Source: Dimargaris cristalligena (lineage: Eukaryota > Kickxellomycota > Dimargaritomycetes > Dimargaritales > Dimargaritaceae). Taken from it: a DNA stretch of 57,056 nucleotides. The translations under genes were made by a program, and so were the position numbers. Below are positions 1 to 57,056 of the stretch, in pieces. Where the stretch lies: assembly GCA_027576995.1 (NCBI GenBank), contig JANBQC010000120.1, forward strand, positions 1 through 57,056, written 5' to 3'. A model generated the notes under the pieces. The model was not told the DNA's origin. It saw only the letters and a program-made list of their open reading frames with translations, and made no database searches. Numbering within the stretch: position 1 is the stretch's first letter; each line of letters begins with the position of its first letter.

Positions 1-801
1 GTGGTTTCAATAAAAAGGGTAAAAATAAATAGGGCAATGCCCAATACTACTATAGCCGTTTGGCTATATCACAACAGAAATTTATTTTTGGTTGGCTATT
101 TTATACATATATTATTGTTTACAATAATACCAACAATCTATCCCAACTGGCAGTCTGATGTCTCCCATGGCTATGTAACAGCATAGATATTTCAAAACTT
201 GGGCTCATGAATAACATGAGGGTAGAGTAAAATATGCCATCTCCAAGAGACAGCTGACGAAAGTATCATTATAAATATTTCTGGAATCAAGGCCAGATAT
301 GATCGAGACTAGGCCTAATAATGGACCCGGCGGCTATTTGCTATTTACTAAAGAATTTAACAATCACCCGACTACATACAATGTCCCTTATTCGATATTA
401 TTAGAAATTCATGGCTATATTCACGTTTCTACAAAATAACGTTATGTTCGGCTATATGGTACTGAGGCCCATTTCTAATCAGCTAGCTAACATTTATACC
501 GCATGGCTCCATCCGATAAATACGAATCCCTTTCTGGCTTCTCAATTTACCCTTCCTCTACTCTATACCAATTACCCATTACTAGCTATTCGAAATAATG
601 ACCAATGAAATTATTGCCATGGCCTTTTATTCACTATAATTCTGTTTTTGGAGCTACATAGAATACATAAATAAACTAACTATACCCCCCCCATGCACAC
701 AAATCTCGCATACATAGCCTCCGCACTAGTTAGTTATATATATATAACGATTTTAAGGCGCCGACTGATTAGTAGCGAGCGCATTTTCTCTACATTGAAG
801 T
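1..801. other. AT-rich gene-free left edge
   Basis: No convincing coding region is seen. Short open frames are present on the plus strand, but they have no recognisable motif and the base composition is that of a spacer. The segment lies downstream of TAF5 and probably holds its 3' UTR and terminator. A short (TA)n run sits near 740. Confidence 0.5.
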
Positions 802-3081
802 TTACTCTTGGGGTTGGAAAGCACCAATAGCAATACCTAGATTCCGCCGGGTATAGTGTACGTTGTAGACGGGGGTACGTTTGGTCGGGAATGTGGAAAG
901 TAGGTTAGTGCTTGGCTGGATAGGAGGGCGTTTTGTCGAACTAGACCCGCCGGCCGAGGCCGAGCTGGGGGACACGGTAGGGTGGGTGGAAGAGGGGAAG
1001 GCATCGGTGGCATTATGGGTGTGGGTTGTGGAATCAGAGTTGGTTGGAGGATGCTCGGCGGAAGAATGCGGGGTTCCGCCTACCCCATTAACCGACGATG
1101 GCTGAGTCCCGTCCACTGTCGAACCTGCGGTAGTAGCGGCGGGCGGGAAGGAGGGGTTATTGACAGCGGATAGGGCCTCGGAGGACACATCCCAGAGCCG
1201 CACAGTACAGTCGGCTCCCCCGGACATCAAAAGAGTACTTTCCTGACTAAAGGCCAGCGAATAAATGGACTTCTCGTGGCCCACCACCCGCTGGATCTGA
1301 CGGCCCGACCCCAAGTCCCATAAGGTAATCGTCCTATCCTCACTGGCAGAGGCCATGGTACGGCCGTTGGGGGCCACCGCCACGGCGGTGATGGGTCCCT
1401 GGTGGCCCGTAAATACTCGCACGCAGGTACCCCGCTGCAGATCCCACAGTCGACAGGTACGGTCCGTCGACCCAGTCACCAAATATTTGGAGTTGGGATG
1501 GAATTTCACGCAGTCCACGTCGGCCAGATGGCCGGCGAAGATACGCAATGGGTAAATATGTTCGCAGCTCCACAAGCGGGCCGTACGATCGTGCGCGGCC
1601 GTGGCAAAGTAAACTCCGTACGGCCCAAACTCGACGTCCCAAATTGGATAATTATGGCCCCGGTAACAGACCAGATTGGTGAAGGTGTCCAGACTCCACA
1701 GGCGCGCCGTCTTATCCTCGGAACACGAGACAAGATATTGAGCGTCGGGGCTCAAACTAACGCCGTACACCGGTCCCGAATGGCCCACGAGTTTCCGGTA
1801 GCGCTGATCCGTGCGCTCCCGGTACCGGTTGAGGTCGTCCATATCGGCCACGTGGGAGGGATTGAAATTACTTCGCAATCCCCGTAGGGGCTCGTCGGTC
1901 AGGCTCCACAGTTTAATATACGATTCGGAAAAACCACCGGCCAGCAAAGTCAGGTCATCGGAAACGGTAGTACAGTTGAGCGAATCGTAGGTGTTATGGA
2001 AGGTGTAGCAGCAAATCGACGGGAGAGCCTCCCGACTTAGAGATACCGTTTTGCGAACATCAGCCAATTGCCGCAGCTGCTCCTTTACGTCAAAAGTCTT
2101 GTGAGGTGGAAAGGGAACATCCTGGAGTCCAGGCGCGTCGGTGAGGGGCTCCTTCTTAATCTTCTGCAGGTCCTGAAGAAGGGTACCAACCATGGGAGTA
2201 TCCACATCCATCTCGGGGGCATCGGGTTGCCGGTTTTGGATATCCTTGAGGGTCTGTTCCACTTCGGTGCGCAGCTCGGGATCGACGGACCGATGGCCGA
2301 GAGTCAAGCGCTCCTGGTTGAACTGGGCCAACTGGCCATTCGTGACCCCCACCAGCCCGATATCGCTCGTCCGGTCCGCATCACCAGCCCCTGTGGTAAC
2401 CTGATCATCGACCTTGATATTCAGGTACTGGTTGATAATCCGCAGTAGCAGCATAAGTTTGTTTTCCTGCAGAAATGACATGAGCAGTTCGAAGGCCACT
2501 TTAGACATCCGGATATTGTACTTGGTTTGCATAAAGGTTTGGGCCAACGTGTTTTCGCGCACATGGGTAGGTTCCACAATGAGGGCCAGTTGGCTGATCT
2601 CGTCGGGGTGGGTCCAAACGTGGTCACCGTGGAACTGGGCCCAGAAGGTGCGGGCATGGTCGGGGAGTTGTTTGGTGACCAAGTCCAAGTACGCGTGTAC
2701 AAAGATGGGGTACGAAATGGTGAGGAGTTCCGGCTGGTACAGCTCCAAGGAGCGTTCGATCCAATTGCGGAGCTGGCCGTAGCTGCTGCGGTAAATGTCG
2801 GGATTTCCCTGTTCGGCGTCATTGTAAAACAAAATGTAATTGGGCACCGACACGTCTTCGTTGGGCTGGAACTGATCGGCGAGTTCAACTAGGCTTTGCA
2901 CGGGGGCCTCCGACGCGAGACTGGCCGCCGCTTTGCTGTAGCCCTTGGATTGCAGATACTGCAGTACGATGCGATCCACATTGCCCGTCGTGGCACTTGC
3001 GGGTTCCCCGCTCTTTTCGCCGCTGGCTCCGGAGCCGGCTGGACCGGCACCCGGCGTACTCGAAAGGGCTCTTTTTTGCAT
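802..3081 (-). CDS. TAF5: TFIID/SAGA subunit TAF5 (WD40 repeat)
   Basis: Predicted 759-residue nuclear scaffold subunit of TFIID, in yeast shared with SAGA. Visible order: a Gly/Ser-rich start, a LisH-type helix pair at about 35-66, the TAF5 NTD2 dimerisation domain at about 83-215 (YRSSYGQLRNW, ending near NQYLNIKV), a linker, then WD40 repeats from about 355 to 632 with repeated GH...D..RLW units. A Ser/Thr/Pro-rich stretch follows, then the conserved C-terminal blade piece TKRTPVYNVHYTRRNL. The ATG at 3081 is chosen because it precedes LisH by a normal distance; the open frame continues upstream without a better start. No intron is needed. Family assignment is very secure; SAGA membership follows from the yeast protein. 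Confidence 0.95.
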   Translation of the reverse strand: MQKRALSSTPGAGPAGSGASGEKSGEPASATTGNVDRIVLQYLQSKGYSKAAASLASEAPVQSLVELADQFQPNEDVSVPNYILFYNDAEQGNPDIYRSSYGQLRNWIERSLELYQPELLTISYPIFVHAYLDLVTKQLPDHARTFWAQFHGDHVWTHPDEISQLALIVEPTHVRENTLAQTFMQTKYNIRMSKVAFELLMSFLQENKLMLLLRIINQYLNIKVDDQVTTGAGDADRTSDIGLVGVTNGQLAQFNQERLTLGHRSVDPELRTEVEQTLKDIQNRQPDAPEMDVDTPMVGTLLQDLQKIKKEPLTDAPGLQDVPFPPHKTFDVKEQLRQLADVRKTVSLSREALPSICCYTFHNTYDSLNCTTVSDDLTLLAGGFSESYIKLWSLTDEPLRGLRSNFNPSHVADMDDLNRYRERTDQRYRKLVGHSGPVYGVSLSPDAQYLVSCSEDKTARLWSLDTFTNLVCYRGHNYPIWDVEFGPYGVYFATAAHDRTARLWSCEHIYPLRIFAGHLADVDCVKFHPNSKYLVTGSTDRTCRLWDLQRGTCVRVFTGHQGPITAVAVAPNGRTMASASEDRTITLWDLGSGRQIQRVVGHEKSIYSLAFSQESTLLMSGGADCTVRLWDVSSEALSAVNNPSFPPAATTAGSTVDGTQPSSVNGVGGTPHSSAEHPPTNSDSTTHTHNATDAFPSSTHPTVSPSSASAGGSSSTKRPPIQPSTNLLSTFPTKRTPVYNVHYTRRNLGIAIGAFQPQE

Positions 3082-3956
3082 CGGGTAAAAAAAAAGTATA
3101 TAGTTAATGCAATATAAAGATAAAAAAGGGTGACCAATCACGGGTATGTTGAACAGAATAGAGCCAGAATGGCCGGTTATCGAGTAGGTTGATTCGTAAG
3201 AAGGGAGGGCGGAATAATGGACAATGTGAACTAAGGGGTAAATAGATGAGTTCCCGGTAGCTATGCAAAAAAAAAACAAAACGAAGGGCCAGAGGGCTAT
3301 GGGTGATGGAATGACGGTTATTCAATGGGACGGGTATAATAAAAGGGAATAGGTACGCCTATTAATAAAGAAAACAAGTATAGAAACATAAGTACTTGAA
3401 CAAGTCGCGTAAAATATAGTTGAAAGGAATTGGGTTCATGCGAATGAGAGAGCCTACCCACTTACTTTGGCCATAGAGGCTCGGTATAATAGTTGGTTTA
3501 AGTTACATTATTAACAAATCCGAACCAAGCACAAAGTCATAGACGACCAGTGAGTCAGATCAAAGCCAACTGTTACTATAAGTAATGGATTGATTCAGAA
3601 TGGACAAAACCAGACGCCTAGGGTCATAATATAAAATCGTCCTGGAGTAGGTTGGTTACCCACCACCCCTCCCCAGATCTTTCAATTCTTGGGAATTTGG
3701 TTATAGAGATTATCAAATGCATGAATACTAAAATAGTTACTGGGATACACAAATCAGACTATTGGGTAAACATTTTTTTAAGGGTCCTAACATAAACATT
3801 AAGATACGCTCGAAATAAACGTGCGCTAATATTTCCAACATGGTCTGTTGCAGCTGGTATTCACAACAATCAAATGGTCGATAAATTCGATCCGTTTTAT
3901 TTAGTTAAAACCCGCTAATAGTAAATTTTATGATTCGAGCTGGAATCGAATATGAA
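3082..3956. other. Spacer between TAF5 and ILV3
   Basis: This AT-rich spacer of about 870 bases holds the TAF5 promoter and the ILV3 3' end; both genes are on the minus strand. A TGAGTCA heptamer occurs at 3551-3557, but one such site is expected by chance every 8 kb or so. No gene is recognised. Confidence 0.4.
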
Positions 3957-6382
3957 TTAAGCATCCGTAACGCATCCCTCGGAGGCGGACGAGACATTCT
4001 TGATGAACTTAAACAGCGTCCCGCTGGTGGCCTGATAAGGCGGGGCCTTCCACACCTTCCGGCGCTCAGCTAATTCAGCGTCGCTGACTTCCAGGGTGAT
4101 GGCCTTACTTTCCGCATCGATGACCACCTTGTCGCCGTTGCGCACCAGGGCGATCGGGCCACCCTCCTGGGCCTCGGGGGCAATGTGACCAATGATAAAG
4201 CCGTGGCTACCACCCGAGAAGCGGCCGTCGGTGAGCAGGGCCACGTCCTTGCCGAGACCGGCTCCCATGACTGCACTGGTGGGGGTCAGCATCTCAGGCA
4301 TACCCGGACCGCCCTTGGGGCCCTCGTACCGGATCACGATGACGTGGCCCTTGTGGATTTCCTTATTCTCCAAGGCCAGCAGCATGTCTTCTTCGCAGTC
4401 AAAGACAATGGCGGTACCTTCAAAGTGCAGACCCTCCTTGCCCGTAATCTTGGCCACGCTGCCCTCGGGAGCGAGGTTACCACGCAGAATTTGCAGGTGA
4501 CCCGACTTCTTGAGGGGCTGTTCCCAAGGTTGGATGATGGGCTGTCCCGCGGTAAGCCCGGGGAGTTTCTCGAGGTTCTCCTGCAGAGTCTGGCCGGTCA
4601 CGGTCATACAGTCTCCGTTGATCTTGCCCTTCTCCAGCAAGTACTTTAGGATAGCCGGAGTGCCACCGATGGCCTGGATCTCCTCCATAACGTACTTACC
4701 ACTGGGCTTCAAATCGGCCAGCAGGGGAGTGGCGTCACTAACCCGTTGGAAGTCATCCAGGGTCAGTTTGATGCCGACGGCGCGGGCAATAGCAATCATG
4801 TGCAGGACGGCATTGGTAGAGCCGCCCAGGGCCATAATCAGCACCATGGCGTTTTCAAAAGCCTCGCGGGTCATAATTTGGCGCGGGGTAATGTTCTTTT
4901 TCAAAATATTGAGGATGGCCGGGCCGGTCTGGGCGCATTCGGCCAATTTCTCGGGGCTCTCGGCGGGGTTCGACGAGCTGTAAGGAAGGGCCATACCCAT
5001 GGCCTCGATGGCACTGGCCATCGTGTTGGCCGTATACATGCCACCGCAGGCCCCGGGACCGGGACAGGCGTGCCGGATAATGTCGGTTCGCTCCTCTTCA
5101 GTGATACGTCCGGCGATGTACTCGCCGTAGCACTGGAAGGCGGACACGATGTCCAATTTCTCGCCCGTGCACTGGGACTTGCCGGGCTTGATGGTACCGC
5201 CATACACCATGAGCGAGGGACGATTGACGCGGCCCATGGCAATCAGGCAGCCGGGCATGTTCTTATCACAACCGGGCAGGGAAATATTGGCATCGTACCA
5301 CTGGGCACTCATGACAGTCTCGATGGAGTCGGCAATGATCTCACGGGATTGGAGGGAGTAGGACATGCCATTGGTACCCATGCTGATACCGTCACTGACA
5401 CCGATGGTATTGAAGCGGTAGCCGACCAGACCCGCTTGTTGAACACTCTCCTTGACCTTGGCGGCCAAGTCATTAAGGTGCATATTACAGGGATTGCCCT
5501 CGTACCAGCTACGACATTGTCGTTATGGTTAGATACATAGCATATATATATATATATGGGTTAAAAACAGAGAATATCGCAAACACGACTGGAGCCTATG
5601 CGCCACCCCTGACGGATTCGACGGCTATCCGGCCGAAAAGTCGACAATTTCACTGGGAGCAAGAGTGACACCGGGTACATGCAGGAATTTTTATAAATCA
5701 ATGCATATATATATACCAAAACGTAAATAAAAGCATATACGAATCGTACTTACACGCTCGAAATGCCGACCTGGGCCTTCTTCATATCGTCCGGTTCCAG
5801 GCCAGTCGCGTACACTAGAGCGGGATGGATAGTAGGGTAGGTTAGAGGGTCGGTAAACAAAGCTAGATACATTCACCTCGGAAATCTATGAAGGATCACG
5901 GAAAACGTTTACAACGGGGCCAGAGCAATGTAATAGCTTTGACTTACACATGGCCTGGGAAGCAGCGTAGGCTTTGGGCTGCGTGATTTTAGAACTAAAG
6001 CGATTGATGGCCTGGTCATCTTTGGCGGAAGAATACGCCCGTAGACCAGGGAGTCTATAGTTGATGGGACCAATGTGTGCATTTTATATGGACTGAGCAG
6101 GTTAGAATGGTGAGACATGGACAGCTGCTGTCCTTTAGGCCAGGGGCCTGGACGTGATATGCAGCATACCAAAAGCGCATGCGCTTAGAGGAGTCGGATC
6201 GGAGGTTGACCATTTCCCTCGCCGGGAAAAGACTAGGAAAGGCTGTGGGGCACGGTGGGTCGTGGTAGATATAGCCCATTGGTGCTATAGCACTGTGATA
6301 TGTGGCCAGCCTACCTCTGTGACCGACCAAATGTGGGGGTCCGTCGTAGAGTCGAGAACAGGGCGTTGCGTTGGGCGAGCAT
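3957..6382 (-). CDS. ILV3: Dihydroxy-acid dehydratase, mitochondrial, four exons
   Basis: Catalyses dehydration of dihydroxy-acids in valine and isoleucine synthesis in the mitochondrial matrix, using an Fe-S cluster. Exons read here: 6382-6315, 6054-5948, 5814-5754 and 5508-3957, with GT-AG introns and consistent phases, giving 595 residues (yeast Ilv3 is 585). Exon 1 encodes an Arg/Ser-rich presequence beginning [14 protein letters not shown]. The junctions rebuild conserved family text: SQAM/LYATGLEP and [12 protein letters not shown]. Cluster-ligand type cysteines are Cys86 (NPCN), Cys159 (GCDKNMPGC) and Cys233 (GACGG). The GGSHGF loop near the C terminus is intact. The third intron carries a short TA microsatellite near 5541. 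A TGACTCA site lies 145 bases upstream of the ATG. Assignment certain; exon 1 is the least certain part. Confidence 0.95.
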
Positions 6383-7430
6383 TTTGGGAGGAATTCGGAG
6401 CAATAAAGGACTAAAGAATAAAGCAATGCACCACAGGCGGTAAGAGGCGCTTTAATAATTAGGAAGAAGAAGTTAAAGGGGCCAACAGACTATAGTTAGC
6501 CGGGTCTAGTTATAAAAAAATACTACTGACTCACCACTATCACACCTCCTAGGCTCTGTCCCTTCTATATGCGGGGGAATAAGGGCTCTTCTCTCCCACA
6601 GTGGGGTAAAACAACCAAGCACTCACTGATAGGGTAGATTTCTCTCTAGAGACAGTTCATTGGTATTGCACCAGTAAGGGTCAGCAACGACGAACTTGTC
6701 GCCTCAGTTGGGCGACAAAACCCGGTACTATACTCCAAAAGGGGTGCATGTCTATAGCAGGAGGAGGAGTAGTAGTAGTAGTAGTATTTAGCAGTGGCTA
6801 TGCGAATAGAACTGTCCAATGGTCGACAGACGCACTCCATAACCCCATACCCCCCGGCCGAGAATGCTTACCGAGCCAAGCATCGCTCGCTGGGCCCGAC
6901 TCCATGCAGTTTCGACTGAACGATACCACTTTTAACCCCGTTAAATTAGGCTCAATAAACCAAGAGGTCTACCCGGTTCGACTTCAGAGGGTGACATTGT
7001 CTAAAAGCGCCTTGGCAGGCGCCTGTATCTACCGCCAATGCCGACACACTCGTATAGCTAGTTATTAATTCCTGAAGAGTCCAGTGGTCCTTTCGAAACC
7101 ATAATGGGTGGACGACTGAAACCCCGGGGTATCAATTACCCGACCGTTAATGAATCACCGTACTTTCCGCTCCCAGTCTTCTAGATAACTTCTAACTCAA
7201 TTTGTTGCTCATATTGATACGGCATGGTGGCCGCCCCTCTTGCTAAGGAGTCATTTACGTTGACTGTTTAGTGAGTCAAAACTGTTCAAAGTGGATAAAC
7301 TAATGCCCGACTTGAGGAAGGGTCTGGTGAGTCACACCAATACGATGCATATCTAGCCAACACTGGTAACACATAGAGTGGGGGGTCTACTAAACAATGA
7401 CAATCCGCTTAGGAATGCGGCTCCAGAAGG
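6383..7430. other. Spacer upstream of ILV3
   Basis: About 1 kb lies between the ILV3 start and the end of the first methyltransferase gene. It holds the ILV3 promoter, a short GTA/GTR-rich microsatellite near 6763-6787 and two further TGAGTCA heptamers at 7272-7278 and 7328-7334. An open frame over the microsatellite encodes a poly-Val run and is not credible as a gene. Confidence 0.4.
6527..6533. promoter_or_regulatory. Gcn4/AP-1 type site TGACTCA upstream of ILV3
   Basis: An exact TGACTCA heptamer sits 145 bases upstream of the ILV3 start codon. In yeast and filamentous fungi, branched-chain amino acid genes are regulated by Gcn4/CPC1 bZIP factors through this sequence. Chance occurrence is possible, since about seven such heptamers are expected in 57 kb, so the support comes from position relative to a known target pathway. 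Confidence 0.5.
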
Positions 7431-8691
7431 CTAGGCTTTGTAGGCCAATACATGAAGGTACACATTTTCGCAATAAAACACCCCATGCCGGCAAACCACC
7501 GGACCAACAATCTCCTCTACTTCATCGAATATCTTCTTCTGGGTCGGTGCATCGGCCCAGTCCGCCACAAATCCAAAGAGGACCGACTCAAGAAACTCGC
7601 GCAAAGAAATAGATAGAGGCACCACAACGGCTTCGACTTCGACCTGGCAGTCGCGAAATCCGTTTCGCTCAAGGACCTCTCGGTATTCCTCCGCGGTTGG
7701 GAAATACCAAGGGGAAATCATTTGGCCGTCGGGCCTGTAACGTTTACTGACGTAAAGTATAGCCGCGTGAATCGCTAATTGGGACCACCGTGCATTCAGG
7801 GATGGCAAATCCGACCCATGGGACAGGGTAATCAAACAAAAGGGCCGGATAGAGTCCATTGCATAAGGTTAATATTGGCCAACAGTAGCTGGGTAATCGC
7901 CAACTAAAATACCGTATATCCTTGGTGCATCGTATAAAAGTAGGGAAGGTTTATATAATGGGAATAATGCCGGGGTCTTGCAAAACAGTCCCGTCCCACC
8001 CGATGATAAAACAGCGCGAGTTTGTCATTGTTGCCTACCTGAGGATGAATGATGAGCCACAAACTTAATCGTTAATATACCACCCGGCTTTAGACACCGA
8101 TGCATCTCTTGTACTACTCTATCAGGATCCTTCATCCAGTGAATGGCTAGAAAGGTAGATGGACACATTGATATATATATATAAATAGCCATACATTAGT
8201 CGCGGTAGTGGAAAAGAATATACACGCATATTCGTAACAAACTACACGCTCGGAGTTATGGTACAAGGTGGTGTGTTGTTAAACCTGTGGAAATTAGCTA
8301 AGGGAAGTCCGTCTAGAACACAGCCCCAGGGGATTGCAAGTCCCTAAATTATCTTACCGTCATTTGAAAATATTAGGTCGAACTCCTCGGCCCCGATCCC
8401 AGCAGCCTGTAGGTTAGACCCATCGGCCTCCCGTACGTCGCTGCAGCCACGCTTACGGGCAGCATTAACCATTGCCGGGCTCTTGTCCACGCCAACCACT
8501 TGGCTACACTGGTCCTGTAAAACGACCGTTAATAATCCGTCACCACAGCCAATATCCAGTAATCTCGATTCGGGGGCCAAGTGCTTTTGAGCTGTCTCGA
8601 GGACACGGCGCGCTAGTCTCAACGTATCCCGGCTACTATATCGATCGTACCATTCCGGTCTCCAGCTATCGACTTGAGAGGAAACGGCCAT
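7431..8691 (-). CDS. Class I SAM-dependent methyltransferase, copy 1
   Basis: Three exons, 8691-8358, 8146-8039 and 7774-7431, give 261 residues. GT-AG junctions are all in phase 1. Motif I is LLDIGCGDG at about 44-52, followed by the acidic ribose-binding motif VVGVDKS and the post-motif FSNDALHWMKDP...CLKPGG. The C-terminal part (SPWYFPTAEEY, then LREFLES) resembles small-molecule carboxyl methyltransferases of the trans-aconitate/juvenile hormone acid type, but the substrate cannot be read from sequence. A paralogue with the same exon layout, about two-thirds identical by eye, lies at 11900-13179 in the same orientation. Alternative: a methyltransferase acting on a secondary metabolite; no such cluster is seen nearby. 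Confidence 0.88.
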
Positions 8692-11600
8692 GGCGATGAT
8701 GAGCTGAATCTATTGTAAAAGTATGGTACCAAGGGATCCGCAAAATGATATTAATAAACTGTACTATGGCACTAGTACTCAACTGGTGATGTAAGGAGGC
8801 TGTTAGAATGATTGATTAAGGTATGTAAATTAAAACATAATATATATAATTCCAATACGTGCCGGTAAGCCATCTTTTATATGGAAAATAAACCCCTACA
8901 TCAAACGGAACCCCCCCCCTCCCAACCCCGCAAACCACTGTAAATTTAACTTTCATATTCAAGCCCATCAATATGCTGGGCCCGAGGCGGACGTATCAAA
9001 ACCATCTAGTTGGGTTCACCTTTATGCCCGGGCACAGTCACGTACATTCTACTGGGTTTGGTATCATAATTTTTTAGCTTCTAATTTCCGCCATTTACCA
9101 TGACTATTCGCACTATGACTGTTGAGAATCATACGAGCGGGGTTCAGTCCGACCACTTGACGAAAAACCGGTTTAATGAGACAAACACTCTTGAAGGAAA
9201 TTAGGTTGCCACCTCATTTCCCCACTTGCACTGCACTCCAACTATAAAACAGCAATGTGAAACATCCCCGGTAGTTAATATAAAAAGTCCGCCGCTATGC
9301 ACAACCTGTAGCTTTACAGGCCAGTTTTATCAGCTGTTCGCAAACACTGATTATTCTCAACCTCACTCATTTTGTTCCATTGAACATGTTGTAACGGGAT
9401 GCCAAGTGGGGACAGATTAATCAAGTAATGCCGAGTGGGGTTACTGTGAATAAGATTTGTAGTTTATAATAAGTATTTTATTGAAACGTGAAGATCTTTT
9501 GAGTACACAAGTCGTTACTTCTTTTATATCTATATTTCTGGTATCTGGGTAGAGTGACTGCCGTTCGCAGCTTGTTCTGAGAAGGCTGCTATGGTGAGGG
9601 GGTTAGATGGAGCGTTCTCATTGGTCGAGATAAGGGATCGTCCTAACTCGGGACCGTCCGCCCCTTCCGAGGGTTGCAATGTCTCCTCCTATTGTAATTT
9701 TTGGCGCAAAAGGATGTCAATGAGAAGCGTATTAACATGTGTGGTTCAACTCGGCGGCAAAGGGGGCTATCGTGTGACAGTAGTATTGGTATCGCCGCTA
9801 CAGTCCGACTCATATATTCAGTATTTCAGATGAAGTATGTGTATATTACTCGGCCTCTGTCCAATGGCCCAATTTGGCTTGATTGTAAGAAGGCACTTCC
9901 CGGTAGGTAAGCAACACCCACCCGAAAAACTCACTCAATCCCCCCATGGCAATTCTCCGACAAATGTACCAAGTACATAAGTTGGCTAAAATTTACATGT
10001 TAATTTTTCGGCCATTGTGGGGTCAATGTTAGCAAAACCGACTAAAAGGCCCTGGTATTTCGATTAGGTCTGACTAATGGGGAACTCCGCGATCAGGTTT
10101 ACAAAGAAGAATCTTCTTTTCTGACCAGACTGTGCAGTACACCGCTAATACGCCACGAACATTTTCACCCCCCTATTACTACTCACATTATTACATATTC
10201 GTATAGGATCTCTCCCAGATGGACCCAAACCTTCACTGGTCGATAAGCCCAGTCAAGTAAATGCCAACTTAAGCCCAGGCATTGCGTATGTCCCCTGTTG
10301 CCCAGCGAAATTTAGGTAAGGATGATATCACACTGGTTGCAATTAATCGTGGTGCGAAAATTGATAACAATTAGAACCAACAACCATGTTCTCTACCGAG
10401 ATCCCAAGGGCCACTCGACGAACCCCTTGCAACTAAGTGTCAGTTTACGGGGGGGAGGGGATAACCGGTTTTACGACAACCAAGTTTTGGTGCATCCACC
10501 TACGTGTATTCAATCACCCGAATCTTGACCTCCCCTCGTCGAATATGGGTATTTCTTCGTACGCCACATAATATATTCTACTAGGGGGGGTTATATACTC
10601 AACCATTAGTGCACCTAGTACGGGCCACCTGATACAAACATACCGACGCACACTGCAGCTCGAAGCCCTTGGGTGTCAGCTTGGCATGCGGTTGCTTATT
10701 ATATTGCATCTTCGGAATTTAGTCGACTGGTTACATGGTCCGAATGAAGAAGGCCTCTTTTTAGCAAGCGGAAACGGAAGCCCGGTAAGAAAAACCGTGT
10801 GGAAATTGTGCTTAAATGGTACCAGATGCTTGTTTTTTTCGCACGCCGAAAGTAAATAGAAGAGTCCAACGCGACGAATTGACGGTGTTGTAACACTCAC
10901 GCCCGCCAAATCCGACCAATAAGAGCTGCAGAGGGCCTAGCTTAAATAATCGACTCAGTCACTACGTTCCTCTCAACCATAAGACAACCCTCCAAAAGTC
11001 CCGGGTGGTCACCCCCCCTCCTCCCATACCAAGTTCATTGTGCCATTTCTAGAGAGGATTTCTGTACTAAATGCGAATTTGGATATTGAGAATTTATTGC
11101 GTAATTACGGAGTATGCGCAAAAAAAAAGGATCAAATCTGTAAATAATACCTAGGTTTAAATCAAATACCGAACGCTGACGTACAATCGAGGAAATAATC
11201 CAATGGATGGCGGCACCATCAGCTTTATCAAGTCACGGGATCACAGCAGTAAACTCCCCTCTGCCCTTGATTATGATGTTGGACATGGCCCCCATGTAGC
11301 CTAATTGGCCTAATAGCCCTGACTACACATATCTGCACTTGGTTCCAAGTGTATTCAGTCTGTAACCCACCCTGGGAACACCACTTCTAACGGTAATGTT
11401 TAGAAATTATCGGTATACCCCATATAGTCTTTGGTAATACTTTTTCTACATTTTAGGCCCCATTTTTTACTGATACATTCCTTGGATTTTACTCACTACC
11501 GTACAGTCCCAGAGTAGTTATAAGATTGCCATCAGGAAATATGTACTTTAACTGTATCATGTCCACCTTTTCTTACTACTTGGATATTAGATATGAGTAT

Positions 11601-11738
11601 CCGATAGGTATTTTTATTCAACAGTGACCCCAGATGGAACAGTATAGTCACCGGGGGGGGATCCAGTTTCAGGGGGGAAATGTCACTTGGGTTCTCATAT
11701 ATGATGGACTTATTGAGCCCGCACTTAACAACAGTATA
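8692..11738. other. Long spacer between the two methyltransferase genes
   Basis: About 3 kb without a clear gene. Coding-like minus-strand text occurs at 9530-9946 (entered separately) and overlapping open minus-strand frames at about 10680-10910 may be a further exon. No decayed third methyltransferase copy was found by eye. Homopolymer G or C runs of 8-9 bases occur near 8909 and 10450. Confidence 0.4.
9530..9946 (-). CDS. Possible small multi-exon gene, unresolved
   Basis: Not recognised. Two blocks of coding-like minus-strand sequence face a poly(A)-signal-like AATAAA near 9480. The terminal block, 9688-9530, reads from a possible acceptor (ACAATAG) through SEGADGPELGRSLIS to a TAG. The upstream block starts at an ATG at 9946 (MGGLSEFFGWVLL...) and ends near a WTEAE sequence that looks like the start of a Myb/SANT helix. 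The two cannot be joined directly in phase; a middle exon around 9830-9740 with a weak donor would be needed. The model is tentative and could be a chance arrangement. Confidence 0.25.
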
Positions 11739-11876
11739 TGTATGAAATTCAAACCAGCTGTATAAGATTTTACATAATACGTGTATGGACGAAAATATAT
11801 GAGAATAGCTTTTAACCAGTAATATTGGCCCCATCCCATGGATTTTTCGTTATACAGCCTGAATGACCTTCTCCCA
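11739..11876 (+). mobile_element. 138-bp MITE, copy A
   Basis: First of three copies of a 138-bp element with inverted ends (this copy begins TGTATGAAATTC and ends CTTCTCCCA) flanked by TA on both sides, as expected for a Tc1/mariner-type non-autonomous element. The inner part of the terminal repeats (GCTGTATAA near the left end, TTATACAGC near the right) is conserved. It is about nine-tenths identical to copy B by eye. It lies only 23 bases beyond the stop codon of the second methyltransferase gene, probably within its 3' UTR. Confidence 0.85.
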
Positions 11877-11899
11877 TATAGTATTGTCTTTGGCTCCAT

Positions 11900-13179
11900 T
11901 TAAGGTTTCTGGGCCACTACATAAAGGTACATATGGTCGCTGTAATATAACCCGTGGCGGCATACGACTGGTTCAACCGCCCGTTCTACTTCGTCCAATA
12001 TCTCCTTCTGGGTGGCTGCATCGGCCCATCCCGCCACATATCCATAGGCAATCGACTCAAGAAACACCCGCAAGGTAACGGACAACTGCACCACAACGGG
12101 CTCAATCTCCGCCCTGTGGACATGCATCCAGTTGTCCTCGAGAACGGCGCGATATTCTTCAGCGGTCGGATAGTACCAAGGCGATATTGCCACCCCGTCA
12201 TATCCACGTTGGTTGGCGGCAGCAATAAGGGCCGCATGAATGGCTGGAGCAAAAAAATATATGGCCAATATTAAAAGGGTGTGGTGATGGGAATAATAGC
12301 AGGTATATTAACAAACATCGTTAAACTCTTGATACATAGGGGGGAATTGAACAACGGGACCATGCATTATAATCATTAGTGCTCTATTTATAGTACTAAC
12401 ATGGAAGGCCAGAGCTTTGGTCAGAATAAACCTGATTGAATTGGCTCCCTGTGTCGGTTGGCTTTCTCTGCAACCCAGTGATTTTCGAAGGGTTTATCAA
12501 GCAATTACCTGAGATGGAATGGTGGGCGGGAAATTTGGCAATTAACACACCCCCGGGTTTTAAACACTGGTGTATTTCCCGAACCACTTTACCGGGGTCG
12601 GCTTTCATCCATTGGAGAGCTGTGGGTGAAGGTGAGGGTCAGAAAATAATAATTGGAGGTTAGGCTCTACCGAGTAAATAGCCTGCAAGAGTTGGCGGTA
12701 AAAATAAAGGCATGTATAGATACCACCCATTAAGTATAAGATTTTCAAAAAATAAAATAAAAAATGGCAAGTAGTAATGTGCACCGCCATCATTTACCCA
12801 ATCTGACACCATTAATTATATATGAAATATGCGAGTATTACTTACCATCATTTGAGAAGACAATGTCAAACTCATCGGGTTTAATTCCAGCTTCCTGTAG
12901 AGCGGCCCCGTCCGCTAAGCGGACGTCTTTGCAACCCCGCTCACGAGCGGCCTCAACCATTGCCGGGCTCTTATCCACGCCAACCACTTGAGCGCATTGC
13001 TCCTGTAAGGCAAACGTCAATACCCCGTCGCCACAACCGAGGTCAAGCAGCTTTGTTTCCGGAGTCAAGTACCCTTGGGTAGTCTCAAGTATCTGGCGCG
13101 CGAGTCTTGGCGTATCCCGGCCGCTATACTTACCGTACCACTGGGGTTTCCAACTGTCGACTTGAGAGGAAAAGGGCAT
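11900..13179 (-). CDS. Class I SAM-dependent methyltransferase, copy 2
   Basis: Three exons, 13179-12846, 12619-12509 and 12243-11900, give 262 residues, with splice positions matching copy 1 exactly and one extra codon in exon 2. Motif I is LLDLGCGDG; VVGVDKSPAMV, ALQWMKADP and CLKPGG follow as in copy 1. The C-terminal block SPWYYPTAEEY...LRVFLES is conserved. All catalytic-fold motifs are intact, so this is a maintained paralogue and not a decaying copy. The substrate is unknown. The 3' end abuts a MITE, which may supply part of the transcript end. Confidence 0.88.
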
Positions 13180-13953
13180 AATTGTATTTCAGGTACAATA
13201 AATAACCCACTGATGCGCAATGGGATATACGAAAAGAAATAGTCGAGTCGTGGAGTTCTGGTAACTACATCGATTTGGCGAAAATGGAGTATTTATACGA
13301 TTACCACGCGTTTGATGGTCTGGGACAGCCCTACAGGAAAAAGGAATCGTGCCAATATGGACTTCTATATTGATGTACACTGGAGGCTTGGATAAGAGAT
13401 ACTGCTCCGGATAGTTTCAAAACATTTACCAATCGAGATGAATCGGAACAGTGCTAGTCATTTACGCATCCCCACCCCCCATTTCCACATCGTCGTTCTC
13501 GAACTGTAGCACTGGATGGCTATTCCAAACCCGGTTGCGCTCTAACAAATTAACTTGAGAAATATATGCACACTAAACCAGTTTTACGGATCCTCGGGTT
13601 GCTAACATACCACAATATCTCCTGGCATTGGGGGTGCTCCAGTGAAATATTAGTGATTCATGTGGTACCCCTTCCGGATTAATGCAACGGTGAGCCTTTA
13701 TCGACCCCTTGTTACCTAATGGCTGAATTTTAACCCTGGCCCTTTAAATATATATCATGTATGGGGAATCGGTTTTTGAGCGACTTCTCTTTCTTACTAT
13801 CATAACTCCAAAACGTTATATCTATCATGCTAGGGAGAAAGGGATCCGAATCACCGCTGTGACCGAGGGGGAGATTTCAATGATAATTATAAATTTTATT
13901 CAGTATTATATTAAAATATAGAGAACCCGGGATGACGTGTGTTTATTTCCCGT
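13180..13953. other. Spacer upstream of methyltransferase copy 2
   Basis: AT-rich sequence holding the promoter of the methyltransferase gene. No coding region, RNA gene or repeat was recognised. Confidence 0.4.
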
Positions 13954-14213
13954 TTAATAACCCACGTTCGTTTGTGGGAGAGATTGGACCAGTAGATGTG
14001 CCCATTTAAGACCATGTGGTCCGTATCTTTCCGTCGCTGAAGTTGCCAAAAATCCATCGACACCTGTTTTCTTCGATGTGATTGCGTTCCGGATATTGGT
14101 TCGCGGTAATTTCGAACATGGTATTAAATACTTTCGATACCCTGGCATTAAAATGATTTTGAAAAAGAGCCCTTTACGGAAAGAATGGAGTTCTACTTAC
14201 ATGCGATAGCCAT
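13954..14213 (-). CDS. Candidate 66-residue two-exon microgene
   Basis: A 13-base first exon (14213-14201, MAIA plus one base) with a strong GTAAGTAG donor joins exon 2 (14141-13954) after a CCAG acceptor, giving 66 residues ending in LPQTNVGY. An ATATA-like element lies about 15 bases upstream of the ATG. The product is basic at its N-terminal half (WYRKYLIPC...KLPRTNIR) with a conserved-looking RYGPHGLKWAHLL block. This composition fits a small mitochondrial protein, but no family is recognised. The support is splice-site quality and phase; there is no homology evidence. Confidence 0.45.
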
Positions 14214-15760
14214 TTCACCGACCCTCACCCCTATATAATTCCGCGCTCAAAAGATGCCTTCCGCTCTAGAATCCCATCGGCAGTGGAAAACCCTACCCCC
14301 TTCTCACACGCTGCTCCCCCTGATAATCCTTTAATTACCCCGTACCCCTCCGCCTAAATACCCATATTTATAAACCAGTTTGTGCATGATGATTTACATA
14401 TTGTTAAATTAATGGGTTATTAATCGAATGCAAACAACTTGTTTGTGACCAACCAATGGAATTAGAAGTCCCGGATAAGAAGGTAGTGGATGATCACCCG
14501 GCTGCAAAATACAGTCATATTTGTATTATGCAATATACCCATAGTAGGTAGGTGACCAAATGCTTGTTTAGGCAAGGTAATTCAATGGGTACATTAATGT
14601 ACCAAACGATGAGCCAAACCATTATGTTGAGTGACTACTATGTCCATACCCATGCTAGGGCCGGTTATAATGACCGCTTCCAATATCCCCAAACTTGCCC
14701 TTCATGCGGAAGATGGTGCTGTGAGCATCGAGAAGCACTGAGCATGGAAATATGGTATAATTTATATACAGGAGACAATCTCTTACTGTGAAGTGTGCAA
14801 GTCATAAGACAATAAATTACATAATAGCCCGGCTATGCGAGAGGTATCCGTACGCTTCGTAGCATTTGGTGAAGCAGGTGAATATGCCTTACAGATTTAG
14901 GAGTGGTGGGTTGGGATACTAATTGTAGCCAGTTATACCCCCCCTCTCTATGAGAAATGGCCCATCTCCTTCACCAAACGATTCTACTTGCAATACGGGG
15001 TTGCCTGCAACTTATTAATGGTCATGTGATTCGCCCTTACACAAGTGCCATTAGGGGGTTAGAAAAATCCCAAGATGGCAACCATTAGTGTAGCAGCAAT
15101 AGAACAAAATTAGTCCCATAAGGGCAGAGCTGGGGATAAAATCCAGTACTTAAAGAGCCCTAGTCTGCCGTCCATGGATTCTTTAATGATCCATCTAAAG
15201 TTTAAAAGGAGAGATGAAGATTGGGTTAAATAACTACTGACGATCGGCTTCGACTCCGATATGACCTCGGGGCCTTTATCGGTCCAGTGTGTCGCAGATG
15301 TAGAAGCCAGCCTTCCCTTGATGGTAATAGGCTGTATGCCTCTGATCTCCTTTAATCCTGAATCGAAGGGTCATTCCAATTCTCAACAAAATAATAACCA
15401 ACGATCGAATTGCCCATTTGCATAACGAAGCTTTGGCCCACTGATTCTAGAGGACCTCGTAGCCATTCCAAAGCGCTGGCAGTAACTTGTCCCAGCTCGA
15501 TTGATTGTTTCTCGATTTTATGAAAAAATTCGGTCGGCGAACGATTGGAATCAGGCGATCCCTCCCTTCGACATCCGGGGAGGACACGCTCCCGCTAGTC
15601 GAAGAGCTCCCTATGTTACTCTCGCTTTATTAAGGCACTCGTTGTTCAGGGAGATCCAGCGAAGAACTTTTCCGCTTCCGCTGCTTGAGAGATCCCACCC
15701 ATTCAACCTCACATATTTTTCCCTCGTCGATTTTCCCATAATTTGACATTTCCCCTCCCC
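14214..15760. other. Spacer upstream of SPT8
   Basis: About 1.5 kb containing the SPT8 promoter. A short plus-strand frame at 14588-14791 contains CPSCGRWCCEH, a possible zinc-binding cluster, but has no other support. The stretch 15500-15760 is pyrimidine-rich and probably includes the SPT8 5' UTR. Confidence 0.4.
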
Positions 15761-17588
15761 ATGGACGCTACCATCGAGGCTTCATCGGCCGACGCCCCCG
15801 TGCCCGTGAAGAACGAATCGGCCGACGCTCCCGTACTTGTGAAGCACGAATCGACCGATGGCCATCCGCAGGACCCCTCCGCAACCACCTCCGCATTATC
15901 AACCGCCAAAGTTCCCACCAAGCCACTCGTCAAAGTCAAAGTCGTACCCGAACAGGTACCCGGCGAGGGCCAAGTGACCATTCTGGACCATCCGGCCAAA
16001 CCCCTCCGCCCCATCTACAAGACCTGCGGCACCTGTCGCACCTACAATGTGATCCCCTACGTCTCCGCTGTCCACCCGAATGCCATCTATTCGGTCGCCG
16101 CCACCCCTTGCAACAAGTGGGTCCTGACGGGATCGGAAGACGGCTACATCCGCAAATGGAATTTCTACGATTCCATGAACGGGGCCCTCCCCCTCACCCA
16201 GAGCCAGCGGCACATGCAAGTCGACACCGTCACCAAAGCCGGTGTGATTGCTTCGTACTGGGATAACGACAACACACCCGACCCGTATCCGGATACCATC
16301 CGAGGTAGCGTCAAAAACCCCTACTACAGCCGATCCCTCTCCCCTGTATACAGTCTGGATGTTCAGTCGGAGGCCATGTTCGCCGTATCGGGTCAGAGCA
16401 AGTACATTGCCCTGTGGGGCCTTCGGTTCGACGAGGGCCGGAAAATCCACGTGTTTAAGGAACATACTTTCCCCGTATCGGCCCTTAAGATCTCGCCGGA
16501 CGAATACGGCATGGTGAGCGGTTCGTGGGACAAGCGGGTGCTCTATTGGGACCTCAATACGGGCCAAGTTGCCCGAGAGTTTAAGGGCCATGTGTCCCAA
16601 ATTTCGGGGGTTTCATTCCGCCCCACCCCTCGACAGCCGACTACGGGGAGCACAGAGGGGGAAAAGGGAGCGTCCGCCCCCAGCCAGCCTATCCTGATGA
16701 CTACTAGCATAGACGGTCAATGTAAATTCTGGGATTTGCGAGACCCCACGCAGTTACCTCAGTCGTTCAATCCACAAGGGAAAAACCCACCGTGGTGCCT
16801 GGCGGTAAGTCCATCTTTTCTACCAGGGGGGGGTTATATTATACTGGCCAGATTGCAAGACTGGATCTTTTTCTATTGATAACTTGATGGAGGTGCGGAG
16901 CTTTTTCTTTAAATCACTAACTCACATTAGTCCATCTCGCAACCATATGTATATCGACTTCATCTACTTTCCCGAAACTAGAGCGCCTGGTCGCCTGACG
17001 GCAGTAAAGTCTACATCGGCCGCCGTAACGCAACTGTAGAAGAGTGGGACTTCTCAATGGGCCAATTTATCCGAACCTTAAAGCTCCCCAATAACTCAGG
17101 ACCAGTTACAAGTCTAACCTGTACCGTCAATGGCAAACAGATAGTCGTGTAAGTGTGCACATGCCTTTATTTAGCATAATCCCTAACTATGCACTTGTCT
17201 AACACAGCTATAAAAGCGACCCCCGCTCTGTAGCCTCCCCAATCTAGTACAATGCGTTTGCTAACCGTAATTATATATCCTTATTTTGGTGCATCCCATC
17301 TGCCTATGGTTTACATGTCCTTCCACTCCCCACACCAGAGGCTCCCAAGACAATCTTCGCATGTGGGATCTGGAGACCTCCACTGACGACGACAAGTCAG
17401 TCGGTGTTCCGTTCCAGGTGATTCCGGGCCACCACGGGGTGGCCATCTCGTCAGTCATCATCGATCAAAGCGGCCGTTTCATGATCAGCGCATCTGGAAA
17501 CCGAGGCTGGGACGGCATCAACTCCAATTTCTGCTACTTCTACGAGATGGTTCCCCTCAATGAGCCTATTCAACAGCCTATCTTGTAA
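15761..17588 (+). CDS. SPT8: SAGA complex subunit Spt8 (WD40)
   Basis: Three exons, 15761-16804, 16982-17148 and 17339-17588, give 486 residues. Spt8 is the SAGA module that contacts TBP. The N terminus (about 1-85) is low-complexity with two repeated VKxESxDAP units; the WD40 part starts at SAVHPNAIYSVAATPC and includes GSEDGYIRKWNF, VSGSWDKRVLYWDL, then the family-specific IGRRNATVEEWDF. The second junction rebuilds NGKQIVV/GSQDNLRMWD, which fixes the intron ends. Donors are GTAAGT in both cases. The ATG at 15761 is the first in frame. A second SAGA-linked WD40 gene, TAF5, lies 13 kb away; this may be coincidence. Confidence 0.93.
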
Positions 17589-18364
17589 TTTATGATAGTA
17601 ATGTCCTTCATCGGATTAATTGATTGGTAATAAATTTACAATAGTTTTTTATTCAAGTAAATATTATAACGACCATAAAATAAAAACTATACAATGAAAC
17701 AGGGAATCACAGTCGCCGGCTATCTAATGTGGAAATCGGGTAGAGTAGAAGTACATTACCAATGGTTAGAAAATGGTGCTGAACAACGTCCACAAGCCGG
17801 AATAGTCGACAATTGCTGGTGATCAGAAAATGCCTAGTACTGGCCGCTTAATCATTAAGGCTTTTTGCCTACAATCATTAGACCGTCGTGATATAATTCA
17901 TCATATAGTAGAGCGACAGGGTAGTATAACAAGCTCAGCGAAACTTACCAATTAACTGAAAACTGAAACGACGAACACATTGACCTTTCGTGACAAGGTT
18001 TCTATTAAACTATTCGAAGGAAGTAAAGTGGATCCGGGTATTCAGCAGTTAGTCACCAGAACATTCAAATCATCCCACCAAATCTCGGTATTGATGATTC
18101 AGTCCTATTTGTCATCACTAGTCAGACATATGCTTGTTAAATATTAATACATCATTACCATTAGTTTGCGATTTAGCATAAATAAAATCGGCAATTACCT
18201 TACTGTCGCGAACTACAAATGGTCAACGAACTACACCATTTATTATAAACATAACACGATCTAAGGGGTTTGATGGAAGTAGTACAAGGACAGGGCGGTT
18301 ACAAGGTATTAGTCACTGTCAAAGCCAGTTCCAGACACGTATTCAATGCTGCTTGGGTGTTCGG

Positions 18365-18612
18365 TCAGCCAAAAAAAATAATTGCCAAATGAAAGGGTTT
18401 GTCGACATGAGAGATAACCTCTTTAGACTCGTCTTCAATGATCATCAATCCTACACAAGAGTGCATCCTGAAAGAGACACAGTCAGGATGCACGTAAACT
18501 ACAAGACGCGAAAATAGAGGTTTAACTTACCGATTATTGGAATAGACAATACCCAACCCTATACCCACATAGAAGAATATAAATGATGAAGCAGTTGATT
18601 CTCCAATTAGGC
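18365..18612 (-). CDS. Candidate exon pair of a small membrane protein
   Basis: Minus-strand exon 18612-18531 follows a TTTGGTTCCAG acceptor and ends at a GTAAGTT donor; it encodes a hydrophobic helix (FIFFYVGIGLGIVYS). A second exon, 18467-18365, follows a CTGAC branch-like sequence and a TTTCAG acceptor and ends in TGA. Phases agree. No start exon is identified and no family is recognised. AT-rich DNA gives hydrophobic frames by chance, so this is tentative. Confidence 0.25.
18461..18493. repeat. Perfect 11-bp inverted repeat with 11-base loop
   Basis: GTGCATCCTGA and TCAGGATGCAC are exact reverse complements separated by 11 bases. On the minus strand the left arm contains a branch-like CTGAC and the right arm contains the CAG of the candidate 3' splice site described above. 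Confidence 0.7.
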
Positions 18613-19326
18613 CTGGAACCAAATGGGTTAAATACTAGTCCGTTTTTTTTGTAAACGTATCAAGAATATTGGGAAGCAAAAAATTCTGAGTGAAATCTGG
18701 CTTCATCAATAAAAAAAATAAAAGATGGGCGGTATATTTTCAAAGTCATGTGATGTCATGTGACCTTAGAAATGGTCAAAGTAGTCCGTCCATTTAGTTG
18801 ACGAGCTGTTTCATGGTAAATTGATGGGGGCCTATCACTTCTATCTAGCAACATTGGTTTATCCATTCAGTCAACATGATTATAATCTCAGTTACTAAGG
18901 TGCATCAAATCAATAGCCGAGGGGATACCGGAAACCTTAATACCACGCCAAAAATAATGGTAGACGTTTCAAAAGAAAAATACAATAACAATCAATTCAC
19001 ACTCTACAACCTGGGGAGCATTTGCGTGTGTGAACAGCGCCACTAAGTATACTGAAAACCACACTTCCCAAGAGACATCTATAAAGGCCGCCGCTCCATT
19101 GTAAAATACAACTATTTCAGAGGCAGCTTACTGACCACGCGTCCAATCATTCATTTTATGTTCTAGATATGTTTTATTCATTTGTTTTAAAACAATTGGT
19201 ATGGTTGTAAGACTGCATAAACGTCAGTGGTTGGAGAACAGTGATAATAAAACGTTGGCAAAGAGAAAATAAAAATAAAATGTAGAAAACTATAACTTAG
19301 TATATCGGATATAAAGTAAATGGAGT

Positions 19327-22253
19327 TTACGACTGTTCTCGGCGTAAAAAGTACACATAGGCTCCCGACACGGGGGGTTCCGGGGCCGCCACCACTTTGT
19401 TGTCATTGAACAGCACCCAAGTGTTATGCTCCGGGTGCCAAGTGTGGGCCACATAGTGGCCACAGTGGATGGAGGTACCCTTGTGGGAGATGAAACTCTG
19501 CAGCTGGTAATGTCCGGGGTGACGGGCAGCGGTGGCCAAATCCTCCCCGTCATCGATTGGGTTGCCGGACATCGCCAATCCACCCTCGCCCGAAGACCCG
19601 GTCGCCTGATCATAGTCGCCCTCCGGATGGCTGAAAATCCATTCGATGGCTCGCTCTAAGTCGTGTCCCGTCTGTTCCAGAGCCCGCGTGGCATGATCGT
19701 CCCCGAAACCCATACCCACCAACATCATCAGCTGATCAGCATCGACGGGGCGACTACTACTGGCGGCACCTGCCCCGGGGGCACTATGGGAGTTTCCACC
19801 GTCGGTCGGAAGGGGAGTGTCAATGTTAGGGTCATCCATATGCTCCAGAAGCCAATTCATGGCAATCCCCGCTCCGTTATAACCCGTTTGGTGTAAGGCC
19901 CTCCGGCAGCGCACCTCGGGGAACCCCATGGCCATGAGTTGATCCAACACGGCCAAGTCCAAGGCGTCGACCGGGGCTGGTGCTTCAGCCTGCGGGGAAT
20001 CCTCCAAAAGGGAGATCTCGTCGGGCTGTTGGCCGTGGCTACGGTAACGCTCTAAGTCAATGGGGGCGTCGTCCCCCGAACCCGACACACGGCAGGGCAG
20101 GTTGACCGCCGTTTGGACCTTTTGGGGAACCCAGTTGATCAGCTGGAAGCGGCCCATGTGTAGCACCAAAAAGGCCGGGAAAGTGGCGAACCGAACCGTC
20201 TTTTGGGCAATGGTGGCAGTCCGGCAGTGGGGACAGCGGTACTGCTCGATGGATTCCGGGCCCGACCACTGGTCGAGACAGTCCCGGAGCGATAGGGGTG
20301 ATTCGGACTCGGGGATGGGCAGGGTCAACGCATTGGTCTTTACTGTCGTGTATCGCACCCGTTTGCACTGCAGGCAGTGGAGACGTTCCTCCAGCTGAAA
20401 GTCAAACTCTTTGGTTGGGTCGTGAACTCCACCTTCCACCGCACGCTCTTTTTGGTGGGTTACTTTGACTGACTGTTGGAAGAATTCGTAGGCATCCTGT
20501 TGTTGCATAGTGGCAAAATCCGGGTGGCCCGCGCCAATGAGCATTTTGAACATGCGCGGCGAGATACCGGCCTGGCCCCGCATTTCCGATTGATTGTCAC
20601 CGGATTCGAGGGGGACGGAATACCGACCACTAAACATACCCTCGGCCAGTTTGGCCGTTTGGCAGAAGAAGCAGCGGGCGGGCTGTTCCGGGCAGGTTAG
20701 GGGATGGCTGGCGGCCAAGGAGAAATACCGGTCGCGGAAGGCGGGGATAGCCATGACACACTGGAGAACCGAAGCCATATAGCAGCTGTTACCTAGATTC
20801 ACCAGGCCAGTCAGGCCCGGACCGAAAAGTGGAAGCAACTGCTTGCCGTCTTCTGTGGTCATGCTAAAATCGAACTCGTTGTTCTTTTCCAGCTGCAGCT
20901 CGGCCATACTCTTGTCCGTTTTGTGGACATGGTCGATGTTGATACCAAAGGCAGCCAAGTGGTCAGCCAGATCAGGATCGGTACGTTCGTCGTCACAAAG
21001 GTAACAGTATACATCCGCCGTTCCTTCAGGGCTAATAGTTCCTAGTTTACAGGCAACGGGGTGGCCGGTGATCTCGAAATGAGAAATGCCGTGATTGTTA
21101 CCACCTGACCCGTCGAAATGACGACGGCCACAGCCCACGTTGCCGCAGGTGAGGCACAGCCAGAGATTATTTGTTAAATCACACTCATGGCAATGGTCCC
21201 GAGCGCCGCTATTAGAGGCGGAAGGGCCAAGGGTCAGGGTGTGTTCACAAGGCATCAGGTCATCGGCTTCCCAGCTCTGAATCTCGGACTTCTTGGTCGC
21301 GGAAAGGGAAGTATTAATCACGGTAACGGCAAGGGCCACCGCCTCAGGGAGGGGGTCGCAGGGAAGTGTGAGGGCACAGGCGTAGCATTTAAGGGCAGTA
21401 GTATGCTGATATTTTTCTTCATCGTTAGCCTCTTCCACGATCGCCAGCTTGCTAATTTTGGCGGGCTTGGGGGAGTCTTGTTGATACTGAACAGGTAAAG
21501 TATAGTCGGGGGGGGGGGGTTCGAAATTGGTTAATGAATTGAGTACATCGGCTGGAATAGGTAGGTTTGGGGCGGATACTCGTCCAAGAGAGAATATTTA
21601 AATTGTGGTGGGATGGAGGGTAAAGGATATGCATTTGCAACCAAACTTGATCGCAAGAGGAACTCTTCGGCCGACTTTTGGTATTTCAACCGCTTGGGAC
21701 TTGGGTAGCCCATGGGCTCTACAGACTAACGAAGGGAATACTGTATCCACTGATCACTTACGGAGGGTTTTAGGGTGCGCTTAATATTGAGGGCCAAAGT
21801 ATGACCAGTCTTCTGGTAGTGTTTAAAGCCATGCTGCCGTATCGTGTCTGTACAGCCACCGTTAAAGCATTCGAGGCAGATATCGAGGCCACCCGCGGAA
21901 TCCTGGGAAATGTAGGCGAAATCCAAGCAAACCATGGAAGCAGGTGAGTTATAACGTCACAATAGGAAGCCCCGGTACGAGTCCCATGGAATAACGCCCG
22001 CAAAAACCACCGTGTGGAAACTGTTCGGCATGAATGATAGTATGGGGGGCAGAAGTTGGCCCCATACATTAGCGCGCGGGCCCGAGCATTATATAGGAGG
22101 GGGTGTATATAAAAGAGGGATGTGCTGTACCTGGGTATCGAAACATAGGGTGCACTCATCCTTGTATACCACGGGTACCGAGGTGGAGCAGTACTCCGCA
22201 CCCATCACATGGGAGCACCATGCGTTGGGAAGGTGGCAACCGGGGGAATTCAT
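19327..22253 (-). CDS. UBP14: Ubiquitin C-terminal hydrolase UBP14 / USP5 type
   Basis: Deubiquitinase that disassembles free ubiquitin chains in the cytosol. Exons 22253-22131, 21902-21762 and 21486-19327 give 807 residues (yeast Ubp14 781, human USP5 858). The first two exons carry the variant N-terminal zinc finger (YKDECTLCFD, LDICLECFNGGC, HYQKTGHTL). The ZnF-UBP domain follows (HCHECDLTNNLWLCLTCG...GHPVACKL). The Cys box GLVNLGNSCYMASVLQ puts the nucleophile at about Cys323; two UBA domains (GFPEVRCRRAL and GMGFGDDHATRAL) sit inside the catalytic fold, and the His box is GHYVAH at about His765. All junctions are phase 0. A 12-G run lies in the intron near 21508. Confidence 0.95.
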
Positions 22254-22975
22254 AGTCGGCCTACTGGGGTAGCTGAAAGGGCAATTGACAATCCAAGGGA
22301 GGGACGCTTGAGTCGAAGGCGGCGGGGCTTGAAATAAAGAGTAACCGTACGGGGATAGTCGATTCAATGGGGCGAGCCAGCAACAGTCACAGGATGAAAG
22401 AAGAAGTAGGCAATGCCGAACTTTGGAACCGAAAGAGTCAGCAAGTTGGAGAGTCCTGCCAGGTTCCACTCTCTTCTAGTTATGGGCCAGATATGGCCAC
22501 AGCGGACCCAAGTTGTCTAAATTATGCTTAGTTACTCCGCAGCCGTGCCGTGGGATATAAATACCTCTAATCCATCTAAAAAAATACCCAGGTCTGACGG
22601 AATAATGACCAGCTTCAGGCTCTCCCAATTGGCAGCCTTATTCTTCCAATCCCCCGGTACACTGCTGGTATACTGTTTCCATTGTGGTTAAATTATACTC
22701 GGTATAATGAAACGTCCAACAAGAGCACTGTGGATAGTGTTCAATAGACTCTTCGTCATGAAACTATTATAGCCCACCTTCCCCAACCCAACAGCATTCC
22801 CCCGTTATCTTTCAAGTATACCCCACTTCTGCACAGTCCCTTCTCTAGTTGTGGCGTCAGTTTTTGATCCGTTTCTTTCCTTTCAGCCTAATCCCATACT
22901 GTTTAACCTCCGAAGTTTCTTACTCGTTGCGGGGATTTCGAGGCATCTCCAAATGAACCACTGTGTCCCAACGCG
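22254..22975. other. Spacer upstream of UBP14
   Basis: Holds the UBP14 promoter. No further gene is recognised. CpG frequency is ordinary here, in contrast to the following tract. Confidence 0.4.
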
Positions 22976-24257
22976 AATGCCTAAATCTGTTAGGCAACAA
23001 ATATGTTCAGGGAATAGTTATCATAATAAATATAAGTTCATTTTATGAAAAATTACTAAAAAACAGCTGGTATTTGTGATTGAGTACTAGTAATAAATGG
23101 GGGCTAATGGTAAAGGCAAGTTTTAGTAGACCCTGACTTATTAGTTTAGTTACTTATTCATGTGCTTTTAGCTAGACTAGTAGGGGTACAGTAGTATAAA
23201 ATGGCACATTTATGTATCACATTTTTAACTATTTCTGGACAGCTTATTATTTATGTTACCCAGGTTAACCACTCTTAGTCCATCAAGAGTCCTGAGGATA
23301 GGCTTCTAATGGTAGGTAGGGCTTAGGCTTGGCCAAGCAGGCTACTAGTGTTAGGATGGGGGCATAGTACTAACCAATAAAGGCTTAGGTAATGGGATTA
23401 TGTAAAGGATGTACAGCAGCACACTTACTAGTCAGTACAAAGGGGAGTACACATATATAGAGTTTATTGAGGTAAACTAGGGGATATGAATAAGCTAAGG
23501 AAACTAACCGGTCCCAATGGGGCCCAGTTATATATATGTAGGGACAGCTCTAGAGGGAGGTCCTAAGGGGAGATACTACTAAACTATGGTATAGACTAAC
23601 CAGATAGGCTTTATATTGGGAAGACTCTTATAGGAACTGGAAGAGTCTTTGGATCAGCAGGTTGGGTGTTTTGTGCAAAGCATTGGGGCCAGAAGGAGAA
23701 GGGTTATATAATAAATGATGATCCCATAGTACTGGGGGTAACTATGGGAGGGTTAATATGGTTCTATAAGGCCTAATAAGGGTGGACAATTATTAAGTCC
23801 AGATTTAGGTTAGGCTAGGAGGGCCAACAACTTATTATTTAGCTAGAAAAATGTACTCTAAAAAAAATAATAATTAGTAAATTCCAGTAAACAGGGCTTG
23901 CAAAATCTATAACATCAATATTTTCTTACCAAGTTACCTTGACTAAAACAGCTAATTGTCCAATGGACACAAGTTAGGGTGATATTAGTACCACAAACAT
24001 GGGGGGAGGGGTTAATGCACTGATATTAATTCCTGTTAGGTGTTCATTGTATTTAAGAGGAGTTGGAGTGAATGAGCAGGATAGAGAGGTGGGATGCTAT
24101 GGAGGGAGGGCAGGGTCAAATAGGTTACTCTATATTTAATATATATTGATTGTTGAGTAAATTAATGACCAGCTGATTAAAATGTAAGTAAATTGGCCAG
24201 ATGATCTGAGCATCCCATTTCTGGGTAAGAGGGAATGTTGTATTGAAGTACACCCAA
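22976..24257. mobile_element. CpG-depleted decayed repeat, probably retroelement-derived
   Basis: Only one CG dinucleotide (23509-23510) occurs in about 1.28 kb, whereas adjacent DNA on both sides has CG at normal frequency. TAG, TAA and CTA strings are abundant. Minus-strand translation near 23800-23300 gives coding-like text interrupted by stops (for example PSPSGPNALHKTPNLL), in the style of the LINE fragment at the right window edge. The pattern fits a methylated element decayed by C-to-T change at CpG. Family and boundaries are inferred. Confidence 0.5.
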
Positions 24258-25039
24258 CGCAGATCGGCGATCAGATGGGTAAATTATGAAGAGGGGAAAG
24301 TGGGGGCAGCAGTCTGACCAGAAGGCATAGCGAAATGAGCCCCGCAAGTAAAACTAATCGGCATCTGGTGTGTTTATCTCTTTGAGAAGTGGCAGCTCAA
24401 TTTGTATTGCAATCGCTTGGACCCAAACTCGAATGCCAGTCCCCATTATACAACAGAAATCAAGGCATACTCGGCGGATAATCTTATAGGCGACTTGAAT
24501 TGGTAGCCTGTGGGGACTGGGATGTGCTTCCTGTCTGCACGGCAGTTTGACCAGAAACAAGAGAAGGGCGAGAAATGGTGGTTTTGACGACCCCCCGCCC
24601 GACTTTTGGATACCAGGTGTTACCCGTAAATCAGCGTAGTGCCAATCCCTTTGTTATATCCCAAGAGTCGAGACAGCAGAGAGATGGGGGGGGGAGTTCT
24701 GGCAGTTATTAGGTGGCCGTTCATCTACGACGCATCAGAGAGAGTCCCCCGAGACTGTAGGAAAGATACCTGGTGGTTTAACGAGTCTATTAGTGGTATT
24801 AGATGGTAGGAGGTCCACCTAATTCAGCCCGCCACCCGATTGCCAGACAACTAAATAAATACCACAGATGGCGCTTTACTTTTAATCACCGTCCCACATC
24901 ATTTACAGTCTACTTCATTACCGCAATCCTTATCCCCACATTGCCACTACCCTATATTGAGAAGTTTATAGCTTGTCTACCCTAAGTTATTCATTTCGTT
25001 TCATCTTTTTTGTCACCCAGCTTCCTAACTACCCTCAGC
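24258..25039. other. Promoter region of the secreted peptide gene
   Basis: CpG frequency returns to normal at the left end. The last 150 bases before the ATG at 25040 are pyrimidine-rich, as in strongly expressed fungal promoters. No other feature is recognised. Confidence 0.4.
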
Positions 25040-25276
25040 ATGGTTAAGTTCTGCCAACTACTTATCTCCATTGCTCTTATCGGTGCCATGCTCGTCGCAG
25101 CCTCACCCTTGCCGCAACCCCGATCTGCCGGAACGTACCCCATAAGCTCACAGGTTGGCTTCGCCGTAGGTCATGCTATTGAAAAATACAAGCAAATCAA
25201 AAGCAGCGCCAGGAACGGTGTTGAAAAAGTGAAAAATCGGCTAGGAATGGGTCGTAAAGCCCAAGTCCCCCAATAA
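25040..25276 (+). CDS. Small secreted cationic protein
   Basis: A 78-residue product with a textbook signal peptide (hydrophobic LLISIALIGAMLVAA, then ASP cleavage near residue 22). The mature part of about 56 residues is rich in Lys and Arg, carries no Cys, and looks helical (IEKYKQIKSSARNGVEKVKNRL). Its tail, GMGRKAQVPQ, contains a GRK sequence that could be a dibasic processing site. The ATG at 25040 starts the signal peptide; the frame extends upstream without a signal-like sequence. No family is recognised; a secreted effector, antimicrobial or signalling peptide are all possible. Confidence 0.6.
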   Translation: MVKFCQLLISIALIGAMLVAASPLPQPRSAGTYPISSQVGFAVGHAIEKYKQIKSSARNGVEKVKNRLGMGRKAQVPQ

Positions 25277-26834
25277 TGAATCTGTTAACGCCGCAACCGC
25301 TGGAGATAGCGGGCCCCATAGAGCCAACACCATGTATGAGCCGTCTACATTAAGAGCAGTGGAAAGGGTCAGCAGAATTCAGTGCATTAGACAGTAGTTG
25401 GGGTCAACTGTCTAGCATATCTTTGTGTATTTGATCCAAGCGTCTAGTCTGAATTGCTTCTGCTATATGAGCACATGTATCCACCTCAATCGTCTATCGG
25501 GTTTTATTTTCATTACATTTCTAAAGCGCACCTCCCTTTACCACGCCTTTAAACGTATCTACCTCATATACCCTTGCACCATTGTGAGTCTTTAATTTAC
25601 TATTTATGGCTTCAATGTTTTCGTAACTATCTTCATTAAGCGACTGCATTATCAATATATCGGATGTTCCTTATCAATCGACACCAACTCTCTAAAACAC
25701 TACATTTTGGTACACTACAGAACAATATTGAAGCACAATATATTGGGGTTTTTTTTTGCTTAGCGGACGTGGTCCACTTTTGCTCATTATTTTTATTAGT
25801 CCGAATCAATTATATTCGTCCTTTCGAACTAATGTATATTACTAAATCTTAATCCGCCCTAGGAAAGCTTGTGTGGCTGTAGGACGCCAGTTGAGCTATG
25901 GTGCTTAGGGATGCGGGTGGGAGATGCTAGCCCCTTTTCAGCGTGACCCAACGCTGATAGCACCAGCTTCCTACACGGTGGAATCATACTGTTGTCCGGG
26001 CTGGATGAGGTAATTTGGGGGGGGGGGCTGTTGGCAATCGTAGAGGTATATAACAATATATCCTTATGTAAGGGGTGACACCAGCTATAGCTCAACTTAA
26101 GTGGCTAAACGCGTGATTACAGTGTATGTCGATAAACTACTATAATCAGGCCGAAACACAAAATTATACTGTCCGTGGTGGGACATCTTCAAGAGAAGGT
26201 GGTGCATATAGGTAATGAAAAAGGAATTGGGTGGTGATAAAGCCCCATTTACCAGAGATAATTTAGGTATAAAGCCATTGAAATCCGGCAGTACTTTTTG
26301 TATACCTAGTATAGCCTCCTTTATACCCCCAATTGGTGTCAATAGGCCAACCCAGCTTTCAGCCAATTAGGTCTTCAAAGATAGACATTGGGGAAGGCCG
26401 CACAATGAGTCGGCTAAACCATGCCCTATAGGTTGTAGTTTTATTTTGATTTGATTTCGTTACCAGCCTTGTGTTACAATTAGCGCGCGGTGGGGTGTAT
26501 CCAGCTCACTAGATTCACCCCAATGTAATTTGGAGAAAAGGTAAATAAAGGTTAATTTATTGAAGGATTATTTAGATATTAGATGAAAATATGTGTATAG
26601 AATATCAAGATGATCCTATTTATTAAATAGCACTGGTCTTAGTTCCTCCTCTTGGTTGTATATTTACAATTAACCCACAATTATACATAGTTGTCTCTTG
26701 AATTCCCTTAAGGTATTTTAGTGGTAGTGTGTAGACCCCCATCATAATCTTATATTCTTGATATTCACTTTATACTGCTCACCTGTACACGCTATCCCAC
26801 CCTTTAATTTACAGTGTGATCAAAACGGTCTACT
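25277..26834. other. Spacer between two secreted-protein genes
   Basis: About 1.5 kb, AT-rich, with an 11-G run near 26017. Short minus-strand frames at 25859-26095 and 26097-26366 lack convincing starts and motifs. Confidence 0.4.
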
Positions 26835-27404
26835 ATGCTGCCATCATGGATCCTGTTGTGCTGTGTGATTTCCGGAGGCACTTTGGCTAGTCCGGTTGGG
26901 TATTCCGATAGCGACTTGCCTGATCGACTAAACGATGTCTCCTCCAGTTCGAATCTCCAGTCACCAGGTACTATAGACGCACCAAACCGATATTCCGAGC
27001 CGGACACTCAGCCTCTGAGTGATGATGATACCATAGTTGGCGTTGAAGAGGAAGGGACCACCAGAGGTGAGCACTCAAACCCATTGGCAGAAGACGTGGT
27101 TAGCCCCCAAATTGAATCACGTATCTCTATATCAAGCGAATTAACAGTCTATCCTCACGCGCCCCCAACTTACCGTGGACCCACGATTACCCACATGGAC
27201 GACTTCGACGCCGGGACGAGAGAGGGTCCATTTGATATGGACTCCCACATGCTTGAACTTGGTATATATGCCTCTAGGACAGGCGGGTTGGAAAGACCCA
27301 GAATGAGCGCATCGTCGGCGCTGTGTATGCTATGTACTGTCATTGGTGGTGCAGGAGCACTTGCAGCGATTGTGGCCACGAGTAGTATGAACAGAGAGAG
27401 CTAG
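26835..27404 (+). CDS. Unrecognised secreted or membrane-anchored protein
   Basis: A 189-residue frame starting at an ATG with a signal-peptide-like N terminus (WILLCCVISGGTLASPV). The middle is acidic and Ser/Asp/Pro-rich with no recognised domain. A C-terminal hydrophobic segment (ALCMLCTVIGGAGALAAIVA) followed by a few polar residues suggests a single-pass membrane protein or a GPI-type anchor signal. No homologue is recognised. Codon use is balanced and a clean TAG ends the frame. Together with the peptide at 25040 it forms a small group of secretory genes on the plus strand. Confidence 0.5.
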   Translation: MLPSWILLCCVISGGTLASPVGYSDSDLPDRLNDVSSSSNLQSPGTIDAPNRYSEPDTQPLSDDDTIVGVEEEGTTRGEHSNPLAEDVVSPQIESRISISSELTVYPHAPPTYRGPTITHMDDFDAGTREGPFDMDSHMLELGIYASRTGGLERPRMSASSALCMLCTVIGGAGALAAIVATSSMNRES

Positions 27405-28108
27405 ACAAACAGCGTCAATTCGAATTGACAGGGCCGTATTTAATATTCCTGATGTATTGTTGATGGATATTGAATACAAATCATTCTAAGCAATTGCCAT
27501 GGACAAGAACCCTGCGGGGATATGGGTATGTAATCTTTTCCCTCCAATATACCTCAATAAAATTACTTACATAGCTTACCCACTTGATGATGCTATTAGG
27601 ATTAATATGTTGGTGGGTGTATGGTTAATATTGCCCAATCTCATTGCACTATTGTAAAATCCATCACTATCGTCAGAAACTAAACGAGGACATTCAATAT
27701 CGACCAGTTGGCCTAAATAGCTAATTTCTATCAGACAAATCGCCAATTCGGGCTATATTATATTCAACAACTCGAATAGCAAAACACGGCACCGACCTAA
27801 GATTGAAACTAGTATAATTTGTAAAAACGATGGGGGTAGGTACTGTTAAATGTCACTTTTAAAATCAATAATGTGCTTCCGAAAATTGGGACATATAGAG
27901 TCGGTAGACCCCAGCAGTACTACAATATAGCTCCAATCAGGCGGTTAGTCATTACTATCACCATAGATTTATTATTTGAAGCTGAGGAATTGACGGGGGG
28001 TGTTATACATGATAAATGGCATGGCTATAGAGTTCAGACGGTTTTATGCTGGGAATTCATAGGCAACTAGAACGACGTGTTGCGAATGTAGCCCTTGGTA
28101 AAGAATGC
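27405..28108. other. Spacer between convergent genes
   Basis: AT-rich 3' flanks of the secreted protein gene and CDC26. An AATAAA signal occurs near 27556. Nothing else is recognised. Confidence 0.4.
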
Positions 28109-28354
28109 CTAAGGATCAAGTCCGATACGCTGAGCAGTTGTTTTTTTGGTCCGTTCGGCGAGTTTAGCCTCGAGAGTGCCGGGCTGGGGATCAGTCGCAG
28201 AAGCCCCGGTTGTGGATGCCCCCGTGGGCCGTATGGTTTCGGCGAACCGGGTGAGGAGTTCGGGGTGCTGCTGGGCGTATTCCAGTCGCCGCTCTTCGAA
28301 AGCGTTCAAATCGGTAGGAGTTAGAGTTAATCGGGTGGGTTGCCGGCTCAGCAT
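28109..28354 (-). CDS. CDC26: Anaphase-promoting complex subunit CDC26
   Basis: An 81-residue protein whose N terminus, MLSRQPTRLTLTPTDLNAFEERR, has the CDC26 signature: a short MLxRxPTRLxL helix followed by a D-L-x-x-F/Y-E helix that inserts into the CDC16/APC6 TPR groove. The remainder is polar, as in animal CDC26 (85 residues). CDC26 stabilises the TPR lobe of the APC/C ubiquitin ligase. The gene is intronless and divergent from the mitochondrial ProRS gene across 538 bases. Very small size makes it easy to miss; the N-terminal match is the main evidence. Confidence 0.8.
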   Translation of the reverse strand: MLSRQPTRLTLTPTDLNAFEERRLEYAQQHPELLTRFAETIRPTGASTTGASATDPQPGTLEAKLAERTKKTTAQRIGLDP

Positions 28355-28892
28355 GGTTGACGATAAAGAGGCCGTATATATGAGCGGACTCTGGCTTAAT
28401 AAAGTGGCTTTGGGGTGTATCGGGTTGAGTGACAGCAGTCTGATGGGGAAATATAGTTGGAAAAGGGCCTAAATACTGGGGTCGAGTGGTCTTGTAAGTG
28501 TAAAGTCAGGTAATGCCCAAAACACGGGTATAGCAATAGTGGAAATAATAGAAATAGAGAAAGGCGGGCGACAGTAAGGAGAGCAGTAGGTTAAAGTCCC
28601 AACCCGACTCAAGGTCGCAACCCATTCTGAGGTTTCGTTAGGAATCCGGTCAGTATGGAAGGCGATTGCCAGGAACCATACCGAGACTTCGAATAGAAAC
28701 CTTTTTTCCAAGGCCAGGGGAAGCCATTTGCTAGCCTGCGCCCCCAGTATCCTAAAACTGGCTGAATACTACACAGAGTTGCTATTTGCAGGACTATATT
28801 CGTCGTTACCTCTGGCAACTGTTTTTCCTAGATTATTCCCCACTCCCTCTATACCTTACGGCACCTTCAAGTCCATCCACCCCCTTAAGCAC
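28355..28892. promoter_or_regulatory. Divergent promoter of CDC26 and mitochondrial ProRS
   Basis: A 538-base region between two outward-facing start codons. No specific factor site is claimed. The ProRS open frame extends to 28728 but without an ATG before 28893. Confidence 0.5.
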
Positions 28893-31028
28893 ATGTTGCG
28901 CGCTTTCGCCAAGTCAGCGGGGCGAGCGGCCCCATTCACCCAACCTGGCTCACTGATCCAACCCAGGGCCCAGCGGCGGTTTTACCGCGAACGCATGTCC
29001 CGCCTATACGCACCCACCTTAAAAGCCGAATCAGGCCCGTCGCTGGATACCAGCACCCCGAGCTACCGCCTTATGGTTCGGGCCGGGTTTATCCGGGCCT
29101 CAAGTACCGGCATTTACACCCTGCTGCCCCTGGGCCAAAAGGTCCTCGCCCACTTGGAATCCCTGGTCGACCGGACCATGCTCCACTACGCCGAAGCCCA
29201 TAAACTGACGTTGCCAAACCTCCTGCCCGCCAAATTATGGAAACGCACCGGGCGGTGGGATACCACTGGATCGGAGCTGATTCGACTCCAGGACCGCAAG
29301 GGTGCGTCCTATTGCCTAGGTCCCACCCACGAAGAGGAAATTACCCAGCTAATCGGAAGTGAGGTCACGTCACTCCGGCAGTTGCCGCTGCGCCTCTACC
29401 AAGTCGGCCGGAAATTCCGGGACGAATTAAGGCCGCGGGCGGGCTTACTCCGGGCCCGGGAATTCGTTATGAAGGATTTATACACCTTCGATGCTGATCG
29501 GCGCTCCGCTTTAGATACCTACCTTGCTATGCGGTTGGCCTACCGGCAATTTTTTAAGGCCGTCGGACTTCCGTTTATTGAAGCACGGGCCGATGGCGGT
29601 AATATCGGAGGGGACGAGTCCCACGAATTCCACTATACATCCACCGCGGGTGAGGATACGGTGTTACAGTGTCCGAACTGCCACTATGCAGCCAATACCG
29701 AGTGTGCAGTCGGATTGGTTCCATCCCCAACTTTGGCCCCGCTTAGGGATCACCTACCGGCTGCGACGCAAGCCCTGGCTTCGCTGATTGAACGCTCGTT
29801 GAAACAAGGCGAGAACAATGGGTTGGTCAACCTCAGCCCGGCCGACTACACCAATTTTGAGAAATGCGGACTATCAATTCACTTGGGCTACCTTATCCCA
29901 GAGGACGCTTCCTCTGGACCACCTTCTCTCGGCTTAATTGTACTACCAGCTCAGCGATCCTTAAACTCCACAAGCGTAAAGCAAAACCTGGCCCCCAATT
30001 TTACTTGGCTGGCACACTCACCCGACCTTGATTCTAATACTGACTCGGCCACCAAAGCAAGTGCTAACTTATCAAATGGTGGGGCTGGACCGAATGCATC
30101 GCTGACTGCTCTGGTTGATAGTTCTCTCGCGTCTATGCTGGGTTCGCAGCTTAACACCATTGCGCAGGCCTCTAATCGAATCAGGCTATCCATTGGTCCC
30201 TGGGTCGAAACTCGGGTAGGCGATGGGTGTGCCCAGTGCTCCACTACTACGGAAGGCGGCGGCCCTGAGGATATCCACCCGCTTGGCTCCTTCACCACCA
30301 TCGAAGTGGGACATACATTTTACTTGGGCACGAAATACTCCAAAGCCTTGGGCGCCGTTATTCAATCCACGCCACCGTCACGAAAGGAGCCAGCTTCAAC
30401 CTCTAAATCCGCCTCATCTCCGTCTACCTGGCAACCCATTGAGATGGGCTGTTATGGCATTGGTATGAGCCGACTGATTGCTGCCGCGGTGGACCAATGC
30501 CAGGACGCTAAGGGTATACGCTGGCCAGTTTCCATCGCCCCCTACCGACTCAGTATTATGCCCATTCTACCCAAAGGCGGATCCATTTCCCTCCCCTCCA
30601 CCGAGTCCAATACCCCCACTGACCTGATTTGGAAATTCACCCATCGCCTCTACGATATATTACAGAGTCGAGCCGCCACTGGGTCATTCGAATCAAATGA
30701 GGATTCTTTATTGCGTGTGGAGGATGGTGGCCTGTCTGATAATGTAGCGGGAAATGATGCCCACCCTTTGAATGACTGGATGTTCTGGTCCGGCCGGGTT
30801 TTAATTGATGATCGGGTGGCACTGTCACCTGGCCAGCGTTTCAAGGACGCAGAACTCATTGGATTCCCTTGGGTGGTCGTTGTGGGTAAACAATACCTAC
30901 TGAAGCAAGAGGTAGAGCTTCACGATCGCTGGACCCTTACTAAGCGAAATATTCATGTCGAACAGCTGTTGACTTTGTTAGACCAACTCGCAACCCAGGA
31001 GCACGTCCACCTGGCCGATGGTAAATAA
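28893..31028 (+). CDS. Mitochondrial prolyl-tRNA synthetase (bacterial type)
   Basis: Charges mitochondrial tRNA-Pro. The 711-residue single-exon product begins with an Arg/Ala-rich presequence (MLRAFAKSAGRAAPF). Class II hallmarks: YRLMVRAGFIRASSTGIYTLLPLG (about 58-81), the TXE loop GPTHEE (143-148), motif 2 KFRDE...RAREFVMKD (174-194) and motif 3 MGCYGIGMSRLIAA (about 518-531), followed by an anticodon-binding domain. It is longer than human PARS2 (475) and yeast AIM10 (576), mostly because of low-complexity insertions between motifs 2 and 3 and in the anticodon domain. An AATAAA signal lies about 70 bases after the stop. Confidence 0.95.
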   Translation: MLRAFAKSAGRAAPFTQPGSLIQPRAQRRFYRERMSRLYAPTLKAESGPSLDTSTPSYRLMVRAGFIRASSTGIYTLLPLGQKVLAHLESLVDRTMLHYAEAHKLTLPNLLPAKLWKRTGRWDTTGSELIRLQDRKGASYCLGPTHEEEITQLIGSEVTSLRQLPLRLYQVGRKFRDELRPRAGLLRAREFVMKDLYTFDADRRSALDTYLAMRLAYRQFFKAVGLPFIEARADGGNIGGDESHEFHYTSTAGEDTVLQCPNCHYAANTECAVGLVPSPTLAPLRDHLPAATQALASLIERSLKQGENNGLVNLSPADYTNFEKCGLSIHLGYLIPEDASSGPPSLGLIVLPAQRSLNSTSVKQNLAPNFTWLAHSPDLDSNTDSATKASANLSNGGAGPNASLTALVDSSLASMLGSQLNTIAQASNRIRLSIGPWVETRVGDGCAQCSTTTEGGGPEDIHPLGSFTTIEVGHTFYLGTKYSKALGAVIQSTPPSRKEPASTSKSASSPSTWQPIEMGCYGIGMSRLIAAAVDQCQDAKGIRWPVSIAPYRLSIMPILPKGGSISLPSTESNTPTDLIWKFTHRLYDILQSRAATGSFESNEDSLLRVEDGGLSDNVAGNDAHPLNDWMFWSGRVLIDDRVALSPGQRFKDAELIGFPWVVVVGKQYLLKQEVELHDRWTLTKRNIHVEQLLTLLDQLATQEHVHLADGK

Positions 31029-31333
31029 TTCAGGCATATAAAAACCAAACAGTTATTCATGGTTTTCGACTGTGGTAATGTTATTTATTCTGTGATTTAA
31101 ATAAAGGTGCTAGGAGTTAATCGATTTGTACAAACAATCATAAAATATCTAAAGACCACGTTTCCCAGCTATCTTATAAAAAAGCAATCAGTATCTATTA
31201 CCTATGGCGGTATTGGGATCCCCCCCCCACCCCACCCTCTACGTATGGTTTTTAATAGACCACACCGTGGGTGGATTTAAGTAAAGGGAAATAAGGGTAT
31301 GTACGGAGGAGGAAGGAAGAACCACCGACATAC

Positions 31334-33763
31334 TCATTGACTCCGTGTAAAAAGGTTATGGTAATGGCCTTTGCGCGCCATCAACTCGTCATGGGTGCCT
31401 ATTTCCAGAATATGCCCGGGTGTATTCCCCATAACGACAATGCAATCGGCGTTACGAATGGTGCTCAGTCGATGGGCAATGACAACCACCGTCCGACCAT
31501 GCATCAACTTATCGAGCGCTGCCTGTACCAGTTTTTCCGACTGATTATCCAAGGCACTAGTCGCCTCATCCAAAATCAAGATCCGCGGTTTCTTCAGAAT
31601 GGCCCGGGCTATGGCGATACGTTGGCGCTGACCCCCCGACAGGGTGATGCCTCGCTCGCCCAAGACAGTATTGTAGCCCTCGGGGAAACCTTCGATGAAT
31701 TCCGCCGCGTTGGCCTCCGCAGCGGCTTGGCGGATCTCCTCCATGGTGGCCCGGGGATTGCCATAGCGAATGTTCTCGGCAATCGAGGTTGCGAAGAGGG
31801 TGGGTTCCTGGTTGATATAGCCGATTTGGCCCCGCAGCCAGGTGGGGTCCAGTTGGGTGAGTGGGTGGCGATCGATGGTAACCATGCCGGCGTCGGGATC
31901 GTAGAACCGCTCCAATAAGGCGGCAACGGTCGATTTACCGCTGCCGGAACTGCCACAGAGTGCGACCACCTGGCCCGCAGGAACATGCAGTGAGAAATTC
32001 TCGAATATGGGCTGGTCGGGCCGAGTGGGATAGATAAAATCGACGTTGCGGAAGTCGATATCACCTAAACACAACGCCGATGTAAAACAATAATAATAAC
32101 AATAATAGATTTAAGTATACCGGGGCCATTTTAAAAACAAGACTGGGTTACCTGTTTCTAATGGAATTCGAACTCTAAAAACCCACAAACAGTGCTAGAC
32201 CTAAGGATATATATATATATATGTAGAGAATGTATGGCTTACCTTGGAGATCGTTCAAGGCGTACCCCCCTTCGATGGGAATGCAAGGTACTACATTAAT
32301 ATACTCCTGAATCCGACCGAAGGCGCCCATCGCTTTAATGGACTGGCCCATTAAGCCGCCCAGGGTATCCAAGGCCCGCTGGGCATTCTGAATGGATATC
32401 ATGTACGTCATGAGTTGTCCGGCTTTCAGTTGGTCCTGCGCGACCAAGTAGCCTCCGTAATAGAGGACAATCAAAACCATCGACCCGATGGAGAAGTTGG
32501 TCAAACCACGGAATACACCCATATGCGAACCAAAACGAACGTTAGCGGCCCCGACCTGGCGGCAGGCGTCTAGGTAGAGTTGGGTTTCGGTGGTCTCGGC
32601 GGTAAAGGCCCGGACGGTTCGGATATTGGTGAGAGATTCCATACCGATACCAGAGGCAATGCCTTCCCAGGTGCGGCCAGTTTGGCGTACCTGACGCAGG
32701 AAGCGGCCGTATCCGTACAGACCCACGTAGAGGAGAGGCATCGTGGCCGCCATGACGCTCGTCAGGGCCGGTGAAATGTAGAACAAGTGGGCGATGCTGC
32801 CGACGGTCAGAGTAGTTGCCTTCAGGCCCTGGGTGACTAGCTGTTTAAAGGTATGTTTAAAGTCGACAATGTCGGTGGAAAGCCGGTCCACCAGTTCACC
32901 GGACCGGTACCGGTCGAAGAAGGCCATATCCTGACTGAGTAGGGAGGTGAATAGTTCCCGGTGGAGTCGCAGGGATAGGTTTTCGCCCAATACCGAAACA
33001 AAGTAAATGTGGGCAGTCGTGAACACCCCCTGGGCGGCGAAAAGGGTGAGCAGTTTAAGAGCGGATTGGTGGAGACTCTGGATAATACTGGCCTGAGTGA
33101 TCCCCGCAGTGGCCCGAAGGCTACGGGAGATGATATTAATGAGCTCCCCAATCACGACCGGGGCCCGTAGGTTAATGGTGGCACTGGCCATGGCTGTGGC
33201 CACGACGGCCAGCAGGAGCCAGGCTTCGGGCTTCAGAAGCCGCCATAGGGCAGGCCATAGGCTCACTGGGCCGGATGAACCGGTGGTTTTCGTAGCGGCG
33301 ATTATCTTACCGTCTGTCTTACGTCCCACGCCGGTCTTGAGGGCCTCCAATTGGATAATCCGCAGGCGGTTGAGTACGGCAGGGTTGCCGGAGTTGAAGG
33401 GGTCGTAGTAGGCGGATTCGCACGATATAGGTTGTTGGTGGGCAAACTTGTAAGTAACAGTAGCGGCGATACATCCCGCAATAATTACCAGCCGATGACC
33501 GTGTGATGCGTAACCACCTTCGTCTATTATCAGTTGAATCGAAGTGTGCCCAATGCAACAAGGTTTGAGGGGATAGGGCGGTTAGAGGGCTTTATCGGAG
33601 CTATCAAAAGGGGCTGACATGTTGAAATTTAAGGAATACTGCCCAAACCCTGCTAACTAATCTGCCTTTGGCGACGTGCAAAACAATGTAATGGCTTACT
33701 GTACTGCTGCGAAATCCGGTTAAATAAGTGCGCGCGACCTGTCCCACTGGTGCTATAACTCAT
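31334..33763 (-). CDS. Mitochondrial ABC half transporter, ABCB8 type
   Basis: Inner-membrane half transporter. Exons 33763-33700, 33523-32243 and 32064-31334 give 691 residues (human ABCB8 735). Exon 1 begins [18 protein letters not shown], a plausible matrix-targeting sequence; exon 2 holds the transmembrane domain ([26 protein letters not shown]). Exon 3 is the nucleotide-binding domain: Walker [10 protein letters not shown] (486-494), Q-loop INQEP, signature LSGGQ (590-594), Walker B ILILDE (610-615), H-loop His646. Phases are 1 throughout. The second intron carries a (TA)n run near 32206. The match to ABCB8 over the whole length is closer than to yeast Mdl1. The transported substrate is unknown. 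Confidence 0.93.
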
Positions 33764-34544
33764 ACGCCCGGTACTCGGCCGTGCCTTGGTTTTCGAAGAT
33801 TTCCATCGGTATGTAACGCGGGGTAGGCGATGATACTATGAGCATATGGTTAGAATCAACCGGCTTTAATGACAGGTAGGGATAGTGATGGAAAATGGCA
33901 GTGTAACCAGCATGATAATGATAAGGACCCATGGGGTGTTGTTATACCTGTAAATTCAACCATTGAGATTTAGTGGAGTTTCCATTCCAGACTGACGGAG
34001 GAAAGGCCGGTCCCTTAGTTCGAAAAGCTGCCCGAGTTAACATTAACATGGCGTCAGGCAAGGGTGCAAATTAGAAAAGTATGGTATAAGTAAGTGAATG
34101 GGCATGCAGGTGAATCGACTAGCCAGGTCGGTTTATGATAGTTGGTGCAAATTCAGGGTCCTAAGGCACGTCAAGAAAGAGGAATCGAAACGGCTCTGGC
34201 TTGTGAAGCCCAGCGGCCCGGTCTTAGGAAAACAAGCAGGCTCTGTGGCCTGGAGGCTTCGACTAGGGGAAATGTACTGTCTATGGCTAATGGGACACAC
34301 CTTGGGACTAGCTATAATTCAGTATAGAATGAGCGACTTTAGAGTATTACACTGCCCATACAAACGAGTTCCCGAGAAACCAATACACCCTCACACTTGC
34401 CCTGAGTCCCACCTACCTCTATACAATTCCTTGATTCACTATTACTACACTACGCCGTTAACATACTTTAACCGATTCTGTCACGGAGCTCCCTAATATA
34501 CACCAACCTAAGCCAGCCTAGGGTTCATCCATTCAATCGTGGTC
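33764..34544. promoter_or_regulatory. Divergent promoter region of ABCB8-type gene and COG7
   Basis: 780 bases between outward-facing starts. An open plus-strand frame at 34098-34496 has no motif and is probably not coding. Confidence 0.45.
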
Positions 34545-37500
34545 ATGAGCATCGACCTCACTGCCTTTGGCAAACCACAGTTCGACCTCCTCGAATGGCT
34601 CAACGGCCAATTAAACCCCCGCCATTCTCCAGCGGAAGGTCAGCGTAATGGCGGACAGACAGCCATCACTACGGGCACCCCTGACCTGGCCAGCGACCAC
34701 CGTGGCCTCACCTCCCTGCAAAGCCAGCTTCAGTTTCTCATCCAGGAAGTCCAATACAAACACGACCAGACGGTCAGTCGACTGACTCAGTACGTACCGC
34801 TCATCGACAAGGACCTGGGGGCTTTGAGTACCCAAATAGGCTCGATACGTAGCTTTCTCCTGCGTTACCGCGATGCCATTATGCGGGGTACGGCGTTGGA
34901 CCAGACTCCTTCGTTACCCTTGGCCCCAGCCATCCCAGCGTCCCAGGCAGAGTCAGCGGCAGCAGTGGCAACGGCTACGACCTCTACAATGGACCCCGCT
35001 GGTAATAGCCGATCGCCTTCACCGGATCCCTGTCTCCGGCGTTTGGTCGAGTTACTTACCGCGTGGTCCGACTTGGAGGCCCAGCGAACGACCATCCAAG
35101 AAGGCCAGCAGTGGAAAACGCTTGAGGAGCAGGTGCGTGCGTGGACCTTAGCCGGCGATTTCATGTCTGCCGCTGGCCGTCTGGAGTTAGCCCGGCGACA
35201 CTTTGAGCGAATGTCTCCCCGCACGATTTCCGCCACCCTTCCCGAATCGATAGGCGCCGACGGGTACGTACTGAAGACCACTGATGCAGATAATAGTGAT
35301 GACAGCCTAACCTCGGACGAGGACCAAGGGGCGGGTTCACTCAAAAAGGAGGAGGTCGAAGGCCAAGCGAAACGAAAGGACTTGATCGAGTCGCTTACCC
35401 AGGAATTGGTCAATGTAGCCCATGAAGAGGTCCAGGCGGCTTTTCGGCAACGGGCCCGTCTGGTTTACAACCGCTTTCAAGAACTTACCGGTCTAGCCCC
35501 CGTCGGCGACCTTCATTCCGTTAGCCCCAATTCTTCCGCACTTTCCCTAGCCGAATGGTATCGCGTATTGGGCCGAATCGACCGCCTCCACATCTTTTGG
35601 GAGTCTTACCAAACCCTCCTTAGTGAACCTTTACTGGATTTCTGGACTGCAGTAACTACGCCGTCCTTGGCCGATGATAGCCCCACGGGATCGATTGGCA
35701 ACCCGACTCCGGATGCCCTGCACCGTCCGACGGATACGCTGGGCCGAGTCGAGCACTATTTCACCGCCCTCGTGGATTTCGTATGGGGCGAAACGGAATG
35801 GTTGACCACGACTTTGTCCGGACCCACCGAGGTCCCAGGGGATCCTCTGTATCAACTGTTGTCCAATTTATTTAGCCATATTCAGTCCAGCCTGGCCCAA
35901 TGGGTACAGTTTGTAGCCAAGTCCATTGCGGATCGCATCCCGGATGACACAGTATGGGACCACCAGTATCCATTTATAGTAGACTTGTACCATGCAGTTA
36001 GCAACCATTGTGTTACTCTGGACCAAATACTGCAAGAATTTACGGCCCGTCGGAACCATGCTAGCCAAATGAGCGCCAAGAACCTCCCGGGTCACTTTGC
36101 GAATATTGGCTACAACGACGACGACGATGATGATGACGGGGATGGTCGGGCCCTGATTGGCGGGTTTTCAGACTGGACTTTAACGGAAAAGACTACGGCT
36201 CCTCAGTCACCACCCGAAGCAAAACCGAACAATTCATCTGACGCGGTCGACAGTGATATACTCATCCCGCTGTTGGAGCCCTTCCGTATCCTCCAAGAAC
36301 AGTTCCCATCGATCGAAAACCAATGGCTGTGTAACCAAATTGACCGTGGATTCAATGGCCTGCTCGAACCTTTGGCTGCTATTCACCCACTGGCCCCGAG
36401 TCTACATTCGACCGATGTACTGGCCAAACCCGATTACCTGCTGGTGCGAACGGTCCTGGAAGATGCTTGCCAACGCATTACAGGTCTCCCCGAGGCCTTT
36501 AAGACTAGTTTGAATCGCCTAGTGCGGCTGGTCCGCGGCCGAATGTGGGCCACTTATCTTCCCATCATCCAAGAGGCCTATGTAGCTCTCCGTAGTACCA
36601 AATTACGCTCCCTGATAGCGGAAGTGAACCGGTGTTCGGCCCTACCGGATGTAACCACTTTACTCGCGTTTGCCCCGTGGAATCCCCGTCGAGATGATCG
36701 ATCAAAGGCCGGTCCGCATGCCCCCCGGTACCACCACCACCCGTCACCCAGCCACCAGCAAATTGAAATTGGGTTTAATGTGCTTCGCCTGTGGCAGACC
36801 TTTGTAGTGGGGCTGCCCCAATTGGAGGATTATATTCGGCAGGCCTTTTTACAGGAAGCGCCGGATGTCCGGGGGCTGCTGGATCCCGTGGAATCGACTC
36901 CGAGAAATGATGATGATGATGCTACTCCTCATTCAACGGTCTCTCTTCCTGACCGTGCTCTCGAGGGTATTGGCTCGGATATAGAGCGGGGCGGGCTGGT
37001 TCAGTTCATTCGTAACACTGATGCGACACCCGCGTTTACCGCACCGGAATCCTTGCTAAGACGGAATGCCTCGTCTGTGGCGCATCTGGGCTGGACTAGC
37101 TTCACCCCGCTGTGGGTGGCGATGATGGTCCCCTTGTTCGCACCGTTAGCCCAATTTACGGCCCTGGATGATTGGCACCAAGACCGGTCAGCCGCCGCAT
37201 CGGTATCTACCATGAATGTCCTTATTCCCAGCTTTAGCCTATCTCCGTCCTCTCCCTCGACCCAAGTCGGCGAGTATTTACTGACCCTGCCCCAACTGTG
37301 CGATACTTACTTAAATGACGCGGGTCATTGTGAATTACTGGTCACCTTGGTCGACCCGTGGCTGATGGCCCTAGGACAAGCCACCTTGGAATCACGGCCG
37401 ACTGCCGCGGAAATTAAATCAGTGGCCGAGCATGGGCCACTCGAACCTTTTTTTTCCGATTTTCCCTTCATTGTCGATGCCACAGCCCCGGCTTCCACTA

Positions 37501-37988
37501 CGGCTCTACCGAAAGAGGACCTACTCACTCAGCGGATTTCGGCCTTAACCCAAGGGGCCTTGGCCATTTATACGCACCAAGTGATGTTGCGGCTGCGCTC
37601 TCCGCTAACAGCCAGTGGCCGGTCACAAATGGTGACCGACTTTAATTACCTGTCCAACATTGTACAGGCCATGGGTATTGAACCGATCCCCGTATTCCAA
37701 CACCTCAGTGAGATTGTCGGATGCCCGAATCCCGAGGAGTCATGCGAGTCAGTATCCCCGCCGCTTTCCGGTCCTTCTCTGCCGAACCGATTCTTGACGT
37801 GGTTGGATAAAGCCAAGTCAACCTCAACTGCAACAGCGGACCGGCCTGCCGATCTAGGGCTGGGCTATTTGCAGTTTGTCCTTGGTTTAACTACTAAGGA
37901 TATCAGTGACCGTATCATTGAACTAATTAGCCCGTCGTCGTCAGAACCATCCCCAACCAATTCAAATAAGAGTTCCGCCAACGGCTGA
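34545..37988 (+). CDS. COG7: Conserved oligomeric Golgi complex subunit 7
   Basis: Subunit of lobe B of the COG tether in retrograde Golgi traffic. The N terminus (DLLEWLNGQL, then SLQSQLQFLIQEVQYKHDQTVSRL and LRYRDAIM) is the COG7 coiled-coil start; the C terminus contains the typical QMVTDFNYLSNIVQAMGIEP segment. At 1147 residues it is much longer than human COG7 (770), with acidic or Asp-rich insertions (around codons 245-265, 520-540 and 790) and Ser/Thr/Pro linkers. Single exon. The ATG at 34545 is the first Met of the frame. Assignment is good; the size increase is seen directly. Confidence 0.88.
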   Translation: MSIDLTAFGKPQFDLLEWLNGQLNPRHSPAEGQRNGGQTAITTGTPDLASDHRGLTSLQSQLQFLIQEVQYKHDQTVSRLTQYVPLIDKDLGALSTQIGSIRSFLLRYRDAIMRGTALDQTPSLPLAPAIPASQAESAAAVATATTSTMDPAGNSRSPSPDPCLRRLVELLTAWSDLEAQRTTIQEGQQWKTLEEQVRAWTLAGDFMSAAGRLELARRHFERMSPRTISATLPESIGADGYVLKTTDADNSDDSLTSDEDQGAGSLKKEEVEGQAKRKDLIESLTQELVNVAHEEVQAAFRQRARLVYNRFQELTGLAPVGDLHSVSPNSSALSLAEWYRVLGRIDRLHIFWESYQTLLSEPLLDFWTAVTTPSLADDSPTGSIGNPTPDALHRPTDTLGRVEHYFTALVDFVWGETEWLTTTLSGPTEVPGDPLYQLLSNLFSHIQSSLAQWVQFVAKSIADRIPDDTVWDHQYPFIVDLYHAVSNHCVTLDQILQEFTARRNHASQMSAKNLPGHFANIGYNDDDDDDDGDGRALIGGFSDWTLTEKTTAPQSPPEAKPNNSSDAVDSDILIPLLEPFRILQEQFPSIENQWLCNQIDRGFNGLLEPLAAIHPLAPSLHSTDVLAKPDYLLVRTVLEDACQRITGLPEAFKTSLNRLVRLVRGRMWATYLPIIQEAYVALRSTKLRSLIAEVNRCSALPDVTTLLAFAPWNPRRDDRSKAGPHAPRYHHHPSPSHQQIEIGFNVLRLWQTFVVGLPQLEDYIRQAFLQEAPDVRGLLDPVESTPRNDDDDATPHSTVSLPDRALEGIGSDIERGGLVQFIRNTDATPAFTAPESLLRRNASSVAHLGWTSFTPLWVAMMVPLFAPLAQFTALDDWHQDRSAAASVSTMNVLIPSFSLSPSSPSTQVGEYLLTLPQLCDTYLNDAGHCELLVTLVDPWLMALGQATLESRPTAAEIKSVAEHGPLEPFFSDFPFIVDATAPASTTALPKEDLLTQRISALTQGALAIYTHQVMLRLRSPLTASGRSQMVTDFNYLSNIVQAMGIEPIPVFQHLSEIVGCPNPEESCESVSPPLSGPSLPNRFLTWLDKAKSTSTATADRPADLGLGYLQFVLGLTTKDISDRIIELISPSSSEPSPTNSNKSSANG

Positions 37989-38050
37989 GCCATAGTTTCT
38001 GCTATTTGATTATCGATGGCTGCTTAGGACATGTTGTTCTAATTGTGGTC

Positions 38051-38830
38051 TGGATATACACTCACTTGTCCCTGTTTTATTGTCACGGAATGCTTATTGC
38101 TATGTATGGCGCATTCCTTGCTGCAGAATCAAGCATAGGACCACCCTGGTCGATGCCAGTTCTGTACCTATGTTTACTCTGGTCCGGTTTACGTAAGTGT
38201 AATGGCCCCGACTGGTTCTTTATGCTAAAGAATTCTTGCACTACGCATGTAGTATCTGTTCTTATTCCCGCTACCCTCATATAAATACCGACGGATTTCC
38301 CGACCTGCAATATAAAAAAAACGATTACACTCTTATATTATTAATAGATTATTTATGTTTTGAATAGTATTATTACTGTCCCTAGCTATCAGTGGCAATC
38401 TTCTTGTTGCTGTTCCCCAGTCTATTAGTATCACTCCTGGTGACAGGAAACCTACACGCCCTACGTGTCCCTCTTCCCTGCGACTTACTATATTGCAACC
38501 ATTAGGAGAGATCGACCCCATTAGTGATGTTGAGGTCACCTGATCCTCCCTACTCTAAACTAAAGCAACGCCTAAAAGGCGAAGAACGGTTACCGGCCCC
38601 ATTAAAACATAATAGATTAGCCCGAGGTATAAATTAGATAATGATCTGCGCCACCCGGCAAACCTTATGTCTTAATAAAATTCTTATACTTATATCTATA
38701 CATTTAGTTATTATCCCCCTCAAACCCCAACTCGGCTGAGGTAGTAGATCCTAGCCCAACTCGGCCTACCTGTAACAATATACATACACTGCCTAAAAAG
38801 CTATAGATACATCGTTAAGAGCAGGTTAAG
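38051..38830 (+). repeat. Left copy of diverged LTR-like direct repeat
   Basis: Sequence between the COG7 stop and the gag-like gene recurs in diverged, shortened form at 40146-40590. The best blocks are CTTGCACTACGCATGTAGTA here versus CTTACACTGTGCATTTAGTA there, and the shared TGCCTAAAAAGCT near the right end. Boundaries are approximate. This layout fits old long terminal repeats, although no primer-binding site is seen before the gag ATG. Confidence 0.5.
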
Positions 38831-38835
38831 GTACC

Positions 38836-39930
38836 ATGAATTATCCGCCTACAGCGAACCCGGATCTTGCGCCGACGTCTGTGGCGTTCACAGCTTGCTC
38901 GAGCCATTTTTCACCATCTACAGTCTCGACTTTACCGCTCCACCCATCCTACGCAACCCCGCCGACCTCCCGACCCCAAGAAGCTACACCAATCGCCGCC
39001 CCGACTTGCCAGTTGCCCCCCATCTATCAGCGACCGGTACCTAGCTCTAATGGACATCAGCCTCACCCGCCGCCAGCCACCACTATGCCCAACTACTATG
39101 GGTACCCAGGCTATCATTATCATTATCCTTACTATGTACTGCCGTCCAGGCCAGCGCCCACCTTTTCTGGGCTAGCCAACGAAGACGCAGAAGAATGGCT
39201 TCATAGCTTTGATTGTTGGCTGACTTTATACCCCTCTGATGATCGCTAACAGGCCACCTTGGTACTCTGCGCGTTCATTGGACAACCCGTCGAATGGCTA
39301 TCCGAAAAAAGTTCTGTGATCGCGATATTGGCTTGGACCAACAAATACCAGAAATTCATCACCTTGGCCCAAGGAGAAAAAGAACACCACCTGGACTTCT
39401 TGAGCCGATTTAGACGGATTAACAGTCAATTGGATGAACCCCTCCCCGAATCCTTTCTTAAGAATCGCTATAAAGCTGGCCTCAGGCGGAAAAAAGGTCA
39501 CTTATACAGATATCCACCAACCTCCCACAGCGAGGATGGGTATGAGCATGCGTATGAGAGCAAGGATGCGGATACGACCGTCGACCACAATGGAGCTCGG
39601 CTCGGGCAACCACCTACTAATTATTCGGTACCTCAAACGGGAGGGAATCGTCAAGAACCGCCCAGTGGCATCCCGCCACCCACCCAGTACCCCGGAAGCC
39701 ACCCCCCGAGGACCGCAGCCCAAGTCCCCAACCAACCGCCCACCACCAACATTGACCAAATAACCAGGCAGTTGCAACAACTACAGGCCAACTCAACCCA
39801 ACGGTAACCAGTTCCCCGGGAATGCTTTGTGTGCGGCAGTACTGATCATGTGGCCCGTCACTGTCGCATAACAATATGCATTGGCTGTCGACTGCCTGGC
39901 CATTTTGTTCGCCTATGCCCTCATGCATAA
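38836..39930 (+). pseudogene. Ty3-type gag-like gene with two in-frame TAA stops
   Basis: One continuous reading frame of 365 codons runs from ATG 38836 to TAA 39928-39930, broken by TAA at 39247-39249 and 39805-39807 with no frameshift. Part 1 contains FSGLANEDAEEWLHSFDCW, the usual start of a retrotransposon Gag; part 2 contains FLSRFRRINSQLDEPLPESF; part 3 holds two CCHC zinc knuckles, CFVCGSTDHVARHC and CIGCRLPGHFVRLC, both perfect. No protease, reverse transcriptase or integrase follows. It may be a decayed gag-only element or a formerly domesticated Gag. C-to-T change at CAA would explain both stops; translational readthrough is an alternative. Confidence 0.8.
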
Positions 39931-40002
39931 CCCAGCGTACCAGTGAACCTTACTTACGAAACTTAATGTTTACCCTAAACCTCCCTTGTTTTAAAAGCTA
40001 TA

Positions 40003-40140
40003 TGGGTGAACTTCAACCCAACTGTACAAGATTTTACACAATATGTGTATGGGATAATATGTGGGAGAATAACTTTTGACCAGTAATATTCACCTCATCA
40101 AATGGATTATTCGTTATACAGCCTGGATGAATATCTGCCA
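40003..40140 (+). mobile_element. 138-bp MITE, copy C
   Basis: Same length and orientation as copies A and B, flanked by TA on both sides, starting TGGGTGAACTTC. It is the most diverged copy (about four-fifths identical by eye). It lies 72 bases after the end of the gag-like frame and directly before the right-hand direct repeat, so it probably inserted into the retroelement. Confidence 0.82.
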
Positions 40141-40145
40141 TATTG

Positions 40146-40590
40146 AACTATACATGCCCTTCCTTGGTCGCCTCTTATATTTACAGTATAGTTATAGCCA
40201 TGTATCGTGTATCCCGCTATCGCTGGGCCAGGGTCTACGTTCACCCTGGTATAGCTTATGCATGAGTAGTAATCCCAACTGCCCCCCCTCCGTTCTTTTG
40301 AGGATTTCTTACACTGTGCATTTAGTATTTGCATTTATTCCTACTGCAGTCGCATTAATACTTGCGGCTCTCCCGTTCTAAGAATAAACAAATGACTAAA
40401 CCCTTGTTATAGTTATGAAATATTTATATTTCGAGTATTTTTATTATTATTATGAATGCCTCTATTTAGATTCCCAGATGCCCAGTGGCAGAGATCCTGA
40501 TACTAATCCTCATTGGATTCGTTTTACTCAGTTCCCCCGCTGCCTAAAAAGCTCTACATGGATCGCATGGTTTGCCATTATAGCAAGTTA
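40146..40590 (+). repeat. Right copy of diverged LTR-like direct repeat
   Basis: Diverged partner of 38051-38830, in the same orientation, about 330 bases shorter because of an internal deletion. Shared blocks include TCTTTTGAGGATTTCTTACACTG-like text and TGCCTAAAAAGCTCTA. Boundaries are approximate. Confidence 0.5.
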
Positions 40591-41606
40591 AAGCTTAGGT
40601 TCTTTAGGGGAAAAGCATGGCTGGCCTTGGGATCAATCCTGGTTATAAAGGGGGCTAGCTGAGACGTGCATTCACCAGTGCACAGGGCTAACCTTAAGTC
40701 GCCAAGTCAACAATCAGGTTCATTTACTAATCAATATTAAATGGGCCAAATACGGTACTCGGGCTGCATAATTAAATGAAATCGGGGTCGGTTTTATAGG
40801 CTACACTATTATAGCGAAATAATGGACCAGCATAGGGGTTATACATGAGCAAATGCCATCCGGGGATGGGCTAAAGAAATATGAGAAATTTGCCAAAATA
40901 GTATGGGTGTTCTGAGCCGCCAATTGGAATTGTGGACATGTCAGATTATACCAATTCAGCCAATGGTAGGTGGTGTTGTTTAAAACAAATAGAGCTGGTG
41001 GAAAGTGAACCGTAAATATAAAATAACCAAGGTATAGCAACTTAAACGGTCGGTGGTAGTCGTGTTATGGGAATAAGGTACACATACGTATAGATATGTA
41101 TATAAGCGTAATTTGATCAGTGCATCTGGATAATTTAAATAAGAGAAGGAAAGAAAGAAAAGACATTAGAGGAATTAGTAAGAGTGGTCATTACAAGAGA
41201 CCGGCTCAACCGCCGAGGAACAGCACTGGGGTGTCAATCAAGGTAAAAAAAGCAGGCACCATTAAGGACGTGTTAACTGAATGACTTCGGATAAAGGAAA
41301 ATGAAATAAATCATGAATAAAAAATAAAATCGAAAAAGTAGCAATGGAAAAAAATTGACAAACAATGTGCTAAAAATATTGCAAAGTCAATACCTAAATG
41401 TCCGAAGGATAGGTACTACCCCGGCAGTATGCTAAAATATGTATAACTGTAGCGAGGATAACGGGCACCCGTCATTCGGGTTATCTTCTACCCGGCGGGT
41501 TAAACAGGAAGGTACACGGTACGAGCAAGGTGTAAATAAACATGGTACGGCTATGGCCTTATACACTTGCATCAAAAGGTAAGGGAGTGAAGCTACTCCA
41601 CAAGGC
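40591..41606. other. AT-rich spacer
   Basis: About 1 kb of A-rich sequence downstream of the unrecognised gene at 41607; several poly(A) runs and AATAAA signals near 41310-41340 are on the plus strand. No gene recognised. Confidence 0.4.
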
Positions 41607-42785
41607 CTAGTGCTTAGAGGACGAGGGAATAGTCGTACACTGGGAAAAAGGACCCAGCATCTTCTTCCATAAAGAAAGACGCGGGGGGAGTTCGGAAATC
41701 GAGACTCGAGATTCCGCATCAGAGTCCTGGGCAGCCGTGGTGGAAGGGTGGAGGGATGGGCTAGACGGAGGCGCAAGAGTAAGGGGCGGGTCCGTGAATC
41801 GTAGGAGTTGGGAGGTCGGAGTTGGAATCAAGGGGAGGGAAGGGGCACTCGATACGGCCGAATCGCAAGGGGGTGGGTTGATATCGGCGGTGAATGGTGG
41901 GTCGTGAAGAGCAGTTTCAACTATAGACACGGGGGTTATTGGGTCGGAGCCCTCGTCAACCGCGGACGAAGGGACTGGGTCGACAAAAACCGGTTTGGCA
42001 GAGGTTGCGTGGGCCCGTTTAAACCCCCGACGGGTCCAGGTGCCGGCCTTTTTAAAGGAGGATGAGAGTGAAACTAGATTACCGATGGAGTGGCGTTTGG
42101 CTATGGGGGACTCGGGGGCGGGGGTCGAGGGAGTTATAGGGGTGATTGGGGACTCTGGCAGTTCATCCGACGGCTCAGGCTCCGAAATAGACTCCGAGCT
42201 GAGAGCCGAAGGGGCATTGATGATAGATTCCCGCTTGCGTCGGAAAGGCAGGGACCAGCGTTTGCCGCTGCCAATGGAGGAAGCACCGCTACCACTACCA
42301 CTACCACTGCCCGTGCCACTACCGCCGAGGGAGTCGTCTATAAGGTGGTCGGGTGGGAGCCAGGCAATGGAGTCGGCCCGGGGCGACAGGGGCGGGACCT
42401 CTTGTCGGATACTGGACTTGCGGGTGGAAGGCTTTTGACTAATGCAGCTAGAGCGGAAGACGTTTTGCTCCTCAAAGGAATCGCGGGGGTCGCTAGGAAA
42501 AGCTCTGAGGTTCAGTTCCGGATGGATATACCCCTGCAGGTCGGTAGTGAAGGTAGCGGGTACGCTCGTCGCACCGGTCGGGCGGGGCTCCTTGGATGTG
42601 AGTTTGGCATGGGCGGCGCGGACATCTGTTAAAGCGGAAGTATCCTCGGCACTCAGGTCGGCGGTGGTAGTGGAATCCAGGTATTTTTCAAAAGCGGACA
42701 TAAGTTCGGTAGAGAAGCTCAGGGTCATGGGACGACCGGCCCCCAGCCGATAGGTCTGGGGCTCAATGTAGTAGGAGGTGTTCAT
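41607..42785 (-). CDS. Unrecognised low-complexity protein
   Basis: A 392-residue frame from ATG 42785. The N-terminal ~120 residues (SYYIEPQTYRLGAGRPMTLSF, TDLQGYIHPELNLRAF) look folded and conserved; the rest is Ser/Pro-rich and disordered, with a (GS)n run near the middle and a KRHSIGNL phosphorylation-like motif. No domain is recognised. The open frame continues upstream through hydrophobic text, but a pyrimidine-rich CCCCCAG just 5' of the ATG is a good splice acceptor, so the true start may lie in upstream exons at 43130-43744. A cytoplasmic regulatory or scaffold role would fit, but this is a guess. Confidence 0.6.
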   Translation of the reverse strand: MNTSYYIEPQTYRLGAGRPMTLSFSTELMSAFEKYLDSTTTADLSAEDTSALTDVRAAHAKLTSKEPRPTGATSVPATFTTDLQGYIHPELNLRAFPSDPRDSFEEQNVFRSSCISQKPSTRKSSIRQEVPPLSPRADSIAWLPPDHLIDDSLGGSGTGSGSGSGSGASSIGSGKRWSLPFRRKRESIINAPSALSSESISEPEPSDELPESPITPITPSTPAPESPIAKRHSIGNLVSLSSSFKKAGTWTRRGFKRAHATSAKPVFVDPVPSSAVDEGSDPITPVSIVETALHDPPFTADINPPPCDSAVSSAPSLPLIPTPTSQLLRFTDPPLTLAPPSSPSLHPSTTAAQDSDAESRVSISELPPRLSLWKKMLGPFSQCTTIPSSSKH

Positions 42786-43129
42786 GACGGGGTTCGCCTG
42801 GGGGAATATAGGGGAAATAAAGCGGAGGAAAAGGGGTCCAGAATAGGCTGGCTGAGGTATGAAGGGGACAGGCTCCCACGCAAAGTCCAGGGTAGCGAGT
42901 GGAAAATAACTGCAAGAACAATCAATAATAACAATAATAATACTACTAATAGTAATAATAGTGGCCAAGGTAGCTATGCGGAAATAGAAAATAAAAGGAG
43001 AGGAGAGGCTAGAGTAGGCATAAAACCAAAACAACTAGCGAGGCAGTATTTATAATATATATAAAAAAAACTCGAAAGGTGGGACAAGCGGTACTTAAAA
43101 ACCAGCCGGACGAAAATGCGGGCACACAG

Positions 43130-43744
43130 TTTTGGCGTGGGCGGCAAGGTGGATGAGTCGTTAGGAGAGAAAAGAACCACGGCTTGGCCAAAGGGGTCAC
43201 GGCTGGTGTAACGCAGGACAATCGCGGGGTATATGCGCATATAGACGGAGGCCACAGTGGCGGCAATAGTCTTCACGGGCAGTCAGTTATAAGGAAGCCC
43301 AACAGGAGCGGGCTGCCGCTTCATTTCTTCTTACTCTTCTTCATATTATTAATAATAAAGAACATGTTCTCTGCGAACTCCTCGCCCTCTTGGAGCTTTG
43401 CAGATGGATGCGCTCCTTTGCTTTGACTTTGGCTTTGATACAGCTTCGAGCCCCAGACGCCGTATCTGTGCGCTGGTGAATACCCACTCTCACTGAGCCC
43501 AGTGTGAAGTCCCCCCACCCAACAACCCACGGATCTGGTCAATCTGCACCCCACTGCTTTCTTCGGCGCCTGAATGGAGAGAAAGAGAGGCCCTCAGCCC
43601 GAGTGGTATTCCAGACAGCGTCTCCCTGTACCATCGGTCATCGCTCGATGACTTCTCCATGACTAGGCTACGATGTCGAGCGCCACCCAACGTACACTCG
43701 GGACTTTCCGGCCAGGCATTCGTGCCTGGATCATGCAACGCCAT
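43130..43744 (-). CDS. Unresolved coding region, possible 5' exons
   Basis: GC-rich minus-strand sequence with overlapping coding-like frames. One starts at ATG 43744 (MALHDPGTNAWPESPE...) and passes a strong pyrimidine-rich TCCATTCAG acceptor at about 43570. A second runs from there to a TGA at 43321 (SKGAHPSAKLQEGEEFAENM). A third, 43276 to about 43130, reads SVYMRIYPAIVLRYTSRDPFG and ends near possible donors. Splicing could connect these to the gene at 41607, but I could not find one model with consistent phases. Confidence 0.35.
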
Positions 43745-44217
43745 CCGCACGACGACCAGCCTGGGTTCCTTGTCTGAGCACCCTCCTTATCTCTGACTGA
43801 CAGGTATTTTATGAAAAAAGCGGCTACGCATACAGCGCGCTCCTGTCTCGTAGAAGATGTATATTATATACCCCACTACCCCTTCATTCTACCCCCCTCC
43901 TGGTTCGACGTATGCGCAACTCAAATAATCACATCACCCCCTGCTGTGAACCTTCCTTCAAAGGTTCACCCCCCTCAGACGTATCCTTTGACTCGTAGAC
44001 TGTCTCCGAATCCACTTCCTACTCAGGAATGTCCCCTTCGGCGGGCCGATTAAACCCAGATATTCCATGTATCAGCCCAACCGGTCTTCAGATGTACATA
44101 CGGCGGTATTCATTGATTCGTAAACTTTTCATTGTTATTTAACTACGGTCAATTTAACTTTAAAATGACTGATTTTCCAATGCAGAAACGACCTTCTAGG
44201 CCACAACCATCGGCCAG
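43745..44217. other. Spacer downstream of the GCIP-like gene
   Basis: Short gene-free stretch holding the 3' end of the GCIP-like gene and the promoter of the preceding minus-strand locus. Nothing recognised. Confidence 0.4.
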
Positions 44218-45484
44218 TTACACTCGCTCGGATGCGTATTTATGCACCCGGGGATACCAGCGGGACTGGGAATCCATTTGGGGAACCACATGTGCCGCCA
44301 GTCGGCCGACACATTCCTGAAGTTCATCGTAGACTGATTTAATTTGGTCCACATCCTCCTCTGACCAGATGGCACATACTGCCTCGTCCACTGCTTCCGA
44401 GACGAGCTTGCCCTGTTTCAGCAGCTCATCTTGCCAGCCCACCTGCTCCGTCGAACCACTGCCACCTGTCCGACTAAGCACCCCCTTGTCGATGGCACTG
44501 TACAGGCCCGGAAGTTTCTGAATATAGCTCAACATCTTCTGGGCAAACTCCTTTTTACTCGCCGACCAGGACCCCGCGTCAGTTACGTTTAACCCAAAGT
44601 TGTCGTCGAACTCGTCGGCGCCATCCTCCGATGAGGACTCGGGGGCAGCCAACGCTTCCGCCAGTTCCTGAGACGCATCCGCTATCAGAGGGGCAACATC
44701 GGTGACCCACCGCTGGCGTACCGCTTGCAGATTGTTCTTGGACCCCGAGCGCAGCCCCTGGCAGGCATCCCACGTAAGTTGCGATTGGCTAAGCACCCGC
44801 TGTTCCAGTTCCGCGCCAATAGGCCGCTGGGCCACCGACCGTTCAAAGGCCTGGCGAACGGAGTCCGCTACGTTGGATACGGCGGTCAGCAACCCCTGCA
44901 CCAATCCGTAGTATTCGTCAAGCAGGGTGGCACCAGCCCCCGCCGGAAAGGTCTTAATAAAGGAGACAACTAGTGGCAAATGGTCTTTGATGAACCGATC
45001 GCACGAGACTTGGCCCAGGGAAGCGACGGCGACATTATTGAAGCTCAGGGCGATTTTGGTGCAGTCACTTTCCATTTGAGTAGTCAGATCCTCTGTTTGA
45101 AAAATAACAATAGGCAAGGTACATACAATCATATTAGATACTGGTTTTAGTAGAGGGTGGCGGTCCACTATACGTGATGGAGGCATGTAGGTCCTTAGTA
45201 TCCTTTGCCGATAGGAGTCGAGAGCAGTTAAGTGTCCCCAAACCTGGCCAGTTGAACCCGGGAGAATGTCTGTCCTCGGGGGACAGCATTATATGGGTAT
45301 ATTGGTGGTTGAACTTACTCACAATTAACTCGAGCGTTTGACCTTCCGCATCTAGCTGGAGATTGGATTCCTGGTTATACCGGCGGAATCCCGGGTTCTC
45401 GACCAGAGACGCCAAAGCAGACCCCTGCTTGGCTAACTGGGCCAAGGAGGACTGGTAGCGAGCGATGGCCTCGGGGGTTACCAT
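44218..45484 (-). CDS. GCIP / cyclin-D1-binding protein 1-like
   Basis: Two exons are certain: 45484(or earlier)-45319 and 45092-44218, joined in phase 1 with a GTAAGT donor, giving at least 346 residues. The family marks of the Grap2/cyclin-D-interacting domain are present: NNLQAVRQRWV, an acidic DEFDDNFG patch and a helix-rich C terminus with LPGLYSAIDKGVL. Human CCNDBP1 binds cyclin D and is a negative regulator of cell-cycle transcription; the fungal role is unknown. The ATG at 45484 is internal to a longer open frame (SQPLSTLLGQFIPD precedes it), so a further 5' exon probably exists. Confidence 0.75.
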
Positions 45485-45800
45485 GTCGGGAATGAACTGA
45501 CCAAGTAAGGTGGACAACGGCTGGGAGCTTGTACGGCAAATGTGAGAAGAGTAAAGTAGCCAACCTCTAATGGACTTAACAAACAAATGTCTAGGGAATT
45601 CAAACAAGCTAGCCAAAGCGGTTATTTTAACGGAGGAGAAGGAAAAGAGGAAAGTGAAGACAGTGTAAACATTCTACTTGTTGGATATATTCAAGTAAAA
45701 AAAAAATCACAGAAATAAAAAAATTGAATGTGGTCTTTAAATTATAATCAATTAAGTTGCTTTGGGATGGCCTATTAAACCGATTATAGAGCAATATTTC

Positions 45801-46078
45801 CTAACTATTCTCTACTGACCCAGTTATAGAAAATCGGATAATACTACTCTTACCTGCATGACAATCATAAACCGTTTGTCGGCCTATGCTCTGAAATCAC
45901 TTTTAAGGTCCCAATTTGAAGCGGGCCCAGTATAGTATTATAGATTTCTCCAGGAAGCTAAGCTGAGCTAACTTACTCCCTTTCTAGACGGATAGTACTC
46001 GTGATCAGCCTGTGTGGTACGGCTTAAAGGCAGGTTTTCATATTCACCCAAAAGCAATCTAAAGTGGGTGGCGGCCAT
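45801..46078 (-). CDS. Candidate three-exon microgene
   Basis: Exon 46078-45977 starts at an ATG in good context and encodes MAATHFRLLLGEYENLPL..., ending at a GTAAGTT donor. A second exon, 45890-45854, follows a TTTCAG acceptor and ends at GTAAGAG; phases agree. A third exon, 45814-45801, would close the frame, but the second intron would then be only 39 bases, so the 3' part is doubtful. It could also be the 5' end of the GCIP-like transcript. Not recognised. Confidence 0.3.
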
Positions 46079-46390
46079 GTCTTATAAATGCAACTCGGGT
46101 TTCGATCATTAGCTTAACTTGGTCCGTCAAAATAGGTATGGCTTGTTTACAGCCATAGGTGGGGAATACCACATTAACCATCGCGTGAATTGAAAATACA
46201 GGAGCCCATATCCGGGACATTTACCCTTTAAAAAACACCTTAGCATAACAATCTCGACAATAAATCCCCCCCTTTTTTTTGCAATACATAATTGAAGTAC
46301 CACCAATAGACTCCCTGCTCAGAATGAACGATATTTAAATAATTATATAGATTCCTCTGCTAAGAATGGAAAGGGGCGATAAAAAACATA

Positions 46391-46528
46391 TGGGTGAACT
46401 TCAAACCAGCTGTATAAGGTTTTACATAATACGTGTATGGGCGAATATATATGAGAATAGCTTTTAACCAGTAATATTGGCCGCATCCAATGGATTTTTC
46501 ATTATACAGCCTGAATGAACTTCTCCCA
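46391..46528 (+). mobile_element. 138-bp MITE, copy B (best preserved)
   Basis: Begins TGGGTGAACTTCA and ends with TGAACTTCTCCCA, giving inverted termini that can be matched over about 27 bases (TGGGwGAAsTTCA...GCTGTATAA). It is flanked by TA at 46389-46390 and 46529-46530. No coding capacity. It sits 195 bases beyond the HSP90B stop codon. Confidence 0.88.
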
Positions 46529-46723
46529 TATGTAGGTAAAAAAAATGAGGGATGGTTCATCACCGGGATAACGCTTGTGGTCGAGGCGAGAGTTCGAGCA
46601 GAAATTTATATCAATCATCGTATCTGAGGGGCCATTCGATAGGTAGGTCCACAAGGCGGAATTATTAAAGAGCTGCTCCTAATGACGAATATGTGGCACA
46701 ACTATCGGAACCCTTCTGGAAAA

Positions 46724-49327
46724 TTAAAGCTCGTCATGGAGGGAGGCCTTGGAACCCGCCTTCTCTTCAGCAGCGGGCTTCTCGGCAACAGGCTCTTCAG
46801 CGATGACCTCTTCGGCAGCCACATCTTCCTCGGCAGCCTCCTCGTCGGCTTCGTTGAGATCTTCAAAGTCGGGGAACACAGAGTCATCGACCACTTCGTC
46901 AACTTCTTCGTCGTCCTCTTCGTCGTCGTTGTGTTCAGGGGCGGGCTTCAGGTTGACCTCAGCCTCGAGGTCATCATCGACATCCAGGGAGTGGCGCAGG
47001 AAGGACTCCACCTTGCGCGAGAAGACACCGGCGTCCTGCAGGTCGTAGCCGGACCGGATGGCGGCGGTCTCGTACAGGATTTCAGCAGCCAGGGACAGGT
47101 GCTTGTCCTCGCCGTCAACCACGACGCGGTTAAGCAATTCGCGGATGAGGGGGTGCTTGGGGTTGATTTCGAGGACCTTCTTCTGGGACAACATGAACTT
47201 GGTCATGAAGTCCTCCTGACCACGGTTCTGGGCCTTCATGAAGCGCTCCATGGTACCGGACCAGCCCATTTGGTTGGCAGCGATAGCACAGGGCGAGGTA
47301 GTCAGGCGGTTAGAGATGACCACCTTCTCGATATGTTCGCTGAGACTCTTCTCGAGGTAGACGGCGAGGGGACTGTAGGTCTCCTTCATCTCAGCCTCGT
47401 AGTTCTTGGTTTCGGCATCTTCGTCTCCGAACTCGACACCGCTCTGGGCAACGTTACGGATCTTCTTACCGTCAATCTCGGACAGAGACTGCATAGTGTA
47501 TTCATCGAGCTGACCAGTCATGTACAGTACTTCGTAGCCACGGGCCTGCAGGGCTTCGACGAAGGGGGAGTTCTTGGCCTGTTCCAGTTCAGGGGCGGCA
47601 ATGAAGTAAATGTTCTTCTGACCCTTCTTCATGCGAGCAATGTATTCGGTGAACGACGTGGTCTTGTCGGAGTGAGACGAAGGGAAGCGCAGGAGCTTGG
47701 CGATCTTGGCCTTGTTGTTGGTATCCTCGGTAATACCCAGGCGGAGGTTAGTGCCGAACTGGCTCAAGAACAGGTCATACTGGGCGGGGTCCTTCTTGCT
47801 CAGGCGGGCCAGCATATCGAGGGCCTTGCGGATGATGGTCTTCTTGACGGACATGAGCTCGCGGGAGTTCTGTAGGGTCTCACGGGACACGTTCAGGGGC
47901 AGGTCATCGGCATCAATCAGAACCTTGATGAAGTTGAGGTACTTGGGCAGGAAGTCGCCCAGTTCGTCGGTGATGAAGACGCGCTTCACGAACAGCTTAA
48001 CGTTGTTGACCACGGACTGGAAAGTCATGATGTAATCGCTGGGCTGCTGGGCGGGCACGAAGAGCAGACCGCGGAAGTTCACAGAACCCTCACCCTTGTA
48101 GTGAGAGTAGGTGAGGGGATCCTTGGTATCCTTGGCGAAGCTCTGGTAGAAGTTGTAGTACTCCTTGTCAGTAACCTCCTTGGGGTCACGCAGCCAAATG
48201 GGCTTCTGCGAGTTGACCTGGATCCAGGACTCCTTCTCAATAGTCTTGGTCTCAGTGGCGGGGCCCTCATCTTCTTCCTCGTCCTCCTCATCCTTTTCGT
48301 CGTCATCCTCAACTTCGACCTCGGGCTTGTCCTCGGCATCCTCTTCAGTCTTCTCGGCGGCGTCCTTGGTCTCCTCCTCGGCGCTGCCCTCCTCAGCCTC
48401 GGCCTCTTCCTTGGGCTTCTTCTCCACGGGGACCTCAATGGTCTCGGTGGTCTTCGACCACAGGTAAATGGGGAAGTTGATGAAGCTAGAGTGCTTCTCG
48501 ATCAAGCCCTCAAGGGTGCTCTGGGAGAGGAACTCAGTATCGGTGTCCTTGAAGTGCAGGGTGATCATCGAACCACGGCCAATATCGTTTTCGGGCAGAT
48601 CTTCGTGGATGGAATAGTCGCCACCACCGCCGGAAGTCCAGACATACTGCTTGTCTTCGGAGGGGTGCTTACTGGTGAAGGTCACCTTGTCGGCGACCAG
48701 GAAGGCGGAGTAGAAACCGACACCGAATTGGCCGATCAGATCATTGACCTCGCTTTCGGCATCACCCTCGCCGGACTTCTTCTCGAGGTGCTTGAGGTAC
48801 TCGGCGGTACCGGACTTGGCGATGGTGCCGAGGTTTTCGCGCAGCTGCTCCTTGGTCATACCGATACCGGTATCGCGGATAACCAGGATACGGTTGTTGG
48901 GATCACTGCTGATTTTGATTTCCATGTTGGACTCGTCCTTCATAATGGTGGGGTCCAGGAGGGCCTGGTGGCGAAGCTTATCGAGGGCGTCGGACGCATT
49001 GGAGATGAGCTCCCGGAGGAAGACGTCCTTGTTTTTGTAGATGGAGTTGATGATGAGGTTCATCAGGCGGGGCACCTCGGTGTCAAACTGGTGCTGCTCA
49101 GTGGTGTCCTGGATGCGCTTTTCCTGCTCCTCGGTCAGGTGGCGGGTGAATTTCTTGTCGGTGGCTAGCGGGGCCGAGTCGCTGGGGCTGGCGACCACGG
49201 GGTCGGCGGCAGCCACGCTCGAGACAGCGGGGGCGCTATCCTCGGCAGCGGCGGGCTCGGTGGCCTGCACACAAGAGGTGGCGAGCAGAGTGGCCAGGGT
49301 AAAAAGAGTGATGGTGAAGCGACGCAT
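46724..49327 (-). CDS. Endoplasmic reticulum HSP90 (GRP94/endoplasmin type)
   Basis: An 867-residue ATP-dependent chaperone of the ER lumen. It has a signal peptide (MRRFTITLFTLATLLATSCV), a pre-N segment, the GHKL ATPase domain (NSIYKNKDVFLRELISNASDALDK; DTGIGM; GQFGVGFYSAF), a long acidic linker (about 290-350), the middle domain (LLFVPAQ; NVSRETLQNS), the C-terminal dimerisation domain, an acidic tail and a terminal HDEL retention signal. ATG 49327 is chosen because it starts the signal peptide; the frame continues 51 codons upstream without signal character. Cytosolic HSP90 would end in MEEVD, so compartment is clear. Intronless, as is common for stress genes. Confidence 0.97.
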   Translation of the reverse strand: MRRFTITLFTLATLLATSCVQATEPAAAEDSAPAVSSVAAADPVVASPSDSAPLATDKKFTRHLTEEQEKRIQDTTEQHQFDTEVPRLMNLIINSIYKNKDVFLRELISNASDALDKLRHQALLDPTIMKDESNMEIKISSDPNNRILVIRDTGIGMTKEQLRENLGTIAKSGTAEYLKHLEKKSGEGDAESEVNDLIGQFGVGFYSAFLVADKVTFTSKHPSEDKQYVWTSGGGGDYSIHEDLPENDIGRGSMITLHFKDTDTEFLSQSTLEGLIEKHSSFINFPIYLWSKTTETIEVPVEKKPKEEAEAEEGSAEEETKDAAEKTEEDAEDKPEVEVEDDDEKDEEDEEEDEGPATETKTIEKESWIQVNSQKPIWLRDPKEVTDKEYYNFYQSFAKDTKDPLTYSHYKGEGSVNFRGLLFVPAQQPSDYIMTFQSVVNNVKLFVKRVFITDELGDFLPKYLNFIKVLIDADDLPLNVSRETLQNSRELMSVKKTIIRKALDMLARLSKKDPAQYDLFLSQFGTNLRLGITEDTNNKAKIAKLLRFPSSHSDKTTSFTEYIARMKKGQKNIYFIAAPELEQAKNSPFVEALQARGYEVLYMTGQLDEYTMQSLSEIDGKKIRNVAQSGVEFGDEDAETKNYEAEMKETYSPLAVYLEKSLSEHIEKVVISNRLTTSPCAIAANQMGWSGTMERFMKAQNRGQEDFMTKFMLSQKKVLEINPKHPLIRELLNRVVVDGEDKHLSLAAEILYETAAIRSGYDLQDAGVFSRKVESFLRHSLDVDDDLEAEVNLKPAPEHNDDEEDDEEVDEVVDDSVFPDFEDLNEADEEAAEEDVAAEEVIAEEPVAEKPAAEEKAGSKASLHDEL

Positions 49328-50730
49328 GCTGGTGGGGTGGAGTAAATGTGTATGTGTACGGATGAGTATAGGTGGGGATGAGATACAGTGGTATCGATAG
49401 GGAGTTGAGTATGGGAAACAGCAGGGAAAAATGGAGCTTTGTACAGAGAGGCAGTAAGGCCGAAGAAAAAGTTGAAGCACCTAAGCGAGAGGCCGAGAAG
49501 TCCAGTTATATAGGAGCAGTCCCTAACTAAGTTCGCGGCGGGTGGGGAGTATGCGCATACAGGCAGCAGAACCCGACCCACGGGTGTATGCGTCTGGCGG
49601 CAGCAATACCCCACCATTCCCTAAATATCCCTTGGCTGCCCTGCTCTGTGGCTGCCGCTTATTGGTACAAAACTCGTCGATCGCCGTGTCGATCATCCCT
49701 CCTTTGGAGCTCTTTCACGGGGTACAGTGGCTCCCTCTCCGTGGCAGTTGACTACATGGCTCACTCTCCTATTACCCTGTGGGGAGCGACCACTCGGTTT
49801 CGCTTCGCACAATCACACTGTATGTTTTCTCGAAACCTCTCAGCTCAGCGCGATTCAGTTGGTTAACACTGCAGAGGCCGAAAAATGGGCATCCATTAAC
49901 GTGAGAGAACTCCTCAACGTCTTTGTTACAATTTTGCCCAACCAGTATTCATTATTATGCCCCGTCGATCTTGGCCCATGAACAGTACAGTGGGCTGAGT
50001 TCGCTATAACATGGGGCCCGATTATCCTTTTCATCGGCCATTGCAACCAATCCGTCAATACAGGTTCAGAGTCCCACAACAAACCGGCGTCGCCTTTATT
50101 TACCAATCACGACCCGCCACGGCGAACTCGCTGGCTGGAGGGAGGAAGTCCTTCGACTGTTCGCAATATAAGTTGGTCATACAGAGATTTCCGGGCGTGC
50201 GACCAAACCCCGCACTGTATTCGCCGCACGCCAGATTTAAATATAGGTTGGGCGGGTAATGGTGCCAATGCAATTACGCTGGAAATGCTCTAACTATACC
50301 GCCCTAACCCTCCCTAGGGAACCATGCCGAAGTTGTATAGGTGTTACCCTAGATCCAACAAGCACGTCGCCCCTTTATCTCACATTCCGAACACATCCAG
50401 ACTATGCATCTCTCATTAGGTGACGATCCAAATACGGCCCACCGTTTGCGCTACTGGCAATTTCGAAGAGCAAGGTAAACCCAAACACGGACTGACCATA
50501 TCCATACTCGCCCCAGTATTACTCCTGTAGAATGGTAAAAATTGAAGTGCTAATCAGATCAAGACCCATGTATACATCATCGCCAAATTACTAATAAAAT
50601 GTGATCTCGGTTAATTTTAGAGGTAAATTCATTTTGGGTCAAAAATCAAAAATCAAAAAAACCAATCTATTAGGTATCTGGAGTAAATATAGCGGGGGCC
50701 GATGTCCAGCTTAAAAATTCTAACAATATA
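49328..50730. other. Spacer between HSP90B and CDC6
   Basis: About 1.4 kb with the HSP90B promoter and the CDC6 3' end. A TATA element is entered separately. The moderately GC-rich region 50000-50260 has an open plus frame without motifs. No ERSE or UPRE sequence was recognised. Confidence 0.4.
49506..49512 (-). promoter_or_regulatory. TATA box of the HSP90B gene
   Basis: TATATAA on the minus strand, 179 bases upstream of the start codon, in a purine/pyrimidine-structured promoter. The position fits a TATA-dependent, stress-inducible gene with a 5' UTR of about 150 bases. The site is seen; its use is inferred. Confidence 0.5.
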
Positions 50731-52107
50731 TTAAGCTGGGAGCTGGTCCTGTAGTAAAGACTGTAGAATGGGTACGTCGGCAACGGCGTGGGTCAATTCG
50801 GCAATCTGGACCGCCAGCGAAACGCGTCGACTTAATTCGTTGCGTGAGGCAGCGATGCTGATCAGACCAAATGAGTCCAAAGTAGTCGCCAGGTCAAAAA
50901 ACTCCAGACGGCTAACAGCACCTACCACGTCAGTCAATTTACATTGGCTCATGTACTCTTCGTGCAATTTGCCCAGGGTTAGGGCGGACTTACGCCGAGC
51001 CGTATAAAGAGCCGCCGTGCAGAGCAATAGCTTTTGCTGGAAACTGAGGCTTTTGATTTTAGTGATAGTGGGTGTACCAAAAGCTGACTGCAACACTTTG
51101 AGCATGTGCAGCATTGTAACGGGAGAATCCAAAATGGCGGTGGGGTTGGAAGGGGGGGCCTGTTTCAGGTATTCCAACTCGGCCAGTTCGATGGCCTGTC
51201 GACAAATATCGAGGGCTTTTCGAAGATCGCCCGTTGCTGCAGCGACCTTTCGGGCACACAACTCGATGGCCGGGACCTCAATCAGTAGTGGTTGAGTATC
51301 GATCAAGGACAGCTCTTTCAAGGAAGTACGGTCAGGGGAATTACCCCCGGCCTCGCAGCCGCTGTCCGCTGGGTCCGGTTTAGTCTTCGACTTGGGCCCC
51401 GGCTTCCGGCGTTGCGGGGCGGGCATGGAGTTGCCATTCACCTCAACCAGTCGCCCTTTAATAATAGCGGAAATGTCGGTCACTTGGTACGGGTTGAAAT
51501 TAAGTAGCTGCGGCATACAGTCCTTGGCTTTGAGCCGAGGGAGGAATCGGTCGGTGAGGTTGAGGGCATTGGCAATCCCGATTAGGGTCAGGCGGCTTCC
51601 AGGCAGGGTGGGCCATTCGAACAATTTGTACAGAATGTCCTGATTCCGAGTAAGTAAAGAGTCGATTTCGTCAAGAACCACCAGGTACAGGGTTTTCCGT
51701 TTGGGGTTGAGGAACAGGGCTTCGAGTACTTTGAGTGCGTCCTTAATGGTTACAGGCTCACCCACGATTTCGGTGGCCAAGCGGGCGTAGAATGACTGGG
51801 GGTTCTCCACGGTCATGCAGTTGATTACTAGTAGTTTGATAGGCTGCTTGGCCCCTTTGAAAGCACCACGCATTTGTAAACAAATACTGAGCAGCGAAGC
51901 GGTTTTACCGGTACCCGGTTGGCCCGAAATGTAGAGACTGTTCGGCTGGTTACCTACGACATGGTTGGTCAGAAACTGGCGAATCGTCTGTTGTTCCGAC
52001 TCGCGCCCCACCAAGCAGGAGGGTTGGCTTGCCCGGCGAAAGATGAGCTTAGCTTCCTGGAATAGGGCGGGGAGGGGGTCTTTCGAGGCAGCGGTGCGTT
52101 TAGCCAT
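50731..52107 (-). CDS. CDC6: Replication licensing ATPase Cdc6/Cdc18
   Basis: Loads MCM2-7 onto ORC-bound origins in G1. The 458-residue product has Walker A GQPGTGKT (62-69), Walker B VVLDEID (143-149), sensor 1 IGIAN (176-180) followed by LNLTDRFLPRL, the NFNPYQ segment and sensor 2 AATGDLRKALDICRQAIE, then a winged-helix C terminus. The sequence matches Cdc6 better than Orc1, especially in FEWP. The N terminus before the AAA+ fold is only about 25 residues, short for the family, which usually carries CDK sites and a destruction motif there; an upstream exon cannot be excluded. ATG at 52107. Confidence 0.93.
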   Translation of the reverse strand: MAKRTAASKDPLPALFQEAKLIFRRASQPSCLVGRESEQQTIRQFLTNHVVGNQPNSLYISGQPGTGKTASLLSICLQMRGAFKGAKQPIKLLVINCMTVENPQSFYARLATEIVGEPVTIKDALKVLEALFLNPKRKTLYLVVLDEIDSLLTRNQDILYKLFEWPTLPGSRLTLIGIANALNLTDRFLPRLKAKDCMPQLLNFNPYQVTDISAIIKGRLVEVNGNSMPAPQRRKPGPKSKTKPDPADSGCEAGGNSPDRTSLKELSLIDTQPLLIEVPAIELCARKVAAATGDLRKALDICRQAIELAELEYLKQAPPSNPTAILDSPVTMLHMLKVLQSAFGTPTITKIKSLSFQQKLLLCTAALYTARRKSALTLGKLHEEYMSQCKLTDVVGAVSRLEFFDLATTLDSFGLISIAASRNELSRRVSLAVQIAELTHAVADVPILQSLLQDQLPA

Positions 52108-52749
52108 AGTAAAAAAAGATAGACTATATTCAAGCAACGGAATGGTGGTTAAGACAAGGTAGTATAGTACAAAGCAAACTATTTCTAATTACAAAAAAGT
52201 GCAAAGATAAAGGTGGTATAGGAAGTACTCCGGCGAGCGATAGGGGGAGGTTATCCCAGCGAAGCGCAACAAAAAATTTACTAATGGGATAATTGGTAGG
52301 GCTAGGAAAAACAAAACAAAGGCCGATCGAAGCCATACAAACAGCTGTAGACTGTTTAGATATATCCAGGCGTAATAGTCAAGAGCAGTGGTGTGTTGAC
52401 AATAGTGAATACCCCAATCAAAGAACCTGAAGGAGGCTAATTCGACCGGCAGCTGAGATAAACCGCCAAATGATTTAAGGCGAAGGGTACGAAATGGCAA
52501 GAGAAAGGGGGGGGACATTTCTGTTCAATCATGGACCTTCCCCAACTTAACGTAAACCTATGTATGCTGCTATACAGTGTCTTTTCTAGCTGTGGCACAT
52601 TGTGGCTATCAAAGTAGTACTATCAATTCGCCGCTACTAAACATACGGACATACAGTCCAACCCAGCATTAAGAGCGCAATCACCCCAATTCAGAAATCG
52701 CCCGGACAATCGGTGGAAATGAATATTTTTAATAAATGGATGGCGCAAG
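52108..52749. other. Spacer upstream of CDC6 with a small hydrophobic frame
   Basis: A minus-strand ATG frame at 52518-52189 encodes 109 residues with a hydrophobic segment (FVLFFLALPIIPLVNFLL). It has no recognised homologue and overlaps the expected CDC6 promoter, so it is not called a gene. Confidence 0.35.
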
Positions 52750-54389
52750 TTAGAAGGCGTAATTAGACGCGTCTGTACTCAGATGCCGCCTTTTCGGTCT
52801 TTCGGGAGGTTCGTAGCTCGGTCCCGCCTTTTCGAGACAATAGGTACGGCAGTCGGCTTTACATAATGGGCATATCGATGACTTATAAATCAACCATTCG
52901 TCGATGCACTCCATATGATAAAAATGAAGGCAAGGCAGTTGTCGTACTTTCTGTTTCCTGACCATATCATCTAGGCAAATGCTGCAAGTGTTGTCTCCAT
53001 TGGAACACCGCGAAGTACCGTCTTTTCCCTGGGTGCCAGTGGCTGACATGGTAAACGTCACCTTGGCCTTCTGGTTTCCGTCTGTCGTTAAATTTAACGG
53101 ACCGTTGGTGGGGGATGTGTCGTCCGTGGCTAAACCGAATTGGTGGGCAAATTTGAGCCTGGGTTTCTTTTGGCCCAGGTCGACAGTTTCGTTGATTTGA
53201 CTACCCTGGCATTCAGTCGTGGTTCTGCCGGTGGTGTATTCACTGTGTTGTTGACCACTGGCACGCTGTAGCGTTGATAAGGGCTCCCGTTTGGTATTGA
53301 TGAGCCGGAGGTACTGCAGCAGTTTAGGGTCTAGTGGTTGGGCCGATTCACTTTGTAAACTGGAACTAAGTGAATCAATTCCCTGTCGCCGACGAGCGGC
53401 CCAGGCTCGACCACTCCGGCGTCTCCGAGCAGGAAGAAGAGCGCAGACCACCAAGAGGACCACGATGATAACAGCCGTTGCACTTCCCATAACTATGCCT
53501 GCAATTATTCCCCTTCTGCGGGAACTATCGACACTACTGGTTTGCACCGAGACAGACGCCGAGCCATTTAATATCGAGAGTCGAATGTAGACGGCGTTAA
53601 CGGGTTGGCCGTCCGGCCCTTGCGTATTAGGTTGAGCGGGGTCAGGGATATCTTCATCGTGCATAAGCGTAATCAGTCGCTTGGCAGTTTGGCGAGTGAT
53701 GGTGATGCATGGCCGGCTAGTAGTTTGGCTAAGTACCGTGCAGCGGTATTTATCATTGTCGCTGAACGTTAAAATGGCATTGGTCGTTTCGCGGTTGTAG
53801 TTCTTTAGGTCGTCGGAGCTGCCCTGAAGGCTTGTACGGTTGAGTAACAGCAAATAGCCGAGCGGGGAGGAAAACGAAATCCCATCGACGTTCTGATATT
53901 GGGCTATAAGTCCCTGGTGTATAGACAAAGGTCAGTGTGCCAAAACCCAATTCGGGAAAGGGGAAGTCAGTACCATAAAATTTTGAATTGAGGGGGGCTC
54001 CACCGAATTGGTATACCATGTCGATATACGGAATGTCTATAAACAAGTTATGAAATTAAGCGGAATGGACAATAGATTGTCCATTACGGATTGGGGCTAA
54101 TATCTACGGAGCAATTGTAGGTTAATAACTTTAAATTTTAAACAAGCTATCTTACCTCGAATTTCGACTTCTGGGCATCAGCAACTATCGAGTCAAGTAT
54201 ATTGTCGGCTGGTATATCCCATGTCGTAGAGTTGGTGACGATGGATAATTGTGAATTTAAAGTAATTTGGTCAGCAGTAATCGTGAGACGGTCAGAAGTT
54301 CCCACACTGCTCACCACCGTCGGTTGGTAGAAGGTGGTCAATAGAAAACTGAGTAGCAAATAATGAATGGCCATAGAAAAGCGGAACAT
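52750..54389 (-). CDS. Membrane RING-H2 E3 ubiquitin ligase, three exons
   Basis: Exons 54389-54156, 54036-53974 and 53913-52750, all in phase 0, give 486 residues. A signal peptide (MFRFSMAIHYLLLSFLL) precedes a lumenal part in the position of the protease-associated domain of RNF13/GRAIL ligases (ISFSSPLGYLLLLN; CITITRQTAKRLI). One transmembrane helix lies at about 235-259 (IIAGIVMGSATAVIIVVLLV). The cytosolic tail ends in a RING-H2 at about 409-454: CSIC...LPCLHFYHMEC...CPLC. It probably ubiquitinates endomembrane proteins. The second intron uses a less usual GTACTG donor but has a good CTGAC branch and ACCAG acceptor. Confidence 0.88.
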
Positions 54390-56664
54390 GTCGTCGAAGT
54401 TTGGGCTACCGACAGTCTCACCGCATACTAGTCACGCACGAGTGAAGGTGGGAGAAAAGGTAGGTAAATGCAGTGGAAATTATGTAAGTTTTGATTCGAA
54501 AGACTCAGGTATAGAAATTACAAGCTTGAGTGACTTTTGCTATAAGTAGCTGCAGGAAAAATTAAAAGTCTAGTTATAGAAAACACAAAAAAAATAGCCA
54601 CGAAGAGCATGAGAGCGCAAAGGTTTTGAATAATCAAGGCATATGATAAAAATACGAGTTTAACCGAGAAGCGCAGGGAAATACCAAGCACACCAGCGGC
54701 GGGGGTGGCTATTGTATTTAAGAGCCCTCGCTCTTCCCCAGACCCCTTGACCACTTGTTAAGGGATTAACAATCGCCGACGATGATCAGGCGAGAGGCGT
54801 TTATTATTACATCGGTCCTAAAACTGACAAAGCGAGTGGCGTACATGGTTATTTGGGTGGGGTGCTTCTCTGGTATTGCATTCAAATAGATATGATTGTC
54901 GAGTTCATCTATAAATGAGCTACCGTTCTATCTTCGATTTCCGGATATTCACAGTGAACGGGTGATCGAACTACTAGTGAGCGTACCCCTTGTCGCTGGA
55001 TCGCTATTGAGCGTGTCAAGGAGAGGACGTTAGGGAGCGGGAGAGGGTGCTAGTGTTGAGGATGTGTCCATTATATTACTATAATAGTTAATTCGATAAT
55101 CCTAGTCAAATATCCTTTCATTCCTAATAGGATGACATCCTTCTATACTACACATATATACAATATCCCTAGAGTCGTGGTCCCTGCCAGTATTAGGCGA
55201 TTATTAGGACCAGATAGACGGGATGCCACAACTCCATATATTTTTTCTAATTTACCATCACAGACACTGTCCGGGGAGAGGATTAATGCCTGCGCGCTAC
55301 AAATAAAGCCATTCTAAGAGGGATGTCCGGAATATCAATAGGCATATAAAGACCCTGGAATATTTTAAGTTTAGCCGTAGTTCCAGTCTATGATCCACGA
55401 CCAAGCTCTAACACCCGGCCCTTAGTTTAGCTGATACGAAGTACAGGGATACTGCCGAGTGCCAGCCTTTTGGATCAAAGTGAATTATTGAAAGTGTGGT
55501 TGGACACATCATGTGAAGACCCTCTACACTTCCCAAAAAGATACCCACCTGATTTTTAGTTCGATGTAGTATTTGTGGGGGATATTTTAAGATGGCTGTA
55601 TGTTGATTATTTGAACTCCAGAAATAAAATATGAGCAAAATACAACAACAGGTTTATGCCCCACTTCACAGTAAAACTTCGCTTTAACATTCGTATTTAT
55701 TAGTAACTGTTATTGCTTAAAAAATAATGTATTGCCACAATGTTGACCATTCTATTACAAACTAATGCATAGCTATAGTTAATCACCCCAAGAAACTTCG
55801 TGTAATATAAAGTAAAATAAATTATATACAAATAATTAGGGTGGCTATTGTAATAATAATGGATAATAGATTATTTCACTATATAGTATAGACCATTAAA
55901 TGTTTCTGTTATGGTATGGTAGAGCGACTATAAAATAATAGGTGTGAATGCCTTATAATCAAAGAAATAGTAAAATCGAGCCTTTGAAATAACTAAAACA
56001 ACTATAGGCAAAACTGCCGGTACAGTTCAGAAGAATGAAAAAAGAGATGTTTTATTAAGAGCTGCAATTCTTGAGGGTATTTATACTTAGGAAGTGGTTG
56101 AAGTCCAACCTACATAATATTATTGCATGAATTGATAAATAATGAGGAGTTTATGAATATATCTGGCTAATGATGATATCAAATATAAATGCGAGTGATA
56201 TTTGATGTATCTCTTACTTGCTATGATATTGTAAGGCTATAAAATAATATATCGGAACTTCACTGATAAAAGGATATAAAAATAGAATGTGATTAAAAAT
56301 GAATACTATGTTTGACTAAGTGGTCTCAGGTCCTACCACAATACATTTTAGTTGCCTTATTAGCTCAGATGAAGTAGAGATTTATTTAAAGTGAATCTAA
56401 GGCAGGCGACCTTTTGGTCATAATTGCTATCCACAGGGAACATACTAATGGGTAATTTGGTCAAAAACCCTCAAAAGCTACAGATATAGAGGGAAAGGAC
56501 AGGAGGTAGAATAAAGAACAGACCCTGGAAAGAAACCAGGCCCTTATGACAACCAACCCACTTAGCTGGACAGGGGTTGTTGTTTTTGTCAGTAAGGAGG
56601 GGGGCCACAGGACAAGGTCACCACCAAGGCAGAAAAATAATAGTAGTAAAACTAAGCAACTAGC
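54390..56664. other. AT-rich right spacer
   Basis: About 2.3 kb without a recognised gene. The part from about 55650 is strongly AT-rich and poor in CG and may be the 3' region of the LINE-type element that follows. Open frames at 54518-54754 and 55408-55638 have no motif. Confidence 0.4.
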
Positions 56665-57056
56665 CTAACTAGCAGGGGAAGGGGCAGGTAGCCTAGAGGC
56701 CAGGGAGGAGGTCCAGATGGATCCAGAGTCTTCATCAGGGAAGTCCAAGTTAGGCCGACATAGCCTTTCAATAAGGAGCAGGATAGCCAGCATGGGTTGC
56801 CAGTAGGCACAGGGATACTTAGAGGACTTGGGCAAGGAGGAAAGGGCATGGTCTAGGGGGTTTACCCCCTCAGGATGGGGTGGCAGGGATTGCCAGAGGG
56901 TCTGGGGAATTTCAGGGCAGAAGGGGAAGTGTCTCCTCTTGGTCTCATCAGTGCCACAGGGGCAGGGGCGGGGAGTACCAGGTAGCCAGTTCAACCTCCA
57001 CCTCAGCATTCTTCTCTTCTCTAATCTGGTAGAGGGAAGGTACAGTATGGGATCAA
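56665..57056 (-). mobile_element. 3' end of a LINE-type reverse transcriptase ORF
   Basis: The minus-strand frame is open from the window edge to a stop at 56665, 130 codons. It contains RWRLNWLPGTPRPC, then a C-terminal zinc-knuckle-like CPCGTDETKRRHFPFC and NPLDHALSSLP, as seen at the C termini of non-LTR reverse transcriptases of early-diverging fungi. Only two CG dinucleotides occur in about 390 GC-rich bases, so the copy has a methylation-decay composition, yet this piece has no internal stop. The polymerase domain lies outside the window. Confidence 0.65.

Follow-up and report, generated by a model that had tools for sequence, protein, structure and literature searches.

The three repeats in the window, a 57,056-bp stretch of Dimargaris cristalligena contig JANBQC010000120.1 (assembly GCA_027576995.1), belong to a short non-coding MITE family that occupies hundreds of sites in the genome, and the target duplication of this family is 4 bp, not 2 bp. 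The MITE label proposed by the sequence-only reading was supported, as high copy number, inverted ends, a target duplication and a length with no room for a gene all point to this class. Taken as a whole, the description of a non-coding, non-autonomous MITE with a 4-bp target duplication is held with high confidence.

The three window copies are homologous, share one orientation and align with each other without gaps, and all three matched the family profile across its full 144 positions, as expected from the earlier claim of three related copies. Each is 144 bp long, with an ATAT on either side of a 136-bp body (GGG...CCC). Copy 1 with both of its 4-bp ATAT duplications lies at 11736..11879 on the plus strand (profile match 1–144, 153.3 bits, and alignment), its body at 11740–11875 and its duplications at 11736–11739 and 11876–11879. 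Copy 2 (40000..40143, plus strand, profile match 1–144, 117.7 bits) belongs to an older subfamily and differs from the family consensus at 22 positions; its body spans 40004–40139, between ATATs at 40000–40003 and 40140–40143. Copy 3 (46388..46531, plus strand, profile match 1–144, 167.9 bits) is of a young subfamily and differs from the consensus at only 3 positions, with its body at 46392–46527 and its duplications at 46388..46391 and 46528–46531, their 4-bp length being taken from non-ATAT copies elsewhere. Of the original proposal of a three-copy, 138-bp MITE with TA targets, the copies and the class stand and the limits and TA flank do not: the 138 bp had included one base of each duplication.

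The inverted termini, earlier put at about 27 bp, are present but are 26 bp long and imperfect, with 20 of 26 positions alike and 6 mismatches when the consensus ends are compared. Left terminal repeats run on the plus strand at 11740..11765, 40004..40029 and 46392..46417 in copies 1, 2 and 3, and right repeats on the minus strand at 11850..11875, 40114..40139 and 46502..46527. Family ends read GGGWGAA...CTGTATAA, and the left repeat of copy 1 ends in the conserved CTGTATAA block. Divergence is lowest at body positions 23–30 (0.032) and 115–122 (0.014), the other body blocks ranging from 0.041 to 0.118. Judged from sequence conservation, the subterminal CTGTATAA block is probably a transposase binding site.

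Across the 27.1-Mb assembly of the organism, the right end was found at 532 sites at ≤3 mismatches (270 forward and 262 reverse, with unrelated flanks), while a reversed-pattern control gave 0. A query built from the three copies likewise went far beyond chance: of 919 candidates 40 were scored, and 39 of these were additional matches beyond the window (best E 8.8e-63). Copies diverge from the family consensus by up to about 30%, and 85 of the 100 copies listed (106 found) are 144 bp long, the remainder being 142 bp (9), 143 bp (4), 146 bp (1) and 132 bp (1); one 143-bp variant is common to two loci. Internal branches carry 135 substitutions and 0 indels. Two head-to-tail copies at C9:35145-35428 have one ATAT in common, as expected had one copy inserted into the duplication of the other. 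No match to the end pattern was found in viral_contigs, and no such MITE family occurred among the literature matches listed, which is not proof that none is in print.

The usual insertion site is ATAT, and the size of the duplication was read from copies inserted elsewhere. In all six non-ATAT copies represented in both end lists, identical 4-bp direct repeats were present at the two ends (AGTT, ATTG, AGAT, ATCT, AATT and AAGT); these pairs are the overlap between two lists of non-ATAT sites, 23 at right ends and 20 at left ends, which leaves 17 and 14 unpaired. A seventh duplication, AAAT/AAAT, was seen at C9:32919. None of the seven contains TA, which contradicts the 2-bp TA target sites first proposed, and none is TTAA. 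The flanks show a symmetric target, WNNATATNNW, with A or T three bases outside ATAT in 106 of 112 flanks, the background rate at 1402 ATAT sites in noncoding DNA being 64% (p = 3e-14). Empty sites were also sought. Within the window, the coding parts of the two methyltransferase-like copies agree at 72% over two stretches, and the 3′ flanks of these copies gave no convincing alignment; a search of the assembly for the empty site of copy 2 returned one candidate, copy 2 itself, and there was none among the matches listed when MITE loci were compared.

Stowaway/mariner-type MITEs are also short, non-coding and of high copy number, with inverted ends and AT-rich targets, and a TA duplication with a preference for ATAT targets would look the same at most sites, as ATAT includes TA and ATAT targets alone cannot separate a 2-bp from a 4-bp duplication. 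Those elements duplicate the 2-bp TA, however, whereas the seven non-ATAT sites described above were duplicated whole. The TA/mariner reading was rejected on these 4-bp duplications lacking TA, and we regard it as very improbable. A search of the assembly with PF13358 (DDE_3) did give four short matches, three of them above the cut-off and two with internal stops, but by-eye comparison linked 0 of 4 to MITE ends, the nearest listed end (C248:2693) being about 1 kb off and pointing away; no mariner transposase with the same termini, the partner suggested for a check, turned up among these matches.

A superfamily that makes AT-rich 4-bp duplications is the most likely source of the transposase. 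Academ, Chapaev/CMC, Ginger and relatives of piggyBac or Kolobok, several of which make 4-bp duplications, or a superfamily yet to be described, together form a real possibility, short of an even chance. None of the searches tied a transposase to the MITE ends, which is compatible with such a source. The Kolobok target duplication is TTAA, and piggyBac/Kolobok was set aside, as ATAT and its seven variants include no TTAA. The PF13843 profile gave 0 matches in the assembly but also 0 in control genomes, and is hence uninformative. PiggyBac-type MITEs use TTAA (PMC2872659). The coral elements described there (CMITE) resemble ours in being of uniform size, near 100 bp, with a conserved interior and a palindromic 4-bp target, but have TTAA targets and, in the families shown, ends starting in CCC, where ours have mainly ATAT and GGG (PMC2872659).

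The best named candidate is a Sola2-type transposase, a tentative attribution that draws on the AT-rich 4-bp duplication. According to PMC3627910, Sola2 elements of two slime moulds (Dictyostelium fasciculatum DFa and Polysphondylium pallidum PPa) have AT-rich 4-bp duplications of the form AWWT, e.g., ATAT, AAAT and ATTT, and ends that are also short and partly imperfect (12–13 and 21 bp). Our duplications agree in length and AT-richness (mainly ATAT, also AAAT and AATT), but AGTT, AGAT, ATCT, AAGT and ATTG, 5 of the 7 non-ATAT duplications, fall outside AWWT, which also favors another superfamily. The slime mould elements are large, some coding for transposase, with Fanzor genes (PMC3627910); for the MITE, no transposase was tied to the ends by the searches made. 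A Repbase rule for non-autonomous elements, as quoted in PMC4455052, asks for the same duplication length and for ends alike over positions 1–11 with 1 mismatch. A further and distinctly unlikely reading is an undescribed transposase lineage that reads the 10-bp symmetric WNNATATNNW and favors a near-fixed element length; as 136 bp is about 13 helical turns, the ends of a short element might need the same facing to be joined. A near-fixed length fits the 135-to-0 record on internal branches, while copies of 142 and 143 bp are hard to square with a strict rule.

No autonomous element with the same ends was identified by end-pattern searches of the assembly, which may be incomplete. Searches for the end patterns joined to another interior returned 0, 3, 15 and 25 matches, against 0, 0, 0 and 6 for reversed controls. 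On inspection by eye, the 3 and the majority of the 15 looked like diverged or rearranged MITE ends, and the 25 like such ends mixed with chance matches. At C110:42955 and C531:13681 the first 16 end-pattern positions were exact and the interior differed (about 0.06 expected by arithmetic); on sequence, these may mark the termini of a related element. A scan of the retrieved loci for elements with 4-bp duplications returned two overlapping AT-rich matches in one place, judged to be noise.

Each window copy lies within 200 bp past a stop codon, as first noted: 20 bases separate the outer ATAT of copy 1 from the stop of a minus-strand methyltransferase-like frame (ends 11900), 192 bases separate the stop of a plus-strand gag-like frame (39250–39807) from that of copy 2, and 192 bases lie between that of copy 3 and the stop of an HSP90 frame (46724). 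The 72 bp given earlier for the gag-like frame was not reproduced. Family-wide, no particular preference for gene ends was seen, and the suggested position 3′ of genes was not supported: a predicted coding 3′ end lay within 250 bp of 10 of 70 copies, compared with 185/1220 ATAT sites (p = 1.0) and 97/509 WNNATATNNW sites (p = 0.41). Counted in the same way, 7 of 70 copies were near a 5′ end, vs. 185/1220 (p = 0.30) and 100/509 (p = 0.05). Crude gene models, which missed methyltransferase-like exons, were used for these placement tests. No copy (0/70) overlapped predicted coding sequence, compared with 115/1220 ATAT sites (p = 0.002) and 41/509 motif-matched sites (p = 0.006). An introner reading, prompted by the right end being TTATACAG, was set aside on the same absence of overlap with predicted coding segments.

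The nearest coding end was a 3′ end for 34/53 copies and for 534/1065 ATAT sites (p = 0.049), a difference that fades against motif-matched sites (254/455, p = 0.31); the other 17 of the 70 copies were dropped, no coding segment being predicted in their locus. Older copies carried it (14/17; p = 0.012 vs. ATAT, 0.043 vs. motif-matched sites) and younger copies did not (20/36; p = 0.61 and 1.0), so the bias, if real, would reflect retention rather than targeting. Copies would then land anywhere intergenic and survive longer downstream than upstream of genes, in keeping with their absence from coding sequence. Small numbers, several tests, crude gene models, the 17 lost copies and a p-value for all copies of 0.049, 0.31 or 0.07 depending on the control make this rather unlikely.

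A conserved host element, either a structured RNA or a 3′-end signal, is extremely improbable and conflicts with the insertion signature. Copy 3 does form a better fold than shuffled sequences, both as RNA (z = −2.88, 0/200) and as DNA (z = −2.12, 4/200), which an inverted repeat would also give; arm pairing is slightly above shuffles (78.8% vs. 78.1%, reached by 6/500), and length is mostly constant. Copies nevertheless occur in both orientations with unrelated flanks and exact target duplications, and have no excess near 3′ ends. Structured RNA was rejected on covariation measures that did not exceed those of shuffles (a double change in 1 pair, against a shuffle mean of 3.1) and on the lack of an Rfam match within the window at gathering scores. 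The proposed structural constraint on length agrees with the internal-branch record but not with the 142-/143-bp variants or the covariation.

We propose that a transposase encoded elsewhere would bind both inverted ends, probably at the CTGTATAA block, and excise the 136-bp body, presumably by cut-and-paste. Insertion into WNNATATNNW with a 4-bp stagger would duplicate the central 4-mer, usually ATAT, and the family would have spread over time from several source lineages. The MITE is ordinary in kind and its target signature is unusually sharp; with no attraction to gene ends found, the family looks ordinary with regard to gene regulation. Rare off-consensus insertions expose a 4-bp duplication masked by the palindromic ATAT, and so correct a TA/mariner assignment that had looked plausible. 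A search for the missing transposase could start from the sharp target motif and the inverted CTGTATAA block. Should the Sola2 attribution be true, the family would represent a Sola2-type MITE at high copy number in a fungal genome.

The sequence-only reading had described three 138-bp copies of a MITE, a short non-coding, non-autonomous DNA transposon, each at a TA target site. Three homologous copies are indeed present in the window, at 11736-11879 (copy 1), 40000-40143 (copy 2) and 46388-46531 (copy 3), all in the same orientation and aligning with one another without gaps. Each spans 144 bp, comprising ATAT, a 136-bp body running from GGG to CCC, and a second ATAT, with an end base altered in some copies (the body of copy 1 begins GTA and that of copy 2 ends GCC). 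Thus the three are of equal length, but the 138-bp limits were misplaced, as they take in one base of each ATAT.

The whole assembly (27.09 Mb in 779 contigs, including the contig of the window as C120) was searched with a 144-base query, giving 919 first-look candidates; 40 of these were scored, yielding 41 matches, two of them inside the window. A 30-base pattern from the right end, allowing up to three mismatches, found 532 sites in the assembly, split about equally between strands (270 vs 262), and none when the pattern was reversed as a control. A profile search of a 345-kb sequence sample (51 records, some overlapping) recovered 70 distinct full or partial copies (E <= 1e-3). Stretches L031-L050 of this sample (194 kb) hold 35 copies, 20 being the hits around which the stretches were cut and 15 being others. 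The density outside targeted hits, 15 copies in these 194 kb or 3 in the 57-kb window, gives a rough whole-genome total of about 2,100 or 1,400, respectively, in 27 Mb, ignoring clustering.

Given that ATAT is a palindrome, a TA duplication and an ATAT duplication look alike at ATAT targets, and so ends with a non-ATAT flanking 4-mer were sought. The assembly search returned 23 such right ends and 20 left ends. Six copies were common to both lists, and all six had identical 4-mers as direct repeats (AGTT, ATTG, AGAT, ATCT, AATT and AAGT); the remaining 17 right and 14 left ends have a partner outside the lists, presumably either ATAT or a too-diverged end. In the sequence sample, the copy at C9:32919 (contig and position in the assembly) has AAAT at both sides. 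TA occurs in none of the seven 4-mers, showing that the target-site duplication is 4 bp long and that the sites had been misread as TA. The A..T form was kept in five of the six paired 4-mers and at C9:32919. ATAT was seen at both ends of 46/48 high-scoring copies, a proportion biased upward as most were fetched by ATAT-containing queries. Among older full copies, nearly all of them untargeted, it was seen at both ends in 10/15 as delimited, and one more, C8:111131, has ATAT if its end is shifted by one base. At C9:35145-35428 (L035 4861-5144), two copies of different subfamilies lie head to tail with one common ATAT, probably through insertion of the younger copy into the duplication of the older.

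To characterize the target further, the 112 flanks of 56 copies bounded on each side by ATAT were compared with 1402 noncoding ATAT sites; the flanking bases tested lie outside all of the queries used to fetch copies. The third base outside ATAT was A or T in 106/112 flanks compared to 64% at controls (p = 3e-14), whilst A or T was rarer at the first base (52/112 vs 69%, p = 1e-6) and slightly rarer at the second (57/112 vs 62%, p = 0.018). Positions 4-10 showed no difference from the control sites. The target can be written as WNNATATNNW (W being A or T) with a mild preference for G/C beside ATAT, and its symmetry would suit a dimeric enzyme.

The length of the element is conserved, not fixed. 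With limits set by the profile, 57 of 63 full copies measured 144 bp, and these 63 carried 1 to 44 substitutions each relative to the overall consensus (689 in total), along with six indel events in all. Under parsimony on a tree, internal branches carried 135 substitutions without a single indel, whilst terminal branches carried 220 substitutions and nine gapped columns; at a rate of six events for every 220 substitutions, 3.7 indels would be expected on the internal branches, and the chance of zero is approximately 0.025. An exact two-motif pattern, which is biased to young copies by its exact-motif requirement, found 106 copies in the assembly. The equal length noted in the window mostly held among the 100 of these that were listed (85 of 144 bp), but not strictly, as copies of 142 bp (9), 143 bp (4), 146 bp (1) and 132 bp (1) exist. 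In the six of nine 142-bp copies that were read, the AT run is short by two bases, on differing backgrounds. Two 143-bp copies (on C144 and C147) share a deletion together with other changes, suggesting that this variant has probably spread.

The consensus ends are alike at 20/26 bases. Within the body, divergence is smallest in an inverted CTGTATAA block at positions 23-30 (0.032) and 115-122 (0.014), compared to 0.041-0.118 in other blocks. Standard pairing of the arms in 24 chosen copies occupied 78.8% of cells vs 78.1% in shuffles (6/500 shuffles as high), and covariation measures for the arms of the same copies were at or below those of shuffles. The conservation therefore resembles what a protein-binding sequence would show, rather than what pairing would maintain.

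Each copy had also been described as lying 3' of a gene, and in the window each does lie past the end of a reading frame. Copy 1 lies 20 nt past the end of a minus-strand frame that is putatively methyltransferase-like, going by the sequence-only reading and the look of the motif. This multi-exon gene is present twice on the minus strand (7431-8709 and 11900-13188, approximately 4.5 kb apart); the two have diverged (in two stretches their DNA is about 72% identical), and comparison of their 3' flanks found no convincing similarity. Copy 2 lies 192 nt past a plus-strand frame (39250-39807) called gag-like in the sequence-only reading, which had no Pfam match at E 0.001; of the sequence beyond this frame, the 295 bases tested (39850-40003 and 40144-40284) occur only once in the assembly. 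For copy 3 the distance is likewise 192 nt, past an HSP90 frame. The window genes also include SPT8, dihydroxy-acid dehydratase and COG7, and together with HSP90 they point to a fungal host, possibly from an early-diverging lineage.

Family-wide, such placement was not supported. Using crude, codon-usage based gene models over the sequence sample (segments of at least 150 bp), 0/70 copies overlapped predicted coding sequence compared to 115/1220 ATAT sites (p = 0.002). Coding 3' ends showed no excess of copies in the 250 bp around them (10/70 copies vs 185/1220 ATAT sites, p = 1.0, and 97/509 WNNATATNNW sites, p = 0.41), and within 250 bp of a 5' end the counts were 7/70 vs 185/1220 (p = 0.30) and 100/509 (p = 0.05). 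Distance to the nearest coding end did not differ from ATAT sites (p = 0.55) or random sites (p = 0.47). In 17/70 copies the locus had no predicted coding segment; for the other 53, the nearest coding end was a 3' end in 34, compared to 534/1065 ATAT sites (p = 0.049), 254/455 WNNATATNNW sites (p = 0.31) and 2801/5442 random positions (p = 0.07). Older copies accounted for this (14/17; p = 0.012, 0.043 and 0.013 against ATAT, motif and random sites) and younger copies did not (20/36; p = 0.61 and 1.0). The bias is a hint only, weakened by the comparison with motif-matched sites: the gene models are crude, several tests were made, and the control sites were drawn from the window and from larger loci, whilst many copies were in 3-kb loci.

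Candidates for a mobilizing partner were sought with end patterns of altered interior, which gave 0, 3, 15 and 25 hits in the assembly, none of which could be tied to the boundary of a long element. In the set of 25, C110:42955-42984 (minus strand) and C531:13681-13710 (plus strand) match the first 16 end-pattern positions exactly with an unrelated interior, and may be the termini of a related, or of an autonomous, element. Scanning the 345-kb sample for elements carrying 4-bp duplications gave no convincing candidate. The mariner-type domain PF13358 had four short matches in the assembly (C715:11257, C756:1073, C248:1491 and C82:56180), three above the cut-off and two with internal stops. MITE ends were seen within approximately 600 bases of a contig end on C3, C128, C130, C155, C218, C383, C449 and C717.

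The best parallel among the sources consulted is Sola2, which in two slime moulds makes AT-rich 4-bp duplications of the form AWWT, including ATAT and AAAT (PMC3627910); according to a review, Sola elements as a whole have 4-bp duplications (PMC10741241). This likeness concerns one feature, the AT-rich 4-bp duplication, and is a resemblance rather than proof of membership. With its duplication corrected to 4 bp and its sharp target motif, this is a MITE family that is ordinary in kind.
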